Shown here one piece after another: positions 1-64,000 of a DNA stretch of 64,000 nucleotides (its first letter is position 1; each line of letters starts with the position of its first letter). The stretch spans positions 372,001 through 436,000 of the forward strand of contig NZ_JBGKAC010000002.1 of NCBI RefSeq assembly GCF_041361465.1, in the 5' to 3' direction. The notes below the pieces were generated by a model, which was given only the letters and a program-made list of their open reading frames with translations, ran no database searches and was not told the DNA's origin. The DNA comes from Halobaculum sp. MBLA0143 (GTDB lineage: Archaea; Halobacteriota; Halobacteria; Halobacteriales; Haloferacaceae). Position numbers and translations under genes: made by a program.

Positions 1-2651
1 TCCCAGGCGTTCAGATACTCCTCGCGGTTCTTCCCGGCCTCGTAGCGTTCACGAAGGAAGTGCGCGCGGTCGAGTGTGGTCGCGTCGCGGTCGGGGCTCT
101 CGACGGCCTCGCGGACGTACGCCTGACGTTTCTCGTCGGACCAGTCGTACAGACGCAGCCCGTTCGCGTCCGTGTCGAGAAGGTGCATCTCCTCCATCTG
201 GTCTCGGGTCGCGTCCGCGCGCCGCAGGAGCTTGTTCAGGTCGTCCGTCGTCGGATTCCGTTGCTCCAGAAGATCGAGGTAGATGTCCACCTCGCCGAGG
301 TCCGCGTCCTGGACGATCCCGTAGATCCGGTCGACGACTGCCTTCGCGTCCATGATCTCGCCGGCGCGGTGGACTTTGCCGTGGTGTTTCGAGTACGCCT
401 GGAAACACTCCCCCATCTCGATCACGCCAACGTCACCGCGCGACAGATCGCGGTTAGATTCGAGCGTCTCGCGGGTCTCTCTGGCGGTCTTGACTATCTC
501 CCGCCGGAGGGTGTTCCACGACGTTGCCCGGCGATCTTCTGTCGGGCGGGCGACGATCACGATGTCGAACGACACCGCGTCGCCCCCGATGAACTTGTTC
601 AGGTCGGAGTTGATCGGGTACGTCGCCGTCACCTCGAACCCCGTCTCACACAGCGAGGTGAGCAGTTCTCCCCACGACTCCGAGTCGCTGTGGTGGTAGG
701 TGAACGCCAACACGCCGTCGTCTTTCAGCGCACGGCGAATCACCGACAGCGCCTGTCCGATCTCGTGTTCGAAGTCTTCGGCCGTCTTGTCGAGGTGCGG
801 GTTCGTGACGATGGACTCCGCACGCGGCGTCTGCTCGCGGTCGAATCCCGGGTAATCGTCTTCGAGGAGGATCTTCTGCCAGACGTAGAAGTAGTCCGAC
901 ACCTCGCTGTAGATGATGTTGTCGTAGTACGGCGGGTCTGTGATCACCGCGTCGTACTCGTCTTCGGCGGTGATCTCCCGCATGTCGCCCTGGAACACCT
1001 CGCTGTCCTCGCCGATTGGCTGGGCGAACGGGTCGGTCTCGTTCGTCTCGCCGTCCTCGACGTATCGGTCCGTCGGGGCACTGGCGTACTCGACGGCGTT
1101 TTTCACCTTCTCGAAGGTGTTCGAGAACGTCCCCCGCCCGGCGGCCGCCCCCCAGACGTTGTTCTCGACGAACTCCGCCTGCGGGACGAAGGAGTTGAGA
1201 CGGAACGTCCCCTCGATCTTCGTCGCCGTCTTATTGTAGATCGTGAACGTACTGTTGAACATCAGCGCGTCACAGAACACGAGCAGGAGGTAGTCCCGGA
1301 GGTTCTCGTCGGAGAGGCGGTCGATGCTGTCCAGCAACAGCGCGTGTGACAGCAACTGCCGTTCGTTGAACATGTCCGTCCACTTCTCGTAGCCGTGTTG
1401 GAACACGTCGTTGCCGCTGATCGACGACGCCTCGGTGATCGCCCCCTCGGGAATCTCCTCGTCTGGGACGTACTCGTGGAGGTCCGTCCGGGTCTGCCAC
1501 GTCTGTGCCGCCGACTCCACGAGCCGCTGATCGGCCGGCCCGGCAGACTTGAACCCTTTGTAGACGGGGCGGTCGTGGCCCGCCTCCTCACACGTCTCAC
1601 AGTAGTACTCGACGGCGTACAGCCGCTCGTCCGGCTTCCCCTGCTCGGCGATGGCGTCCGTGATCGACTCCTTCAGCCCGCACTCGGGGCAGTTGTAGTA
1701 GCCGCCGCGCGAGACGTTCCCCTCCGCCGGAACCCACTGATTTCCGCAGTCACACGTACACTCACTGTCGTAGTCGTCGACCAGACTGATCTCGCCGCAG
1801 TCCGGACACAGGACGTTGTATCGGTCGTCGTTCTCGTAGCGCCCGGCTGCGACACGGTAGTCTTTGAACAACGGCACCGTGTGGTCGCACGACGTACAGT
1901 CGATCTCCTTCACCCAGAAGTTGTACATCACGTCCGCGTCGTGAGTGTGGTCGTCTTGGGTGTCGTGTCGTCCGTCGTGAGTTGCAACGGCCCCACCGTC
2001 CTGAACCGCTCGCGCAGTCTCACCGTCGGCCGAACTGTCGGCACTGTCCCCGTTCGGACAGGGTGTGCGGTAGTACCGCTTGATTTCGTCGGCCACCTCC
2101 TCGCGGACACGCTCGTAGGCTCGTTCGAGACGGTCGACACTCGTCTCACCCGCCTCTAGCTCTTTCTTCGTCACGAACCACGCAACGGGGTTGAGGTCGT
2201 GACCGACCGTTTCGACACCGAACCGAGAGGCCTCCACGAGCGAGGTTCCCCCGCCAGCGAACGGATCGAGCACGCTGGTCTCGTCGTCGATCCGGATATC
2301 TTTCGGGTACAACTGCCACAACGACTCCGGATCGGACATGTCGACGTTCCCTGCCAGCTCCTCCAGGCCCTCACGGGAGTGTGGCCCCCCAGCGGTCAGT
2401 GTCTGATTCGCACCGGGTTCGTACACCGACACCTCCCCGGCCGTCGTCTCCTCGTTCACCAGACTGTACAGCGTGATCGCCCGAAACAGGCTCCCGGGGC
2501 GGCGTGCCCACCACTTGTGCATCGTGTAAATCGGGCGGTACCACTGCTTCGCCCGGCTCTCGCGCGAGACGATCTCGTTGATCCGTTCGATCGGAAACCC
2601 GCGTTCTATGGGGAGTTCGACTCTGTCGTCGTTCCGATCCACATCCCGCAT
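1..2651 (-). CDS. DUF1156-family DNA methyltransferase, copy 1 (C-terminus beyond window)
   Basis: The reading frame is open from an ATG at 2651 to the left edge, so only the last residues are missing (about 883 seen). The N-terminus carries the DUF1156 hallmark (IERGFPIERINEI, then MHKWWARRPG). Methylase motif I, DPFAGGGTS, is near residue 128 and the catalytic DPPYYDN near residue 572. Between them are CxxC pairs (about residues 255-330) consistent with zinc ribbons. The family is annotated as adenine-specific DNA methylase with a Zn ribbon; the modified base here is inferred. The protein is closely similar along its whole length to copy 3 (16724-19405). It differs by an insert of roughly 25 residues, rich in Asp, Ser and His, near residue 185. 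It is divergent from the McrBC-like genes. A TATA-like element lies about 31 bases before the ATG, giving a short or absent leader. Certain as a family call; the DNA target is unknown. Confidence 0.9.
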   Translation of the reverse strand, partial: MRDVDRNDDRVELPIERGFPIERINEIVSRESRAKQWYRPIYTMHKWWARRPGSLFRAITLYSLVNEETTAGEVSVYEPGANQTLTAGGPHSREGLEELAGNVDMSDPESLWQLYPKDIRIDDETSVLDPFAGGGTSLVEASRFGVETVGHDLNPVAWFVTKKELEAGETSVDRLERAYERVREEVADEIKRYYRTPCPNGDSADSSADGETARAVQDGGAVATHDGRHDTQDDHTHDADVMYNFWVKEIDCTSCDHTVPLFKDYRVAAGRYENDDRYNVLCPDCGEISLVDDYDSECTCDCGNQWVPAEGNVSRGGYYNCPECGLKESITDAIAEQGKPDERLYAVEYYCETCEEAGHDRPVYKGFKSAGPADQRLVESAAQTWQTRTDLHEYVPDEEIPEGAITEASSISGNDVFQHGYEKWTDMFNERQLLSHALLLDSIDRLSDENLRDYLLLVFCDALMFNSTFTIYNKTATKIEGTFRLNSFVPQAEFVENNVWGAAAGRGTFSNTFEKVKNAVEYASAPTDRYVEDGETNETDPFAQPIGEDSEVFQGDMREITAEDEYDAVITDPPYYDNIIYSEVSDYFYVWQKILLEDDYPGFDREQTPRAESIVTNPHLDKTAEDFEHEIGQALSVIRRALKDDGVLAFTYHHSDSESWGELLTSLCETGFEVTATYPINSDLNKFIGGDAVSFDIVIVARPTEDRRATSWNTLRREIVKTARETRETLESNRDLSRGDVGVIEMGECFQAYSKHHGKVHRAGEIMDAKAVVDRIYGIVQDADLGEVDIYLDLLEQRNPTTDDLNKLLRRADATRDQMEEMHLLDTDANGLRLYDWSDEKRQAYVREAVESPDRDATTLDRAHFLRERYEAGKNREEYLNAW

Positions 2652-2681
2652 GTTCACTCATAGTATGTGCGGCCAGTCTAG

Positions 2682-2688
2682 TTTATAA
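2682..2688. promoter_or_regulatory. TATA-like element in divergent intergenic region
   Basis: The 119-base gap between the divergent starts at 2651 (minus) and 2771 (plus) contains TTTATAA, whose complement is placed about 31 bases before the minus-strand ATG. For the plus-strand gene a weaker TTTGTAT lies at 2744-2750, about 25 bases before its ATG. Both spacings fit leaderless or short-leader haloarchaeal promoters. Confidence 0.5.
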
Positions 2689-2770
2689 GCAATTTGGTGA
2701 TGGGAGCAGACAGCAGTTTAGCCCGAGGTTGTACAGAAAGAGATTTGTATGTTACAGTAGAGTGAATGGT

Positions 2771-4777
2771 ATGGACCCAGAAATCGCTCTTCTCGAAGCT
2801 ATCGGCGGTATTCCCGAATCCGTGGAGACGGGAGACAAATACGTTGACGTGGTCTCCAGCAGGCTTCCCGTGAGTAAGACGAGATTCTACGTGTACGAAG
2901 GATACAACACTAACAACGAAGACAGAACAAGCGAAAAGAGAGGTGAAGAGTACAGCTTCGACGTCAGAATGAGCAATCAGCGTACAAAGCCCGGTGACTG
3001 TGATATGATCGTTGTCTGCGGATATCTCGAGGGGGACGACGCTGGCGTATCCGAGGACGTTTTTCTTCTCGTGGACGATAGAATGATTGACCAATACGGA
3101 AAGGTGTCGGGGAAGCCGTACACCCCAAACTTCTACCAGAGAACTATCGAACGCGCAATTAGTCACAATATTGGCGTTCGGAGCCGCTCGGGAAAGAAAG
3201 TTGGACGTGACGGCGAGACTACAATAGTCACACCTGTGGACCATCTACTCAGAGGACTCCAAATTCACGCAAATCTACCTCTGGTCCGCGAGTATCTCCA
3301 CCGCAAGCTACCACCTGACTGGCGAGAGAGCCCGGCCAAGGCACAACAGATCGAGCGGGTCGTGGAGGTGTTTCTCACTCAAGAGAGCACGGAGGAGACC
3401 GCTGCGCGAAGGCGGGAGGCTCAGGAGATTATCGCAAATCAACAGGGCATCGAATACGATACGGTTCGGCAGAAGTGTGGATCAAAACTCTGGCACAGGG
3501 AATCTGACTCGTATCAGAGAGAACTATTCGACGAGGCCTTAGAGGAGATTGAGGCAGAGATAGAGCTCAGCACTTCACCTGGTGCTGTAGCGGGCTCTGG
3601 TGACGCCTCCCGTCCCACGTCTGAAACGAGAGTAGACCACCCTGACTGGACCGACCCGGATCACCTCCCAGGCCCGCACGTCGAAGCAGACCATCTAGAG
3701 ACGGATCTGTTCTTTCCGGACCAAATTCAGCCCGACACACCGATTGTGGCACGGATTGACGCTGCATTACGCAGTGGGAACCACCTCGTCCTCACAGGTC
3801 CACCAGGGTCGGGGAAGACGCAGTTGTCGAAGGAGATCTGTGAGCACTACCGCGACGACGCCTACAGAGTGGCAACGGCGACTTCCGACTGGTCAACGTT
3901 CGACACCATTGGGGGGTACAGGCAGCAGCGAGACGGTGATGATCTCCAGTTTACACCCGGACTGTTCCTCGAACGGTTCCGGACAGACGGCGACGGTGTT
4001 GCAGTGAACGAGTGGCTCGTCGTCGACGAGCTGAATCGGGCGGATGTGGACAAGGCGTTCGGCTCGTTGTTCTCAGTCCTCACCGGTGAGACGGTAACAC
4101 TCCCGTTCTCCGTGGAGATGAGCGTGGACAGCGAACTGGAAGAACGCCGCGTCGAGGTCCACGGGGACCCCAGCGAAGGGGCACCAACTTCTCCACACCG
4201 CTATTACGTCCCAGACGACTGGCGAATGATCGCAACGATGAACTCCGTCGACAAGGCATCGCTGTTCCGCATGAGCTACGCTTTCATGCGGCGATTAGCG
4301 TTCGTCAGTGTCCCAGTTCCGTCAGCAGAAGACATTGATCCGGATACAGTCGGTGAGTACCTGGAGTGTTGGAATATTAATCCCGAGGAGTACGACACGA
4401 GTGAGGTCTCTCTGGACGACGGCAAGACGTTCGGAGAGAAACTCCGTGAGGATCTAGCTCTGATCTGGACGGTCGGGCTCAAATGGGGTCCAGAGTTCGG
4501 GCCAGGTGTGATCCGGGACATTGTGGAACACGCACTGGCCGAACTTCAGACGAGCAACTCGCTCGGGTACGATCAGGCCTTGGCGTCGCACCTCCTCCCG
4601 CAGTTTGAGGGGCAGAAAGACGAAGCCATCAGAAAACTGTTCGAAAAGCTAGAAGAAAACGGGGCAGATGTACCGAGAACCACGTTGAGTGAGATCGAAC
4701 AGCCCGAAGACACGGCCGTCTCCCGGCAGTTCGCCGAGAACTACCTCGGCGCCGACCTCGGGGCACGGGACGACTGA
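2771..4777 (+). CDS. McrB-like AAA+ ATPase with unrecognised N-terminal domain
   Basis: A protein of 668 aa from the ATG at 2771. An upstream in-frame TTG at 2729 is possible but lies ahead of the TATA-like element. The C-terminal half is an AAA+ module of the McrB/MoxR type: Walker A GPPGSGKT near residue 345, Walker B with VVDELNRAD near residue 416, and sensor-like ATMNS followed by an Arg pair near residue 480. McrB proteins use GTP or ATP to drive a McrC-type nuclease; the N-terminal part (1-300) would then recognise the DNA, but I do not recognise its fold. The base composition is clearly lower in GC than the flanking genes, suggesting recent transfer. It ends seven bases before the nuclease gene at 4784, so the two are probably co-transcribed and form one restriction unit. 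Confidence 0.85.
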   Translation: MDPEIALLEAIGGIPESVETGDKYVDVVSSRLPVSKTRFYVYEGYNTNNEDRTSEKRGEEYSFDVRMSNQRTKPGDCDMIVVCGYLEGDDAGVSEDVFLLVDDRMIDQYGKVSGKPYTPNFYQRTIERAISHNIGVRSRSGKKVGRDGETTIVTPVDHLLRGLQIHANLPLVREYLHRKLPPDWRESPAKAQQIERVVEVFLTQESTEETAARRREAQEIIANQQGIEYDTVRQKCGSKLWHRESDSYQRELFDEALEEIEAEIELSTSPGAVAGSGDASRPTSETRVDHPDWTDPDHLPGPHVEADHLETDLFFPDQIQPDTPIVARIDAALRSGNHLVLTGPPGSGKTQLSKEICEHYRDDAYRVATATSDWSTFDTIGGYRQQRDGDDLQFTPGLFLERFRTDGDGVAVNEWLVVDELNRADVDKAFGSLFSVLTGETVTLPFSVEMSVDSELEERRVEVHGDPSEGAPTSPHRYYVPDDWRMIATMNSVDKASLFRMSYAFMRRLAFVSVPVPSAEDIDPDTVGEYLECWNINPEEYDTSEVSLDDGKTFGEKLREDLALIWTVGLKWGPEFGPGVIRDIVEHALAELQTSNSLGYDQALASHLLPQFEGQKDEAIRKLFEKLEENGADVPRTTLSEIEQPEDTAVSRQFAENYLGADLGARDD

Positions 4778-4783
4778 TGACGA

Positions 4784-6427
4784 ATGTTTGAAGAAAACAC
4801 GTCGGTCGCAGACTTTCTAGAAGACCACGAGTTCAACTTCGAGGCGGGTGAGAGAGACGACGGCACTGACGCGGTAACAGCATTTAAACAAGTTGTGAAG
4901 AAGATCCAGGATGACGAAGACCTGCGACCGGACCCCGAGAACGTTGTTGAGGCGGCCAGCGAGCACTTCGTCGCAAACGTTGGCAGCGTGGCAGATCCAG
5001 ATCCGATTGTCGAGAATGTTGACCCCGGCCACGATATCGCTGATCTCGACGAGCTGCTACAGTACCACTTCCTGAATACCGGCGTGGCTGTCGACGACGC
5101 CACTCGATCAGAAGTCAACGAGATAGACGAAGTCGTCGCAGCGGCTACGACGCATCTCGACACACACGTTGGCGTGCAGGACTTCGTGGGTCTACTCGAC
5201 GAACGACTCCGGACTGTCGACACGGACGTGACAGAAGAGGTTCGACGGTTCGACGGAGAAATCCACGGTCGCGTCGACTGGCAGGAGACGATCAAACACC
5301 GACACACCACGGGTGAGCCGACTGAACAGACGTACGCCTGTCGTGTACAGCGCCGTGACACGCTTTCTGCACGGAATCGCGTGCTGTTCGACTTACTCGG
5401 CGAACTCATCGAGATCTGCGAGCGGTTCGAACGGAACCACGTCGGCAGTGACGGGTCGTTTCCCAACTGGCTCGATGGCTGGGGGCCAGAAGGCCGCTAT
5501 CGCACTACAGTTGAGTCGGGACTGTCGAACGCGCATTTCAGGAGCGTCGACACAAGTGAGGTGACGGCCAACGACAGAGAGGTAAGAACTGTCCGGCGCG
5601 ACAGGGAACCACTGTATCGTGAAGCTGCGGTGCTGTTAGAGCGGTACCGAGAGATTCAGCGAGGAGGAGTGACGGATGAGGACGCCGGAGACCTGTTCGG
5701 AATGGACGTCTTCAAGCCCGACGTAAGCAGCGACGGCGAGTCGACAATCTACGAACTCTACTGGCACTTCGAGATTGCCGCTCAGTTCGAAGCCAGCGAG
5801 TTCAGGCCGCTCGACATTGCCGGTGGTGACAGTCTCGTCGCCGCTTGGGAGAACGAGGCGAAAGGCAGTCGTTTCCTCCAATTCAACGATTGGAACGGGG
5901 CGGCAGCAGTCGACGGATCTGAAGAGAAACAGTATCTCCGGTTTGCTCCACCGGATGCACGGGTAGAAGACGGACCCGAGCCCGGCGCGTCTCGCGGTGG
6001 TCACGTCCACCAAGCGTGGCAACGTGTCCGGGAGCAAGGGCTGGATAAATCGTTTAATAGCGACGACCGGGAGCCGGACATCGTTCTCTTGGAATTAGAC
6101 GCGACTGCCGATACGCCGACGATTGAGGGAGTGTTCGTTGGTGAGGTAAAACGAACCGATAGTCTCCACACCATCGACGAGGCGATCGCACAACTCGCGG
6201 AGTACGGAGCCTTCACCGAGGTGGGTGACGACGCAGTGTTAGCCGGAGATCCGAACGCTGATCACGTTGCGACGGACACGGAGTTCCTCGGCGACGAGCG
6301 TCTCGAACTCGGACTGTTCGTCAGCTCTGGCCACCAAGTCGAAGCAGAGCCCGACGAGATCCAGCTGTGTTGGTTCGACGACGCTGGGCCAGAAGGCGGT
6401 ACCGTCAACCGCCCGCTGCGGGAGTGA
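4784..6427 (+). CDS. PD-(D/E)XK nuclease, McrC-like partner of the upstream ATPase
   Basis: A protein of 547 aa whose ATG lies six bases after the stop codon of the McrB-like gene. The C-terminal third shows a PD-(D/E)XK pattern: EPDIVLLEL near residue 431, then VFVGEVKRT with Glu and Lys near residues 455 and 457. Just before it is a segment beginning YELYWHFEI, like the aromatic E-x-W region that precedes the nuclease in McrC/DUF2357-type proteins. The N-terminal part is acidic and unrecognised, perhaps an adaptor to the ATPase. Gene order (ATPase, then nuclease) matches McrB-McrC. Inference: this is the cutting subunit of a two-gene restriction module. It is more divergent from classical McrC than the protein at 7854. 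Confidence 0.7.
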   Translation: MFEENTSVADFLEDHEFNFEAGERDDGTDAVTAFKQVVKKIQDDEDLRPDPENVVEAASEHFVANVGSVADPDPIVENVDPGHDIADLDELLQYHFLNTGVAVDDATRSEVNEIDEVVAAATTHLDTHVGVQDFVGLLDERLRTVDTDVTEEVRRFDGEIHGRVDWQETIKHRHTTGEPTEQTYACRVQRRDTLSARNRVLFDLLGELIEICERFERNHVGSDGSFPNWLDGWGPEGRYRTTVESGLSNAHFRSVDTSEVTANDREVRTVRRDREPLYREAAVLLERYREIQRGGVTDEDAGDLFGMDVFKPDVSSDGESTIYELYWHFEIAAQFEASEFRPLDIAGGDSLVAAWENEAKGSRFLQFNDWNGAAAVDGSEEKQYLRFAPPDARVEDGPEPGASRGGHVHQAWQRVREQGLDKSFNSDDREPDIVLLELDATADTPTIEGVFVGEVKRTDSLHTIDEAIAQLAEYGAFTEVGDDAVLAGDPNADHVATDTEFLGDERLELGLFVSSGHQVEAEPDEIQLCWFDDAGPEGGTVNRPLRE

Positions 6428-6497
6428 TAGATCCGCCTCTGTATTTTCCCCCACGAGACAGGTATCGTTTTGTGCGCCGGGTCGATAGAGTGAGTAG

Positions 6498-7778
6498 ATG
6501 AGTAACTTCCGGCGCCGATTCGAGGACTACTCGCGGGAGGAGTTAGAGTCGGAACTGGACTTCGTGCTCGGTGCAGCAGAGACCGTCAAGCGGTTCGTGA
6601 ACGAGACGAGCGACCCGAGCGCCGTCGAACTTCTCGTCGAGGAGGAGGCAGACAAACGGTACGGCCGTGGGCCAGACTCCGTCCGGGAGCGGATACTCAC
6701 CGCCGACGTCACGCCGTTCGAGACCAAACAGAAGATCTTCCGACGCGACGCCGACGACCTCGGCGAGACTCTCGTCCCGGATCGTGTCGAGCAGAACGCT
6801 CGCACGGCGCTCGCGGTCGGCAAGCCGGTGGTCCTCTACGGTCCGACCGGCACCGGAAAGACCCACTTTGCGAAGCAACTGCTCGCGGAGGAGTGTCTGG
6901 ACTACGAGATCGCCACGGCGACGCCGACGTGGACGCCCGGCGACATCACGGGGAGCATCCAGCCGGAGTTAGACGACGGCGACGTGGAGTACCGCCGCGA
7001 GCCGGGGTGTGTCTCTCGGGGGATTCAACAGGCCGAGCGGTACGGGAAGTGGGGTGTCCTGTTGGACGAGATCACCCGCGCGGACATCTCGCAGGTGTTC
7101 GGCCCGTTGTACACGGCCGTCGAGGACGACAGCCAGACGATCTTCGTCGACGACGAGGGCCGAGAGCTCAGTCTGACGGACGACGTGAAGATCGTCTGCA
7201 CGATGAACATGTCCGACCGGACCGTGAACGAACTGGACGACGCGATCACGCGCCGGTTCGCCATGATCGAACTGCGGGAGTACGACGCGGAGAGTCGGAA
7301 GGACCTGTACAGGTCGTGGATGGTGTCGGAGTCGGGATTCGGTGTCAGCGAGACGGACAGTAACATCGTCATCACCAACGCTCCGAGCGATTTCGACTTC
7401 GACGACGACGACCTGCTCGACCTCTTCGAGGCCCACCACGTCGGCATCAACGAGGGGACGACGACCGACCGCGACGAGCCGATCACGGAGTTCGGCCCGA
7501 TGCACTACCGCGACGTGATCCAATTTATCTCCGTCGCCTGCGCCGACGGCGGGGCGTACGCGGGCAACTACGCTCGCGCCGTCGGCGAGGCGTTCGCCAC
7601 CTACGTCGCGCCACGGCTGCTCAACACCGCCGCGCTCCCGCAGATCAGACGGCTCGCGGAACACTACACCACGCTCGACGAGGAGCACCCGGCGTTCGAT
7701 CTCTCGCCGGCGATCGAACTCGTGGAGCGGCAGGCGGAGACGGAACAGCGCGGGATCGGCAGTGGTGCCTACGAGTGA
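6498..7778 (+). CDS. McrB/MoxR-type AAA+ ATPase without a DNA-recognition domain
   Basis: A protein of 426 aa starting at the ATG at 6498. It contains Walker A GPTGTGKTHF near residue 115, Walker B VLLDEITRAD near residue 190, and TMNMSDRT followed by ITRRF (sensor and Arg residues) near residues 235-255. There are only about 100 residues before the AAA+ core, so the 5-methylcytosine-binding type of N-domain of classical McrB is absent or replaced. A TATA-like stretch at about 6461-6473, some 30 bases before the start, suggests a promoter separate from the first McrBC-like pair. The McrC gene follows after 75 bases. Confidence 0.88.
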   Translation: MSNFRRRFEDYSREELESELDFVLGAAETVKRFVNETSDPSAVELLVEEEADKRYGRGPDSVRERILTADVTPFETKQKIFRRDADDLGETLVPDRVEQNARTALAVGKPVVLYGPTGTGKTHFAKQLLAEECLDYEIATATPTWTPGDITGSIQPELDDGDVEYRREPGCVSRGIQQAERYGKWGVLLDEITRADISQVFGPLYTAVEDDSQTIFVDDEGRELSLTDDVKIVCTMNMSDRTVNELDDAITRRFAMIELREYDAESRKDLYRSWMVSESGFGVSETDSNIVITNAPSDFDFDDDDLLDLFEAHHVGINEGTTTDRDEPITEFGPMHYRDVIQFISVACADGGAYAGNYARAVGEAFATYVAPRLLNTAALPQIRRLAEHYTTLDEEHPAFDLSPAIELVERQAETEQRGIGSGAYE

Positions 7779-7853
7779 CACCGAGCCCGCGGCGACCGGG
7801 ACGGTCGAAACACTCCTCGACGGAACCGTGACAGCGCGAGCGACACGACACGA

Positions 7854-9683
7854 ATGACAGAGTCACCACACTACGACTACGACACGCAGGAGTGTTCGGT
7901 TCGCGAGCGGGGGCGGATGTACCTCGACGGAATCCCGGGGCGAGCGGCCGTCGAGCGTGGACTAGAACAGACGGACTTCGTCGAGAACGACGGCGTGTGG
8001 GTCAAGCGTCGCCAGCGCCCGGACGACGACGGGCTCGTCGTCGCCCGGGCGTGGGTGCGGGACGGACGGCTCCGGGTCGAAGCCGAGGACGTGGTCGGAG
8101 CGGTGAGTCTCCTGCCGGGGACGACGCTTGAGGTGGAGCCGAAGGTGGGGTGGCGACCGGTCGTCGAGATGTTGTTGCGGGTGTACGGGCTCGACCGGAC
8201 GGAGTCGTACTTCGGGCTGCCGTTGTCGTCGGTACTGGACGCGACCGTCGAGACGGACCAGATCGTGGCGTTGCTGGCGATCAACTACGTCGACGGCGTC
8301 CGGACGGTCAGACGCCAGGGGCTCGTGCGCGACACGGAGTTCGAGCGGCGAGCGGGCTTCGAGAGCGGCGGGAGTGTGGACGTGGCGGCGACACTCCGGA
8401 ACCGAGTTAGCTCCACGAACGCGACGGACGGCGTCGGCGTCGGCGACCGGCGCCCCGTCTGGATCGACACGAACGTCCGGTACGACGTGTCGGTCAACGC
8501 CGCGATCCACAGAGCCGGTCGGGTGTTGTTGGAGCTGCTCCGGCGCGGCAACGCAGACGCCCACCCGGAGCTGGCGACGCTCCAGTCGCTCGTCGACCGC
8601 GAGGTCCGGCGACTCGAAGACGACGGCGTCCGGAGTTCCCTGCGCGACGTCGACACCTACAGTCGGCTGTCGGTCGAGGGCCTCCCCAGACAGCGACGCT
8701 ACTACCGACGGGCGCTCCGGGTGAGTCGGTCTGTCCTCACTGGAAGTCTCTTCGGCGGCGGCACGGACGACCTGCTCGTCGACTACGCCTTCGGGACGGA
8801 GCGGCTGTTCCAGAAGTACACACACCGAGTGATCGAGACGGAACTGGACGCGCTCCGGGCGGCCGACGCGGTCGGGGTGTTGGACGGCCTCGCCTGTGAG
8901 TCCGAACCCACGCTCTACCCGTTCGCGGGCGAGACGGGGTTTCGACACGAGCCGGACCACCTCCTGACCGACGGCGACGACGCCGTCGCGGTGTTAGACT
9001 CGAAGTACTACGCGACGGGCAAGAATCCACTTGCCGACGGCGACGCTCGCTCGCGGCTGTTCGCCTACGCCCACCTGACGGGGGTCGAACACACGGCGTT
9101 GCTCACCCCGGGGTACCACGCGGCCGACTACGAGTTCCGCGACGCTCCCGGGGGCGTCGAGATCGTCTCGCCCGGCGGCGACGAGTCGTTCTCGTGTGTG
9201 GCCTACGAGACGGCGGTCCGGGAGTACCTCCGGCGGGTCCTGCGCGACGTGTTCCCGGTTTTGCGGCCGTTGTTCGCGGCGAGAGACGGCGTCGTCGCGC
9301 TCGACAGCCCGGATCTGTCGGCGATCCTGGACCTCGACAGCGACTTCGGCGAGGCCCCCGGCCGGCTGTGGCGGCGGATCGAGAAGCGGTTCACCTTCGG
9401 CGTGTCGACGCCCGATCCCGAGACGCTGGTCGACGACGGCGACCGGCTGGATCGCAGGATCGGCGAGGTGATGAACGAGGTAGGCGAGACGGGCGGGGGA
9501 CGCTACCCACAGGACGACACCACCTGTGTGCCGGTGTTCCGGAGCGACGTCGACGACGCCGGCAAGCAGTCGCTGGGCGAGAACGGCTTGGTCGGAGTGC
9601 TCGACCTGTACCTACTCACCGGGTTCGACGGGCCGGCGGACCCGGACGGTCGTGTCGACGTCGCCTCCATCGAGGTGTACTGA
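7854..9683 (+). CDS. mcrC: McrC family restriction component
   Basis: A protein of 609 aa, longer than most McrC proteins (about 350-450 aa). The N-terminal region has the McrC pattern: a small beta domain, then LLPGTTLEVEPKVGW near residue 85-100 and a segment through VYGLDRTESYFG. The C-terminal nuclease core reads HEPDHLL near residue 365 and VLDSKYYATGK near residue 382; the usual acidic residue before Lys is Asp rather than Glu. About 180 extra residues follow and may be a separate domain. McrC supplies the DNA-cutting active site once the McrB ring (here 6498-7778) translocates. Its stop codon is seven bases from the convergent stop codon of the second DUF1156 methylase, so there is no room for separate terminators. 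Confidence 0.88.
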   Translation: MTESPHYDYDTQECSVRERGRMYLDGIPGRAAVERGLEQTDFVENDGVWVKRRQRPDDDGLVVARAWVRDGRLRVEAEDVVGAVSLLPGTTLEVEPKVGWRPVVEMLLRVYGLDRTESYFGLPLSSVLDATVETDQIVALLAINYVDGVRTVRRQGLVRDTEFERRAGFESGGSVDVAATLRNRVSSTNATDGVGVGDRRPVWIDTNVRYDVSVNAAIHRAGRVLLELLRRGNADAHPELATLQSLVDREVRRLEDDGVRSSLRDVDTYSRLSVEGLPRQRRYYRRALRVSRSVLTGSLFGGGTDDLLVDYAFGTERLFQKYTHRVIETELDALRAADAVGVLDGLACESEPTLYPFAGETGFRHEPDHLLTDGDDAVAVLDSKYYATGKNPLADGDARSRLFAYAHLTGVEHTALLTPGYHAADYEFRDAPGGVEIVSPGGDESFSCVAYETAVREYLRRVLRDVFPVLRPLFAARDGVVALDSPDLSAILDLDSDFGEAPGRLWRRIEKRFTFGVSTPDPETLVDDGDRLDRRIGEVMNEVGETGGGRYPQDDTTCVPVFRSDVDDAGKQSLGENGLVGVLDLYLLTGFDGPADPDGRVDVASIEVY

Positions 9684-9690
9684 GTCGTCG

Positions 9691-12366
9691 TCACCGCTGG
9701 AACAGTGTCTGGTAGTCGTCGTCGTCGGTGACCGCCGCGATTTCGGCGGCGACATCGAGCAGTTCGCCTACCGTGTCCGGGTTCGTCGCGTCCAGAGCCG
9801 TCCCGTCGGGGTCCTCGTGGCGCGCGCGGGCCAGGTGGACGGTGTCGAGAGGCGTCCGGTCGTCGGGGGGGAGCGACTCGACGTACGACCGTCGTGCCGG
9901 CGTGTCCCAGGCTGCCAGTGTCAGTTCGTCCGACAGATCGACGAGTCGACACGCCTCCAGATCTGCCGGGTCGACGTCGATCCCGCGGCAGAGTCGCCGT
10001 ACGTCCGCCGCAGTCGGGTCGTCCGTCGCCAGGAGATCGAGGTAGACGTCCGTCACGGTGACATCACCGCCGAGCGTGTCGAACAGCTCCGACAGGATCG
10101 TTTCCGTGTCGAGAGTGTCGCCGTCGCGGTGGACTGCGCCGTGGTGCGGGGCGTACGCACGGAGACACCGGCCGAGCGCGACCACCGCGGCGTCACCCTC
10201 CGAGATCGTCTGGCCGGTGGTCGCCGCCTCGTGTGCCTCGCCCGCGGTCGCGTGGAGTCGTCGCCGGATCGTCGGCCAGCTCACCGCCTCCGGCTCCGAC
10301 TCCGGTTCGGATCTCGGCCGGGCGACGACGACGACGGTGAACTCGGCGTCGCCATCGCCGAACGCGCCGGCGTCGGCGGAGACGGGGTACGTCGCGGTCG
10401 GGGCGAAGCCGGCATCGGCCAGCCCGTCGACGAGCGCCGCCCACTCTGCGGGGCCGCCGTGGCGGTAGGTGAACACGAGGAGACCGTCGTCCGCGAGCAC
10501 GTCTCGGACACGGTCGAACGCCGCCGCGAGCGCCGTCTCGAACCCTTCGTCGTCGACTCCCGTTGCCGGGTTCGAGACGATCTCGCCGTCGCGCGGAGTG
10601 TGTGGCGGCTCGAACGCCGGATCGTCGTCCGCGAGGACGAGCCGGAGCCAGACGTAGTAGAACTCCGACAGCTCCGAGTAGATCGCGTTGCCGTAGTACG
10701 GCGGGTCCGTGAGAACCACGTCGTACGGCGCGTCGTCTGTGGCTGCGGTGCGGGCGTCACCCTGTCGCACCTCGCTGTCGCCGCCGACGGGGTGGTCGAA
10801 CGGCGGGCTCTCGACCATCTCGTCGTCGACGAGGTGTCGTTCCGTCGGGGCGCTGGCGTAGGCGACGGCGTCACGCACCTTCTGGAACGTGTTGGTGAAC
10901 GTCCCGCGGCCGGCGCGGGTGCCCCAGACGTTGTTCTCGGCGTACTCGACGCGCGGGGTGAAGGAGTTGCGTCGGAACACGCTCTCCACCTTGCCGCCGT
11001 TCGGGTTGTACAGCGACAGTCGGCTCTGGAACGCCAGCGAGTCGGTGAACGCCGTCAGGAGGTAGGCTCTGGCGTCTGGGTCGTCGATCTCGTCGATGGC
11101 AGACAGGAGTGTCGCCAGACAGTAGCGCTGTCGTGGGTTGAACAGATCCTGCCACTGCTCGAACCCGTGGGCGAACAGGTCGTTGCCGCTGATGCGGGAA
11201 CTGGTCGTGACCGCGCCCTCGGGGATGTCCGTCTGCGGGAGGTACGCGGACAGGTCCGAGTCGGACGCGAGCGCGTCGGCGGCCGCGTCGAACCGTTCGC
11301 GGTCGGCCGGGGTCGCGCCGCGGTACCCCTTGTACGTCGGCCGGTCCGCACCGTCGTCCTCGCAGTCGGGGCAGTAGTACTCGACGGCGTAGAGATAGTC
11401 CTCGTACGACCCGCCGTCGGCGATGGCGTCGACGATGGGGTACTGGAGCCCACAGGACGGACAGCCGTAGTTGCCGTTCGCAACCGGGCCGACCGCGGGC
11501 CGGAAGGAGTGGCTACACGAGGGGCAGACGGCCGTCTCGTCGTAGTCGTCCGTCGTGAACACGGTCTCGCAGTCCGGACAGAGTACCACGTCGCGGTCGC
11601 TGTCGTCGTAGCGACCGGCGGCGACGCGGTAGTCTCTGAACAGTCGCACCCGTTCGCCACACGACGAGCAGTCGAGACAGCGAACCCACAGCCCGTACAC
11701 CACGTCGGCGGTGTGGTCGTCGTCTTCCGGACAGGCCGTCCGGTAGTGTGATCGGAGTTCGTCCGCGACAGAGTCCCGGACGGTCTCGAAGGCGGTCTCC
11801 AGCGTCTCGGTGTCGACGCGGTGTGCCTCCAGGCTCCGCTCGGTCAGGAACGTCGCCACGGGGTTGAGGTCGACGCCGGTGACGGCCGCGTCGAACCTGA
11901 CGGCCTCCGCGAGCGTCGTCCCGGCCCCGACGAACGGGTCCAACACGCTCGTGTCGTCGACCCGGACGTCGGCGGCGTACAGGTCCCACAGCGCGGCCGG
12001 CGACTCCAAGTCGACGGCGTCGATTGCCGCCGCCAGGCGGTCGCGGTCCCACGCTCCCGAGAGGTCCGTGTCGTCCGTGTCGGTCGTGTTCCCGTCGTCT
12101 ACGTCGTTGCCGGCGAACTCTTCCAGCGGCGTCTCGGTGCCGTTCTTCTCGCCCGGCTGGCGGACGGTCACGGCGTCGGGGTCGTCGACGAGGGTGTACA
12201 GCGAGACGGCGCGAAAGAGGGTGCCGAGCTGTCTGGCCCACCACTTGTGGAGGACGGACAGCGGGCGGTAGTGGAGCTTCGCGCGGGTCTCGCGGTTGGC
12301 CAGGTCGCTCACCCGTTCGATCGGGAACCCCCGCTCGATGGGGGCGCGGTCGCGGTCGTCCGTCAC
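9691..12366 (-). CDS. DUF1156-family DNA methyltransferase, copy 2 (divergent)
   Basis: A protein of 891 aa. I use the GTG at 12366, which places IERGFPIERV about eight residues in, as in the other two copies; the reading frame is open further upstream but that part is Arg/Pro-rich and not protein-like. Motif I DPFVGAGTT is near residue 140 and DPPYYGN near residue 550 (Gly where the other copies have Asp). Zinc-ribbon CxxC pairs sit between them. MHKWWARRPG is replaced by VLHKWWARQLG. It is clearly a separate lineage from copies 1 and 3, and it alone faces and abuts the McrBC genes. Inference: it may set the modification state that the McrBC-like nuclease reads or avoids. No clear TATA box was seen upstream. 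Confidence 0.9.
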   Translation of the reverse strand: MTDDRDRAPIERGFPIERVSDLANRETRAKLHYRPLSVLHKWWARQLGTLFRAVSLYTLVDDPDAVTVRQPGEKNGTETPLEEFAGNDVDDGNTTDTDDTDLSGAWDRDRLAAAIDAVDLESPAALWDLYAADVRVDDTSVLDPFVGAGTTLAEAVRFDAAVTGVDLNPVATFLTERSLEAHRVDTETLETAFETVRDSVADELRSHYRTACPEDDDHTADVVYGLWVRCLDCSSCGERVRLFRDYRVAAGRYDDSDRDVVLCPDCETVFTTDDYDETAVCPSCSHSFRPAVGPVANGNYGCPSCGLQYPIVDAIADGGSYEDYLYAVEYYCPDCEDDGADRPTYKGYRGATPADRERFDAAADALASDSDLSAYLPQTDIPEGAVTTSSRISGNDLFAHGFEQWQDLFNPRQRYCLATLLSAIDEIDDPDARAYLLTAFTDSLAFQSRLSLYNPNGGKVESVFRRNSFTPRVEYAENNVWGTRAGRGTFTNTFQKVRDAVAYASAPTERHLVDDEMVESPPFDHPVGGDSEVRQGDARTAATDDAPYDVVLTDPPYYGNAIYSELSEFYYVWLRLVLADDDPAFEPPHTPRDGEIVSNPATGVDDEGFETALAAAFDRVRDVLADDGLLVFTYRHGGPAEWAALVDGLADAGFAPTATYPVSADAGAFGDGDAEFTVVVVARPRSEPESEPEAVSWPTIRRRLHATAGEAHEAATTGQTISEGDAAVVALGRCLRAYAPHHGAVHRDGDTLDTETILSELFDTLGGDVTVTDVYLDLLATDDPTAADVRRLCRGIDVDPADLEACRLVDLSDELTLAAWDTPARRSYVESLPPDDRTPLDTVHLARARHEDPDGTALDATNPDTVGELLDVAAEIAAVTDDDDYQTLFQR

Positions 12367-12532
12367 GGGTGGCTCCTCGTGGTCGGCTGTCTCACGGCCG
12401 CGGGCTGGCGGTCTCGTCGCTCGTCTGTACCCCGGCGACGGCTCACGACCACGGGGACGACACACTCGTACACTGTCACCAGGTGTGGTGAGTCGGCATC
12501 GTTGAAAAGGCTACGTTGTGGTCGGCGGAGCG

Positions 12533-15500
12533 TCAGTCGAACTCTACGTCGATTTCGATCTCGATCACGTTCGTCGGGATGCGGGTGACGATCTCGGCGA
12601 TCTCCTCGTGGGAGACCCCCTCGGAGAGTTCGAGGATCGTCCGGCTGCGGCCGAAGGAGGCGACGCCGGTCATCGACGACGGGACGGCGCTGTCGTCCGG
12701 GACTGTGTACTCTACAGTGCCGATGGCGACCTCGCCGGTGGCTCCCTCGTCTTTCCACTGTTGCCGGAGTTCTTCCGCATCGGTGCCCTCGTACTGGAAT
12801 TCGTCGCCCTCCGGCCGGACTTGGAACTGGATGCCGCGGTGCCAGTCGGCCGGATCGTCGCGGCTGCCCGGCGCGACTCGGTAGTCCGTCTCGCGGTCGC
12901 CGTCGAGTGCCCAGAACAGGACGTTGGCGACTGCGGCGGCCGGTTCGTCCGGGACGGTCTCGTCGCGGACGCCCTCGGCTCTGAACGTCGTCTCCGGGTC
13001 GAGCCCGTCAGCGTACTCCAAGACCTTCGTCCGGCCGTCGTCGCCGAGGAACGGGACGATCGTCACGCCGACGGGATCGCGGTCACCCAGCTGATCGGGG
13101 TAACGACCGTCCTCGCGGAGGCGGTGGGGACCGTCCAGCAGGTCGTCGACGGCGCGTCTGAAGACGCGTTCCGTCTCGTCGGCCGGGAGGTGGACCGCCC
13201 GGTCGTTCCGGATCGAGCCGAGCACGTCCGCCGTGTCGACGGCGGGGCTCTCCGAGAGGGTCGCGGTGATCCGGTCGCGGACGTCGTCCGCGTCCACCGA
13301 GTCGGCGTCGGCCGTGTCTCGCAGCGTCGCGTCCGAGCGTGGCCGGTCCAAGATCTCGTCGCCGTTGAACAGGACGTAGCGGTCCTCGCGGGCGAGTCGG
13401 CCGGCGGCGTGTTTCACCGCCTCCTCGACGGACTGCTCCGGGAACCACACGTCCGTCCGGTCGCGGAGGTCCAACTCGAACGAGCCCAGATCCACCGCCT
13501 CCTCACCCCGGCCGAACGCCGTCCGGAGCTCCGAGGCGACATCGTCGTCCGTCCAGTCGGCCACGTCCTCCCGTGCGACGAGTGTCGTGTCGGGGTCGAG
13601 CGTGTCGAACGTCTCCGTGAACCCGTCCGTCCGATGTGCCAACACGTCGTCGCCGTCGAGCGCCTCGGCGACCGCGCTGGCGACGGCCGACTCGTCTGCG
13701 GGGATGGGCCGCGAGGGGTCACGGAGGAAGCGGTCGTACACGTCGGCGACGGTGATCTCGTCGCGGGCGTCGAGTCGGTCGGCGACGATGTCTTCTGCGT
13801 GACGCTTCAGGTCGAACGGGGCCGCCTCCGAGGCGGCGGCGATCTCGCTGGCCGTCGGGAGTCGCTCCAGGCCCGTGTACGTCTCCAGATCGAGTGTGGT
13901 CGCCGTATCGAACCCGTTCAGCGGGTCGTCCGTGTCGAGCACGTCGCCGTATGCGCTGCGGACGCGACGTTCCAGGTCGGCCTCGTACTCGTCTTCGAGG
14001 TCGTCGATCTCCTCCCGGATGTCTTCGGCGAAGTTCTGGTCGTCTTTCCGGAGTCTGGCTCCCAGAATCTCCTTGGCCTTGCCGAGGAACGTCTCCGTGC
14101 GGGCGCCGGCGGTGATGTCCGTGTCGCCGCTGGGTTGGACGAACACCAGCGTGTTGCGCCACTGGCGGCCAGTGGGTCGATTCTTGACGATCTCGGCCAC
14201 CTCCGCTTCCGTCCAAGGGGCGTTCTTGACGACCGTCTTCGCCCGTTTGTCGTCGGGCACCTCGCCCAGGCGACCGTCGTCGGTGAACCCGACGGGGTAC
14301 GCGCCGGTCCCGAACACGGACTCGACGGTCTGGGCGAGCAACTGGAGCGCACGCTCGTCGGAGACGTCGCGAGCGGCGTTGCGGACGAGCGACCGGGGGT
14401 TCTCGTCCTCGCGGACGACGTACCGCTCGTCGTCGTCCGTCCAGAGGTGGTACACCTCCCCCTGGAGTCGCTGGAGGCCGACCACGATGTCGTTGATCCG
14501 GTCGCCGGCGTGGAACGTGCCGACGACGACGTCCTCTCTCGTCGCCCCCTCGTCCAACCCGGGGGTGAGCGAGTAGATCAACACGGTCGAGAGAATCTCG
14601 CGGCCGAAGTCCACCTCGGCGTCGGCGAGGCGGCGCTCGATGTCCTCGAAACACCGGTCCGGGCGGTCGTGCTGGATGTTGATCCGACCGAGTTCGTCGT
14701 TGTAGTCGACGGCGTCCACCTGGCCGTGGGTGAGCAGATCCGTCTCCTCGTAGCGGTCGACGAGCACGCGAGCGAACAGGTACAGCATCCCGCGGGTGGG
14801 GCCGGACTGGATCTCCTCGCCGTCGGCCGTCTCGCGGGTGCCGGAGTCGGCGCCGGCGGCGTAGCGGGTCTGGAGCGCCGAGATCAGCTCCGGGTGGAAC
14901 GGGTACGTCTCGATCAGGCGATCGCGGAACCCCGGCTGGAGGTCGACGTGGTCCGTCTCCGCGTACGCCTCGACGTACTCGTCCGCGAGCGACCGGAGTC
15001 GGTCCTCGTCGCGCACCTCGCCGATCAGGCGGTGGCGCAGCACCTCGCCGATGGACACCTGATTCGACATGTTCACCTCGACGCGTTCCTGGCGCGAGAG
15101 GATGTCTTGAACCGTCGACTCCTCCCGCAGGACGGAGACGACGGGGAACAGCCGCGTGTCCGGGCGCGTGGACGCCTCACACAGCGCCTGGAGGAAGCCA
15201 CGATTCGCCGCCTCGCGGCGACCCGTCAGCGAGTCGAAGAAGTCCTCCAGTTCGTCCACGAAGAAGGCCACCGTCCGGTCCCCGACGGCCTCGCTTATCA
15301 CGTCGATGGTGGGGTACCCCCCCTCCTCGTCGTAGTTCGTCCGGTCGGGCTCGTAGCCCAAGGCGTCGAACAACGGCTCCCAGAGGTAGTCGAACTGTTC
15401 TTTCTGGAGCGAGAGGACGATCGGCTCGGCGTCGTCCGGCAGCGCCGCGCCCAGCCCCTCGACCCGGCCGTCGGCCCAGTCGGCGACGGCGTCGGGCGAG

Positions 15501-15805
15501 GCGAAACAGTGGTACAGCGCCACCATCTGGTGGGTCTTCCCCGTGCCGTAGGGGCCGTACAGCTCCTGAATCCGGGTTCGGTCTTCCCCGTTCAGCGTGT
15601 CGCGGAGTCGCTTCAGCGAGTCTTCCAGCCCGTCGGTCAGCAGCGTGCGGTCGAAGAACCGCTCGGCGTTCGACTCCAGCGACTCGTCGCTCTCGACGTC
15701 GTAGAGCCTGATCTGGCCGTCGACCAGGCCGTCGCCCTCCGTGAGTTCCGGCGACAGCTCGACGACGTCGTCGATGGTGGTCTCCAGAACCGCGTCCGCG
15801 CTCAT
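12533..15805 (-). CDS. DUF499 family AAA+ ATPase
   Basis: A protein of 1,090 aa from the ATG at 15805, a normal length for the DUF499 family. Walker A is GPYGTGKTHQM near residue 85 and Walker B FFVDELEDFF near residue 178. The remainder is acidic with predicted helical and winged-helix-like stretches but no other motif that I can name. DUF499 ATPases are found next to DUF1156 methylases and SNF2/DEAD helicases in defence islands (helicase-methylase-ATPase, Hma-like systems). Here the neighbours are DUF1156 copies on both sides, all on the minus strand. A TATA-like TCTTAAG lies at about 15829-15836, some 28 bases before the start, so the gene has its own promoter. The role as the ATPase of an antiviral complex is inferred from context. 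Confidence 0.88.
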   Translation of the reverse strand: MSADAVLETTIDDVVELSPELTEGDGLVDGQIRLYDVESDESLESNAERFFDRTLLTDGLEDSLKRLRDTLNGEDRTRIQELYGPYGTGKTHQMVALYHCFASPDAVADWADGRVEGLGAALPDDAEPIVLSLQKEQFDYLWEPLFDALGYEPDRTNYDEEGGYPTIDVISEAVGDRTVAFFVDELEDFFDSLTGRREAANRGFLQALCEASTRPDTRLFPVVSVLREESTVQDILSRQERVEVNMSNQVSIGEVLRHRLIGEVRDEDRLRSLADEYVEAYAETDHVDLQPGFRDRLIETYPFHPELISALQTRYAAGADSGTRETADGEEIQSGPTRGMLYLFARVLVDRYEETDLLTHGQVDAVDYNDELGRINIQHDRPDRCFEDIERRLADAEVDFGREILSTVLIYSLTPGLDEGATREDVVVGTFHAGDRINDIVVGLQRLQGEVYHLWTDDDERYVVREDENPRSLVRNAARDVSDERALQLLAQTVESVFGTGAYPVGFTDDGRLGEVPDDKRAKTVVKNAPWTEAEVAEIVKNRPTGRQWRNTLVFVQPSGDTDITAGARTETFLGKAKEILGARLRKDDQNFAEDIREEIDDLEDEYEADLERRVRSAYGDVLDTDDPLNGFDTATTLDLETYTGLERLPTASEIAAASEAAPFDLKRHAEDIVADRLDARDEITVADVYDRFLRDPSRPIPADESAVASAVAEALDGDDVLAHRTDGFTETFDTLDPDTTLVAREDVADWTDDDVASELRTAFGRGEEAVDLGSFELDLRDRTDVWFPEQSVEEAVKHAAGRLAREDRYVLFNGDEILDRPRSDATLRDTADADSVDADDVRDRITATLSESPAVDTADVLGSIRNDRAVHLPADETERVFRRAVDDLLDGPHRLREDGRYPDQLGDRDPVGVTIVPFLGDDGRTKVLEYADGLDPETTFRAEGVRDETVPDEPAAAVANVLFWALDGDRETDYRVAPGSRDDPADWHRGIQFQVRPEGDEFQYEGTDAEELRQQWKDEGATGEVAIGTVEYTVPDDSAVPSSMTGVASFGRSRTILELSEGVSHEEIAEIVTRIPTNVIEIEIDVEFD

Positions 15806-15909
15806 GTCACCCCGTCGTCGCGGCGCGGGCTTAAGACTGTATGGACGAGAGGGAACGAAAACGGGGGGTCGCCGCCGGCGGAGCGTGCTCGGGGGGGTGT
15901 CGCGTCGCT

Positions 15910-16512
15910 CTACTCCGGGCCGGCGTACGTCGTCTCGATCGGTGCGCTGATCTCGGTCGTGTCGACGTCTTCGGCGTCTTCGGCGTCTTCGGCGTCTTCG
16001 GCGTCTTCGGCGTCTTCGGCGTCGTTCGCGTCGGTAGTGGTGCCTGCGTCGGTAGTACCTGCGTCGGTGGGCGTCGCCCGCGGGTCGCTCGCCCGGCGTC
16101 GGAGGCCGTCGACCCCGCGCTCGTCCCCGGGGGTCGGGGTCTCGACGACCGTGAACAGCAGTCGCACGAGCGTGTCGAGCGTGGCCCGTCGTTCCGTCGG
16201 CGTGAGTCGGTAGCCCACGCTGCCGTCGTCCGCGCCGGGGACGGCCGTCCCCACCCCGCGGTCGTCGGCGGAGCGACCCGTGCCGTCGTCGTCCGCGACG
16301 AGTGTCGCGTCCTGTACGTCCGCCACCGCCTCCGTCACGGCGCACAGCAGCCGTTGGAGCGGTGCCGCCGGAACGACCCGTTGTTCCGACAGCAGTCGGA
16401 GAACGGTCTCGGTCCGCTCGCGCAGTTCCTCGACGCGGTAGCTCGGGAGCGGCCGCTCGGCGAGCGCTTCGAGTGTCTCCTCGTAGTCCGCGGCGAGCGT
16501 CGCTACGTCCAT
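15910..16512 (-). CDS. Small acidic protein with EDA repeat tail, unknown function
   Basis: A protein of 200 aa between the DUF499 and third DUF1156 genes on the same strand. The ATG at 16512 is preferred because a TATA-like GAATACTTC lies about 30 bases upstream; the frame continues to 16569. Residues 1-75 look alpha-helical (LAADYEETLEALAERP onward). The tail holds about six Glu-Asp-Ala repeats followed by a short Thr/Glu-rich end. I do not recognise a family. Its conserved-looking N-terminus and its fixed place between the ATPase and methylase genes suggest a third subunit or adaptor of the same system. The repeat tail could vary in length by replication slippage. Confidence 0.6.
   Translation of the reverse strand: MDVATLAADYEETLEALAERPLPSYRVEELRERTETVLRLLSEQRVVPAAPLQRLLCAVTEAVADVQDATLVADDDGTGRSADDRGVGTAVPGADDGSVGYRLTPTERRATLDTLVRLLFTVVETPTPGDERGVDGLRRRASDPRATPTDAGTTDAGTTTDANDAEDAEDAEDAEDAEDAEDVDTTEISAPIETTYAGPE
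15966..16020. repeat. 9-base tandem repeat (GTCTTCGGC) inside the small acidic gene
   Basis: About six perfect copies of the nonamer GTCTTCGGC run in tandem. On the coding (minus) strand each copy encodes Ala-Glu-Asp. The unit is a multiple of three, so changes in copy number keep the frame. Confidence 0.9.
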
Positions 16513-16723
16513 CGTGCCGTCATGTTTTTGTGACGGCGAAGTATTCGAACACATGTCGTGGCCTGCCACGACACTGCGGAGGTAGGGCGCTGTGACGCCC
16601 TGCCGTTTTCGCGGCGCCCCCGCAGCGTCGTATTTCGGATCAGGTGGCTGCGGGTAGTAAAGGTTACGGCGGGTTGAACTAGTAGCTAAATTCGGGTAGA
16701 GAGGTGTCAGAGACGAAGAGCGA

Positions 16724-19405
16724 TCAGTCGCCGCCGAGCTCCTCCAACGTCACGTCCGCGCCGAGCATTCGGAGGTACGTCTCGTCGCCCGTCACTCGGG
16801 CGAGGTCCTCACAGAGTTCCTGGAGCTCGTCGTGGTCCCACTCTTCCAGGTACTCTGTCCGTGCCCGACCCCGTTCGTACACTTCTCGGAGGAAGTGCGC
16901 TCGGTCGAGCGTCGTCTCGCTGCGGTCGGGACTCTCGACCATCTCGCGGACGTACGCCTGGCGTTCCTCGTCGTCCCAGCCGAGGAGTTCGAGACCGGAG
17001 GCATCGGTGTCGAGGAGCTCCATCTCCTCCATCTGTTCCTGTGTGGCGTCTGCGCGTCGCAAGAGCTTGTTGAGATCGTCCGTGGTGGGGTTCCACTCGT
17101 CGAGCAGGCCGAGGTAAACGTCTGCCTCGCCGAGATTGGCGTCTTGAATGATCCCGTAGATCTGATCGACGACCTCCTTCGCGTCCATGATTTCGCCGGC
17201 ACGGTGGACTTTGCCGTGGTGCTTCGAGTACTCTTGGAAGCATTTGCCCATCTCGATCACGCCGATGTCGCCAGAGGCGAGTTCACGGTTCTGTTCGAGT
17301 GATTCACGGGTATCGCGTGCCGTCCGGACGATCTCGCGGCGGAGCGTCCGCCAAGACGTTGGCTCTCGGTCGTCCATCGGGCGGGCGACGATCACGATGT
17401 CGAATGAGACCGCGTCCCCGCCGATGAACTTGTTCAGGTCGGAGCTGATCGGGTACGTCGCGGTGATCTCGAAGTCGTTTCGGCAGAGTGAGGTGAGGAG
17501 TTCCCCCCAACTCTCGGAGTCGCTGTGGTGGTATGTGAACGCGAGGACGCCGTCGTCTTTTAGCGCACGCCGGACGATAGAGAGGGCTTCGCTCATCTCT
17601 CGCTCAAAGTCCTCAGCGGCTTTGTTGACTGCCGGATTAGCGACTATCGACTCTGCACGAGGTGTCGCTTCGTGATCGAACCCAGGGTACTCATCTTGTA
17701 AAAGAATCTTCTGCCAGACATAAAAGTAGTCAGATAATTCACTATACATAACGTTATCGTAGTACGGGGGATCGGTGATGACGGCGTCGTACGTATCTTC
17801 CTTGTCAATTGTCCGCATGTCCCCGAGATCCGCCACGGCCTTTCGCCCGATCGGTTGAGAAAACTCTTCAGATTCAACCATTTCTCCGTCGTCAACGTAC
17901 CGTTCGGTTGGTGATTGAGCGTATTCAACACCCCGACGGAGTTTTTCCCAGGTATTTTCAAACGTTCCGCGGCCGTTCTTCGTTCCCCAAACATTGTTCT
18001 CGACAAAATCGGTCTGGGGGACGTACGCATTCATTCGGAATATCCCCTCCATGTTGTTCCGTTGTTGATTGTATATTGTGAACTCACACTGGAACATCAA
18101 CGAGTCCCCGAACACCATCAGCAAAAACTCACGGAGGTTGTCGGACTCGACCTTGTCTATTGACGACAGCAGCTTCGCCAGAGACAGTAACTGACGATCG
18201 TTGAACAGTTCTCTCCACTCCGTGATGCCGTGCTGCCTAAGATCACCTGCACCCGGCGCGCTTCCGGATATACTCGAAGAGGCTGTCTTCCACCCATCCG
18301 GAATCTTCTCGTCGGGCACATACTCGTGGAGATCCGTTCGTTCAGCCCATTCACGTGCCGCGTCGTGATACAATTGATGATCCGATGGATCGGCCTGCTT
18401 GTACCCCTTATATATGGATTTCGGTTCGCCGGCACCCTCACAACGTTCGCAGTAGTACTCAACCGCGTACAGTCGTCGGTCAAGCCTTCCCTGTTCAGTG
18501 ATGGCGTCAGTAATGTCCTCTTTTAATCCACATTCTGGGCAGTTGTAGTAGCCGCCACGAGTGACATACCCTTGTGACGCGTCGAACGTGACGAAACAGT
18601 TCTTACACGTGGATTCCTCGGCCTGCCAGTCGTCCACGAGCGTCACCGCGCCACAGTCCAGACAGAGAACATTGTACTTGTCGTCGTTCTCGTACCGACC
18701 CGCCGCCACACGGTAATCCTTGAACAACGGCACCGTGTGCCCGCAGGAGGTGCAGTCGAGTTCCTTCACCCAGAAGTTGTACATCACGTCCGCGTCGTGG
18801 GCGTGGTCCCCCTCGCCGTTCGGGCAGGGCGTCCGGTAGTACTGCGTGATCTCGTCGGCCACGTCCTCGCGGACGCGCTCGAACGCCGCCTCCAACTCCT
18901 CGACGTCCGTCTCGCCCGCCTCCAACTCCTTCTTCGTCACGAACCACGCCACGGGGTTGAGGTCGTGCCCCTCCGACTCGACGCCGAACCGGGACGCCTC
19001 CACGAGGGAGGTGCCCCCGCCCGCGAACGGGTCCAGGACTTTGGTGTCCTCCGGGAGTCGCACGTCCTTGGGGTAGTACTCCCACAGCGACTCGGGGTTG
19101 TCCATGTCGACGTTCGCGGCCGCGTCGACCAACTCCGACGCAGAGTGGCCGTTCTCCCCCAGCGTCTGGTTCTCGCCGGGCTCGTACACCGACAGCTCCG
19201 CCGGGTCCGTGTCCTCGTCCAACAGGGAGTACAGCGTGATCGCACGGAACAGACAGCCCGGCCGCCGCGCCCACCACTTGTGCATCGTGTAGATCGGACG
19301 ATACCACTGCTTCGCCCGGCTCTCCTTGGCCGCGATCTCGTTCACTCGCTCGATCGGGAACCCCCGCTCGATGGGCCGCTCCGTCCGCTCGCTGTCGTCT
19401 GTCAC
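16724..19405 (-). CDS. DUF1156-family DNA methyltransferase, copy 3
   Basis: A protein of 893 aa from a GTG at 19405; a TATA-like GAACTTAT at 19431-19438 sits about 30 bases upstream and excludes the longer in-frame starts. It opens with IERGFPIERVNEI and MHKWWARRPG, has motif I DPFAGGGTS near residue 124, zinc-ribbon CxxC pairs near 250-320, and DPPYYDN near residue 543. It is a near relative of copy 1 across the full length. The central stretch, roughly 17600-18620, is visibly more AT-rich than either end, as if replaced by recombination. It lies upstream of the small acidic gene and DUF499 on the same strand, so it is the most likely cognate methylase of the DUF499 ATPase. Confidence 0.92.
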   Translation of the reverse strand: MTDDSERTERPIERGFPIERVNEIAAKESRAKQWYRPIYTMHKWWARRPGCLFRAITLYSLLDEDTDPAELSVYEPGENQTLGENGHSASELVDAAANVDMDNPESLWEYYPKDVRLPEDTKVLDPFAGGGTSLVEASRFGVESEGHDLNPVAWFVTKKELEAGETDVEELEAAFERVREDVADEITQYYRTPCPNGEGDHAHDADVMYNFWVKELDCTSCGHTVPLFKDYRVAAGRYENDDKYNVLCLDCGAVTLVDDWQAEESTCKNCFVTFDASQGYVTRGGYYNCPECGLKEDITDAITEQGRLDRRLYAVEYYCERCEGAGEPKSIYKGYKQADPSDHQLYHDAAREWAERTDLHEYVPDEKIPDGWKTASSSISGSAPGAGDLRQHGITEWRELFNDRQLLSLAKLLSSIDKVESDNLREFLLMVFGDSLMFQCEFTIYNQQRNNMEGIFRMNAYVPQTDFVENNVWGTKNGRGTFENTWEKLRRGVEYAQSPTERYVDDGEMVESEEFSQPIGRKAVADLGDMRTIDKEDTYDAVITDPPYYDNVMYSELSDYFYVWQKILLQDEYPGFDHEATPRAESIVANPAVNKAAEDFEREMSEALSIVRRALKDDGVLAFTYHHSDSESWGELLTSLCRNDFEITATYPISSDLNKFIGGDAVSFDIVIVARPMDDREPTSWRTLRREIVRTARDTRESLEQNRELASGDIGVIEMGKCFQEYSKHHGKVHRAGEIMDAKEVVDQIYGIIQDANLGEADVYLGLLDEWNPTTDDLNKLLRRADATQEQMEEMELLDTDASGLELLGWDDEERQAYVREMVESPDRSETTLDRAHFLREVYERGRARTEYLEEWDHDELQELCEDLARVTGDETYLRMLGADVTLEELGGD

Positions 19406-19483
19406 GTCTCCGCCGACTCGCCGCTCGCTGATAAGTTCCCGTGTCTGGCCCGTTGGGGAATCCGGACGGGCGCAGGGGCGGGG

Positions 19484-19640
19484 GCGACGGCGACCGCGAC
19501 AGCGACCGCGACAGCGACCGCGACAGCGACGACGACGACCGCGACAGCGACGACGACGACCGCGACAGCGACAGCGACGACGACGACCGCGACGACCGCG
19601 ACGACCGCGACAGCGACCACGGCGGCGACGACGACACCGA
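19484..19640. repeat. Hexamer-type low-complexity repeat (GCGACC/GCGACA/GACGAC)
   Basis: About 155 bases composed of GCGACC, GCGACA and GACGAC units in irregular tandem order, between the divergent genes at 19405 and 19701. One plus-strand frame would read as an Asp/Ser/Arg run from a GTG at 19441, but it continues out of frame into the next gene, so I treat it as non-coding. The repeat lies just upstream of the plus-strand GTG start. Confidence 0.75.
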
Positions 19641-19700
19641 CGCTTCGCCTCGCCCTGCGCAGTTGGCAAGAAACAAGCCGGTGGCGCGAGAGGGGCGACT

Positions 19701-20576
19701 GTGCAACCCCCGATCGACCCCACCGCGACGGACCCTGACGCGACGGCACTCCTGGACGCGCTGCCCTCGGAGGTGGCCCGCCGCCGCGTCGTCGCCGCCG
19801 CCGACGTGGGGATCGCGCCCGACGCCGACAACCGCGACGCCCGCGTCGCCGAGTTGGACCCGCCGGCGCGCCGCCGCGTGGCCGAACAGATCCGCTTCAC
19901 CGGCCACCCGAGCGTGTTCTACCGTCGCATCCCCGGGCTCGACGGGGTCGACCTCGCCGACGCGACGAGCGCGTCCGGCTTCGGCGGCTCCGTCCAGACG
20001 ACGCTGCCGACCGACGACGGCGTCGCCGCCGTCTGTTCCGTCCCGGAGACGGGCGCACAGGCCCGGCTCGGCACCGCCGCGACGGACCGCGTCACCACCG
20101 TCGTGACCGCGCGCCCGGACGACTCGCTCGTTGCCGTCCGCGCGCCCGACCGCGACACCGCGACGGAGACCGTTCGCACGCTCGGCGACGCGCTCCCGCT
20201 CGACGACTGGGCTCGGCCGGGGTTCGACGCCGACCTCCGCGACCGGCTCGCCGACCACGCCGCCGCAGGCTACACCCGCGCCGTGTTCGACCGCCCCGAC
20301 GGCGAGGCGGATCGGGTGACCGTCCGCGCCGAAGCGGACGCGACCGACCCGCCCCACGACACCCCCGACGTGTTCGCCGACCGCGTCACCCGGACGCTGC
20401 TGGAGGACGATGCGGTCGAACTCCACGCCGCCGACGCGCGCCTGGCCGTCGATACCCCGCTGGACGAGCCCGTGCCCGTGACGCTCGTGTTCGGCGACGA
20501 CGCCGTCCGCTTCGAGCGATTCGTCCCCGAGGCGACGCGGGCTGTCGTCGACGGTGTCGTTCGGGAGTGTCTGTGA
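19701..20576 (+). CDS. Hypothetical acidic protein
   Basis: A protein of 291 aa from the GTG at 19701 (Val-Gln-Pro-Pro-Ile-Asp). The composition is typical of a soluble haloarchaeal protein (Asp-rich, few Lys), and there is no signal peptide or membrane segment. I recognise no motif or family. The middle (about residues 85-190) alternates beta-like and helical segments. It is divergent from the third DUF1156 gene and convergent with the Mrr-type gene, whose stop lies 34 bases away. The frame is open upstream through the simple repeat, but that stretch is not protein-like. A link with the defence island is possible only by position. Confidence 0.65.
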   Translation: MQPPIDPTATDPDATALLDALPSEVARRRVVAAADVGIAPDADNRDARVAELDPPARRRVAEQIRFTGHPSVFYRRIPGLDGVDLADATSASGFGGSVQTTLPTDDGVAAVCSVPETGAQARLGTAATDRVTTVVTARPDDSLVAVRAPDRDTATETVRTLGDALPLDDWARPGFDADLRDRLADHAAAGYTRAVFDRPDGEADRVTVRAEADATDPPHDTPDVFADRVTRTLLEDDAVELHAADARLAVDTPLDEPVPVTLVFGDDAVRFERFVPEATRAVVDGVVRECL

Positions 20577-20609
20577 GGCGACGCGCTCGTCGTGGCGGCG
20601 TCGGTCGGG

Positions 20610-21983
20610 TCAGACGACACCCGAGAAGAGCAGGAGTGCGACTACGCCGACGAGCGCCGCCGCCGCGGCACCGCCGACGAGGAACTCGTTTTCGGCTGCC
20701 TTCTGGTGTGGCGGGAGGTCGGCGTACTCCTCGCGGAACGCTTCGAGGTTCTCCTCGTCGTAGAAGTACTTCGTCCGGAGCGCAAACCGCTCGACGACGG
20801 CACACCCCGTACACACCGGCTCGCCGACGTACCGTTCCGTCTCGGTGTGGGTGCGGCAGGCGATCGCGCCACAGTTCCGACAGTACGTGTACGCCCCGTC
20901 GTCGCCGTCGGTAGAACAGTGAACACACTCGTGAATCTCGTCGACGCTCGTCGTCCGCGACGGCCCGGCGGCGTAGTACTCGTAGTCGTAGTCGTACTCG
21001 CCGAGGCGCGTCGTCTGGGTGATCTCGGGGAGGTAGACGGGTGCGACCGACTGGACCGACACGTCCGACTGCTTCGGCTCGCACTCCTTCTCGTAGTCGA
21101 CGTTGTTGTCGCCGGTGTAGTGGACCGTCTCCGTGTACGCCCGCCGAACGCGGTCGACTGCCCAGTCTTTGTACTCCGTCTGCGTCTGACCGAAGCGTAA
21201 CTGCTCGACGCTGTCGAACGTCTCCGCGAACTCCGACTCGTCGACTTCGACCGTCGAGTGACCGTTTCTGACGACCAACTCGGTGACGTCCTCCTGCGCG
21301 GCCCGCGGGCGGTCGCGGTCGGCGTGGACTGTGAGTCGAGTCCGGTCGTCGACCCGGTGAACGACCCCGACGGAGGTCTCGAACACCGCGTCCACGTCTG
21401 CCGTCACCGTCACGACGGGCCGGAGGGTGAGTTCCGACTCCGGCCGCGGGAGATCCCCGGCGTCGATGCCGTCGACGTCCCGAAACTGCTCGACGACGGG
21501 CGCATCGACCGACGCCGTCGGATCGGACGGCCGGAGCGTCTCGTCACACAGGATCTCGATACGACCGTTGTACAGGTCGAGCCCGACCTCGTCGGCGATC
21601 TGCCGGAGGTCCGTCCCGTCGATCAGCTCGATCGGGTACGGGTCGTCGTTCGCCCGGAGCTGCTCGGCGTACTCGACTGCCGGATCGGTGAATCGACCGG
21701 TCGTGACGACGATGCCACGCTTCGGGTCGGCGAACTCGGCGGTTGCGACGGCCGAGTGGAGCTTCTGGACCACCGGGCGCCCGACGGTGCCCGTGTGCTT
21801 GCACTCGACGACGACCCCGCGACGAGTGCCGTCGACCACCTCCTCCATCAGCACGTCTCTCCCCTCGTCGGCCGTCTTCGACGCCTGTCTGACGTTCTCG
21901 TAGCCGAGGTTCCGGAGCACGTCTTCCATCAGATCCTCGAACTCGAACCCGGAGAGATCGTCTAGAACTGCCACGGTCGCCAC
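20610..21983 (-). CDS. Mrr-type restriction endonuclease with zinc finger and membrane anchor
   Basis: A protein of 457 aa from a GTG at 21983; a second GTG nine bases in (21974) is equally possible. A TATA-like CTCTATATC lies about 22-27 bases upstream. The N-terminal Mrr_cat domain has GRDVLMEE (Asp43) and VVVECKH (Glu60, Lys62), the D-E-x-K pattern of PD-(D/E)XK nucleases that cut modified DNA. A central region (about residues 150-300) of unknown fold follows. Then comes a cluster of Cys/His pairs (CVHC, CRNC, CTGC with nearby His, residues 355-400) that should bind zinc. The last 25 residues form one transmembrane helix. The anchor is unusual for a restriction enzyme and suggests surveillance at the membrane. 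Decayed relatives of this gene lie at 26683-26822 and 35262-35500. Confidence 0.82.
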   Translation of the reverse strand: MATVAVLDDLSGFEFEDLMEDVLRNLGYENVRQASKTADEGRDVLMEEVVDGTRRGVVVECKHTGTVGRPVVQKLHSAVATAEFADPKRGIVVTTGRFTDPAVEYAEQLRANDDPYPIELIDGTDLRQIADEVGLDLYNGRIEILCDETLRPSDPTASVDAPVVEQFRDVDGIDAGDLPRPESELTLRPVVTVTADVDAVFETSVGVVHRVDDRTRLTVHADRDRPRAAQEDVTELVVRNGHSTVEVDESEFAETFDSVEQLRFGQTQTEYKDWAVDRVRRAYTETVHYTGDNNVDYEKECEPKQSDVSVQSVAPVYLPEITQTTRLGEYDYDYEYYAAGPSRTTSVDEIHECVHCSTDGDDGAYTYCRNCGAIACRTHTETERYVGEPVCTGCAVVERFALRTKYFYDEENLEAFREEYADLPPHQKAAENEFLVGGAAAAALVGVVALLLFSGVV

Positions 21984-22179
21984 CGAATTGGGGACTCACG
22001 GATATAGAGCTATCGCCAACTTCTGACGAAAGAACGGGAGAGCCCGGGGAGACGAGAACCGCCGTCGAGTCCGAACACCGGAGGTGACGACGGCCGCGTC
22101 GGTCGGGAACGCACCGGCCCGTCCGGAGTTCTGAAACGCGGGTGGAGGCTTCAATCACTCCTCGCGTGTCGTCTGCGGC

Positions 22180-23058
22180 GTGCAGACCAGACACGTCACG
22201 CTCGACCGGCGGATCGTCTCGGTGGTGGCCGTGCTCGTCGCGATCGGCTGTGTACTCGTCGCGGAAAACTGGGTCGGAGGGCTGTTACCGGGGAGTTCCG
22301 GGCCACTCCACCGTGTCGCGGACATCGTCCAGTTCGGGGCGATACTCGCGGTCGGCCTCGGGGCGCTGTGGTTCGACGACGGTGAGCTCGCGGACATCGG
22401 ACTCTCCCGAGAGTTCCTCCTCCCCAGCGTCGCGGCGTTCCTGGCGACGTACGCCGTCTTGAACGCCCTCGGCGTCGCCGTCGCGGCCACCCTCGGCCTC
22501 CCGTGGGGTCTCGACGTGTTGACCGACCGTCTCGGCCTGCTGACGGCGCCGTTGGCCCTCACAGTGTTCGCCGCGTTCGTCGAGGAGGCCGTCGTCCGCG
22601 GCTACCTCCAGACGAAGCTCCGCAGCCTCTTGGGCGCGAACGGGCCGCTCCGGCGTCTGTTGGCCGTCGTCGTCGCGTCGGCGTCGTTCGCCCTGCTCCA
22701 CGTGCCCCGCGTGCTCGTCGAGGGAGGGTACATCGGCGGCGGTGTCGCCGGGACGCTCGCCGTGCTCACACTGAGCGGTGTCGGCTTCGGCCTCCTGTTC
22801 GAACTGAGCGGCAACGTCTACTTCGTCGGCCTGGTCCACGCGCTCGGCAACACCTGGGTGTTGCTCGTCAACGGCTTCGCCTGGACCGGCACCGACTCGC
22901 TGCTGTTCTTCGCCGCGGTCCTCGTCGCCTACTTCGGCGTGACGTTCGCCTACCGGCGCGTCGCCGCCGACACCGCGTTCACGCCACACGTTCGCGTCGG
23001 GGGCCGAGCCGCCACGGACGCGGACGAGCGCCCACGGGACGGGTCGGTGTTGGAGTAG
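22180..23058 (+). CDS. CPBP/CAAX-family intramembrane metalloprotease
   Basis: A protein of 292 aa starting at a GTG. It has about eight hydrophobic segments. The family motifs are present: EEAVVRGY (EExxxR, near residue 137), FALLHVPR near residue 168, and GLVHALGNTW near residue 222, supplying the Glu and His residues of the metal site. Such proteins cleave within membranes; prenyl-protein processing is known in eukaryotes, whereas in prokaryotes many protect against bacteriocins or halocins. The substrate here is unknown. It stands alone, with a weak TATA-like element near 22150. Confidence 0.85.
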   Translation: MQTRHVTLDRRIVSVVAVLVAIGCVLVAENWVGGLLPGSSGPLHRVADIVQFGAILAVGLGALWFDDGELADIGLSREFLLPSVAAFLATYAVLNALGVAVAATLGLPWGLDVLTDRLGLLTAPLALTVFAAFVEEAVVRGYLQTKLRSLLGANGPLRRLLAVVVASASFALLHVPRVLVEGGYIGGGVAGTLAVLTLSGVGFGLLFELSGNVYFVGLVHALGNTWVLLVNGFAWTGTDSLLFFAAVLVAYFGVTFAYRRVAADTAFTPHVRVGGRAATDADERPRDGSVLE

Positions 23059-23107
23059 CGACTCCCCTCCGAAGTCGTTAACTCCTCGCTCTCGGACGTG
23101 CCGAGAG

Positions 23108-23821
23108 ATGGACGACTGGGCCGAAATCGAGGCCGCAGCAGAACGACGAACCGACCGCGTGCTCGCGGAGCTGACGGATCGGTGGGGTGACCACGAACGC
23201 CGCGAGCAGATTCGCTACGGCCCCGCAGAGATCGATCCGGACGGGCCGCCGGCGTCGCTGGCGGCCCAACTGGAGACGATGGGCGGCATCGTGTCGGTCG
23301 TCGTCTTCTACACGGACGAGCGCCGCGAGACCGTGCTCGTGTACAACTCCCGCGGCGGGTGGGAGCCGATCGGCGGCCGGATCGAGCCCGGGCAACGCCC
23401 CGAGGAGACCGCCCGAGCGGAGGCCAGCGAGGAGGCCGGGATCGAGATCCGACTGGACGACCTGCTGTACACGAGACGAGTCGAGTACGTCTGGGACAGC
23501 GGCCACACGGCCCAAGTCCCGCTCGCGCAGTTCGCCGCCACGCGAACCGACGGGATACTGCGAGTCGAGCGCGAAGGCGACACACACCCGGCGGTGTCAC
23601 GCTCTCACCCCGGCCTCTCGCGCGGGACCGGCCTGTTCGACGCCGAGACGCTGCCACCCCTCCGACGCGACCGCGACCTCGTCGTCGACCTACTCGACGA
23701 CCCGCCAGCGTGGGAGCCAGAGGCGGAGCCGGAGTCGGAGTCGGAATCGGAGTCAGAATCGGAGACGGAGGTGGAGGCGGAGTCGGAGACGAAGTCAGAG
23801 TCAGAGTCGGACCGGACGTAA
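23108..23821 (+). CDS. NUDIX hydrolase with acidic repeat tail
   Basis: A protein of 237 aa. The Nudix box is present as GGRIEPGQRPEET followed by EASEEAGI (about residues 95-118); the first Arg of the canonical REUxEExGU signature is Ala, but the catalytic Glu pair is kept. The family hydrolyses nucleoside diphosphates linked to another group. The C-terminal 35 residues are almost only Glu, Ser and Thr, from a GAGTCG-type hexamer run. This tail is probably disordered and may vary in length. The gene begins 49 bases after the CAAX protease gene and may be co-transcribed. Confidence 0.85.
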   Translation: MDDWAEIEAAAERRTDRVLAELTDRWGDHERREQIRYGPAEIDPDGPPASLAAQLETMGGIVSVVVFYTDERRETVLVYNSRGGWEPIGGRIEPGQRPEETARAEASEEAGIEIRLDDLLYTRRVEYVWDSGHTAQVPLAQFAATRTDGILRVEREGDTHPAVSRSHPGLSRGTGLFDAETLPPLRRDRDLVVDLLDDPPAWEPEAEPESESESESESETEVEAESETKSESESDRT

Positions 23822-23890
23822 CCGCCGCGATCGAACGGCCGGACGGACGACCGGCGTCGACGTAGCGACTCCGACGACACCGCCGAGCGC

Positions 23891-25594
23891 TCACCCGAGT
23901 GCGGATCGTTTCCCCGCGACGGCGACAGCGAGCGCGACCGCGCCGACGGCGACGAACGAGCCCGGCGCGCCACTCGACAGCGCCGCTGTCGACGCCCCGG
24001 CGAAGTCCAGGCCCGCGACGTTCAGCGGCCCGACGTAACAGACCAGGAGGTACCCGCCCTCGAACACCCGTGGCGTGCCGGTGAGGACGCCCGACGCGAG
24101 CGCGACCGACGCGGGGAAGACGAGCACCGCGACCGCAGCCAGCAGTCTGCCGTCGGCCACGACACCCGCGAGCCCCGCGCCGCCCGAGCCACCGACGCCA
24201 CCACCCAGGAGCACCGCCGGCAGACAGACGACCGCCGCGACGCAGACCCCGACGGCCCACTCCGCGAGCAACTGCCGGAAGGCGGCCGGCGAGGAGTGGA
24301 CGAGCGCGGCCCGCGACCGGTGTGTCGCCCGAATCCCCAGCGACGACCAGACGAACACCGGCCACGCGACCGCGACCGCGACGAACTGCCGACGCGGGAG
24401 CGACACGACGGTGCCGACGAGAACCACGACCACACCCAGGTACCACCACCACGACCGACCACGGAGCTTCCCCCGGAGCTCCTGCCGGAACAGCCGCCAG
24501 ACGGACGCCGACCCCCGCCGCGTCACCCGCGGCACCGACTCGACGGCGGTGTCGCCGGTGGAGCCACCGGCCCCACCGTCGCCGACCACACCACCGACCG
24601 CCTCGCCGACCACACCACCGACCACACTGCCGACGGCCGCGACCCCGCCGCGGAGTCGACGGACCACGCCGCCCAGACGGCCGGCTCCGTCGTCGTCCGA
24701 CGCGACTGGCCGCCAGCGGTCGTACGGGATCGTCGCCACGAGCGCCAGCCCGACGCCGACCGCGAACACCCCGGCGCGCTGTGCGAGCGCCCACGCCGGC
24801 ACCCCGCCGCCACGGTAGTCGAACGACTGTGACGCCCCGGTCGGGAGCCCGAGAAACCGACTGAACAGACCGGGCGAGCCGTCGGTGTACGCCGGCGCGA
24901 CCGCCGCGAGCGCGTCGGCAGTCGCCTGCCCGGCCGCGACGGTGCCGTACAGGTCCGTCGCGGCGACGAGCGTCGCGGGCGTCGCCGGCGCACCCGCGTG
25001 CGTCGACACCCCGAGGACGAACGTCCCGAGGACGCCTGCGAGGTACACCACGCTCCCGAGCGTCCCCGAGAGCGTCTCGGTCGACTCGAACAGGAGTGTC
25101 ACGCCCGCGACGAAGCCGGCGACGGGCAGGCCGAACAACAGGACAGGCCCGAAGACCGCAAGCGGGTCGGCACTGCCGACACCCGACCGCGCGTGTGTGA
25201 CCGTCGCGGTCGCCGCGAGCGCGACCAACGCCAGCCCGACGACCGCGACGTGACTCAGCCACTTCCCGAACACGGTCGCCGCCTCCGAGACCGGCGTCGT
25301 CGCCGTCACCCGGGTGACGCCCAGCCGGTGATCGGCGGCGAGTCTGCCACGGAGGAGGAAGTACCCCCCGAGAACGACGAGGTACGCGCCGGCGACGCCC
25401 GTCTCTAGCCCGACGACCGCCGCCGTCGGCCGCCCGACGTAGTGGGCCGCGCCGCTCGTCCGGAACGCGAGCTCGAAGCTGTCGACACCCGCGAGCAGCC
25501 CGAGCAGGACGGTCGCGGCGAGCACGGCGCCCGTCGAACGCGACCGGAGTCGTCGCCGGAGGTCCGCCCACGCGACGGCGAACACACGGCGCAC
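23891..25594 (-). CDS. ABC transporter permease
   Basis: A protein of 567 aa from a GTG at 25594 that shares its first base with the last base of the ATPase stop codon (TAGTG), a strong sign of translational coupling. There are two halves, each with about five to six hydrophobic helices, separated by a Gly/Val-rich loop near residues 330-360. The first half follows the pattern of ABC-2-type permeases, including a large loop after helix 1. The exported substrate cannot be told from sequence. It forms an exporter with the ATPase at 25594-26475. The frame extends upstream to 25732, but that part overlaps the ATPase gene and is Arg/Gly-rich. Confidence 0.8.
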   Translation of the reverse strand: MRRVFAVAWADLRRRLRSRSTGAVLAATVLLGLLAGVDSFELAFRTSGAAHYVGRPTAAVVGLETGVAGAYLVVLGGYFLLRGRLAADHRLGVTRVTATTPVSEAATVFGKWLSHVAVVGLALVALAATATVTHARSGVGSADPLAVFGPVLLFGLPVAGFVAGVTLLFESTETLSGTLGSVVYLAGVLGTFVLGVSTHAGAPATPATLVAATDLYGTVAAGQATADALAAVAPAYTDGSPGLFSRFLGLPTGASQSFDYRGGGVPAWALAQRAGVFAVGVGLALVATIPYDRWRPVASDDDGAGRLGGVVRRLRGGVAAVGSVVGGVVGEAVGGVVGDGGAGGSTGDTAVESVPRVTRRGSASVWRLFRQELRGKLRGRSWWWYLGVVVVLVGTVVSLPRRQFVAVAVAWPVFVWSSLGIRATHRSRAALVHSSPAAFRQLLAEWAVGVCVAAVVCLPAVLLGGGVGGSGGAGLAGVVADGRLLAAVAVLVFPASVALASGVLTGTPRVFEGGYLLVCYVGPLNVAGLDFAGASTAALSSGAPGSFVAVGAVALAVAVAGKRSALG

Positions 25595-26475
25595 TACAGC
25601 CCCTCCCGGCCGTCGATAGACGCGAGGTAGCCGTCCTCCAGCGTCGGCGTCACCCGCTCGGCCGTCTCCGTCGGTCGGTCGTCCGCGAGCAGTCGCACCT
25701 CGACGCCGTCCGCGCGCTGGACCGTCCGACACACCTGGTGTCGCTCCCGCAGCGTGTCGAGTTCGCCTCGCGGGACGACCGCCTCGTACACGTCGTCCGC
25801 GACCCGTTCGGCGAGCGTCTCCGGGTCCGTGTGGGTCACGAGCCGCCCGTCGTTCATCAGTGCGACCGTGTTCGCCGTCGCCTCCACGTCCGGGACGATG
25901 TGTGTCGACAGGATCACCACCCGGTCGTCGGCCGTCGACGACAGGACGTTCCGGAAGCGCACCCGTTCTTCCGGGTCCAGCCCGACCGTCGGCTCGTCGA
26001 CGATCAACAGCTCCGGGTCGTTGACGAGCGCCTGCGCGATGCCGACGCGACGGCGCATCCCGCCGGAGAACGTCCCGATCCGCTCGTGGCGGACGTCACC
26101 GAGGTTCGTCAGCTCCAACTGCGCCTCGATGCGTGCCGACGCCGTCTCGTCGTCGAGCCCGCGCAGCGTGGCGACGTACTCCAGGAACTCGGCGACGGTG
26201 AGCTCCGGGTACGCGCCGAACGACTGCGGGAGGTAGCCCAGCACCGACCGAACGGCGTCCGGACGCTCCGTCAGATCCGTCCCGTCCCAGTAGGCCGTCC
26301 CGGTCGTCGGCCGTGTGAGCGTCGTCAGCGTCCGCAACAGCGTCGACTTCCCTGCCCCGTTCGGCCCGAGCAGCCCGTGAATCCCCTCGTCTAAGTCGAG
26401 TGTCACGTCCTCGACCGCCCAGGTGTCGCCGTACTGCTTGCCCAACGCCTCCGTCCGGAGCCGCCCACCGCTCAT
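25594..26475 (-). CDS. ABC transporter ATP-binding protein
   Basis: A protein of 293 aa from the ATG at 26475. Walker A GPNGAGKST is near residue 38, the signature FSGGMRRR near residue 130, Walker B LLIVDEPTVGLDP near residue 150, and the switch His (STHIV) near residue 187. The last 80 residues form the extra domain common to DrrA/CcmA-like exporters. The closest general type is an ABC-2 exporter ATPase (antibiotic, lipid or halocin export). It is transcribed ahead of the permease. Confidence 0.9.
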   Translation of the reverse strand: MSGGRLRTEALGKQYGDTWAVEDVTLDLDEGIHGLLGPNGAGKSTLLRTLTTLTRPTTGTAYWDGTDLTERPDAVRSVLGYLPQSFGAYPELTVAEFLEYVATLRGLDDETASARIEAQLELTNLGDVRHERIGTFSGGMRRRVGIAQALVNDPELLIVDEPTVGLDPEERVRFRNVLSSTADDRVVILSTHIVPDVEATANTVALMNDGRLVTHTDPETLAERVADDVYEAVVPRGELDTLRERHQVCRTVQRADGVEVRLLADDRPTETAERVTPTLEDGYLASIDGREGL

Positions 26476-26682
26476 CGGACCACCTCTGGGTGAACGAGTC
26501 GATCGTGTGTCTGGTGCGACTGCACGGTCGGTCGTCGCGTCGCTCGGGCCTGTAACCGGGCGTCCCGTTCCGTCGCGTGAAACACGGGCGTGAACCGTGA
26601 CCCCCCGAGCGGAGCGAGCCACGGGGACACGACAGTCACACCGGGCGACGCCGGTCGCGAGCCGTGGTCGGATCGCCGATCG

Positions 26683-26822
26683 GACGACGCCGAGCACGAA
26701 CAGGAGGGCGACCACGCCGGCGAGTGCTGCCGTGACGGCACCGCCGACGAGGTACTCGTCTTCGACTACCGTCCGGTGTAGAGACCCCGGCGTACTCCTC
26801 GCGGAACGCCTCGAGGCTCACC
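26683..26822 (-). pseudogene. Decayed 3' fragment of an Mrr-type gene
   Basis: This stretch matches the last 140 bases of the gene at 20610-21983. A Leu-Glu-Ala-Phe-Arg-Glu-Glu-Tyr-Ala motif and the start of a Val/Ala-rich transmembrane tail are recognisable on the minus strand. It is frameshifted and lacks every catalytic part. It lies upstream of the ABC ATPase gene and overlaps the end of the small gene at 26818. The rest of 26476-26817 shows no other gene. Confidence 0.65.
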
Positions 26823-27105
26823 GCTGTCGACGCCGACCCGCCACCGTCGTGACCGGTCGCCGCCCGTCGTCGTTCGCGGTCGGCGGCCAGCTGCGGCCGT
26901 GTCGGCCTCCCGTGACACCGGCGGCGGAGGCGGCGGCGCGTATGAGTTGTTCGACCCGGCCGGTCGGCACCGCAGTCGTGTCGCCACGGAGCTCCACGTA
27001 CAGCCGAGCGGCGTCGTCGAGCGCCTGGGAGGTACGGGCGTGGCCGGTGGCGTCTTCGAGATCATCCCAGAGTCGTTGTCGTTCGTCGGTCGCCCGGATT
27101 CGCAT
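26818..27105 (-). CDS. Small haloarchaeal protein, probably C-terminally altered
   Basis: A reading frame of 95 aa from an ATG at 27105. The first 65 residues look like a small helical haloarchaeal family (start MRIRATDERQRLWDDLEDAT, then LDDAARLYVELRGDTTAVP) that I associate with DUF7692-type proteins, possibly ribbon-helix-helix-like DNA binders. The last 30 residues are Arg/Pro-rich and not protein-like. The expected continuation (LAADRERRRAATG) is readable one frame over, so a frameshift has probably occurred. It may be a non-functional remnant next to the decayed Mrr fragment. Confidence 0.5.
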   Translation of the reverse strand: MRIRATDERQRLWDDLEDATGHARTSQALDDAARLYVELRGDTTAVPTGRVEQLIRAAASAAGVTGGRHGRSWPPTANDDGRRPVTTVAGRRRQR

Positions 27106-27424
27106 ACCTCACGGTCGAAAAGGCCGGCGGCTCGTTGCACACGTCCCCCCGAACGGGTGTTCGAGCGGGTCACTGGAGCCGCCGATTCGGCCCGATCGGG
27201 GTCGGTTCGGGTGGGTCGGCCAGCTCAATCGGGGCCGGTCGGCCGGCCACGACCCGGGTCGTTGCACACCCGGCTGTCGCTCTCTGTGTGCAACCAGGCG
27301 ATCGCCGTCGACGGCGCCGCGCAACCCCGTGCAGTACAACGAGAACCGGGTTCGACGGGACTCATCGTAACCATCTGTCCAGAGACCGACTCGTTTCAGA
27401 CACATCGATGCGTGAGTTGGCGGG

Positions 27425-27432
27425 TTATAGAT
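27425..27432 (+). promoter_or_regulatory. TATA box for the pentapeptide-repeat gene
   Basis: TTATAGAT is centred about 22-25 bases before the ATG at 27450, the spacing of a leaderless transcript. It decides between three in-frame ATGs (27408, 27435 and 27450) in favour of the last. Confidence 0.55.
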
Positions 27433-27449
27433 TTATGTTTGAAAAACGA

Positions 27450-29396
27450 ATGAGCCACAGTGTGAGTACGCTTGGAACTGACGTGTGCGGGTTCGAGTGG
27501 CCGGCAGACTGTGACAGAGCGGTGCCCTCAAAAGATGCAGCGGTAAGTCAGTCGTGTTGTTTTCGAGACTCGGTCGCAGATGCAGACCGGTGCGTGTGGC
27601 ATGTCGACCCAGAGGACACAGACGAGAAAACAGCCACTGCACTGAACGAGAGCCGTCTAAGTGCTGAAGTCGCCGCCCAAACCGCACCTCGTGTAGAACT
27701 GCTTGATGGAGCAATCCTACACAACATGGAGTCAGCAAATACAATTGGGTTCAATAAAACAGCACTCCGAGGGGCCGAGCTCACCGACGCCAACCTCACC
27801 GACGCCAACCTCCGAGAGGCCGACCTCACCGACGCCTACCTCGGAGGGGCCGAGCTCCCTGAAGCCGACCTCGGAGGGGCCGAGCTCACCCGCGCCTACC
27901 TCGGAGGGGCCGAGCTCCCCGAAGCCGACCTCGGAAGGGCCGAGCTCACCCACGCCTACCTCGGAGGGGCCGACCTCACCGACGCCTACCTCTCCGACGC
28001 CAACCTCCTCAACGCCTCCCTCGGAAGGGGCGACCTCGGAGAGGCCGAGCTCACCGACGCCGACCTCCGAAGGGCCGACCTCGGAGAGGCCGAGCTCACC
28101 GACGCCGACCTCCGAAGGGCCGACCTCCGAAGGGCCGAGCTCACCGACGCCGAGCTCACCGACGCCGAGCTCATCGACGCCGACCTCCGAAGGGCCGAGC
28201 TCACCGACGCCGAGCTCACTGGCGCCTACTTCACCGACGCCGAGCTCACCGACGCCTACCTCACCGGCGCCTACTTCACCGACGCCTACCTCACCGGCGC
28301 CGAGCTCACCGGCGCCTACCTCACCGGCGCCTACCTCACCGGCGCCGACCTCACCGGTGCCGACCTCGGAAGGGCCCACCTCATCGGTGCCGACCTCGGA
28401 GGGGCCGATTTCACCGACGCCAACCTCACCGACGCCGACCTCGACCTGGCCGACCTCACCGACGCCGACCTCTCCGACGCCAACCTCACCAACGCCGACC
28501 TCGGAGGGGCCAACCTCGGAGGGGCCGACCTCGGAGGGGCCGAGCTCACCGACGCCAACCTCACCGACGCCGACCTCACCGGCGCCGACCTCACCGGCGC
28601 CGACCTCACCCGCGCCTACCTTAGAAGGGCCGACCTCCCCGAGGCCGACCTCACCGACGCCCACCTCTCTGATGTTGAGCTCAGAGGGGCTAATCTCTCT
28701 GGCTGCAAATTAAAAGGAACTAAACTGTCAGGGGAGGATGTGTCTGGGGCCAGTTTCTCACGGGCGGACCTACGGGATGTCGAGATGGAGGGTATGAATG
28801 CGAATCAGGGGACGACAGTGGGAAAAATGTGTACTGAGTTGTCAGGTCCAGACGAATATGACGAGTTGGCTCAGGCGTATCACAAACTCAAAGAGGCACT
28901 CAGTGAGGAAGGTCTCAGCCAACGAGCACGGCAAGCACGAACAGTTGAGCAACAGGCGCGAACGACTGAGGCACGGGGGAGATTCAAACGCCAATCTCTC
29001 AAGCGGGTCTCCAAGTTGCGAACTCAAGAAGGATGGCGTCAGTGGTTCCTGCCACCATGGCCTGACCCTGATGTCCGCACGCAATTCCTTACAACAGTCG
29101 GAGGCACTCTCTCCCGGTTTCTTACGGGGTATGGGACTCGACCACTCTTCGTTCTCTTGTGGTCAGCAGGAATACTTCTCGGGACGACTATTCTGCTTGC
29201 GGTCGGTCCAGCCCCAGAGGAGGGGTGGGTAGGCGGACCTCTGTATTATTCAGTCGTCACATTTGTGACGGCACCGCCACGCCCGCCAACACAGGTCGGG
29301 GCTGTCATACGGGCCGCTATACTAATTGAGACATATATCGGAACTGCACTGATTGTGTTGTTAGGCTACGTCCTCGGCACCCGCGAACGAGTGTGA
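27450..29396 (+). CDS. Pentapeptide-repeat protein with C-terminal channel-like domain
   Basis: A protein of 648 aa. Residues 1-100 hold several Cys and His residues (CGFEWP, SCCF, DRCVWH) that may bind a metal. About residues 105-445 form an unbroken array of A(D/N/E)L-type pentapeptide repeats, which fold as a right-handed beta helix. A basic helical linker follows (470-550). The C-terminus has two hydrophobic helices (about 563-587 and 617-643) with a re-entrant-like segment, [15 protein letters not shown], between them. This is the layout of two-helix potassium-channel pores (Ion_trans_2), but the TxGYGD filter is replaced by a Pro-rich sequence. The protein should sit at the membrane with the repeat domain inside the cell. 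Function unknown; the array may be a protein- or DNA-mimicking scaffold. Confidence 0.82.
27760..28675. repeat. 15-base periodic coding repeat (pentapeptide array)
   Basis: About sixty tandem 15-base units, mostly of the forms CTCACCGACGCCGAC and CTCGGAGGGGCCGAC. They are so uniform that all six frames are open for long stretches. Groups of units are repeated as blocks of 30-60 bases (for example near 27840 and 27900), which points to expansion by unequal recombination. Confidence 0.9.
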
Positions 29397-29531
29397 GAGA
29401 CACCCAACCGACCGGTCCGGCTGGCTTCGGCCGGTCATTATCCAGATACCTACCCGTCTTACGCACACGTCGGCGACAGCAACCCGTGGCAGCCGGGCTC
29501 GGCAGCCGGTTCGACACCTATCAGGCAACCA

Positions 29532-29560
29532 GTGAGGGAGAACCGGCCGTTCTCCGACAC
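29532..29560. repeat. Dispersed repeat, partial copy
   Basis: These 29 bases are identical to 30896-30924. They contain the interrupted palindrome GAGAAC-CGGCC-GTTCTC. The rest of the gap 29397-29666 holds no gene that I can see. Confidence 0.7.
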
Positions 29561-29666
29561 GACTCGGCGCGGTATGTCTGCTGTTCTGTCTAAGCAAGGC
29601 GTTTTTTCGAATAGTTGTGTGCTGTAAGCAGAAAAAGAAATAACACACACGCTCTACATCACCGGT

Positions 29667-29834
29667 ATGGACGAAGACCAGCCTGTGTCGAGAATGACCA
29701 TCCCGGAGCCGCGTATGGTAACACGCACAGATGTTCCTGATAGTGGGCAGGTGTACATTGGCCGAGAATTAGGCGGAAAGCGGGTCGAGATAACCGTTCA
29801 AGTGATTGAGGACCCAACCGACACAGAGGAGTGA
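29667..29834 (+). CDS. Small protein (55 aa), unknown
   Basis: A reading frame of 55 aa, MDEDQPVSRM to the end PTDTEE, with acidic ends and a beta-rich middle (QVYIGRELGGKRVEITVQV) that resembles the half-barrel of AbrB-type antitoxin or DNA-binding domains. An A-rich TATA-like stretch (AGAAATAAC, about 29635-29645) sits near 27 bases before the ATG. It is a standalone gene between the pentapeptide gene and the repeats. Moderate confidence that it is translated; function not known. Confidence 0.55.
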   Translation: MDEDQPVSRMTIPEPRMVTRTDVPDSGQVYIGRELGGKRVEITVQVIEDPTDTEE

Positions 29835-29882
29835 CGCTGTCCGACACGGGGAGGCATCCTCAACAGAGTGTGACCCGGTACG

Positions 29883-30058
29883 GGAGAACGGGATGTTCTC
29901 CGACACCGGACACATTTTGTCCAGTAGGTACGACCCGGCCGTGCCGGCCACCGGCCCGAGCGGAGTTAGCAGCAAGAAGCTCCGCTTGCCAGCCGGAGCC
30001 AGCAACGGGGCGAGCGGAGTTAGCAGCAAGAAGCTCCGCTTGCCAGCCGACCGGCCGG
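29883..30058. repeat. Dispersed repeat, copy A, with internal 39-base duplication
   Basis: It begins with a GGAGAAC...GTTCTCC palindrome, continues through GACACCGGACACATT, and ends with a stem-loop unit (arms AGCGGAG and CTCCGCT around TTAGCAGCAAGAAG). That unit occurs twice, at 29957-29995 and 30011-30049. It matches copy B at 30901-31016. It lies directly downstream of the stop codon of the regulator gene at 30149. Confidence 0.75.
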
Positions 30059-30148
30059 CTACCGTCGTGGGTCGGTCCCGTTCGAGTGGGCGGCCAGTTC
30101 GTCTCACGCCGGCGTCGACGAGCGGGGAGGCGTCGGCGTGCCCGGCCG

Positions 30149-30832
30149 TCAGGCGTCGCTCACAAGGTCAGAGACTCGACAGTCGTCGTTCGGACAGATC
30201 ACCGCCCCGTTTCGGTCGTAGCCAATGACCCCGTCGGTGGCACACGCTGGACAGGTGGTTTCAACTTCGCCGATACTCGCGGCGTTTGTGAGGGTGTCGG
30301 CGTTCAAGTAGTAGACATCCACTTCACACGTCTCGACGAGACACTGGTACTCACCGTTCTTCACACCACGCACGCCACAGCCGGGACACAACATACTCTC
30401 GTACTGTTCGGGGTACACGTCGTCGGCGACGTTCGCCGTCCGGTGGGCCACGCGGCGTTTTTTGGCGGCGCGACTGCTGTACTCGTCGACGGTGCTCTTG
30501 CTCGTCGGGTAGTTCCCGTTCGTCGTCGCGTCGTCGAGCGCGGCGTAGAACCAGGCGATTTCGGTGTGGGTGAGCCCCGACATGCGGAGCGCGACGACCT
30601 CACGCTCGCGGTCCGAGAACACCGTGCCCTCCAGTTTCTCGTAGTTGTGCCGAATCCCCTCGTGCCCGTTGCCGTCGGTGTCTGAGAGTGAGTTGTTTAC
30701 CCACAAGACGAGTCGCGCGGCGGTGAGGTCGTCGACGTGTTCGGGGTAGAGCGCGTCGGCTGGTGTCTCCGCCGCGAGGTCGCTGATTGTTTCCGGTGCG
30801 TCTGAGTCGCGTTCGGGGAATGCTTCGACCAC
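30149..30832 (-). CDS. HTH protein with C-terminal zinc ribbons, probable autoregulated regulator
   Basis: A protein of 227 aa from a GTG at 30832. The start is chosen because a TATA-like GTTTTACAAG (30854-30863) is centred about 27 bases upstream. Residues 75-130 contain a sigma-region-4/LuxR-like helix-turn-helix (FSDREREVVALRMSGLTHTE). The C-terminal 80 residues hold CPGCGV...CLVETC and CPAC...CPNDDC, two zinc ribbons. The pattern fits a DNA-binding regulator of the type seen on haloarchaeal mobile elements. A near-perfect palindrome covers its start codon and transcription start region, suggesting that it represses itself. The gene is bracketed by two copies of a dispersed repeat (29883-30058 and 30901-31016), as if it were inserted or duplicated as a cassette. 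Confidence 0.72.
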   Translation of the reverse strand: MVEAFPERDSDAPETISDLAAETPADALYPEHVDDLTAARLVLWVNNSLSDTDGNGHEGIRHNYEKLEGTVFSDREREVVALRMSGLTHTEIAWFYAALDDATTNGNYPTSKSTVDEYSSRAAKKRRVAHRTANVADDVYPEQYESMLCPGCGVRGVKNGEYQCLVETCEVDVYYLNADTLTNAASIGEVETTCPACATDGVIGYDRNGAVICPNDDCRVSDLVSDA

Positions 30833-30851
30833 ACTACACAGTGTGTAGTGT
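30831..30851. promoter_or_regulatory. Palindromic operator over the start codon
   Basis: Ten-base perfect arms (ACACTACACA and TGTGTAGTGT) with one central base cover the GTG start at 30832 and reach towards the TATA-like box at 30854. A further half-site, ACTACACAC, lies upstream of the box at about 30870. A repressor bound here would block transcription initiation. The gene's own product is the obvious candidate. Confidence 0.7.
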
Positions 30852-30895
30852 AGGCTTGTAAAACTACGCACTACACACAACGTGGTGTGCGGTCG

Positions 30896-31016
30896 GTGAG
30901 GGAGAACCGGCCGTTCTCCGACACCGGACACATTTGTCTGGTAGATACGCCCGGCCGTGGCGGTCACCGGCCCGAGCGGAGTTAGCAGCAAGAAGGGCCG
31001 CTAGCTAGCCGACCGG
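30896..31016. repeat. Dispersed repeat, copy B
   Basis: It matches copy A for about 100 bases: GTTCTCCGACACCGGACACATT, a TAGATACG-like bridge, then CGAGCGGAGTTAGCAGCAAG. The right arm of the last stem-loop is degenerate. It lies upstream of the regulator gene, so copies A and B flank that gene in direct orientation. Confidence 0.7.
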
Positions 31017-31143
31017 TTGGCTGATCGGTGACCCCGTCGCGGTCAGACGCCGACAGAGCACTGATACTGGCGCCCCCAACTCAGTTCCCGACGGCTACAC
31101 GCTCCCGAGTACAGTCATAAACCGCTCTCGCTCGAACGTACAG

Positions 31144-31196
31144 TATCTCGGCTCCAACATACAGTACCACCGATTACTCGATATCTCGGCACCAAC
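31144..31196 (+). promoter_or_regulatory. Direct repeat upstream of transporter gene
   Basis: TATCTCGGCTCCAAC at 31144-31158 recurs with one change as TATCTCGGCACCAAC at 31182-31196. The second copy begins with GATATC at about the TATA position (-27 to -30) of the GTG at 31213. It could be a regulator site or a duplicated promoter. Confidence 0.4.
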
Positions 31197-31212
31197 CGAC
31201 CGGTGTCTCCCC

Positions 31213-32109
31213 GTGGTAGTCGCTTCAGTTCCGTTCTGGGTTCTGACCGGGTCGCTGGCTGTCGTCGCTCGGGCAGTGATGAACACGTACCAGAAACGGC
31301 TCCTCGAGGACGCTTCGGAGTCGGAGGTGTTGGTTGTCAGAGACACCGTCGCGTTGGGACTGTTCCTGCCGGTCGTCGCGTTGACTGCGGTCAGCCAGGG
31401 ATTTACCGGGACGACCCGCGGGGTCGCCGCGACGGTGCTCACGGGACTGTTGAACGTCATCGGGGCGTTCATGATGTTCGCGGCACTGTCCCGAGAAGAC
31501 GCGTCGGTCGTTCTCCCGTTGACCTCGGTGTCACCAGTCGTCACGTCGTTGATCGAACCGTTGGTGCGGGGGACGACTGTCCCGCCGACGGTCGTCGTCG
31601 GGGCGGTGTTGAGTGGCTGTGGCGCCGCCGTGGTGAACTCCCGGACCAACACACTGCAGAGTGTCGTCCACTCCTCGGACACGACGGCGGTCGTGTTGGC
31701 GTTGTCCGTGAATCTCGTCTTCGGAGTGACTTCGACACTCGACGGCATCGCCACCACGACGGTCAGCCCGGTGTATGTCTCGACGGTAATCGTCCTGTTC
31801 GTCGGTACCGGGAGTGTGGCTCGGCTCCAGCGTGCACAGTCCCGGTGGCCGGCGCAGCGTGATCGGCTGCGAGCTCTCTATCGGGCTGATAGGGGGCTTC
31901 TGGGCATCCTCCAGTTCGGCGGGCTCGCCGCCACACTGTTCACGTTCGGTGCGGCTCCGAGTGCGACACAGGCCTCGGTTCTGTTCCGAGCGAGCACCGT
32001 CTTGGTCGTGATCGTGGCCAGTGTCGGTCTCGGTGAGGGGTATCTTCGTCGCCGGGCGGCGGGCGCCACCCTCATCGCCGTCGGGGTCGCGTTGGGTATC
32101 GCCGGCTGA
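31213..32109 (+). CDS. DMT/EamA-family membrane transporter
   Basis: A protein of 298 aa starting at a GTG. It has about nine to ten hydrophobic helices arranged as two related halves, as in drug/metabolite exporters of the EamA type. A FMMFAALSREDASVVLPL segment near residues 85-100 matches the pattern around helices 3-4. Substrate not predictable. It is convergent with the GrpB gene. Confidence 0.75.
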   Translation: MVVASVPFWVLTGSLAVVARAVMNTYQKRLLEDASESEVLVVRDTVALGLFLPVVALTAVSQGFTGTTRGVAATVLTGLLNVIGAFMMFAALSREDASVVLPLTSVSPVVTSLIEPLVRGTTVPPTVVVGAVLSGCGAAVVNSRTNTLQSVVHSSDTTAVVLALSVNLVFGVTSTLDGIATTTVSPVYVSTVIVLFVGTGSVARLQRAQSRWPAQRDRLRALYRADRGLLGILQFGGLAATLFTFGAAPSATQASVLFRASTVLVVIVASVGLGEGYLRRRAAGATLIAVGVALGIAG

Positions 32110-32143
32110 TCCATGTCGGGGCACGACCCCGGCCGGGACGGTC

Positions 32144-32695
32144 TCACCCGTCGGTCGGAACGTCGATCTCCAGATCCATCTCCGCGGCGTGGTCGAGCAG
32201 ATCGCCGATCACCGACGTCTTCCCAGCACTGTACTCCCCGAGATCCTCCGTCTCGGCTGCCTCGCGTCGTTTGACACGTTCGTACCGGTCACGGAGCTGT
32301 GGGTCGTCACGGAGTGCCGCGACGGTGGCGACACTGGTCCGCCACCCCGGGTCGGACTGTCCGAATACGTGATCGTTGAACCGTTCCCCCTCGACACGCC
32401 GAAACACCGGCTGCCACGTCTCCGTGTTGTCGTGTCGCGTCCCGCCGAGGTGTGACTCGACTGCCGTCCCGACAGGTTCGACGGCCGCATCGTCCACGAC
32501 GACATCGAGGTCGACGATGTCCTTCGCGGCGAGGCCCGCAACCGCAGTCGAGCCGACGTGTTCGATCCGGCAGACGCGCTCTCGGAGGTCGAACGTGTCG
32601 AGTGTGTCCTCGACACGGGCGCGTTCTCGTTCGTACAGCCGTCGCCACTCTGCACTGGGTCTCTCGACGAGTTCGATCGGATCGTCTTCGACCAT
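32144..32695 (-). CDS. GrpB family protein (nucleotidyltransferase-like)
   Basis: A protein of 183 aa from the ATG at 32695; a TATA-like CGTATAGAG at about 32719-32727 is some 28 bases upstream, so the in-frame GTG at 32710 is less likely. Family signatures are present: RIEHVGSTAVAGLAAKDIVDLDV (Gly-Ser and Asp-x-Asp of the nucleotidyltransferase fold) and later FRRVEGERFNDHVF. GrpB/DUF4865-like proteins have a nucleotidyltransferase fold; their biochemical role is not well established and some occur fused to CoA kinases. Confidence 0.82.
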   Translation of the reverse strand: MVEDDPIELVERPSAEWRRLYERERARVEDTLDTFDLRERVCRIEHVGSTAVAGLAAKDIVDLDVVVDDAAVEPVGTAVESHLGGTRHDNTETWQPVFRRVEGERFNDHVFGQSDPGWRTSVATVAALRDDPQLRDRYERVKRREAAETEDLGEYSAGKTSVIGDLLDHAAEMDLEIDVPTDG

Positions 32696-33129
32696 GGATA
32701 GTGTGGACACCCGCGTTCTCTATACGTTCAGTTGCCCGTACAACCCCCAGACGAACGAACGTAGGGGCAGAATAGTACCTAAAGAAACGGGGTGGTAGGG
32801 AGCTACTGTCGTGGGTCGGTGCTGTTCTCCGACACCGCTCAACGGCACGGTGACGTCACCAAAGAACAGGCGTTCTTTGTATACTGGTACGCGCAACAGA
32901 CAGCGACCCTCGACGACGACCTCGGGTGACGGGTCGGTCACACCTCACTGCCGTCGACGGCGTCAGGATAGCCCCACGATACGAGGCGAGAGACCGACCG
33001 ACCACGAGTACGTTCGGTACCGCGACTGCGGCGTCGAGACACTGACCGCCAGACAGACGAACACGCGCCCGAACTACACGTCCGGCACGTCACGACGTTC
33101 ACCGCCGCCGACGGTGACGGTGGGTGTGC
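32696..33129. other. Non-coding gap with short repeat relics
   Basis: No supported gene. CTACTGTCGTGGGTCGGT followed by GTTCTCCGACACC (about 32803-32836) is a relic of the dispersed repeat at 29883. AAAGAAC-AGGC-GTTCTTT at 32861-32878 is an inverted repeat that could form a hairpin; no clear T-run follows it. Confidence 0.45.
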
Positions 33130-34035
33130 TCACTTCGAGTGTCGCCCGAACCACTCTGCGAGCCCGGCGCTCGTGGTCATCTCGACGACACCGAAGGCGA
33201 CCGCCGGGAGCGACGCGGTCGTCGGGAGCCCGGCCGCGATCACGAGCGCCGCCGCGACGGCGAAGTCGCGCATCCCGACCGACAACACCGTGGCGATCCG
33301 TGTCGACCGAGAGCCCGCCCGCCCGAGTAGGGATCCGACGGCGTAGCCGAGTCCGTTCAGAGTGACGGCGGCGGCACCCACGGGAACGAGCGACGAGACG
33401 TTCGAACGGACCAACTCGGCGTTCGCGGCGGTTACGCCGCCGATCACGAGGATCACCGTCAGCGCCGAGACCGCGGGGTAGTACGTGTCGTACCGACCGA
33501 CTCGCTCGGGCTGCCAGGCCCGTGCGCCGACGGCGACGGTCATCGGCACGACGACGGCCAGGGTCAATTGCTCGACGATCGGCAGCGTGGGAACGTCGAC
33601 CCCGCCGGCGAGAAGGGTGACGGCGCCCGGGACGAACCCGACGCTGCCGACGCCGACGACGACCAGCGCGCTCGTCGACAGCGCCGTGTCGCCGCCCCCG
33701 AGTTCCGTCATCACCGGCGTCACGAGCTCCGGTGTCACCGCGCCGAGGACGACGAACCCGACCGTCAGCTCCGGCGACAGCCCGAACCCCCGCGCGACGC
33801 CGACGGCGAGAAACGGCATCGTGACGTGACCGGCGAGAACGAGCCCGAGGCTCCGGGCGTCGATCTCGCGGAACTGCTCGACGGAGAGCGTCAGCGAGAC
33901 GCTGCCGATCATCACCGCGAGTAGGAGCGTCGAGACGCGCGTCACGACCGACAGCCGCGGGACAGCCAGTCCCAGCCCGGCCGAGAGGAGAACCCAGATC
34001 GACAGGTAGTCCTCGATCAGGTCGGTGGGTCTCAC
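33130..34035 (-). CDS. Bile acid:sodium symporter (BASS)-like transporter
   Basis: A protein of 301 aa from a GTG at 34035, which begins just before the first membrane helix; the longer frame to 34317 is not protein-like. There are about nine to ten hydrophobic helices with Gly/Pro-rich re-entrant-like stretches (VVLGAVTPELVTPVMTELGG near residue 105) and GMRDFAVAAALV near residue 255, typical of the BASS superfamily. These carry organic anions or, in the ACR3 branch, arsenite; the substrate is not decided here. Confidence 0.72.
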   Translation of the reverse strand: MRPTDLIEDYLSIWVLLSAGLGLAVPRLSVVTRVSTLLLAVMIGSVSLTLSVEQFREIDARSLGLVLAGHVTMPFLAVGVARGFGLSPELTVGFVVLGAVTPELVTPVMTELGGGDTALSTSALVVVGVGSVGFVPGAVTLLAGGVDVPTLPIVEQLTLAVVVPMTVAVGARAWQPERVGRYDTYYPAVSALTVILVIGGVTAANAELVRSNVSSLVPVGAAAVTLNGLGYAVGSLLGRAGSRSTRIATVLSVGMRDFAVAAALVIAAGLPTTASLPAVAFGVVEMTTSAGLAEWFGRHSK

Positions 34036-34829
34036 TGCACACCTCGTGCTGTCGGGTCCGGACGCTCGGTGGCGAGGGTGTTTCGCCGTGCAGTAGCGTC
34101 TGTACACCACGGGGAGTCCGTGTAAATCGAACGAGAGACTCTCCCACGGTCGGAGGTACCACCACAGTGCCGAGTGCAGTCGGGGAGAGCAGATCCCTGG
34201 CTGTCCTCGGAGGCGACTTCTGGGTAGTTCTTGTTGACAGTAGAGGGCCCGAGAACGGGGACGGTCCCTGGCGGGAGGGCCGACGCCAGTACCGTCCCGT
34301 GGCGGTTCACGAGACACCTGGCTCCCTGCCGTGTCATCGGCTCGATGTCCGTCGCCGGCGTGTATCAGTCCTGGGATAGGCCCCGCCGGTCGTCACACCA
34401 GACGGAGGCTCCGGGGTGTCCGCAGAACGGTTTCGCTAGTCTCACAGCAGCACTGCACGGACCCAGTCGGGGGACGCCCCGAGCAGGCGACGCGCCGGTG
34501 GGTGAACAGACGAAGACGACCGTCACACCCCGGAACGACGGTTGATTCTCGGTCGACGTGACGGACACCGGCGCGGACGCGCCCCCTGTCGGTGCAGCCG
34601 GTCGGGAGTCAGCCGTCGGAACTCGTCCCCGGTCAGACGGTCACGCTGCGGGTGACCGTCGAGCCGTCGGCGGCTAGACGGCGTCGTATTGCCCCCTCCC
34701 GAGGAAACACTCTCCACACGACAGGGGTCTCTCTGGTCTCTGGCCTCGAACCGACCGCGTCGGATTCGGTCGGTCACCCTTGGCCTTAGATGGTGGCTCT
34801 CGCCGTGTGTGGCTGTCAGGTGGTTCGTG
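34036..34829. other. Gap of about 790 bases without a supported gene
   Basis: Short open frames occur on both strands, but they are Arg/Pro-rich and overlap each other. I see no repeat, RNA gene or convincing protein in this stretch. Confidence 0.5.
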
Positions 34830-35231
34830 TCACCTTGTCGCCCCTCCCTCGACAACAACGCCGTGATCCGACTGCTTCGACTGGTCTCGCCACGCCACTG
34901 TCCGACGGACGAACCCGCCGGAGAAGACCACCGTCCGTTCACCGTTCACCGTCTCCTTCACCTGTACGTCCTCGCCGCCCAGTTCGTCGAGGTACTCGAT
35001 CACCCTGCCGACCGTCTCCGTGTAGGCTCGTCCCTCGCCGTCGTTCAGTGCCGTCAGAACCGTTCGGAGTTCGCTCAACGCGACCGTGTAGCCTGCCGAC
35101 ACCGAGCGTCCGTAGTCGATCACGTCGGCTGCCACGTCTCTGGCTCGCTCGACGTTGGCTGTCAGCCCACGCTCGGCGACCGGCTCGGGAAGAGTCACAC
35201 AGTCCACGAGTGCCGTATTCGGTTCCTGCAT
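34830..35231 (-). CDS. Hypothetical protein
   Basis: A reading frame of 133 aa from an ATG at 35231. The composition is good for haloarchaea and residues 15-100 look helical (ANVERARDVAADVIDYGRS and ETVGRVIEYLDELGG). No family recognised. It lies just downstream of a decayed piece of the Mrr-type gene, and no TATA box is seen, so it may be the surviving 3' part of a rearranged gene. Confidence 0.45.
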   Translation of the reverse strand: MQEPNTALVDCVTLPEPVAERGLTANVERARDVAADVIDYGRSVSAGYTVALSELRTVLTALNDGEGRAYTETVGRVIEYLDELGGEDVQVKETVNGERTVVFSGGFVRRTVAWRDQSKQSDHGVVVEGGATR

Positions 35232-35261
35232 CGTGGTTTCGGACCCGTCGGGGGTCCCCGA

Positions 35262-35500
35262 ACTCCGTCTCGTCGACCTCGACCGTCGAGTGACTGTCTC
35301 CAGCCACCGAGTCGGTGACACCTCCCCGCGCGACCTGCGGCCGGTCGGAGTCGGCGTAGACGGTGAACCGAGTGCGGTCGTCGATTCGGCCGACCACCCC
35401 GACGGAGGTCTCGAACACCGCGTCTACGTCTGCCGCCACCGTGACGACGGGTCCGAGAGTGGGATCCGACTCCGGGCACGGGAGGTCGGCGAGCCGCGAC
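35262..35500 (-). pseudogene. Decayed internal fragment of an Mrr-type gene
   Basis: On the minus strand DVDAVFETSVGVVGRIDDRT and HSTVEVDETEF are readable. They match DVDAVFETSVGVVHRVDDRT and HSTVEVDESEF in the central region of the protein at 20610-21983, and the DNA is similar over about 220 bases. No nuclease domain, start or end is present. Confidence 0.75.
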
Positions 35501-35530
35501 CGTCGCCAGGTCGCCCCCGGCGTCCCGGCT

Positions 35531-35869
35531 TCAGGCTGCCGGGCTGTACGTCTCCGAGAGGAGATTGAGGACGGCGACGCCGGCGAGGATCAGCCCGAAC
35601 CCGACGAGTGCGGCCGGGTCGACGGACTCCTCGAACACGACGACCCCGACGGCGGCGGCACCGACGATCCCGACCGCCGACCACGTCGCGTACACGAGCC
35701 CGACGGGAAGCTCCTGGAGCGTCAGGCTCAGGAAGTAGAACGAACAGAGGTAGCCGACGACGACGACCGCGGTCGGAACCGGGTTCGAGAACCCGTCTGC
35801 GAGCTTCAACGACGCCGTGCCGGCGATCTCGCTGACGATAGCGACGCCCAAGTAGAGATACTCGCGCAC
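35531..35869 (-). CDS. Small multidrug resistance (SMR) transporter
   Basis: A protein of 112 aa with four membrane helices, the standard size for EmrE-like exporters. The membrane-embedded Glu is present in SEIAGTASLK (residue 14), and YATWSAVGIVG near residue 60 is the family loop. It starts at a GTG with a TATA-like CAATTGAAC about 28-30 bases upstream. It exports cationic drugs or guanidinium as a dimer. Confidence 0.88.
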   Translation of the reverse strand: MREYLYLGVAIVSEIAGTASLKLADGFSNPVPTAVVVVGYLCSFYFLSLTLQELPVGLVYATWSAVGIVGAAAVGVVVFEESVDPAALVGFGLILAGVAVLNLLSETYSPAA

Positions 35870-36294
35870 ACCGACGTTGTCTGCCGGTCCCTGTTCAATT
35901 GCCCGGCCGTGTCCGCCGACAGAGACCCGACGCCTCGGTCGTCGCCGGCCACTCTGCCGGCCTCCTCCCGAAGACGACGCTCGTGGAGTGGACCACAGCA
36001 GAGTGGAGCTACACGCTCGCGCCGCCGTCAGTCAGTCACCGCCGGCCCAGTTCCCCCTCGAGGCGCCCGCGGCGGTCGGTCGCACAGTCACCGGACTCGG
36101 AACTGTCGCCACCGGACTGGACCCCGCCGTCGAAGACGACGACACGACCAGTGGGGTCGAACTGAGCCGACCGAGCCCGTGGTGTCGCCTCGCCGGGGTC
36201 ACCCCTCGGCGGACTCTCGGGACAGCGACCGCGACCCGTCGCAGCGGTTCACAGTAGTCGCCAGTGATTTCAGCGTGGCTGCTAGGCTACAGCT
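35870..36294. other. Gap without a supported gene
   Basis: About 425 bases between divergent genes. It holds the SMR promoter at its left end and only short shadow frames elsewhere. Confidence 0.45.
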
Positions 36295-37875
36295 ATGTCC
36301 CCGAGACCAGCAGCAATCGTCCTCGTCGGTGTCGTCGTGCTCCTCGCCGGCTGTGGCGGGGCGGGCGGCGGCCCCACTCCCTCGACGGCCGTCTCGCCGA
36401 CGGCGACCGACGCCGGGAGCGACACCCGGGCGACACCGACGGACACGGCGACCGCGACGGCGACCGAGCGAGCGACCCCGACAGACACACCGACGGCGAC
36501 GCCCACTCCGACGGCGACGCCCACTCCGACGGCGACACCGAATCCAGCCGCACAGAACCCCTGGGACGCCGCGACGGTGGCGGTAGCCGTCGAGACGAGT
36601 GACTCCGTCGAGGCGCCTGCCCGGCACCGGCGACTCCTCAGCGAGACGCTCCGGTGGACCGACGCCAACAGCTCGGCGTGGGCCGAGTTCCCGGTCGAGT
36701 TCGTCGTCGTCGACGAACAGTACCGTGCCGACGTGGTGTTCGAGGTTCGGCCGACGATACGAGAGTGCGGCGACGAGACGACCGACGCCTCGTTCGGCTA
36801 CTGCACTCCCGCGTACGACGCCGACACGACTGAACCGGCGACGGAGACGGTCCAGGTCGCCTCCCGGTACGCGACGCCACAGGTTCGGAACAACTACCGC
36901 GAGGTGATCGCACACCTCGCGGGCGTCGACTTCGGAGCGACCGACCGTCTCGCCGGCGTTCGGACGTTCGAGCAGTCGGTGTACCGTGACCCGTGGCCGG
37001 CGACCGACCGCGTGGTCGTCGGCGTCGACAACGACGTGCGGCCCGCGCGGAACGTCACGGGGCTCGTCCGAGACGCCGTCGACTACTGGGAGTCCGGCTC
37101 GGGTGCGCCACACCGCAACTACACGGTGGAGTTCGCCGTCCGCCCGGACGCCGCCGACCCGGACGTCACCGTCGAAGTGGTGGAAGACATCCTCGAGTGT
37201 GGGACGGAGCCCAGCGCCTACACGGTCGGGTGTGCGCCAGTGTTGAATCGCCACCGGCTGGCGGCAGACGACGCGACGATTCGGATCGTCGCCGGCTACA
37301 CGGACGCCTCGACACGCGAGACCCTGCGTCACGAGTTCGGCCACCTCCACGGTCGGCTCCACGGTCGGGCGCCGATGCCGACGATGGACGCGACGAGCGA
37401 ACAGGTGCGTCTCCCGCAGCCGAACGCGACGGAGCGACGGAACGCGTGGGCGTTCTCGAACCTGGACGTGTACGTCGCCAGGTCGAACCTCACCAGTCTG
37501 GAGCGTGACGACTTCCAGCGGGAAGTGCTCGCTGCGCTCGAGTGGGTCGCCGACGGAGCCGGCGGCGCGATCCGGGCCGACCTCGACTTCGAGATCGTCG
37601 ACGACCGTTCGGACGCGGATATCGTGATCGAGCAGTCGGACGACGACCTCGGCGACTCCGCGTCGACGAGCGACTGGTTCGGCGACGACGTCGACGCCGA
37701 CGAGTCGTTGGAACGGCTCGGCTCTCAACGGATCGTGATCGCCGACGGAGTCGACACGAGAGATGTCGGCTACCACGTCGCCTACTGGCTCGTACGCCCG
37801 TTCTTCGAAGACCCCGCCGACCATCCGGAGCCGATCGACCTCGAAGACGACGACCGCGAGGACTTCCCGGAGTAG
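36295..37875 (+). CDS. Metzincin-like lipoprotein with three repeated modules
   Basis: A protein of 526 aa. A signal peptide ends in a lipobox (LLAGCG, Cys19). A Thr/Pro/Ala linker (residues 25-85), low-complexity and likely glycosylated, follows. The remainder is built of three similar modules of about 130-150 residues, each with an acidic beta-alpha pattern that includes VEFVV/VEFAV/FEIVDD strands. Only the second module has the zinc site HEFGHLHGRLHG (HExxHxxGxxH near residue 345), followed by a possible Met-turn PMPTM. In the other two modules the equivalent helices (REVIAHLAGV and DVGYHVAYWL) have lost the ligands. It should act outside the cell, anchored to the membrane. Substrate unknown. 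Confidence 0.75.
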   Translation: MSPRPAAIVLVGVVVLLAGCGGAGGGPTPSTAVSPTATDAGSDTRATPTDTATATATERATPTDTPTATPTPTATPTPTATPNPAAQNPWDAATVAVAVETSDSVEAPARHRRLLSETLRWTDANSSAWAEFPVEFVVVDEQYRADVVFEVRPTIRECGDETTDASFGYCTPAYDADTTEPATETVQVASRYATPQVRNNYREVIAHLAGVDFGATDRLAGVRTFEQSVYRDPWPATDRVVVGVDNDVRPARNVTGLVRDAVDYWESGSGAPHRNYTVEFAVRPDAADPDVTVEVVEDILECGTEPSAYTVGCAPVLNRHRLAADDATIRIVAGYTDASTRETLRHEFGHLHGRLHGRAPMPTMDATSEQVRLPQPNATERRNAWAFSNLDVYVARSNLTSLERDDFQREVLAALEWVADGAGGAIRADLDFEIVDDRSDADIVIEQSDDDLGDSASTSDWFGDDVDADESLERLGSQRIVIADGVDTRDVGYHVAYWLVRPFFEDPADHPEPIDLEDDDREDFPE

Positions 37876-37929
37876 GAGTCGGCCGCCTCTCGGAGCGCTC
37901 TGTGTCGACGAACCTGCTCGCCGCCCACG

Positions 37930-38065
37930 ACGGTGCGACAGACGCGACCGACGTAGCCGACGCAACAGACGCGACAGACGCAACAGACGCGACCGAAGCG
38001 ACCGACGCGACAGACGCAACAGACGCGACCGACGCGACAGAGCGACCGAAGCGACCGACACGACC
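37930..38065. repeat. Low-complexity repeat GACGCGACA/GACGCAACA
   Basis: About 135 bases of irregular tandem nonamers and hexamers lie in the 404-base gap between the two exported-protein genes. A plus-strand frame would read Ala-Thr-Asp runs, but it has no start or signal peptide of its own. The rest of the gap shows no gene; a TATA-like AGTATTTTC lies near 38238-38246. Confidence 0.75.
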
Positions 38066-38279
38066 TCTCGGCGGTACGTCGTCGGGTCGGTCGACCACAG
38101 CAGACGGGACGCCTCCGGGGGCGAGCGACTCGACGGCGTCGCCGTGGGAGTTTGGCACCCTCGTCTCGCCTCCGAGCGAACGGCGTCGAGAGGTAGCTGC
38201 CCTCGGAGACGGCCTCCACTACGAATTCAGAGCCGCCAGTATTTTCTTTCTACATACTGAAACCGAATTGGGGTCAGAA

Positions 38280-39398
38280 ATGAGAGAGAATAACACGACA
38301 GGCAGGCGAACAGTTCTCGGAACGATCGGGGCGATGGCGTTCGGGCTGGGGACAGTCGGGACGGCGACGGCGTCGCCGGACACGGTGTCGGTCGGCGACG
38401 CGCGGGCGGCGGCGGCGGCGACGGTACGCCGGGCCGCAGAGCGCGAGCAGTTCGCGGCCTGGGAAGGTGCGGGTCTCGGGCAGCCGACGACGTTCCACGC
38501 CCGGAACGCGGCCCGGGGGCCGGCGGCAGTCCCGGCGGTGTACGTGTTCCCCGTGCAGGAGGGTGGCCGTGATCTCGGGTACGTCACGGCCGGCGCGCGA
38601 CCGGAGTGGGCGGACGTGATCGAGTACAGCACCGCGACGCCGCCACAGCGGCGCGTCGCGGCGACTCGTGCCCACGCCCGGCGTCACGGCGCACGCCCGA
38701 CCGACCGACTGCTCTACCACGGCGGCGTGAAGTACGGCGTCGAGCTCGCAGACGGGCGCGGGGTCAACGTCAGAAACGGCCGCGCAGCACCACTGACCGA
38801 GATCGATCCCTCGCGGGTGGCCGCCCAGCCGACGGGGGTGACCACTGCCGACACTACCACCGACGTCACAGCCGACAGCCACTACTACGACTGGCTCTGG
38901 GAGGTCCCGGCCTGGACGGAGAGCGACACCGACGACCCCTGGGACGACTGGGACGGCTGTGTCCCGATCGCGGCGTCGATGGCTCTCGCGTACCACGAGG
39001 ACGTCGGCGAGAGCGTGAAGGAGGTGTACATCGACGACCTCCACGAGGACATGAACACCAACGACGCCGGGTCGACGTTCCCGACGGACATCGACAACGG
39101 GATCAACGAGTTCGACACCGGAGACGACTCCTACAACGGCCGAAACATCTACCTCTGGAGTCACCCGAACTTCACGAAACAGGAGATCGGTGCCGGTCGC
39201 CCGTTCCTGCTCAACATGACCAGCGGTGACCAGGCGGACGACCGGAACCAGAACTACGGCAACCACACCGTCACCGTCGTCGGCTACGACGAAGGCGGCG
39301 ACGAGCTGATCCTCCACGACACCTGGGACGACACGACACACCACTTCGACTGGGGGAGTTGGCTGGCCGCCTCCTACACGAAGATCACCGTCGAGTGA
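38280..39398 (+). CDS. Exported C39-like cysteine peptidase
   Basis: A protein of 372 aa from the ATG at 38280. The N-terminus has a twin-arginine type signal (GRRTVLGTIGAMAFGLG). After a pro-region-like acidic domain, the C-terminal part matches the papain-like Peptidase_C39_2 family: WDGCVPIAAS (catalytic Cys near residue 226), NHTVTVVGYDEG (His near residue 328) and HDTWDDTTHHF (Asp/Asn near 345). It is expected to be secreted folded through Tat. No ABC transporter for bacteriocin processing lies beside it, so a free extracellular protease or peptidoglycan-independent lysis role is more likely. Confidence 0.78.
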   Translation: MRENNTTGRRTVLGTIGAMAFGLGTVGTATASPDTVSVGDARAAAAATVRRAAEREQFAAWEGAGLGQPTTFHARNAARGPAAVPAVYVFPVQEGGRDLGYVTAGARPEWADVIEYSTATPPQRRVAATRAHARRHGARPTDRLLYHGGVKYGVELADGRGVNVRNGRAAPLTEIDPSRVAAQPTGVTTADTTTDVTADSHYYDWLWEVPAWTESDTDDPWDDWDGCVPIAASMALAYHEDVGESVKEVYIDDLHEDMNTNDAGSTFPTDIDNGINEFDTGDDSYNGRNIYLWSHPNFTKQEIGAGRPFLLNMTSGDQADDRNQNYGNHTVTVVGYDEGGDELILHDTWDDTTHHFDWGSWLAASYTKITVE

Positions 39399-39506
39399 CC
39401 ACTTCGGGGACGTGTCGTCCGGTGCCGTCGCGGCCTGCGACCGTGCCGTTATGGCTTGCGGCTGTGTCGTCACGGCCTGCGACCGTGCCGTCACTCTCGT
39501 CGGTGT

Positions 39507-40427
39507 TCAGTGCTCACTCCCATCCAAGCGCGCGCCGGCAGTGACTCCACGATCCGCCAGTGCGTCGACCAACGCCGTCTCGGTCACGGGTCGTGCGTCA
39601 AGACCGACCTCGCGGGCGACCCGGACGGCGGCGGGCGGGTGGAGGTTCGCCCGCGCGAGGAGGTCGTCGTCGTAGAACACCTCGCGTGGCGTCCCGGTGC
39701 CGATCACGTCGCCGTCGTGCATCACGACGACCCGGTCGGCGATTTCCGCGGCGAACGCCAGGTCGTGTGTCGAGACGACGACGCTCCGGCCCTCGCGGTG
39801 GACCCGTTCGATCCGGTCGGCGACGAGCCGCGATCGCTCAGGGTCGAGTCCGGCCAGGGGTTCGTCCAAGACGACCACACTCGGGTCCAGGGCGAGCACG
39901 CCCGCGAGTCCGACGAGTCGTTTTTCGCCGCCGCTGAGGTAGTGGGGGACACGCTCGACCAGATCCGCGCCGTCGACGGCCGCGAGCGCCTCCCGACCAC
40001 GCTCTCGGGCCGTCTCCGGGCTCGCCCCGTAGTTCTGCGGCCCGAACGCCACGTCGTCGATCACCGTCGGCGCGACGAGCTGTGTGTCACCGTCTTGGAA
40101 CACGAACCCCACCTCGCGGCGGGCCACCTCGCGGTTGCTGTCGTCAATCTCTACCCCGCCGACGACGAGCCGACCGTCGTCGGGGACGAGCGTGGCGTTC
40201 AGATGCTCCAACAGCGTCGACTTCCCGGCACCGTTGCCGCCCACCAGCGCCACCACCTCCGACTGCCCGAGCGTGAAGGTCACGTCGTGGATACCGACCG
40301 TGCCGTCCGGGTACGTGTGCTCGTGACACCGGAGGTCGATCAGTGGGGTACCGCCGGCGTCTACGCGACCGTCGCCGTCTCGGGTGCCGTCGCCGATGTC
40401 GTCGAACTCCCCGACTGCGTCGCTCAC
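39507..40427 (-). CDS. cbiO: Cobalt/nickel ECF transporter ATPase CbiO
   Basis: A protein of 306 aa with Walker A GGNGAGKST near residue 66, signature YLSGGEKRLVGLAG near residue 165, Walker B VVVLDEPLAGLDP near residue 185, and switch His in VSTHDLAF. The GTG start overlaps the cbiQ stop codon. It powers the metal importer encoded by the four-gene minus-strand operon 42251-39507. Confidence 0.92.
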   Translation of the reverse strand: MSDAVGEFDDIGDGTRDGDGRVDAGGTPLIDLRCHEHTYPDGTVGIHDVTFTLGQSEVVALVGGNGAGKSTLLEHLNATLVPDDGRLVVGGVEIDDSNREVARREVGFVFQDGDTQLVAPTVIDDVAFGPQNYGASPETARERGREALAAVDGADLVERVPHYLSGGEKRLVGLAGVLALDPSVVVLDEPLAGLDPERSRLVADRIERVHREGRSVVVSTHDLAFAAEIADRVVVMHDGDVIGTGTPREVFYDDDLLARANLHPPAAVRVAREVGLDARPVTETALVDALADRGVTAGARLDGSEH

Positions 40428-41233
40428 GGCACCACCCCGTACACGGCGAGGGCGTACGCGACGACGGTCGCGTAGACGACGGCGACCGCCACGAGTTCGC
40501 GGGCGGGCGGTCGCCCGGCGTCACCCGAGGGCGTGACCGTCCCGTCGTAGCCTCTGGCCTCCATCGACACGACGAGTCGCTCCGAGCGTTCGACGGCCGT
40601 GAGCATCGTCGTCCCGAGCAGCCGGGCGTACAGCCGACGGTTCGACCAGAACTCCGAGAGGCTGGCACCACGCGACAGCGCCGCCTTCAGCAGATCCTCC
40701 AGCGTCTCGATCATCACGAACGTGAACCGGTAGGTCAACAACGCGATCTGGTCCACGGGCCGGGGGAGCAGTCGCCCGAGCACGGCCGCGACGTGGGCGT
40801 ACCGCGTCGTCGCCACCGCCGCGAGCGTGAACGTAACGACCGTCAGCGACCGGAACGCCAACTCCGCGAACAGCGTCAGTCCGGTCCAGGTCACTGAGAG
40901 GTCGCCGACGGGTGTCGAGAGGCTGCCACCGACGGCCGTCCCGGGTTCGAGGAACGCCAGCGGCCCGGCGACGGAGACGACGAACAACGCCGGCAGCGTG
41001 TACCACCCCGCGAGCCGGCGGTACGCCAGCCCGGCGACGCCGTAGACGGCGAGCGTCGCGGCGTAGCTGCCCGCGAGCACGGCGAGACTGTCGGCGACAG
41101 TGACTGTCACCACGAACGCACCCGTGAGTGCGACTTTCGTCCACGGATTGACCCGGTGGAACGGGCTGTCGCGGTGCTGTGCGAACGCGGTGACGAGCCG
41201 CGGGTCCGGGACGTGGTTCGACAGTGTCGTCAT
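40424..41233 (-). CDS. cbiQ: Energy-coupling transmembrane protein CbiQ
   Basis: A protein of 269 aa from the ATG at 41233. It has five to six membrane helices. The ATPase-docking Ala-Arg-Gly motifs are recognisable near the C-terminal cytoplasmic helices (ALSRGASLSEF and SMEARGYDG). Start and stop codons overlap those of its neighbours. Confidence 0.9.
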   Translation of the reverse strand: MTTLSNHVPDPRLVTAFAQHRDSPFHRVNPWTKVALTGAFVVTVTVADSLAVLAGSYAATLAVYGVAGLAYRRLAGWYTLPALFVVSVAGPLAFLEPGTAVGGSLSTPVGDLSVTWTGLTLFAELAFRSLTVVTFTLAAVATTRYAHVAAVLGRLLPRPVDQIALLTYRFTFVMIETLEDLLKAALSRGASLSEFWSNRRLYARLLGTTMLTAVERSERLVVSMEARGYDGTVTPSGDAGRPPARELVAVAVVYATVVAYALAVYGVVP

Positions 41234-41574
41234 CGGCGTGTGGAGGGGTCGCGGTCGTCCGTGGCAGCCGCGCCCGACGACCGACTGTAACGGTCGGCGT
41301 ACAGATACAGCCCGACGCCGACGACGGCGAGGAGGGCGACGAGCGCGAAGAACTCCATCACGACACCACCCTTCCGGATTGGCCCGGCGATCACGACGCC
41401 GCGGCCGAAGTCGACGAGCGCGCCGCTGCTGTCCTTCACTCCCCGCTGGAGGGCTTTCGCGGAGCGTTTCGCCCACGGGAGCGCCCCGCCGGTGGCAGTG
41501 AACCCCCACAGCCCGGCCGCGAGGAACGCGCCGAACAACGCCGCGAGTCCGCCGTACTGCTTCCAGCGGTCCAT
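41230..41574 (-). CDS. PDGLE/CbiN-like component of the metal importer
   Basis: A protein of 114 aa whose ATG overlaps the cbiM stop (TGATG). It has two membrane helices (residues 10-28 and 72-90) with an extracellular loop between them. In other cobalt/nickel ECF transporters this position holds CbiN or a PDGLE-domain protein needed for metal uptake. The sequence is too short to choose firmly between the two. Confidence 0.78.
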   Translation of the reverse strand: MDRWKQYGGLAALFGAFLAAGLWGFTATGGALPWAKRSAKALQRGVKDSSGALVDFGRGVVIAGPIRKGGVVMEFFALVALLAVVGVGLYLYADRYSRSSGAAATDDRDPSTRR

Positions 41575-42251
41575 CAAGCCGTCACCCCCGTGTTGTCGTC
41601 TGCGGCGCTACTCTCGCGTCCGATCAGGTCTGGTCGAACGGACGCCAGGAACTGGACGACGAACCCCGTGAGCAGCCCCTCGATCACGGCGACGCCGAGG
41701 TTGAGCCCGACGAGCCCCGCGACTGCGACCGCGAGATCGGCCCGCGGGAGCGCGCTACCGTTGACACCACTGACGACGATGATCCCGCCCATCGCCAGCG
41801 CACCCGTCGCCAGCCCAACTGTCGCCGCCGCCGTGCTCGCGGGGAACGTGTCCCAGTCCAGCCGGACGAGTCCCCGGAAGGCGTAGTACGCGACGATCGC
41901 CTCGCTGGCGTTGACCAGCGTGTTCGCACCCAACAGCCCGACTGCGCCGTGTCCCAGCGCTGCCGAGAACACGTTCACGACGAGCGCGATCAACGCCCCC
42001 AGCAACGGCCCGGCGAGAATCCCGACGAGTCCAGTGAGATTCATGTGAATCCCACCCCACACCGGGATGTTCAGTTGGAACACCGCGAAACTCGCTGCCG
42101 CGCCGATGCCCGCGAGCGCGATCTGGCGCGTCTCGATACCGCCCTTCCTGGTCCGGTAGACGATCCCGGCGACGAGCGCGACGCCCAACGCCGTCCACAG
42201 CGCCAGCGCCCACAACGGGAACGACCCTTCTCCGAGGTGGATGTGTGCCAT
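41574..42251 (-). CDS. cbiM: Cobalt/nickel substrate-binding component CbiM
   Basis: A protein of 225 aa starting MAHIHLGEG at the ATG at 42251. The N-terminal Met-x-His-Ile-His motif is the CbiM metal-binding signature, here with one residue between Met and the first His as in the family. Six to seven helices follow, with GIHMNLTGLVG near residue 68 (second metal-site His). A TATA-like TTATTAG at 42279-42285 is about 28 bases upstream, so the whole operon probably begins here as a leaderless mRNA. Confidence 0.92.
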   Translation of the reverse strand: MAHIHLGEGSFPLWALALWTALGVALVAGIVYRTRKGGIETRQIALAGIGAAASFAVFQLNIPVWGGIHMNLTGLVGILAGPLLGALIALVVNVFSAALGHGAVGLLGANTLVNASEAIVAYYAFRGLVRLDWDTFPASTAAATVGLATGALAMGGIIVVSGVNGSALPRADLAVAVAGLVGLNLGVAVIEGLLTGFVVQFLASVRPDLIGRESSAADDNTGVTA

Positions 42252-42519
42252 CTCTGTTGCTAACTCAGTTGCTGTTTCTAATAAGCTTGACGGTAAGCGG
42301 GGAAAGCAGATGACAATAGTTGGCAGGTGGTCGAACACGGGCCGAATACGGGGTGAACACAGACCGAGCGCAGTTCGAGCGGAGAAGTCGTCTCGGGACG
42401 CTTTTGCGCCTTCCGAGGCGTCGGTCCCGAAAAACGACTGTCTGGGCCGTTACTCAGAGTTGCCAACAGTGATGTTACCTTACCACTAAGACTATTAATC
42501 CTGGCTACAGATTTAGCAT
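42252..42519. promoter_or_regulatory. Divergent control region of the metal importer and NikR-like gene
   Basis: Between cbiM and the regulator are two TATA-like elements (TTATTAG at 42279-42285 minus, ATTAATC at 42494-42500 plus) and an inverted repeat with arms TCGGGAC and GTCCCGA (about 42393-42432). Operators for the NikR-like regulator would be expected here. No riboswitch is recognised. Confidence 0.5.
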
Positions 42520-43005
42520 ATGCCCATCGTCAGCACCGCGATGTCGGAAGCGCTCCGGGACGCGCTCGACGAGTTCGTCGCCGCCCACGGCTACAGCGGT
42601 CGCAGCGAGATGATCCGGGAGGCGTGCCGGTCGTTGTTGTCGGAGTACGAGACGTTCGACGAGGGGGACGGACGGACGGTCGCCACCGTGACGGCGACGT
42701 TCGCGTACGACACACCCGCGATCGAGCGTCGGATGATGGACCTCAGACACGAGTTCGACGCCGCCGTCCGGTCGTGCACCCACGACTGTCTCGACGAGAC
42801 CAGCGGCTGTGTGGAGACGTTCGTACTGGAGACGACCCCCGAGCGACTGTCGACGTTCGTCGGGACCGTCCGCGGCGTCGACGAGTCCGTCTCCGTCGCG
42901 TACACGACGCTCCCGGTCGGTGACGACCAGACGGCCGACACCGCGAGTGACAAGGATCGAGAGACGAGCGAGCGCACAGCTTACGGTCCAGAACGGCGGG
43001 GCTGA
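42520..43005 (+). CDS. nikR: NikR-like metal-responsive regulator
   Basis: A protein of 161 aa. The N-terminus is a ribbon-helix-helix DNA-binding domain (PIVSTAMSEALRDALDEFV then GRSEMIREA). The C-terminal ACT-like domain corresponds to the NikR metal-binding domain. By spacing the likely ligands are His77, Cys86, His88 and Cys97. In E. coli NikR the set is three His and one Cys, so one His is replaced by Cys here. It is divergent from cbiM, so it probably represses the importer when nickel or cobalt is abundant. A TATA-like element is centred about 23-27 bases before the ATG. Confidence 0.85.
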   Translation: MPIVSTAMSEALRDALDEFVAAHGYSGRSEMIREACRSLLSEYETFDEGDGRTVATVTATFAYDTPAIERRMMDLRHEFDAAVRSCTHDCLDETSGCVETFVLETTPERLSTFVGTVRGVDESVSVAYTTLPVGDDQTADTASDKDRETSERTAYGPERRG

Positions 43006-43112
43006 GACGACTCGACCGTCGGCTGGGGTTGAGAACTGTCTCGCTCCTCACGGTGTGACGACGAGAGGTGTCCCGTCCGGCCGTTGTTCTGGCAGCCGGC
43101 CGACTGCGGCCG

Positions 43113-43265
43113 TCAGTGACTCTCGTGGACGTGCTCGCGCAGCGCGTCCGTGTCCTCGAACGACTCGTCACACTCCGCGCACGTGTCGTGGTGGAGCGCG
43201 ACGTGCTGAGTCACGCCGGCGGCACTCTGGAACTGTGCATCGCAACTGGAGCAGGCGTACGACAT
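43113..43265 (-). CDS. Double C2H2 zinc-finger microprotein
   Basis: A reading frame of 50 aa starting MSYACSSCDA. Two fingers are complete: CSSCDAQFQSAAGVTQHVALHH and CAECDESFEDTDALREHVHESH, each with CxxC, a Phe and a His pair. CTTTTTATG at 43291-43299 gives a good TATA box about 28-30 bases before the ATG. Such small zinc-finger proteins are common in haloarchaea and act in regulation of diverse traits. Neighbouring genes do not suggest a specific target. Confidence 0.8.
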   Translation of the reverse strand: MSYACSSCDAQFQSAAGVTQHVALHHDTCAECDESFEDTDALREHVHESH

Positions 43266-43466
43266 TGCATTGCTAACTGACGAACGATAGCATAAAAAGT
43301 GTTGTTAAAAAGCAGGTGGCCGAGACTGCTACAGGCTATTAACACCGGCGTCGCGGTCACTAACTGCTCCGTGTCGGCCGTGGTCTCCTGGGTCGTCTCT
43401 CCGGACAGCCCCGTCGGTGTGACGGCGACAGTTCTCGGCCGCCGGCGACTGTCACCACCCCCCCGG

Positions 43467-44033
43467 TCACTCCAGTCGCGCCCGGGCATCGGCGACCGTC
43501 TCCAGTCGCGTCGTCGCGTCACAGTCGTCGAGAACGTCCGTCAGTGTCGACAGCGCGAGCGGTCGAAACGCCAGGAGCTCCACGCCGACGTTGACGCGCT
43601 GGGCGGCGGCGTCGACGAACGGGTACGTCTCCAGGTCGTTGTTGTGGTGGTGGCCGTGGATCACCCACCCGTCCCAACTGTCGACGATGTCGCTCGGTCG
43701 GTGGGCACACCGGAAGTCGTAGCCGTCGTGTGAGAGCCGACAGCTCTCGACGACCGGCACCGGTGCCTGGCCGTCCGAGAGCCCCACGTCGTGGTTCCCG
43801 CGGACGAGCAGGTCGACACCCAGCGTCTCCAGTCGCTCGACCGTCTCCGTGCCGTCCTGCATGTCCATCGCAACGTCACCGAGGTGGATCACCCGATCAC
43901 CCGGGTCGACGACCTCGAAGTGCCGTCGCACGAGGGCGGTGTCCATCGCGCCGACCGTGTCGAACGGCCGATCACAGTAGCCGATGATGTTCGCGTGTCC
44001 CAGGTGGTGGTCGGAGACGACGTATCGTGCCAC
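43467..44033 (-). CDS. Metallophosphoesterase
   Basis: A protein of 188 aa from a GTG at 44033. The calcineurin-like signature is complete: SDHHLGH (residues 7-13), LGDVAMD near 52, RGNHD near 79, and IHGHHHNND near 125. The family (YfcE/MJ0936-like phosphodiesterases) hydrolyses small phosphodiesters or nucleotides. No operon partner. Confidence 0.85.
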   Translation of the reverse strand: MARYVVSDHHLGHANIIGYCDRPFDTVGAMDTALVRRHFEVVDPGDRVIHLGDVAMDMQDGTETVERLETLGVDLLVRGNHDVGLSDGQAPVPVVESCRLSHDGYDFRCAHRPSDIVDSWDGWVIHGHHHNNDLETYPFVDAAAQRVNVGVELLAFRPLALSTLTDVLDDCDATTRLETVADARARLE

Positions 44034-44385
44034 GGCGGCACCACACCGACGACGGTGTTGAACGCTCCGCTGCAGTGTGGGTCGTTGTCACACCGCGTGG
44101 CGCTGCCGAGTGTCGCGGTGGACCGACAGACAGACACGCGGGGACTGTTCGCCGTCGTCGACGTGCCGGTCGTCACTGAGCGTGATCTGGAACGTCTCAC
44201 TGGGGTGACACTGGGTCTGACTGCGGGACCCCTCAGGGGTGTTTCTAGCCGACGATGGGTGACAGTAAAGATGAGGTACAGCAGATCATAGTTGGTGGTG
44301 TTTCGTCACAGGTACTGGCTCGCCGACAGTCGAAGACCCGAGTCGGGACCGTTACGTCACAGATGAGCTCGGTCCCGCAACCGGG
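44034..44385. other. Gap without a supported gene
   Basis: About 350 bases with only short shadow frames. No repeat or RNA structure was noticed. Confidence 0.45.
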
Positions 44386-44742
44386 CTATTCGTTGTTCGT
44401 GATGTACAGGTCTACGAACTGCTCCCAGTTGGCTAACAGATAATCTCGCATCCGCAAGAACGAGTACCCGTCGTCAAGCCGGATCTTATCATCTTCGTCG
44501 CTGTCAGACGACAGATACTCCTTGTCGAGGTGTGGTCCCTCGTGCCGAGTATCCATCCGTACGACCTGATTGTTGTCGTCGATAGGTGACTCTGCCTTCT
44601 GGACGACCACCCAGCCGTAGTTTTCGGCATTCTCGGCAGGCGTGTAGTCGTCATAGTCGTCTGGGTCTGGTTCAACGAACGATGTCAGAAAGTAGTTGTC
44701 TCCTCGATACTCCCCAAGGTCGATAGTTGTGTATCGGTTCAT
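44386..44742 (-). CDS. Hypothetical acidic protein
   Basis: A protein of 118 aa from the ATG at 44742. This start is favoured by a Shine-Dalgarno-like AAGGAGGCGA a few bases upstream, rare here where most genes look leaderless; a longer frame begins at 44796. The sequence is a single soluble domain with EYRGDNYFLTSFVEPD near the N-terminus and HEGPHLDKEYL near residue 70, and has a lower GC content than its surroundings. Family not recognised. Confidence 0.65.
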   Translation of the reverse strand: MNRYTTIDLGEYRGDNYFLTSFVEPDPDDYDDYTPAENAENYGWVVVQKAESPIDDNNQVVRMDTRHEGPHLDKEYLSSDSDEDDKIRLDDGYSFLRMRDYLLANWEQFVDLYITNNE

Positions 44743-44796
44743 TTGTTGTCGCCTCCTTCGAAACTCAGTTGGATTTGTGAAATCATTGTAAATCAC

Positions 44797-45051
44797 TCTG
44801 GAGTTGCTCGTCGCACGCGCAGAGATGGCGTCTCGGTCGCTCTACGACTCGTGCGTCAGGAAAACCACCACTCGGACTACTCTTGTCTGACGGTGTCCTA
44901 GGAGCAGCGCTTCACTGTACAATAGGTGATACACGAAATTAAAACTTTTCCACAATGAGATTTCCATATTAATTGACAATAATCTTGCCCACCGATGCTA
45001 CCAGAACACTCTTAACTGTTGCAGCATTAACAACGGTTGAGAGTGGCCAGA
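44797..45051. promoter_or_regulatory. AT-rich intergenic region upstream of the HTH gene
   Basis: This is the most AT-rich non-coding stretch of the right half (about 44930-45030). CATTAAC at about 45023-45029 is a TATA candidate some 25 bases before the ATG at 45052. Confidence 0.45.
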
Positions 45052-45438
45052 ATGTCGAACTTCGAATCCCCAACAGAGTCGGTGCCAGATCCGACCACTT
45101 TCGACCCGGACGACGCCGACACAGACGCCCGACTAGAACGTCGCGCCGTGGTCTCACAGGCGCTCGCCGAGCACGGCCTGACGGACACACTCGTCGTCTC
45201 GCGTGAGCGCGCCGAGGATCTGTTTCACGACCGCAGGCTCGCAATCGTCGACCACCTCGCCGAAGCCGAGCCGCGCTCCGTCCGTGCGCTCGCAGACGAA
45301 CTGGATCTCGACAAGGCGGTCGTCAGCCGCGATCTCCAGCGACTCGCCCGTATCGACGTTGTGGAGTACGTCGAGCAGGGCCGGGCGAAAGCGCCGCGGC
45401 TCAAACACGAGCACGTCGTCGTCGAGCCGGTGGTCTGA
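45052..45438 (+). CDS. HTH DNA-binding protein, antitoxin-like
   Basis: A protein of 128 aa with a winged-helix domain (residues 60-115: RRLAIVDHLAEAEPRSVRA then LDLDKAVVSRDLQRL) and the ending AKAPRLKHEHVVVEPVV. This ending and size match the haloarchaeal HVO_A0114-type DNA-binding family, which often sits beside TumE-type toxins as an antitoxin-like partner. Here two other genes follow instead. It may repress the downstream pair. Leaderless start supported by spacing to a TATA-like element. Confidence 0.72.
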   Translation: MSNFESPTESVPDPTTFDPDDADTDARLERRAVVSQALAEHGLTDTLVVSRERAEDLFHDRRLAIVDHLAEAEPRSVRALADELDLDKAVVSRDLQRLARIDVVEYVEQGRAKAPRLKHEHVVVEPVV

Positions 45439-45536
45439 TCGCGTCGTCGGGTACAGAGAGTCGTCAAGCGGAGGCTCACCCACAGAGCTAATAGCCAGAC
45501 ACTTTATGATCCGAACGCAAGAGGGAACGATGATCG

Positions 45537-46469
45537 ATGAGTGACCTAGGAGAAGCGGTCGACCCCGACAGTCTCGGGGGGCCGGAGTTTCTTGCTTACT
45601 CTGTCCTCTCCGTGCACAGGGAGGAGGGTCACGGTGAGCTGTCGCGGACGGGCTACCACAAGCTGACGACGATTGCGGACCTCAAGCTCCGGTCGGACCA
45701 CGGACTCGACATCGGGCTCCAGTCACACTGGTACTTCTACGGGCTCACGGTGGTCGAGGACGCCTTCCGCGAGCAGATCGCGTTCACGCCGAACGCGAAC
45801 TACCACAGCGGGCAGGCGTACTACCCGGCCGACCGAGTCTCCGAGACGGATTTTGCACACCTCGATCCGGAGTTACGCCGGACAGTTCGGTCAGTCGTTC
45901 AGCAGATCGTCGAGAGACACGGTGACAAAGACTGGCGCGAGTTAGAACGGTACCAGTACAGAGCGTACGCTCCGTCGGAGTTCGTCGAGCGGTACGCGAT
46001 GCTACGAGGAGTCTTGTACGAGAGACGGAAGCGTGGAGCCCGACAGGCGTCGCTCGGACGGTTCGACCACAGCACGCCCGACGCCGTCGTCCAAGGGCTC
46101 GACCGGATGTTGGAGGCGTTTCCCGAGGATCGCTACGAACTGCTTGCCGACGAGTACCTCCTCTGGGACGACACCTTTCGACTGCTCGCAGACAACGGTG
46201 CCCCAGCCGAAGAACTCGAAGCCTTTCACGAACGGATGGTCGAAGCCGTCTCTCGGGTGTACCTCCGGTTCGAGGTCAGGAACAACGTTCCGACGGAGCA
46301 GCTTCACGAGTGGGCAGTCGAGGCGCGCCGCGAGATCGAGCAGTTCCGTGCCCAGGTCGAAACCGTGCGATCCCGTGCCCTGTCGACGCACGAACCCGAG
46401 GTCGGGCTCTCGACTGTGGCCGAAAGCTACAACGCGACGATCCACGAGGAGATCGAGAATCTCGACTGA
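45537..46469 (+). CDS. Unknown 310-aa protein, first gene of a coupled pair
   Basis: A protein of 310 aa from the ATG at 45537, with a TATA-like ACTTTATGATC at about 45499-45509. Its stop overlaps the start of the next gene (TGATG). The N-terminal 100 residues include PEFLAYSVLSVHREEGHG and TGYHKLTTIADLKLR, suggesting a winged-helix-like domain somewhat like Panacea/DUF4065 antitoxins, but this is not certain. Residues 130-310 are helical with conserved-looking aromatic residues. No catalytic motif recognised. Its coupling with a PIN-like gene suggests an antitoxin or adaptor role. Confidence 0.6.
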   Translation: MSDLGEAVDPDSLGGPEFLAYSVLSVHREEGHGELSRTGYHKLTTIADLKLRSDHGLDIGLQSHWYFYGLTVVEDAFREQIAFTPNANYHSGQAYYPADRVSETDFAHLDPELRRTVRSVVQQIVERHGDKDWRELERYQYRAYAPSEFVERYAMLRGVLYERRKRGARQASLGRFDHSTPDAVVQGLDRMLEAFPEDRYELLADEYLLWDDTFRLLADNGAPAEELEAFHERMVEAVSRVYLRFEVRNNVPTEQLHEWAVEARREIEQFRAQVETVRSRALSTHEPEVGLSTVAESYNATIHEEIENLD

Positions 46470-47152
46470 TGACGGTCGACGCCTTCCTGGATAAGGGAGT
46501 GATCCTGGGCTACTGTTTCCTGGTCGATCCGGCCGCCAAAGAGTGCCGACGGTACGTCTCCGCTGAGGGAAAACAACTGTACGCGACCGAGCACGTAGAG
46601 CGCGTGTTCCAGCGGAAGCGCGACGAGATTCTGGAACGGCAGCGCAACGGGGTACTCTCGCACTGTCGTGAGCTACGAACCGACTACAGCGGCACCCTGT
46701 CTGAAGAAGACGTTTCGGAGCTCCGTTCGGGAGTCGATCGGTACGAGAACGACGCTTGGCGATATCTCGAAGACTACTACGAGGGAAAGGTAGGCGAGTC
46801 GGTCACGGACGTGGACCGAGAGCTTCGCGGACTCGCCCGTGGACTGGAGAAGCTGGCGGAAGAACGGCGAGAGGAGCTGTACGAGCGACTGATCGACTGG
46901 ATTCGGTTCCGGGACTACTCAGGAGACGAGTACGACCTCCACGACGAACTCTCTGGGCTGAAGGCCGAGGATCGGACAGACGACTTCCGAGTCGTCCTCG
47001 ACGCACACGATGTCGGCGTCGAGTGCGACGGGGTCACGGAACTGGCGACGAACAATCCGACGGAGTTCGCCGACGACGCCTACGGCGAGCAGATCCTGAC
47101 ACACACGGAGATCGACCGGATCGAACTGTTGTTCGAGTCTCGCAGTCGGTGA
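46469..47152 (+). CDS. PIN-like protein, possible toxin nuclease
   Basis: A protein of 227 aa translationally coupled to the 310-aa protein. The N-terminus (MTVDAFLDKGVILGYCFLVD) and the C-terminus (VVLDAHDVGVECDGVTELATNNPTEFADD) resemble the first strand and the last acidic part of PIN ribonuclease domains, with Asp residues in the expected places. The middle is an unusually long helical insert (about residues 50-165). RNA or DNA cleavage is inferred from this similarity alone. It may form a toxin-antitoxin or defence unit with the two upstream genes. Confidence 0.55.
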   Translation: MTVDAFLDKGVILGYCFLVDPAAKECRRYVSAEGKQLYATEHVERVFQRKRDEILERQRNGVLSHCRELRTDYSGTLSEEDVSELRSGVDRYENDAWRYLEDYYEGKVGESVTDVDRELRGLARGLEKLAEERREELYERLIDWIRFRDYSGDEYDLHDELSGLKAEDRTDDFRVVLDAHDVGVECDGVTELATNNPTEFADDAYGEQILTHTEIDRIELLFESRSR

Positions 47153-47210
47153 CGAGCCGTCGGACGGCGTAATCGAAGTTACCTTCAGCCCCGCCTCCGA
47201 ACGCCCACGT

Positions 47211-47732
47211 ATGGACAGAACGCGCAGGGAGTTCCTGTACGGCAGCGTCGTCGCTGGGGTCGCGGTCACGGGCTGTCTCGGCCGCGAGACGGCACCAGGG
47301 CCGGTCGCGGCCGCGGGCGACACCCAGTGTGCCCAGTGTGGGATGGTCGCCGCGGACCAGCCCGGCCCGGCCGGCCAGACGGTGTACGGCGGCGACGACG
47401 AGCCGACGGAGTTCTGTTCGGCCGTCTGTACCTACCGCCACCGCTTCCGCCAGGCGGAGACCGACCCGCGAGTGACGTACCTCACTGACTACAGCACCGT
47501 CGACTACGAGGTGTCCGGGTCGCCACCGGTGGTGTCGGCCCACCTCGACCCCGCGGCGTTCGCGGACGCGAACGACCTCTCGCTCGTCGTCGACGCCGAG
47601 GTGGAAGGCGCGATGGGACCGGCGCTCGTCCCCTTCTCCGCGACCGACGACGCCGAGGCGTTCGTGAACAGTCACGGCGGCGAGGTGATCGACACCGGCG
47701 ACGTGACACGGACGCTCGTGTCGAACCTCTAA
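47211..47732 (+). CDS. nosL: NosL-family copper-binding lipoprotein
   Basis: A protein of 173 aa. Twin-Arg signal with lipobox (RTRREFLYGS then VTGCLG, Cys24). The NosL fold follows with CAQCGM, the Cys-x-x-Cys-Gly-Met copper site, near residue 42-47, and Cys residues FCSAVC near 65-70. NosL delivers Cu(I) to nitrous oxide reductase. It is convergent with nosY and separated by 40 bases. Confidence 0.9.
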   Translation: MDRTRREFLYGSVVAGVAVTGCLGRETAPGPVAAAGDTQCAQCGMVAADQPGPAGQTVYGGDDEPTEFCSAVCTYRHRFRQAETDPRVTYLTDYSTVDYEVSGSPPVVSAHLDPAAFADANDLSLVVDAEVEGAMGPALVPFSATDDAEAFVNSHGGEVIDTGDVTRTLVSNL

Positions 47733-47772
47733 CGCAGACGTTCCTGTCGACTCCGGCTCGCCGGAGCGACCG

Positions 47773-48627
47773 TCACCGTCGTGCGACGGCGACGGTCGCG
47801 GTCACGAGCCCGAGTGCGGTCCAGGCAAGTAGGCCCACGACGGCAGCGCCGGCGGCGACCCCGCCGGGTGAGCGCTCGACGGCGACCGCGACCACCGTCT
47901 CGAACACGAGTCCGCGGTAGGCGCTCGTCGGCGACGCCGCGAGCGCGGTTGCGAGTGACCCCTCGCCGACGGCTTCGCCCGCGACGGCCGCCAAGAGGCC
48001 GAGCTCGCCGCCGGCGACGACCACAGTGAGGCCGAGGAGCCCGGCGACGACCGCCCGGCGGCGCGAGCCCGCGAGCGCGGAGACGGCGACCGCGACCGCC
48101 AGCGACGCCGCGGCCAACAGCCAGGTGACGGCCAGGAATCGGCCGTACAGCGCCGGCGAGTCGACGCCGCCGTGGCTGGCGAACACGGTCGAGGCGGGGC
48201 CGCCGGTGACCGCGACGGCCACGCCCACGAGCCCCAACGGGACGGTCACGACGACCAAGAGCGCGAGCAGTCGGCCGAGGTAGACGCCGGCGACGTACGC
48301 CGGCCCGGGGACGGGGTACGTCTCCAACACCGCGAGCGTCCCTCGGCGTCTGTCGTCGACGACCGCACGGTAGCCGACCGCGAACGCGACGGCCGGCACC
48401 AACACCTCCGTCGGTCGGAGGAGGTCGACGACCGCCGGGACGTAGCCCGTCTCGACGCCGCTGCCGACGACCGTGACACCCGTCACGACCGCCAGGACCC
48501 CGAGCGTGAGCAGCCCGTACGTCCGACTCCGCGCGCTCGCCACGAGCTCCCGCCCGAGGACGACCCGCGTCGCCGCCAGTCCCGCTCGGAGACGCGCCGT
48601 CGCTCCCGACCGTGGCTCGTCGGTCAC
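47773..48627 (-). CDS. nosY: ABC permease of the Nos system (NosY-like)
   Basis: A protein of 284 aa from a GTG at 48627 overlapping the end of nosF. It has six hydrophobic helices of the ABC-2 permease type; the loop after helix 1 holds YRAVVDDRRRGTLAVLETYP, as in NosY. With NosD and NosF it supplies an energised step in the maturation of the copper centre of nitrous oxide reductase. Confidence 0.85.
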   Translation of the reverse strand: MTDEPRSGATARLRAGLAATRVVLGRELVASARSRTYGLLTLGVLAVVTGVTVVGSGVETGYVPAVVDLLRPTEVLVPAVAFAVGYRAVVDDRRRGTLAVLETYPVPGPAYVAGVYLGRLLALLVVVTVPLGLVGVAVAVTGGPASTVFASHGGVDSPALYGRFLAVTWLLAAASLAVAVAVSALAGSRRRAVVAGLLGLTVVVAGGELGLLAAVAGEAVGEGSLATALAASPTSAYRGLVFETVVAVAVERSPGGVAAGAAVVGLLAWTALGLVTATVAVARR

Positions 48628-49409
48628 TCCTCCACCTCCGCCGGGGTGTCGGCTTCGGGGCAGGGGGACCGATCCGGCTGCGCCGCCACCTCGCGGTCCG
48701 CGTCCGCGTGCGCCTGGAGCACACCGTCGCCACCGACGGCGTCGGCGAACGTCTCCACGAGCGGACCACCCCACTCGTCTCGAAGCTGGTCGGGCGGGGC
48801 GGTGGTGACGAGCTCGCCGCGGTCTAAGACGGCGACCCGGTCGGCCCGGCGTTGGACCCGCGCGAGGTCGTGAGAGGAGACGACGACGGCGTGGCCGTCG
48901 GCCGCCAACGCCGCCGCAGTCTCGAACACCCGTGTCGCCATCGTCGGGTCGAGCCCGCTGGCGGGCTCGTCGAAGACGACAGCCGGCGGCGCGCCCGAAA
49001 GCGCCTGCGCGACCCCCAACAGTCGTGTCGTCCCGCCCGACAGCGCCTCGACTCGCCGGTCGGCGACGGCCGACAGCCCGACGCGATCCAGGAGCCGGTC
49101 CGGGTCGTCGCCGACGAGCCCGGCGTAGAACGCCAGCGTCTCTCGTGCGGTGAACCCCGGGCGGAACGCCGGCCGCTGCGGGAGGTAGCCCACCCGCCGG
49201 GTCGCCGCCGGACCGTCGTAGCCGACCGATCCGGCGCTCGGGTCGAGGAGGCCCGCGAGCAGCCGCAACAACGTCGTCTTGCCGGAGCCGTTCGGGCCGA
49301 CGAGCGCCGTCAGCTCTCCCGCCGGCACGGCGAGGTCGACGTCGGAGATCGCCCGCACGTCGCCGAACGTCCGAGTGACGCCGTCGGCGTGGAGTCGTGG
49401 ATCTGTCAT
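48624..49409 (-). CDS. nosF: ABC ATP-binding protein of the Nos system (NosF-like)
   Basis: A protein of 261 aa with Walker A GPNGSGKTT near residue 40, signature LSGGTTRLLG near residue 122, Walker B AVVFDEPASGLDP near residue 143 and SSHDLA. It overlaps nosD and nosY by four bases at each end, so the three genes form one translationally coupled operon. Confidence 0.88.
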   Translation of the reverse strand: MTDPRLHADGVTRTFGDVRAISDVDLAVPAGELTALVGPNGSGKTTLLRLLAGLLDPSAGSVGYDGPAATRRVGYLPQRPAFRPGFTARETLAFYAGLVGDDPDRLLDRVGLSAVADRRVEALSGGTTRLLGVAQALSGAPPAVVFDEPASGLDPTMATRVFETAAALAADGHAVVVSSHDLARVQRRADRVAVLDRGELVTTAPPDQLRDEWGGPLVETFADAVGGDGVLQAHADADREVAAQPDRSPCPEADTPAEVEE

Positions 49410-51499
49410 GGTGTCTCGCGGTGTGTCGTGGTGGTGTTCGTCGTGTCCGTCGCGTTCGTCGCTCCCGTCGTGTCCGTCGCGTTCGTCGCTCGCGCGCTCG
49501 CGGTGCGATTCGCCGGCAGCCAGTCCGGGCCGCCGACGGCGGTGCCGTCGCGTGCGGCCGCCAACAGTTCGGGGTTGGCCGGCTCGGCCAACGGCGACCG
49601 GTCGACGGCACCGGCGCTCCGGAGCCCCGGGGCACTCCCGCGGAGCCCGCGGACGGCGTCGACGACCGGGCTCGCGCGCAGCGTCGTCGCCGCGTCCGTC
49701 CGGGCGAGCAGTCGGTCCAGAGCGGCGGTGGGCGCGTACGGCCGCGAGAGCGTCCCGTCGGGCAGCTCTCGCCCGGTCGCGCCCGCCCAGTAGTTCCCCC
49801 GGCCGTCGCGTCCGAACACCCGGAGCAGGCTCGCGCTCACCTCCGCGTGGCGCTCGTTGCCGAGGAAGTCGTTGGCGGCGACCGTGCTGGAGGGGACGAC
49901 GCTGCTCGCGCTCAGCCCCGCCTCGTTGTCGACGAGGACGTTGTGCTCGTACACCGACTGTGTCGCGGCCGTCGACAGCCCGTCGTCCGTGCCGACGACG
50001 ACGTTCCGAGCGACGTACGACTGCGAGCCGGCGGTGAGGACACCCGCCCGCGACCGGCGCACGTCGTTGCCGACGATCGCGTTGCCGGACGGCGAGGTCA
50101 TCACGACGACCCCAGCGAGATCCTGGCTGCGGGCGACGTTGTCGGCGACGAGCGCGTCGGAGGTGTACATCAGGTGGACGCCGAACCGGCCGCGGACGAA
50201 TCGGTTGTCCCGTAGGACGCTCCCGTCCGCGCGGTGGAGGTAGATCCCGTCGCGGCCGTCACGGAACACGCTCTGCTGGACGACCACCGTCGACCGCAGC
50301 GCCGCGACACCCATGAACCCCTCCTGCCAGCCGTCGTCACCCTGGACGCGGACGGCGTCGACGACCGCGTCGCTCTCGCGGGCCAACACCCCGCCGGCAC
50401 CCGTCTCGATCGTGACGTTCCGGACGTACAGCCCCGGCGCATCGTCCGCCCAGACGCCGGCGTCGCCCGACCCGTAGGCGGTGACGACCCGCGCGTCCCA
50501 CGACCCGTTCGCGCTGCCGACCGCCTGGCGCGACGGCACCGTCGCCTCGCCGACGCCGACGAGTCGCAGCCCCGCGACGGTGACGTTCGACGCCGTCACC
50601 CGAATCACGGAGCCGTTGCCGCCGCCGTCGACCGTCACCGCAGCCGACGGCGCGTCCCCGACGACCGACCCCGCTGTCGGCGTCGCCGGTCCGTCGCCGC
50701 CGGCTCCCCGCGCCCGAATCGTCAGCGGCTTCGTCACGTTCACCCCGCCGCGGTAGCGCCCAGGCGGCAGGAGGACCGTCGTGTTCGGCGGCGCGGCGTC
50801 GACGGCCGCCGACAGCGTCGGCGCGTCACGGCCGACCACGACCGACACCGGGCGGTCGAGGCTGTCGCGGACGGCCGCGACCCGCCGGTCGGCACGCCCG
50901 CGTCGCTCCGGGACGGCCGCCTCGACGCCGGCCGCGCGGGCGACGGTGTACTCTCGTTCCCGAAGTGTCGTCCAGTCGATTGCGTCCCCGCCGCAGTCGT
51001 CCGCGAACGCCCGAGCGCTCGCCCGGTCGTCGAACGGCACGACGAGGGACCCGCCGGTCGGCAGCGTCGCGTCGCTGTCGACGACGTACGTCGCGTCGCC
51101 GGCCGGCAGCCACTCTGGCTCCGTCTCCGTCTGGAGCCCGCCGTCACGGCACGTCACCCCCGTGTCGGCGTAGTCCGAGACGTAGATCGCCAGGGGGTAG
51201 CCGAACCGACGCTCCCGCCCGGGGGCGTCCAGCCCCGCCAGCGCCTGCGAGACGCCGGTGTACTCCAAGACGTACTCGTACTGTGAGTAGAACACCTGCG
51301 CACGCGGGAGTCGCGTCCCCCGTTCTTCGGCCGCCCGTGTCGCGGCCGCGGTGTACCCCCGCTCGACTACGGTGTCGTCCGTGACCGGCGACGGCGTCGC
51401 CGCCCCGACGGGCGCGACGAGCGACGCCGCAGCGATCACCCCCGCGAGCGCGACGAGCCCGAACGCGACGACGACGAGCCGGCTGTCTGTCGGGTCCAC
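49406..51499 (-). CDS. nosD: NosD with N-terminal NosL-like domain (fusion)
   Basis: A protein of 697 aa from a GTG at 51499, longer than usual NosD (about 400-450 aa). A signal-anchor helix (residues 8-33) is followed by an extra domain to about residue 190 that has NosL-like features (VVDSDATLPTG and VVPFDDRASARAFADDCGGD). The rest, about residues 200-620, is a parallel beta-helix with repeated GNDV/ADN-type turns as in NosD/carbohydrate-binding repeats. The tail is Thr/Ala-rich and low-complexity. NosD acts in the periplasm-like space with NosF and NosY. The usual NosL Cys-x-x-Cys site is absent from the fused domain. Confidence 0.85.
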   Translation of the reverse strand: MDPTDSRLVVVAFGLVALAGVIAAASLVAPVGAATPSPVTDDTVVERGYTAAATRAAEERGTRLPRAQVFYSQYEYVLEYTGVSQALAGLDAPGRERRFGYPLAIYVSDYADTGVTCRDGGLQTETEPEWLPAGDATYVVDSDATLPTGGSLVVPFDDRASARAFADDCGGDAIDWTTLREREYTVARAAGVEAAVPERRGRADRRVAAVRDSLDRPVSVVVGRDAPTLSAAVDAAPPNTTVLLPPGRYRGGVNVTKPLTIRARGAGGDGPATPTAGSVVGDAPSAAVTVDGGGNGSVIRVTASNVTVAGLRLVGVGEATVPSRQAVGSANGSWDARVVTAYGSGDAGVWADDAPGLYVRNVTIETGAGGVLARESDAVVDAVRVQGDDGWQEGFMGVAALRSTVVVQQSVFRDGRDGIYLHRADGSVLRDNRFVRGRFGVHLMYTSDALVADNVARSQDLAGVVVMTSPSGNAIVGNDVRRSRAGVLTAGSQSYVARNVVVGTDDGLSTAATQSVYEHNVLVDNEAGLSASSVVPSSTVAANDFLGNERHAEVSASLLRVFGRDGRGNYWAGATGRELPDGTLSRPYAPTAALDRLLARTDAATTLRASPVVDAVRGLRGSAPGLRSAGAVDRSPLAEPANPELLAAARDGTAVGGPDWLPANRTASARATNATDTTGATNATDTTNTTTTHRETP

Positions 51500-51567
51500 G
51501 GCGGCCGTTGGCGGTCGAGCGTCAAGTGGCGTGTGGTTCTCGTGTACGCCCCCTCGTCGGCCATCGG

Positions 51568-52095
51568 TCAGACCGACGCCGGCTGGCCGTCGTCGCGCTC
51601 CCGACGCGCCCGTTCGAGTTCGCGGATGCGCCGACGGACAGTTCGCCAGCGGTCCAGCGCGGTCAGCGTCTCGTCGACGTCGGCGTAACCTCCGTGTTCG
51701 ACCGCATCGACGGCCGCGGGGTCGTCGGCGTCGAACCGCTCGGCGAACGCCCGTTCCCGCTCCGCCAGACGCTCGGCCCGCTCGCGGAGTTCCGCCGGCG
51801 ACTCCCGCCGGAGTTCCTGAACCCGACGCCAGGCGAAGTAGTCGTCGTTCCGGCGGAACGTCGCCGGCGTGTCGTCGACCCGCTCCAACACGCCGACCTC
51901 GACGAACCACCGGAGGTACTCCCTGGCCGTCTCCGTCGCCACGTCTGCCTCGTCGGCGACCGCGCTCACCCGCGTTGGCTCGTACAGCTCCAGCGCGACT
52001 GCGTACACCCTGTCGCGTGTCGACTCACTGGCGACCGTCTCGGACCACTCCGCGGCCAGACTCGGCGGCGACTCGGGCTCGTCGTCCGTCATCAC
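51568..52095 (-). CDS. Winged-helix transcriptional regulator
   Basis: A protein of 175 aa starting with GTG-ATG; either may be used. A TATA box, AACTATATG, at 52118-52126 is about 27 bases before 52095. Residues 25-75 form a winged helix (RVSAVADEADVATETAREYL), and a long helical dimerisation segment follows. This is the general layout of a common haloarchaeal regulator family (DUF7342-like). It lies just upstream of nosD on the same strand, and probably regulates the nos genes. Confidence 0.72.
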   Translation of the reverse strand: MMTDDEPESPPSLAAEWSETVASESTRDRVYAVALELYEPTRVSAVADEADVATETAREYLRWFVEVGVLERVDDTPATFRRNDDYFAWRRVQELRRESPAELRERAERLAERERAFAERFDADDPAAVDAVEHGGYADVDETLTALDRWRTVRRRIRELERARRERDDGQPASV

Positions 52096-52216
52096 TCGAA
52101 CAGAGAGGGGGCTGCATCATATAGTTGGTGCCTGCCTATTTTACTGAGGAGAGTAGTCGGTGCCGTCGGGAAGTCGATAGGTGTGGGGTTTCGCCCGCCC
52201 ACGGCGAGGGCCACCG

Positions 52217-53500
52217 TCAGCCGTCGGCGTCGCTTCCGGGCGTACCCCCAACGTCACCGGCGTGGACGTACCCCAGCCCGACGACCGGGACGGCAGCCAG
52301 CAGGCCGATCCCGCCGACGAACACCGCGAACACGGCCGGGAAGACGGAGTCGGCGAGGGCGGCCGACAGCGCGGCGTGACCGACCAAGGCGACGACAACG
52401 GCCGCCACCGCCAGCGCGACCCGACGGCCGAGACCGTGTCGGTGCCACGCGACCCCGACGAGCAGCGTCGCCGCGACCGGGAGCGTGGAGACGGCCGCCA
52501 GCCCGCCGACCAACAGCGTGACCACGGCCGCTCCGACGCCGGCCGGTAGCGCGTCGAACGGCGCACCGGCGGACGCCACCGGCGACTGGAGGGCTGCGGT
52601 GGCGACCTGGAGCGCGAACACCCCGCCGAGGAGCCCGAGCCCGCGCCGTTCCGTCAGCGGGTCGCGTCGCCTCCGGACCGCCGCGAGGGCGTACGTCCCG
52701 ACGGCGACCCCGACGTACGTCACGCCGAGCCGTTGGAGCGCCGGCAGGAGCGCGGCGCGGAGGTAGAACCCCGCGTAGCTGCCGACCGTCGCCAGCGGGT
52801 TCACCTCGCTGACGGCGTAGTACGTCCCGTCGCGGACGACCACGCTCGGCACGTTCGGTGGCACGAGCAGCCGCCCCAGGCCGTCGCCGTCCGGCGGCGA
52901 GATCGTCGCCTCTCCCTGGTCGACGATCCGTCGGACGGCCGGCCGGACCTCCTCGTACCGCTCCGCCAGCGACGACACCACCGTCTCGCCGGCGACGGAC
53001 CGCAGTCGCAGCGTGAACGGCTCGAACCCCGAGGCGTTCTGGATCGGGGTAGCGGTCGGGGACCGGGTCGTCTGCGTCTCGGTCGTCGCCGTGGTCGTCT
53101 GCGTCTCGGTCGTCGCCGTGGTCGTCGCCGCCGTTGGCACCGATGCGTTCTCGCCCGGACGCGTCACGACACGGTAGTACCGACCGTCGTAGACGGCGTA
53201 CTCGTGGTCGTCGAGCCTCGCCAACGGCGACTCCCGGTCACGCACGGTCACCGGCCCAGCGTCGACGGCCCGGTCCAGCACGTCGCGGTCGGCGGGCGTG
53301 TCCGCGTCGGCGGTGAGGTTCGCCACCTCGTCGACGCGGTGGGCGACGACGGTCGCGTCCGTCTCCGGCTCGACCGCGACCGCCTCGTACGTCCGGTCGA
53401 GATCCGGCGCTGGCACGGCGAACGGCGCGAGAACGAGCGGCAACCCCAGGAGGAGGACGACGACGAGCGTCACGGTTGGGCGTGGCAGGGACACGACCAC
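52217..53500 (-). CDS. Membrane protein with extracytoplasmic domain, unknown
   Basis: A protein of 427 aa. One N-terminal helix (residues 7-28), a large external domain (30-240) interrupted by a Thr-rich linker with ATTETQTT repeats, then five helices in the C-terminal third. No enzyme motif. A TATA-like GTTTTATCAATCC (53517-53528) precedes the start. Functionally unassigned; placed beside the nos operon, but in separate transcription. Confidence 0.7.
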   Translation of the reverse strand: MVVSLPRPTVTLVVVLLLGLPLVLAPFAVPAPDLDRTYEAVAVEPETDATVVAHRVDEVANLTADADTPADRDVLDRAVDAGPVTVRDRESPLARLDDHEYAVYDGRYYRVVTRPGENASVPTAATTTATTETQTTTATTETQTTRSPTATPIQNASGFEPFTLRLRSVAGETVVSSLAERYEEVRPAVRRIVDQGEATISPPDGDGLGRLLVPPNVPSVVVRDGTYYAVSEVNPLATVGSYAGFYLRAALLPALQRLGVTYVGVAVGTYALAAVRRRRDPLTERRGLGLLGGVFALQVATAALQSPVASAGAPFDALPAGVGAAVVTLLVGGLAAVSTLPVAATLLVGVAWHRHGLGRRVALAVAAVVVALVGHAALSAALADSVFPAVFAVFVGGIGLLAAVPVVGLGYVHAGDVGGTPGSDADG

Positions 53501-53569
53501 CGAGTGAGGTGTCGGATTGATAAAACGACGGCTCGGGTGTCTCGCGGTGATACGTGTACCGCGGGCGTC

Positions 53570-53806
53570 GTGTTTCGCTCACTGAGACACGCGGACGTGG
53601 ATTTAGCCTCCGAGAGTGTCGACCCACTCGTGTCGAGCCTGTTTCAGAACCCGGCTGTCCGGTACGGGGTCCCTATCACGAACGCGCTCGTCGTCGCCGC
53701 CGTCGCGGTCGTCTTCCTCGACGGGCTCGCTCGCAACGTCGCGTTCGCAATCGCCGTGGTCGAGGCCGTCGTCGTGCCACAGGTGTTGGCTCGCGCTGCG
53801 CAGTGA
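53570..53806 (+). CDS. Small membrane protein (78 aa)
   Basis: Starts at a GTG within a longer frame that is open through the neighbouring gene on the other strand. It has an amphipathic N-terminus (VFRSLRHADVDLASES) and two hydrophobic helices (VAAVAVVFLDG and AFAIAVVEAVVVPQVL). It resembles the many small haloarchaeal membrane proteins of unknown function. Confidence 0.6.
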   Translation: MFRSLRHADVDLASESVDPLVSSLFQNPAVRYGVPITNALVVAAVAVVFLDGLARNVAFAIAVVEAVVVPQVLARAAQ

Positions 53807-53939
53807 GTCCGACGGTCCACCGCTCGCGGTTCCACGACGACTCACCGCTCGCGGTTCCACGACGACCACGTCGGACTCCGGGCGGGGCCGCCGGTGACGC
53901 GACCGCGGACGTGTCGCCGGGTTTGATAGGAGGCGGACC

Positions 53940-55058
53940 GTGGGAGACAGTGTGGACCAACGTGTTCGTGACCACGCAGAGGTGATCGTCGACCACTCCA
54001 CGGACGTCCAGCCGAACGACGACGTGGTGATCCGAGGGAATCGAGGGACGGAGCCACTGGTGACGGCGCTCCACGAGAAGCTGGGCGAGCGGAACGCCAA
54101 CCCGGTCGTGGTGAGTCGTCCCCAACGCGCCCAGCGGGCGTTCTCGCTGGCCGCCGACCCGGAGGCGTTGGAGACGCCGGACCACACGGCGGCGCTGATG
54201 GAGGCGGCCGACGTGGTGATCGTAATCCGCGGCTCGGCGAACCAACACGAGTCGTCGGACGTGCCGCCCGAACGACAGGTCGCGTTGCGGAAGCTCCGGA
54301 AGCCGATTCAGGAGGCAGTGCTCGACACGCGGTGGGTCGGCACCCAGTTCCCCCACCCCGGCACCGCCCAGAAGGCGGAGATGTCGACCCCGGCCTACGA
54401 GGAGTTCGTCTACGACGCCGTGACGATGGACTGGGAAGAACAGAGCGCGTTCCAGGCGCAGATGGTCGACCTGCTGGACCCGGCCGAGGAGGTGCGGATC
54501 GTCTCCGGCGACGAGACGGACGTCCGGATGTCCGTCGACGGCACCGTCACAGCCAACGACGACGCCCGAAAGAACCTCCCCGGCGGCGAGGTGTTCACCG
54601 CGCCCGTCCCGGACTCCGTCGAGGGGACGGTCTTGTTCGACGAGCCGGTGATCACCCGCGGACGGGAGGTGACGGGCGCGAAGCTGACGTTCACAGACGG
54701 GGAGGTGACGGCGTTCGAGGCCGAACACAACGAGGACGCGCTCGCGGCGACGCTGGCGGCCGACGACGGCGCCAGTCGTCTGGGCGAGCTCGGGATCGGG
54801 ATGAACCGCGAGATCGACCAGTTCACCTACAATATGCTGTTCGACGAGAAGATGGGCGACACCGTCCACCTAGCGCTCGGCCGCGCCTACGAGGCCAACG
54901 TCCCCGAAGACAGCCCGGTCGAACGCAACGAGTCGTCGATCCACCTCGACATGATCGTCGACATGAGCGAGGACTCCCGGATCGAAGTGGACGGCGAGGT
55001 CGTCCAGCGCGACGGTACCTTCCGGTTCGAGGACGGGTTCGAGCAGCCGGAGCCGTGA
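53940..55058 (+). CDS. M29-family aminopeptidase
   Basis: A protein of 372 aa, the normal length for thermophilic-metalloprotease (M29/AmpS-PepS) enzymes. The family signatures are all present: NLPGGEVFTAP (near residue 218), LGELGIGMNREID (near 284), LFDEKMGDTVHLALG (near 302) and SSIHLDMIVDM (near 340), supplying the Glu, His and Asp metal ligands. It should release N-terminal residues from peptides in the cytoplasm. It is a housekeeping-type gene and lies between accessory regions. Confidence 0.92.
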   Translation: MGDSVDQRVRDHAEVIVDHSTDVQPNDDVVIRGNRGTEPLVTALHEKLGERNANPVVVSRPQRAQRAFSLAADPEALETPDHTAALMEAADVVIVIRGSANQHESSDVPPERQVALRKLRKPIQEAVLDTRWVGTQFPHPGTAQKAEMSTPAYEEFVYDAVTMDWEEQSAFQAQMVDLLDPAEEVRIVSGDETDVRMSVDGTVTANDDARKNLPGGEVFTAPVPDSVEGTVLFDEPVITRGREVTGAKLTFTDGEVTAFEAEHNEDALAATLAADDGASRLGELGIGMNREIDQFTYNMLFDEKMGDTVHLALGRAYEANVPEDSPVERNESSIHLDMIVDMSEDSRIEVDGEVVQRDGTFRFEDGFEQPEP

Positions 55059-55100
55059 GTCGCCGGTGACGGTCGCCGGCGGCTACCGTCGACCACTCCG

Positions 55101-55349
55101 GTGACCGGCGACACCTACGGTCGGCGACCGAAATCGACGGACTGCAACGTCGCGGTCGGCGGCGTCGTCTTCGGTGCCGGGTGGGGTGTCTCGGGGATCT
55201 GTCCCGGCGCGGCACACGCGGGCTCGGGTTTCGGGAACGTCACGATTCTGTGGGCACTCGCCGAGATGTTCTTCGGTGCGTACCTCCAAGCTGTCTGGCG
55301 ATCACGCGGGAGCGAACGCGATGGCACACCCACGACGACCAGCGACTGA
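55101..55349 (+). pseudogene. YeeE/YedE sulfur-transport family, C-terminal fragment
   Basis: A reading frame of 82 aa from a GTG. VAVGGVVFGAGWGVSGICPG matches the second half of YeeE/YedE-type membrane proteins, in which the Cys-Pro-Gly is in the channel. The usual first half and the preceding helices are absent, since the upstream gene ends just 42 bases before. It is probably a truncated remnant, although a small split subunit cannot be excluded. Confidence 0.6.
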
Positions 55350-55448
55350 CGACCGCTCGTCGATGGACGGTCGCAGTACACGGTCGTCCGGGCCGTCTCG
55401 ATTCGGGGCCCGTGTGAGACAGACCACGGGGACCGAGAGGGGGCCAGC

Positions 55449-58400
55449 CTACGATTGTTGCAGGCTGACGAACGGTAACGATGCCTTCGAGTCGCCGTCG
55501 TACGCGAGCGCACCCGCCTGACCTTCCCCCTCGGGCGTGATCAGGTCGATGACACGCGGTGCGTTCTCCTGCGCACCCGATTTCGCCCCGCCGAACGTGA
55601 ACCCAGTCGGGTCGCCGGCCTCGACACCCCGGTACTCCCCGAAGTTCTCGGAGCCGACCACCGGGAGGACTCTTGCCCCGGCCTCGCTCAGATCGAGGTC
55701 TCCCAGACTCCCCTTGTCGACGACGAGTGTGACCGTGTTGGCCTCGAGATCGGCGTTCAGCTCGGGAGTACCGAGAGAACTACCTTCGGCGTCGACGACC
55801 TCGGCCGAGTCCGGCCGGCCGAACCCGTTGGCAGCGATTCGGTAGTGCCACTCGTCGTCGAACTCCACGTTCACCTCCAGCCCGTCTTCGCCCTCGATCT
55901 CCGTCGTCTTTCCGTCCGAGCGCGACGGGTCGTGGAGCCACACGGTGAAGAACTGTGGCGCGAAGTCGGGGGCGCCGAACACCCTCCGTAGCTGTCCGAC
56001 CCCGAACGTGAACTCGTAGCTCTCACCGAGATCCTCGATCACGAACCGGCGCAGGTCGAACGCGTCCTCGTAGAACGCGTCGGCTTCCGGGTACTCGTAC
56101 TGACCGGGACCGTCGTCGTCCCCTCTCGGATCGAGGAGGTCGGCAATACGGTCGGGGAGGTCAGACGAGTCGGCAGGCCGAATCCGCGCTGCGGTGCCAC
56201 CACTGGCACCCATCGAGATGGCCAGAGAGTCGTCTGCGGAGAGTCGGTAGCTGCTGATGTCGACCGCTGTCGGATTGTCGTCCACGCCTGTTCCGTTGGC
56301 GTCGGCGTACTCCGTCACCGACCATCCGTCTTCCCGAGTCGTCAGGAACTCCTCCAACGGCACTGTCAGATTACGAGCACTCCCGTCTGTCATCGCACCG
56401 AGATACCACTCGTCGCCGCTGCGTCTGGCGACGACGACGTACTCCCCGATGGCGGCGTCCACGACGGTCGTCTCGTCCCAACTCGTCGGGACGTTCTCGA
56501 TGAACTCGAACTCCGGGACCGTCTCGTAGTTCTCCCTCTCGATGTGTTCGTCCCCGAAGTCGGTGTACGCCGCGGGGAACGGAGCCGGTTCCCCCGTCTC
56601 GGTGACACCGACGGTGTCGAGATTCAACCCGCCGACGTCCTCCGCCCCGAGTTCGAGTGCGACCGTGTTGGTGCCAGCCTCGAGGTCGATCGACGCGGTG
56701 TGGATCTGCCAGTCGTCCCAGTAGTCCGTGAACGACGGCGCGAGCTGTTGCCTGGAGCCGTCGACGACGACCGAGAGTTCCGGATTCCCGTTGTCGGTGA
56801 CGACACTCCGATTCTCCTCTTCGTCACTCGCGTATCGAAGGTGGAGGTCGTACGTCCCGGTGCTCGGAACGTTCTCCACCGTGAACGTCACTGTCGCTCC
56901 GTCTGGTTCGCGGTTGGGGTCGAACGGGACGTAGTGTGCGCCGTAGGCGTTACGCCACTGATCGGCGGTGATCATCCCGTCGAGATCGCCAGACTGCGCT
57001 TGGACGAACTCGCCGAGCTCGAACGTGTTGTCGACGTACGCTTCGATCCGGTCGGCGGCCATCTGGAGCCCGGCGAGGTAGGTCGGGTACATCGCCAACT
57101 GTTTGGCCCGTGTCGTCTGGATCTGCCCCGCCTCGTCGGGCTCGTTGAACGTGATGTCGAAGATCCCCGGCTGGAAGCTCGTCGGCCCGGCGAGCATCCG
57201 GGTGAACGGGAGGGTGACGTGGTGGTCTCGTCCGACGCTCGACCCCAACTCACCGAAGCCGTCGTACTCCTGTGCCTTCACGACCTCTCGAGCGGCGACG
57301 TTCGGGTACGTCCGAATCTCACCGGTCGGTCTGATCCCCTCGTGGATCTCCAACATCTGTTGGTTCGCGGCGGCGGCCTGCATGACCTCTCGGTGGTGGT
57401 TCACTGCACGCTGCGAGTGGTGTGTGTGGGTCAGTTCGTCCCGATCGTCCGAGTTCCCGTACAACCCGGGGTCGTTGACGTAGCCGTTCTTGATCGACCG
57501 GATTCCGGCGGTCTCGTACTCCGCGAAGAGGTCCCGGTTCTCGATCTCGTCCTCGTAGTTGCCGAGGTTCCCGGACGTCTCGTTGTGCATCGTCATCTCG
57601 ACTGGGTTCGAGCGATTCGCTCCGAACTCGGTGACGGCGTTCACGTCGAAGTCCGGATACGAGTCGTCGACCCCCATCTCGAGAGCCGTCCCGTCGGCGT
57701 TGGCGCCGTAGTCGCTCCACCCCTGGTTCCACCCCTCTGCGAGAACACTGTCGAACCCGTGTTCACTGGCGAAAGCCACGTACCGTTTCATCCGCTCGGT
57801 GCGGGCACCGTGGGTGTACCGTGCCGGGTCTCGCCCCGCGCGCTCGAGAGCGTCGTCGGACTGGTACTCCCAGTTGGCGCTGCCGGCGATCATCGTCCAC
57901 CAGATCCCGATGTACTTCCGACCGTTCTCCAGCCACGACGTGTCGACACTGTCGGCGTCCGTCGGGAACGCCGACTCGTCGAGTGGGTCGGCGAGCAGGG
58001 GAACGAGCTGTGACTCCACGAGGTCCCCTGGTGTGTCCCCGAACTGCACGGTCCGCCAGGGTGTTACGTGCGGGCTCGCTGCCTTCACCGAGGACCCGTC
58101 CGGTAGTGGTGCGAGTTCGGCTGCGAGCTTCCGAGTCCCGTCGTTCGACTGCGGAGCCAACGACAGCGTGGCGTAGTCGTCGAGGTTCGACTCGTGGACA
58201 CTGAGGTACGTGTCGTCGTCTGTCTCCACGGTCAGTGGTGTGTGTACCCCCCGCCGAACGGAGTTGCCGTTCGGGCGAGTCGTCCCACCGCCGGCCGGAA
58301 TCTCGGTGAGCGGTGACTCCGTGTACTCCTGTTCGAACCGTGGGTTCACCCACTCGTTCTCGATCCACCAACTCGTGTAGTCACCCGCGAAGTTGAACTC

Positions 58401-59372
58401 CGTGTTCTCGGAGTTGAGGGTGAACGTCCCGAACCCGTCCCGGAGCACCGTCCGGAAGCCGAACCCGTCGTCGAACACCCGGAGTTCGAGCACCGCCGAC
58501 CTCCCGGGCTCTGTCGACTCTTCGACGCTCAGACTGAGATAGCCGTACGTCTCCGAGACGGATTCGAAGCTGCCCCACTCCGGCGTCCACGTCTCGGTCG
58601 CTGTCCCGCGCTCGCTGCCGGTGGCGACGACCGTCGGACCGGTCCCACTGACTGCCGTTCCGAACGCCGGCTGCCCGTCGAAGTCGAACCCGATCGGGGA
58701 CCGTTCGAGGTACGTCGTCCCCTCGTAGTCGACACTGTACTCCGGCACGCCCGACGAGACGTCGACCGTCACGTCGACAGAACCGTCTGGTGACGAGACG
58801 GTCTGTGTCTCGATCTCCTCTCGGTCGACCGCGTTCGACGACTCCGGTTCGTCAGTGTCCGCGTGGATCGTGACCGAGAGTGTCTGGTCGGTCTCGACTG
58901 CGTCGGTGTCGACGTATACACCGATCGACTCCCGCTCACCAACATCCAGCGCGAGAGCCGACTCCTCGTCGTCGCGTAGTCTCTCGTCGTCGTCACTCTC
59001 CGGGTAGAAGTACACGTCCCCCCGATCGAACGGTGAGTCGTCGAAGTCGAACGACCCCCAGACGTAGATCGTCTGTGTCCCTCGGTTCCGAATCTCGAAC
59101 ACGTTGTCGAACGTGTAGACGGAGCGCGCTCCGAGCCCTCGCCCACCCGCGTCCGTCTCGCCGAATCCAAGTTCGAGCTGGCCGGCGCCCGTCGCGGTGG
59201 CGAACTCCCCGTTCGGCCCACCGGATGGGGTCAGCCCGACGAACGCACTGGCATCGTCGGCGACACTGACACTGACGTCCCGGCTCGCCGCGACGTTGCT
59301 GAACGCACTCGTCCCGACGACACCAGCGCCGGCGGCGCCACCGAACAACAGCAGCAACTGTCTCCGATTCAT
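55449..59372 (-). CDS. Very large exported glycosidase, GH97-like, multidomain
   Basis: A protein of 1,307 aa from an ATG at 59372. A Tat-like signal (MNRRQLLLLFGG) is followed by a haloarchaeal DUF1102-type beta domain (residues about 35-165). Then come the GH97 N-terminal beta-sandwich (about 175-410) and the (beta/alpha)8 catalytic domain (about 430-800), with KYIGIWWTMIA, VLAEGWNQGW, MEMTMHNET-type and QQMLEIHEGIRPTG segments. A CBM35-like domain (TYDLHLRYASD) appears near 870. Near the end, LRRVFGAPDFAPQFFTVW and a further beta-domain resemble the C-terminal domain of glucodextranase/alpha-glucan-acting enzymes. It probably attacks alpha-glucans or alpha-galactosides outside the cell. 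Catalytic Glu residues were not assigned with certainty. The gene stands alone. Confidence 0.8.
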   Translation of the reverse strand: MNRRQLLLLFGGAAGAGVVGTSAFSNVAASRDVSVSVADDASAFVGLTPSGGPNGEFATATGAGQLELGFGETDAGGRGLGARSVYTFDNVFEIRNRGTQTIYVWGSFDFDDSPFDRGDVYFYPESDDDERLRDDEESALALDVGERESIGVYVDTDAVETDQTLSVTIHADTDEPESSNAVDREEIETQTVSSPDGSVDVTVDVSSGVPEYSVDYEGTTYLERSPIGFDFDGQPAFGTAVSGTGPTVVATGSERGTATETWTPEWGSFESVSETYGYLSLSVEESTEPGRSAVLELRVFDDGFGFRTVLRDGFGTFTLNSENTEFNFAGDYTSWWIENEWVNPRFEQEYTESPLTEIPAGGGTTRPNGNSVRRGVHTPLTVETDDDTYLSVHESNLDDYATLSLAPQSNDGTRKLAAELAPLPDGSSVKAASPHVTPWRTVQFGDTPGDLVESQLVPLLADPLDESAFPTDADSVDTSWLENGRKYIGIWWTMIAGSANWEYQSDDALERAGRDPARYTHGARTERMKRYVAFASEHGFDSVLAEGWNQGWSDYGANADGTALEMGVDDSYPDFDVNAVTEFGANRSNPVEMTMHNETSGNLGNYEDEIENRDLFAEYETAGIRSIKNGYVNDPGLYGNSDDRDELTHTHHSQRAVNHHREVMQAAAANQQMLEIHEGIRPTGEIRTYPNVAAREVVKAQEYDGFGELGSSVGRDHHVTLPFTRMLAGPTSFQPGIFDITFNEPDEAGQIQTTRAKQLAMYPTYLAGLQMAADRIEAYVDNTFELGEFVQAQSGDLDGMITADQWRNAYGAHYVPFDPNREPDGATVTFTVENVPSTGTYDLHLRYASDEEENRSVVTDNGNPELSVVVDGSRQQLAPSFTDYWDDWQIHTASIDLEAGTNTVALELGAEDVGGLNLDTVGVTETGEPAPFPAAYTDFGDEHIERENYETVPEFEFIENVPTSWDETTVVDAAIGEYVVVARRSGDEWYLGAMTDGSARNLTVPLEEFLTTREDGWSVTEYADANGTGVDDNPTAVDISSYRLSADDSLAISMGASGGTAARIRPADSSDLPDRIADLLDPRGDDDGPGQYEYPEADAFYEDAFDLRRFVIEDLGESYEFTFGVGQLRRVFGAPDFAPQFFTVWLHDPSRSDGKTTEIEGEDGLEVNVEFDDEWHYRIAANGFGRPDSAEVVDAEGSSLGTPELNADLEANTVTLVVDKGSLGDLDLSEAGARVLPVVGSENFGEYRGVEAGDPTGFTFGGAKSGAQENAPRVIDLITPEGEGQAGALAYDGDSKASLPFVSLQQS

Positions 59373-60771
59373 CTGACGAACGACCCCGAGAACGACGGCG
59401 CTTCCGCACCGGTCGAATTCACTACCGACCAGTCGGTTCCTGTTTGCTCGTAGTCGAACATTGCGCCCCGCACAGTAGATCCACGCTGGTATTGTATTGT
59501 GCCGGGTTACGCCGGTCAGTGGTAGCCTGAACCACCGGTCTGTCGGGCAACGGAGGCCTGAAACCACTGCCGAGCGGGTCCCTGTCGGCGTCCGGTGGTT
59601 CGAGCCGTGCCGAACGAACGCCGCCGCCGAGCCCACCGCGGCGACTCGGCTACTCTGAGGGTCGACCTGCCACCGATTGGTGGCGCGTAACCGACTCTGG
59701 ACGGAGCGATCGCCTCGACGGAGAGTCGCGTCGCGTCGGATCCGACTACCCGTCACCGACGACGCCGACGCTGGCAGTGACGCGACGTACTACATCTGGA
59801 AGACGAACCTCGACCTACCGGGCGACGACGAGGCGGCACCGAACCGGATCACGCGACTGTACCCGAAGCGGTGACGGGTCGAGAGCGGATACCGGGCGCT
59901 GAGACGCTTCCTCGTGTCGACAACGTCGGAGAGCCGTCGGCTGCGGTTCTGGTACTTCGCGTCCGCGTCGGTGCTGTACTCGGTGCGGCGATCGTCGGCG
60001 TGATCCTCCGGGAGCGGCACAGCCCGCTGACGACGCCAGTGGTGCCCGCCACGACGGCCGTGTCGTTCCTCCACCGGGAGCCTGGCGTTTGGCCCGTCGT
60101 CGGCAGGCCGCGGTAGCGAGGCGACGAGCGACAACTCGCAGAGATTCTGTCTTCTCACGTCTCGGTGAGCGGTGTGACAGTGCCGTCGTGACGTTCGGTT
60201 CGTCACGCGCCGTCTGACTGTCGTACCCAACCGGCAACACCGACGCAGACTACGTTCGAGTTCCCCGGAGCCGGAGCGGCCGTTTGCAGATTTGGTATAT
60301 CGTTATGTGGTTTACAGCGACCCGTGCGCCGAGACCGCCGACCGAACAGACTGCGTGCGTCTGACGGGTTTCAAGAAACATAAGATATCTGATTAATCGT
60401 TCGAGCCGGTCGATCTCGGCGGGTTTCGCGCGAGGTGGGGGGTCGGCGGGGCGGTTCGTCACCTCGTGCCGTCGCGCCGGGGCCAGTCGTGTCAGAAGAC
60501 GGCAACGACCGGGACCGAGAGCCGACTCTCTCGTCGCCGGAGGTCGGTTCGTCTGTCGCTCCCGCCGCGATCGAGACTGCGCGGGCGTCGTCGCTCACGT
60601 TCCGGGGCTCGAACGGCGCGACAGAGCGTCCGCAGTCCGCGAGGTGGCGACACAGCCCGGCGGCGACGGTGCTCCTGCCGACGTGGGAGGCGGTGCCGGC
60701 GACGAGGCCGCAGCCTCGCGGCCGGAAATATTCGGTCGGGGTTACTTTCCGAGTCGGGTCCAACGCCGAAC
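59373..60771. other. Gap of about 1.4 kb with only doubtful fragments
   Basis: Between the glycosidase gene and the DUF1028 gene. One plus-strand frame ending at 59874 has an acidic, protein-like end (SDATYYIWKTNLDLPGDDEA) and could be the tail of a lost gene. Elsewhere only Arg/Pro-rich shadow frames are seen. AT-rich patches around 60290-60390 could hold promoter elements, but no gene follows them directly. No RNA gene recognised. Confidence 0.45.
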
Positions 60772-61434
60772 GTGACCTTCTCCATCTGTGCCCGTGTCCC
60801 CTCGTCGGCACACGACGTCGGTGACGGGGCGGCGTACGCCGTGGCGGTGACGACGGACGCCCCGGCCGTCGGTGCGTTCTGTCCGTTCGTGAGCAGCCGA
60901 GGCGTCGTCGCGACGCAGGCGTTCGTCAACGTGAGACTCGGTCGACGAGGGATCGCACTCCTCGACGACCTCGCGGTCGAGGACGCCCTCTCGGGACTGC
61001 TCGCGCGGGACGACCACGCCGAGAACAGACAGCTCCACGGCGTCGACGACGACGGCGTGTTCGGGTTCACCGGAGCGAACACGGACCCGTACTCGGACCA
61101 CCGCCTGTACGAAGACGCCGGTGTGACGGTCGCCGGCAACATCCTCACCGGGGAGGCGACACTGACCGCGGCCGGCGAGACGTTTCTGGAGTCGGAGGGA
61201 CGGATCGGCGAGCGACTGTTGGACGCGCTCGCGGCCGGTGTCGAAGCCGGTGGCGACGAACGTGGCCACACGTCCGCGGCGCTCCTGATCTGGGCGCCAC
61301 AGACGACACCGTACCACGACCTCCGCGTCGACGAGCACGAGACACCGGTCGCGGAACTCCGACGAGTCAGGGCGGCCGCCGTCGAGGCCAGCGACGGGTT
61401 CAGCGAGGCGTCGAAACACCGGATCTTCGACTGA
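60772..61434 (+). CDS. DUF1028 family protein
   Basis: A protein of 220 aa starting at a GTG at 60772 (VTFSICARV); a TATA-like GTTACTTTCC (60741-60750) is about 27 bases before it. The family pattern is clear: SICARV at the start, [19 protein letters not shown] near residue 35, [11 protein letters not shown] near 95 and AGNILTG near 122. DUF1028 proteins have an Ntn-hydrolase-like fold; some are linked with peptide or amino-acid use. The neighbouring oligopeptide transporter genes fit such a role. Confidence 0.85.
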
Positions 61435-61450
61435 CGGCCTCGCGGGCGAG

Positions 61451-62839
61451 TCAGTCCGAGGGGTCGGCCGGACGACTGGGGTCGACGCGGTGACAGGCGG
61501 CCGTCTCGTCTTCACCGTAGTCGACCGTCGTCGGGGCGTCGTCGACACACGGCGAGGGACAGAGGCCGCGGGCCAGTTCGAGCGCCTTGCGTCGGTCGCC
61601 GGCTGCGACGGCCACCGCGGCGTCCCGGATCGTCGAGCGCGCCGCCCGCGGCAGGTCGTCGAGGCTCCCCGGGACGGCCGTCTCCGCGAGCCGGTCCCCG
61701 ACGGCCGAGTCGTCGGCCGCGTCGCCGTCGGCCGCCAGCCGCTCGCGGACCGCGTCGGGCTCCAGCTCTCCCTCCTCGATGCGGACTCGGAAGGTGAACG
61801 CCCGCCGGAACGACGCCTGGTCGCCCGGCCAGTCGTCGCCCGGGATCACCTCCGGACACCGCGTGTGGAACCGACAGCCGTCAGGTGGGTCGATGGGCGA
61901 CGGCACGGTCCCACGGAGGACGACCCGGTCGGTCCGGGCAGACGGGTCGATCCGCGGGACCGCCGACAACAGCGACTTCGTGTACGGGTGACGCGGCGTC
62001 GAGAACAGCTCCTCGACGGGTGCCGTCTCGACGATCTCGCCGAGGTACATCACCGCGACCCGGTCGGCGACCTGGCGGACGACCGACAGGTCGTGGGTGA
62101 CGAACAGGATCGACAGTCCGAGGTCCGCCTGTAGCTCCTGGAGGAGGTTGAGGATCTGCGCCTGGACGGAGACGTCCAGCGCCGAGACGGGCTCGTCGGC
62201 GACGATCAGCTCCGGGTCGACCGACAGCGCGCGGGCGATCCCGACGCGCTGTTGTTGGCCGCCGGAGAACTGTCCGGGGTACCGCGACGTGTGTTCCGGC
62301 TCGAGTCCGACGCGATCGAGGAGTTCCTCCGCCCGCCGTCGGCGGTCGGCCGCGGAGTCGCCGATGTCGTGGACGGCCATCGGGGCCGTGACGATCTCGC
62401 CGACGGTCTGGCGAGGGTTCAGCGACGCGAGCGGGTCCTGGAACACCATCTGGAGCTTCCGTCGGTACGGTCGCATCGACCTGTCGTCGAGTCCGGTGAC
62501 GTCCTCGCCACGGTACCGGATCGTCCCGTCTGTCGGCGTCTCGAGGTTCAACAGCGTCTTGCCGAGCGTCGACTTCCCGCAGCCGGACTCGCCGACGACG
62601 GCGAGCGTCTCCCCCTCCCAGACCGTCAGGTCCACGCCGTCGACGGCCCGGACCGTCCCGCCGGCCCCGAGGAGCCTGTCGACGATCCCGTCCGACTGGT
62701 CGAAGTGCTTCCGCAGGCTCTCCGCGGCCAGCACGGGGTCGCCGCTGGCGTCCGACGAGTCGGCAGTCTCGGACACCGTCTCCCGGCCCGCGTCGTCTCC
62801 CGTCGGCCGCCGGTCGCGTTCGGGCGTGTCGGAGCTCAC
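61451..62839 (-). CDS. Dipeptide/oligopeptide ABC transporter ATPase (DppF/OppF-like)
   Basis: A protein of 462 aa, unusually long because of a C-terminal extension of about 90 residues and an N-terminal acidic leader. Walker [13 protein letters not shown] near residue 82, signature [15 protein letters not shown] near residue 190, Walker [14 protein letters not shown] near residue 212, and the peptide-transporter C-terminal region with [10 protein letters not shown] (Cys cluster for an iron-sulfur or zinc site) near residue 330. It overlaps the partner ATPase by four bases. Confidence 0.9.
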
Positions 62840-63909
62840 GGGAGATCACTCTCCCCCCGGCGCAGACACGCCGCCTCGTGGTCGTCCGTCTCTCCCACCG
62901 ACCGGAACGACGGGTCGACCTCGAAACAGTCGCGCTCCGCCTCCGGACACCGCGGCGCGAAGTGGCACGCGTACGGCACGTCGATCAGGTCCGGCACGTT
63001 CCCTTCGATCGGTCGGAGCTCCCGGTCCGGGTCGTCGATCTGTGGCGTGCTGGCGATGAGTCCCTGCGTGTACGGGTGCTGTGGGTTGTCGAACAGCTCG
63101 CGCGTCTCGGCACGCTCTACGATCTCGCCGGCGTACATCACGTTCACCCGGTCGCACGTCTCCGCGACGACGGCGAGGTCGTGGGTGATCAGCAGGATCG
63201 ACGTGTCGAAGACGTCCTTCAGCCCCTCTAGCTCCTCCAGTATCTGCGCCTGCGTGGTCACGTCGAGCGCGGTCGTCGGCTCGTCGGCGACGAGCAGGTC
63301 CGGTTCGCACGACAGCGCCATGGCGATCATCGCGCGCTGTCGCATCCCGCCGGAGAACTCGTGTGGGTAGTCCACCGCCCGCGCGTCGGGCTCGGGGATC
63401 TCGACGGCCTCCAGCATCTCGACGGCACGACGCCACGCCTCGCCGTTCTTCGCGGCGCCGACCAGCTTGCGCTTCAGCTCTGCCGGCAGCGAGACCGACT
63501 CGCCGACATCCTGGTGGAGTCGGACGGACTCGGCGATCTGCTCCCCGACGGTGAGCGTCGGGTTCAGGCTGCTCATCGGGTCCTGGAACACCATCGAGAG
63601 CCGGCCACCGCGGAGCTGTTGGCGGCGGCCTGCGGACATCTCCGACAGTGACTCGCCTCGGAACCGGATCTCGCCGTCGACTACCTCTCCCGGTTCCTCG
63701 ACGATCCCGGCCACGCTCTCGGCGAGCACCGACTTCCCGGAGCCGGACTCCCCGACGAGTCCGACGATCTCGCCCGCTTCGATCGTGAGGTCGACTCCGT
63801 CGACGGCGGTCACGGTCCCCCGCTCGGTCGGGAACTCGGTCCGGAGGTTCTCGACGTCGAGGACGGTGTCGCTCGTCCGTCCGTCGTCGGCAGCGTCCGT
63901 GGTCCCCAC
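62836..63909 (-). CDS. Dipeptide/oligopeptide ABC transporter ATPase (DppD/OppD-like)
   Basis: A protein of 357 aa from a GTG at 63909. Walker [13 protein letters not shown] near residue 55, signature [15 protein letters not shown] near residue 185, Walker [14 protein letters not shown] near residue 208, and the C-terminal [14 protein letters not shown] cluster. Begins next to the stop codon of the permease gene (63911). Confidence 0.92.
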
Positions 63910-63910
63910 G

Positions 63911-64000
63911 TCAGTTCACCTCACGTTCGGAGATGTCGAACGCGTCGCGCAGTCCGTCACCGACGGTGTTGAACGCGAGGACGGTGAGCATGATCGCCAG
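63911..64000 (-). CDS. Peptide ABC transporter permease, C-terminal end (gene runs off the right edge)
   Basis: The last 29 residues before a TGA at 63913-63911 read FNTVGDGLRDAFD in the middle, which is the conserved C-terminal end of DppC/OppC-type permeases (NxxGDxLRDxxDP). One base separates it from the ATPase start, so it is in the same operon. Confidence 0.85.
   Translation of the reverse strand: MAIMLTVLAFNTVGDGLRDAFDISEREVN

Follow-up and report, generated by a model that had tools for sequence, protein, structure and literature searches.

A DUF499-centred, BREX-related gene set with McrBC as its probable nuclease in a haloarchaeal defence island

The window analysed here is a stretch of 64,000 nucleotides (G000:C2:372001-436000) within a 589-kb contig of Halobaculum sp. 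MBLA0143 (NZ_JBGKAC010000002.1), and its left end is occupied by a defence island in which an original prediction, made from the letters alone, had placed three DUF1156 methylases, two McrBC-like pairs and a DUF499 ATPase. Every gene listed in it is an open reading frame at the position given. The reverse strand carries the three DNA methyltransferase genes, MT1 (1..2651, truncated at the edge of the window; complete, it encodes 920 aa, C2:371889-374651), MT2 (9691..12366) and MT3 (16724..19405, 71% identical to MT1), together with the gene for a DUF499 AAA+ ATPase similar to BrxC and HmaC (12533..15805). On the forward strand there is a first ATPase-nuclease pair, made up of the McrB-like AAA+ ATPase AAA1 (668 aa, 2771..4777) and its nuclease partner N547 (4784..6427), and a second one, composed of the AAA+ motor McrB (426 aa, 6498..7778) and the PD-(D/E)XK nuclease McrC (609 aa, 7854..9683). 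Transcription of McrB and McrC runs toward the methylase and DUF499 genes, and they do not share an operon with them. Also on the forward strand is P291 (19701..20576), the conserved right-hand gene of one type of locus (clade 1, see below), present in 13 of the 66 loci compared. A 200-aa protein encoded between DUF499 and MT3 on the reverse strand (15910..16512) has no match in Pfam, PADLOC or NCBIfam, was not seen at this place in relatives nor among the recurrent families of the 66 loci, and is a doubtful member of the system. Low-complexity stretches are found at 15910-16512 (the tail of this protein) and at 19402-19620, between MT3 and P291. Adjoining the right end of the island, at 20610-21983, is a gene for a Mrr-type restriction endonuclease (PF04471, 3.6e-25), a candidate further type IV enzyme.

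The gene set extends beyond the original list to the left of the window. The helicase that had been suggested to lie there is present, about 1.9 kb beyond the window edge, as an SNF2 gene of 637 aa (C2:368170-370083), accompanied by a 405-aa partner (C2:366960-368177). Between SNF2 and MT1 there are two small forward-strand genes (L005:16199-17861, equivalent to C2:370199-371861), the first with a relative near the sister DUF499 system (see below) in locus L152 and the second with a PIN-like start (DTNLLLGY, by eye), which possibly represent a toxin-antitoxin-like insert.

All three methylases exceed the cut-off of 24 bits for DUF1156 (PF06634), with 39.4 (MT1), 36.6 (MT2) and 41.7 bits (MT3), and each has a DPPY and a DPFxGxGT motif as well as CxxC motifs, four or five in number (DPPY, DPFAGGGT and four CxxC in MT1; DPPY and DPFVGAGT in MT2; DPPY and five CxxC in MT3). 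The DUF499 protein is matched weakly yet significantly by PF04465 (38.1 bits, cut-off 23 bits) and by the PADLOC model HmaC (2e-17). Against DUF499_antiphage and DUF1156_antiphage, which are NCBIfam equivalog models for one narrower subfamily, the scores were 62.7 bits (cut-off 1200) and 113-156 bits (cut-off 1000), respectively. The label "Hma-like" that had been given to the island is right in kind.

The profile of the second-pair McrB family matches solved McrB structures (PDB chains, 5e-19), and the Walker A (GPTGTGKT), Walker B (DE) and NMSD motifs are invariant across its alignment. Likewise invariant are the catalytic residues of McrC (H365-P367-D368 ... D382-S383-K384). All 12 aligned members of the McrC family match the Pfam McrBC model (PF10117, best E 8.6e-17); the window's own McrC taken alone falls below the cut-off (15.2 versus 23.9 bits), and its direct match to PDB is weak and confined to the catalytic stretch. 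The second pair has the sequence hallmarks of McrBC, a predicted AAA+ GTPase with NxxD and a PD-(D/E)XK partner. The domains known to read modified bases, DUF3578, EVE, YTH and SRA, gave no Pfam match in McrB, McrC or a protein of about 130 aa that accompanies them in relatives (see below); a reader domain of unrecognised type in any of these is possible. The first pair is similar in kind. AAA1, like McrB, matches AAA_5 (2.9e-15) and, far below the cut-off, the McrB model NF008457 (5e-9), both proteins have a Walker A and the McrB NxxD signature (MNSVDKA and MNMSDRT, respectively), and a PD-(D/E)XK motif is present in both nuclease partners (C-terminal in N547, at residue 431).

The DUF499 protein and a profile of the second-pair McrC served as queries against 394 genomes of the order. 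Of 59 McrC proteins of this family, 57 lay no more than 16 kb from a member of the DUF499 family and, reciprocally, 57 of 61 DUF499 genes (counting the window's own) were paired with that McrC at the same distance. At the level of genomes, DUF499 occurs in 58, McrC in 56 and both in 55 of the 394, a co-occurrence with a hypergeometric p of about 2e-62 if genomes are treated as unrelated. One fragmented genome (G013) accounts for two of the unpaired cases, with DUF499 and McrC on separate contigs; the DUF499 loci of G329 and G212 have no McrC of this family nearby and that of G252 no recognisable McrC. Among the sampled genomes of the order, about one in seven has the system, and a phylum-wide sample gave no member of the same McrC family outside the order. 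Beside the linked family there is a diverged, unlinked McrC group with 13 matches. In G067 (G067:C4:88683-90439) an McrC relative outside the DUF499 context is split by an in-frame stop. A Halocatena salina plasmid (L133:3982-10288) has genes for McrC, a methionyl-tRNA ligase (metG) and an ADP-ribosylglycohydrolase clustered near an SNF2 gene.

Gene neighbourhoods were compared in 20 relatives and in 45 loci taken from records of named haloarchaea. Clustering over 66 loci, with some genomes in both sets and some loci truncated at contig ends or at the limit of the fetched flank, gave seven recurrent families: DUF499 (66 loci), DUF1156 methylase(s) (61), SNF2 (55), a protein of about 130 aa (55), the 405-aa protein (52), McrC (49) and McrB (48). 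The next commonest family appears in only 17. The original prediction had called for a search for conserved gene order in other haloarchaea, and the same seven families recur in named genomes, with the plasmid NZ_CP101167.1 of Haloglomus halophilum as an annotated example. Two main arrangements are found. Clade 1, to which the window belongs, has the order 405-aa gene, SNF2, methylase, McrB-McrC, ~130-aa gene, methylase, DUF499, methylase and P291, with two or three methylases, and the subfamily of MT2 adjoins DUF499 in these loci, as it does in the window. Clade 2 has usually one methylase, and its SNF2 and 405-aa genes are placed across DUF499 from their clade 1 side. The ~130-aa protein has a confident predicted model (pLDDT 91) and no fold or Pfam relative was found for it; its gene is present in 55 of the 66 loci, yet a search of the Halobaculum sp. 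MBLA0143 genome did not find it, so this copy of the system may be incomplete. Median dN/dS values, 0.035 for SNF2, 0.04 for McrB, 0.056 for McrC, 0.082 for both the ~130-aa protein and the methylase and 0.18 for the 405-aa protein, indicate that these six components are maintained.

A different pattern was found for the first pair. It was not found at its place in 20 related loci, which have other genes or none there. Homologues of N547 are present in 123 of the 394 genomes and in 6 of the 66 loci, and a hand count put one at most 25 kb from this DUF499 in only 8 of those 123 genomes and beside the sister DUF499 in 5 more. As these homologues lie mostly away from this DUF499, the first pair is an accessory module, and we rejected it as a core component. 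In the related loci (L038-L077 and L082-L126) other genes recur as cargo around the core, among them a UvrD/AddA-like helicase (17 of 66 loci) and a probable PD-(D/E)XK partner (9), DUF262/GmrSD-like proteins (14), extra McrB/McrC pairs and HNH genes. The UvrD-like, DUF262 and other non-core genes at these loci are accessory modules too. The proposal that the island is one composite system consequently holds for the three methylases, DUF499, the second pair (6498-9683) and SNF2, and has to be given up for the first pair (2771-6427). By composition and linkage, the view of the island as one conserved system with inserted modules is solid.

The SNF2 gene matches the BrxH, DrmD and HmaA models and, according to Pfam, consists of helicase domains only, with no fused nuclease. 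In the 405-aa protein we found a coiled coil and CxxC motifs and no nuclease match; the predicted model of its family (pLDDT 84) combines a beta sheet with a long helical hairpin and has a cysteine motif at the C-terminus. In a HMMER comparison with 11 chosen sequences, the family profile matched BREX-5 helicases from haloarchaea at their residues 700-950, and SNF2 and the 405-aa protein are co-linear with the two halves of these helicases. This agrees with the C-terminal domains described for BrxHII (PMC12839542), and the two genes likely encode a split BrxHII without nuclease. A fold search with the 405-aa protein returned nothing significant and a profile-profile comparison against fused bacterial helicases was not significant either, so that the split-helicase reading rests mainly on the HMMER match. 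Coiled-coil matches to PbeC and LmuB were discounted, and the 405-aa protein as a PglZ or another nuclease was ruled out on its sequence and predicted model.

The methylases stand apart from the rest of the system in the way they diverge. Over 15 complete named loci, pairwise distances of DUF499, SNF2, McrB and McrC correlate with r values of 0.88-0.97, and correlations involving the 405-aa and ~130-aa genes are 0.81-0.95, whereas those between the methylase and the other parts are 0.42-0.61. Within clade 2 alone the methylase correlation drops to 0.07 for DUF499 and 0.11 for McrC, and over 26 loci the methylase-DUF499 correlation is 0.08, versus 0.88 for SNF2-DUF499. In these 26 loci methylase divergence peaks at residues 300-515; between MT1 and MT3, too, it is unevenly spread along the sequence. 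A case in point is provided by Halorussus marinus LYG-36 and H. halobius HD8-83, in which the DUF499, SNF2, 405-aa and ~130-aa proteins are 100% identical (rounded) and McrC and McrB 98-99%, and whose methylases are 86% identical, dipping to 46-62% at residues 400-550. Likewise, H. marinus and Haloarchaeobius sp. FL176 share 99% identity in DUF499, 98% in McrC and 72% in the methylase. We infer that the variable central stretch of the methylase is a putative target-recognition region. Near-identical machinery with different methylases implies that the methylase probably sets the specificity of both marking and cutting. A separate endonuclease of fixed specificity would harm the host after a methylase swap, which favours a machinery directed to its target by the methylase, similar to that of BREX or type I systems. 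Swaps are by themselves compatible with a McrBC acting independently on modified DNA.

Which component would then cut? Apart from McrBC, no recognisable conserved nuclease appeared in the core in the 66-locus clustering, the PglZ search and the helicase comparison. PglZ as a hidden effector was rejected: in 26 genomes carrying DUF499 of this type, PF08665 gave no hit in the 25 kb to either side of it. This model might miss a diverged PglZ, but a conserved one would have surfaced in the clustering. PglZ does turn up in a sister haloarchaeal DUF499 system (about 30% identity), also present in this genome (L007:6848-13606, C2 about 542.8-549.6 kb), whose operon comprises DUF499, a gene of about 308 aa, a DUF1156 methylase and usually a gene of about 129 aa. 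The ~308-aa family is PglZ-like, with 11 of 14 members matching PF08665 and an alignment that keeps the DHGY and HGG motifs. In 15 further haloarchaeal genomes examined, the sister DUF499, PglZ-like and methylase genes recur as a group, in most cases along with the ~129-aa gene. No helicase lies within the fetched 19 kb in this genome, and the sister system looks like a helicase-less relative of BREX-Related type 3. None of 26 distant DUF499 loci has the McrC of the window type nearby. Of the two DUF499 systems of haloarchaea, one thus has PglZ and the other McrBC, and by elimination McrC is therefore the likely nuclease of the one described here.

Taken together, we propose, with a probability of about 0.6, that the island holds a haloarchaeal variant of the DUF499-centred BREX-Related (Hma-like) systems in which McrBC serves as nuclease, specificity is set by the methylase and unmarked DNA is cut. 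The DUF1156 methylases, of predicted N6-adenine type, would mark host DNA at sites determined by their central region. Methylase, DUF499 and the split BrxHII-like helicase (SNF2 and the 405-aa protein) would form a complex that scans DNA and that, on meeting an unmarked target site, would call in the GTP-driven McrB ring, upon which the PD-(D/E)XK domain of McrC would cut. For a stricter version, with McrBC as an obligate effector against unmodified DNA, a scanner of DUF499/BrxHII type and a target set entirely by the exchangeable methylase, we consider the odds to be even.

Textbook McrBC cuts DNA carrying modified cytosine, and one could imagine that selection has kept a classical type IV enzyme together with the DUF499 system here, the latter acting against unmodified invaders and McrBC independently against modified ones. 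Type IV enzymes are known as BREX auxiliaries (PMC12839542), and the additional, variable McrBC-like pair and the DUF262 genes at these loci resemble such auxiliaries, which are nevertheless confined to 17 of the 66 loci or fewer, whereas the linkage of McrBC and DUF499 is near-obligate in both directions. Removing McrBC would furthermore leave a core without a recognisable conserved nuclease, and a known modified-base reader was not found in McrB, McrC or the ~130-aa protein. We therefore regard this co-selection as rather unlikely, and the evidence favours the cutting of unmodified, methylase-specified DNA over classical modification-dependent cutting, with McrBC probably an effector against unmarked DNA.

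The presence of a methylase alongside a nuclease of modification-dependent type could also point to a suicidal or marking response, in which the methylases would mark invading or damaged DNA and McrBC would cut what is methylated. This is hard to reconcile with constitutive methylases, which would mark the host DNA, and a methylase that varies independently of McrBC is a poor fit to a McrBC reading one fixed mark in context; we deem it very improbable. Least credible of all is that separate defence systems came together by chance to form the whole island. It is true that many other defence genes lie at these loci and that elsewhere the first pair mostly occurs without such linkage, but the same core is found in two gene orders and many genera, with correlated divergence of its parts. 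Independent occurrence of the McrBC-like and DUF1156/DUF499 genes in relatives, which the original prediction had named as the sign of such a cluster, is contradicted for the core by the McrC-DUF499 linkage and stands only for the first pair.

Should the proposed cutting of unmarked DNA be true, a McrBC motor can work inside a methylase-guided system. The nearly constant association of methylases, helicase and DUF499 with McrBC suggests that a cutter best known for marked DNA was recruited against unmarked foreign DNA. The loci with near-identical machinery and different methylases constitute a natural experiment on specificity in BREX-like defence.

In the literature searched, which covered few subscription papers, we found no description of this gene set. 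It shares with type IV McrBC (Escherichia coli, Thermococcus gammatolerans) the McrB AAA+ motor with NxxD and the PD-(D/E)XK of McrC, and differs from it in having no known modified-base reader and in its near-obligate DUF499 and SNF2 partners. BREX type 5, also haloarchaeal, has a helicase that resembles SNF2 and the 405-aa protein in co-linear fashion; it carries PglX and PglZ, and we know of no McrBC component in it. A census of McrBC (PMC11090510) reports it next to predicted methylases without mention of DUF499 and leaves their description to a paper then still to come, which may cover part of this system. An archaeal operon of COG1743, DUF499 and SWI2/SNF2-nuclease, proposed as a restriction system (PMC7641849), likewise brings methylase, DUF499 and SNF2 together; its helicase, however, is fused to a nuclease and it has an EVE protein alongside, and McrB is treated separately in that work, as a fusion partner of EVE-like domains. 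The core agrees with the DUF499-centred BREX-Related (BR) systems, types 1-3, which include Hma and are defined in a paper whose main text does not name McrB (PMC12839542). Common to them and the window system is a DUF499 ATPase, a DUF1156-type methylase of N6 type and an SNF2 helicase encoded together. Type 1 has a helicase-fused PD-(D/E)XK, type 2 has HKD and DUF3780, and type 3 has an unfused BrxHII-like helicase, PglZ and mostly an inactive STAND protein (PMC12839542). The window-system helicase has no PD-(D/E)XK fused to its C-terminus, unlike type 1. For the HKD nuclease and DUF3780 of type 2, the results cover a Pfam scan, which reported no nuclease domain on the helicase, and the clustering of the 66 loci, which brought up no conserved family beyond the seven. 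As in type 3, the helicase likely follows the BrxHII plan without nuclease, although as two genes, and the multiple CxxC motifs of the methylases are compatible with the two four-cysteine zinc fingers of some type 3 methylases (PMC12839542). In place of the PglZ of type 3, which is not linked to it, the window type has McrB, McrC and the ~130-aa protein and would, if our reading is true, represent a fourth effector arrangement in the DUF499/BREX-related family.
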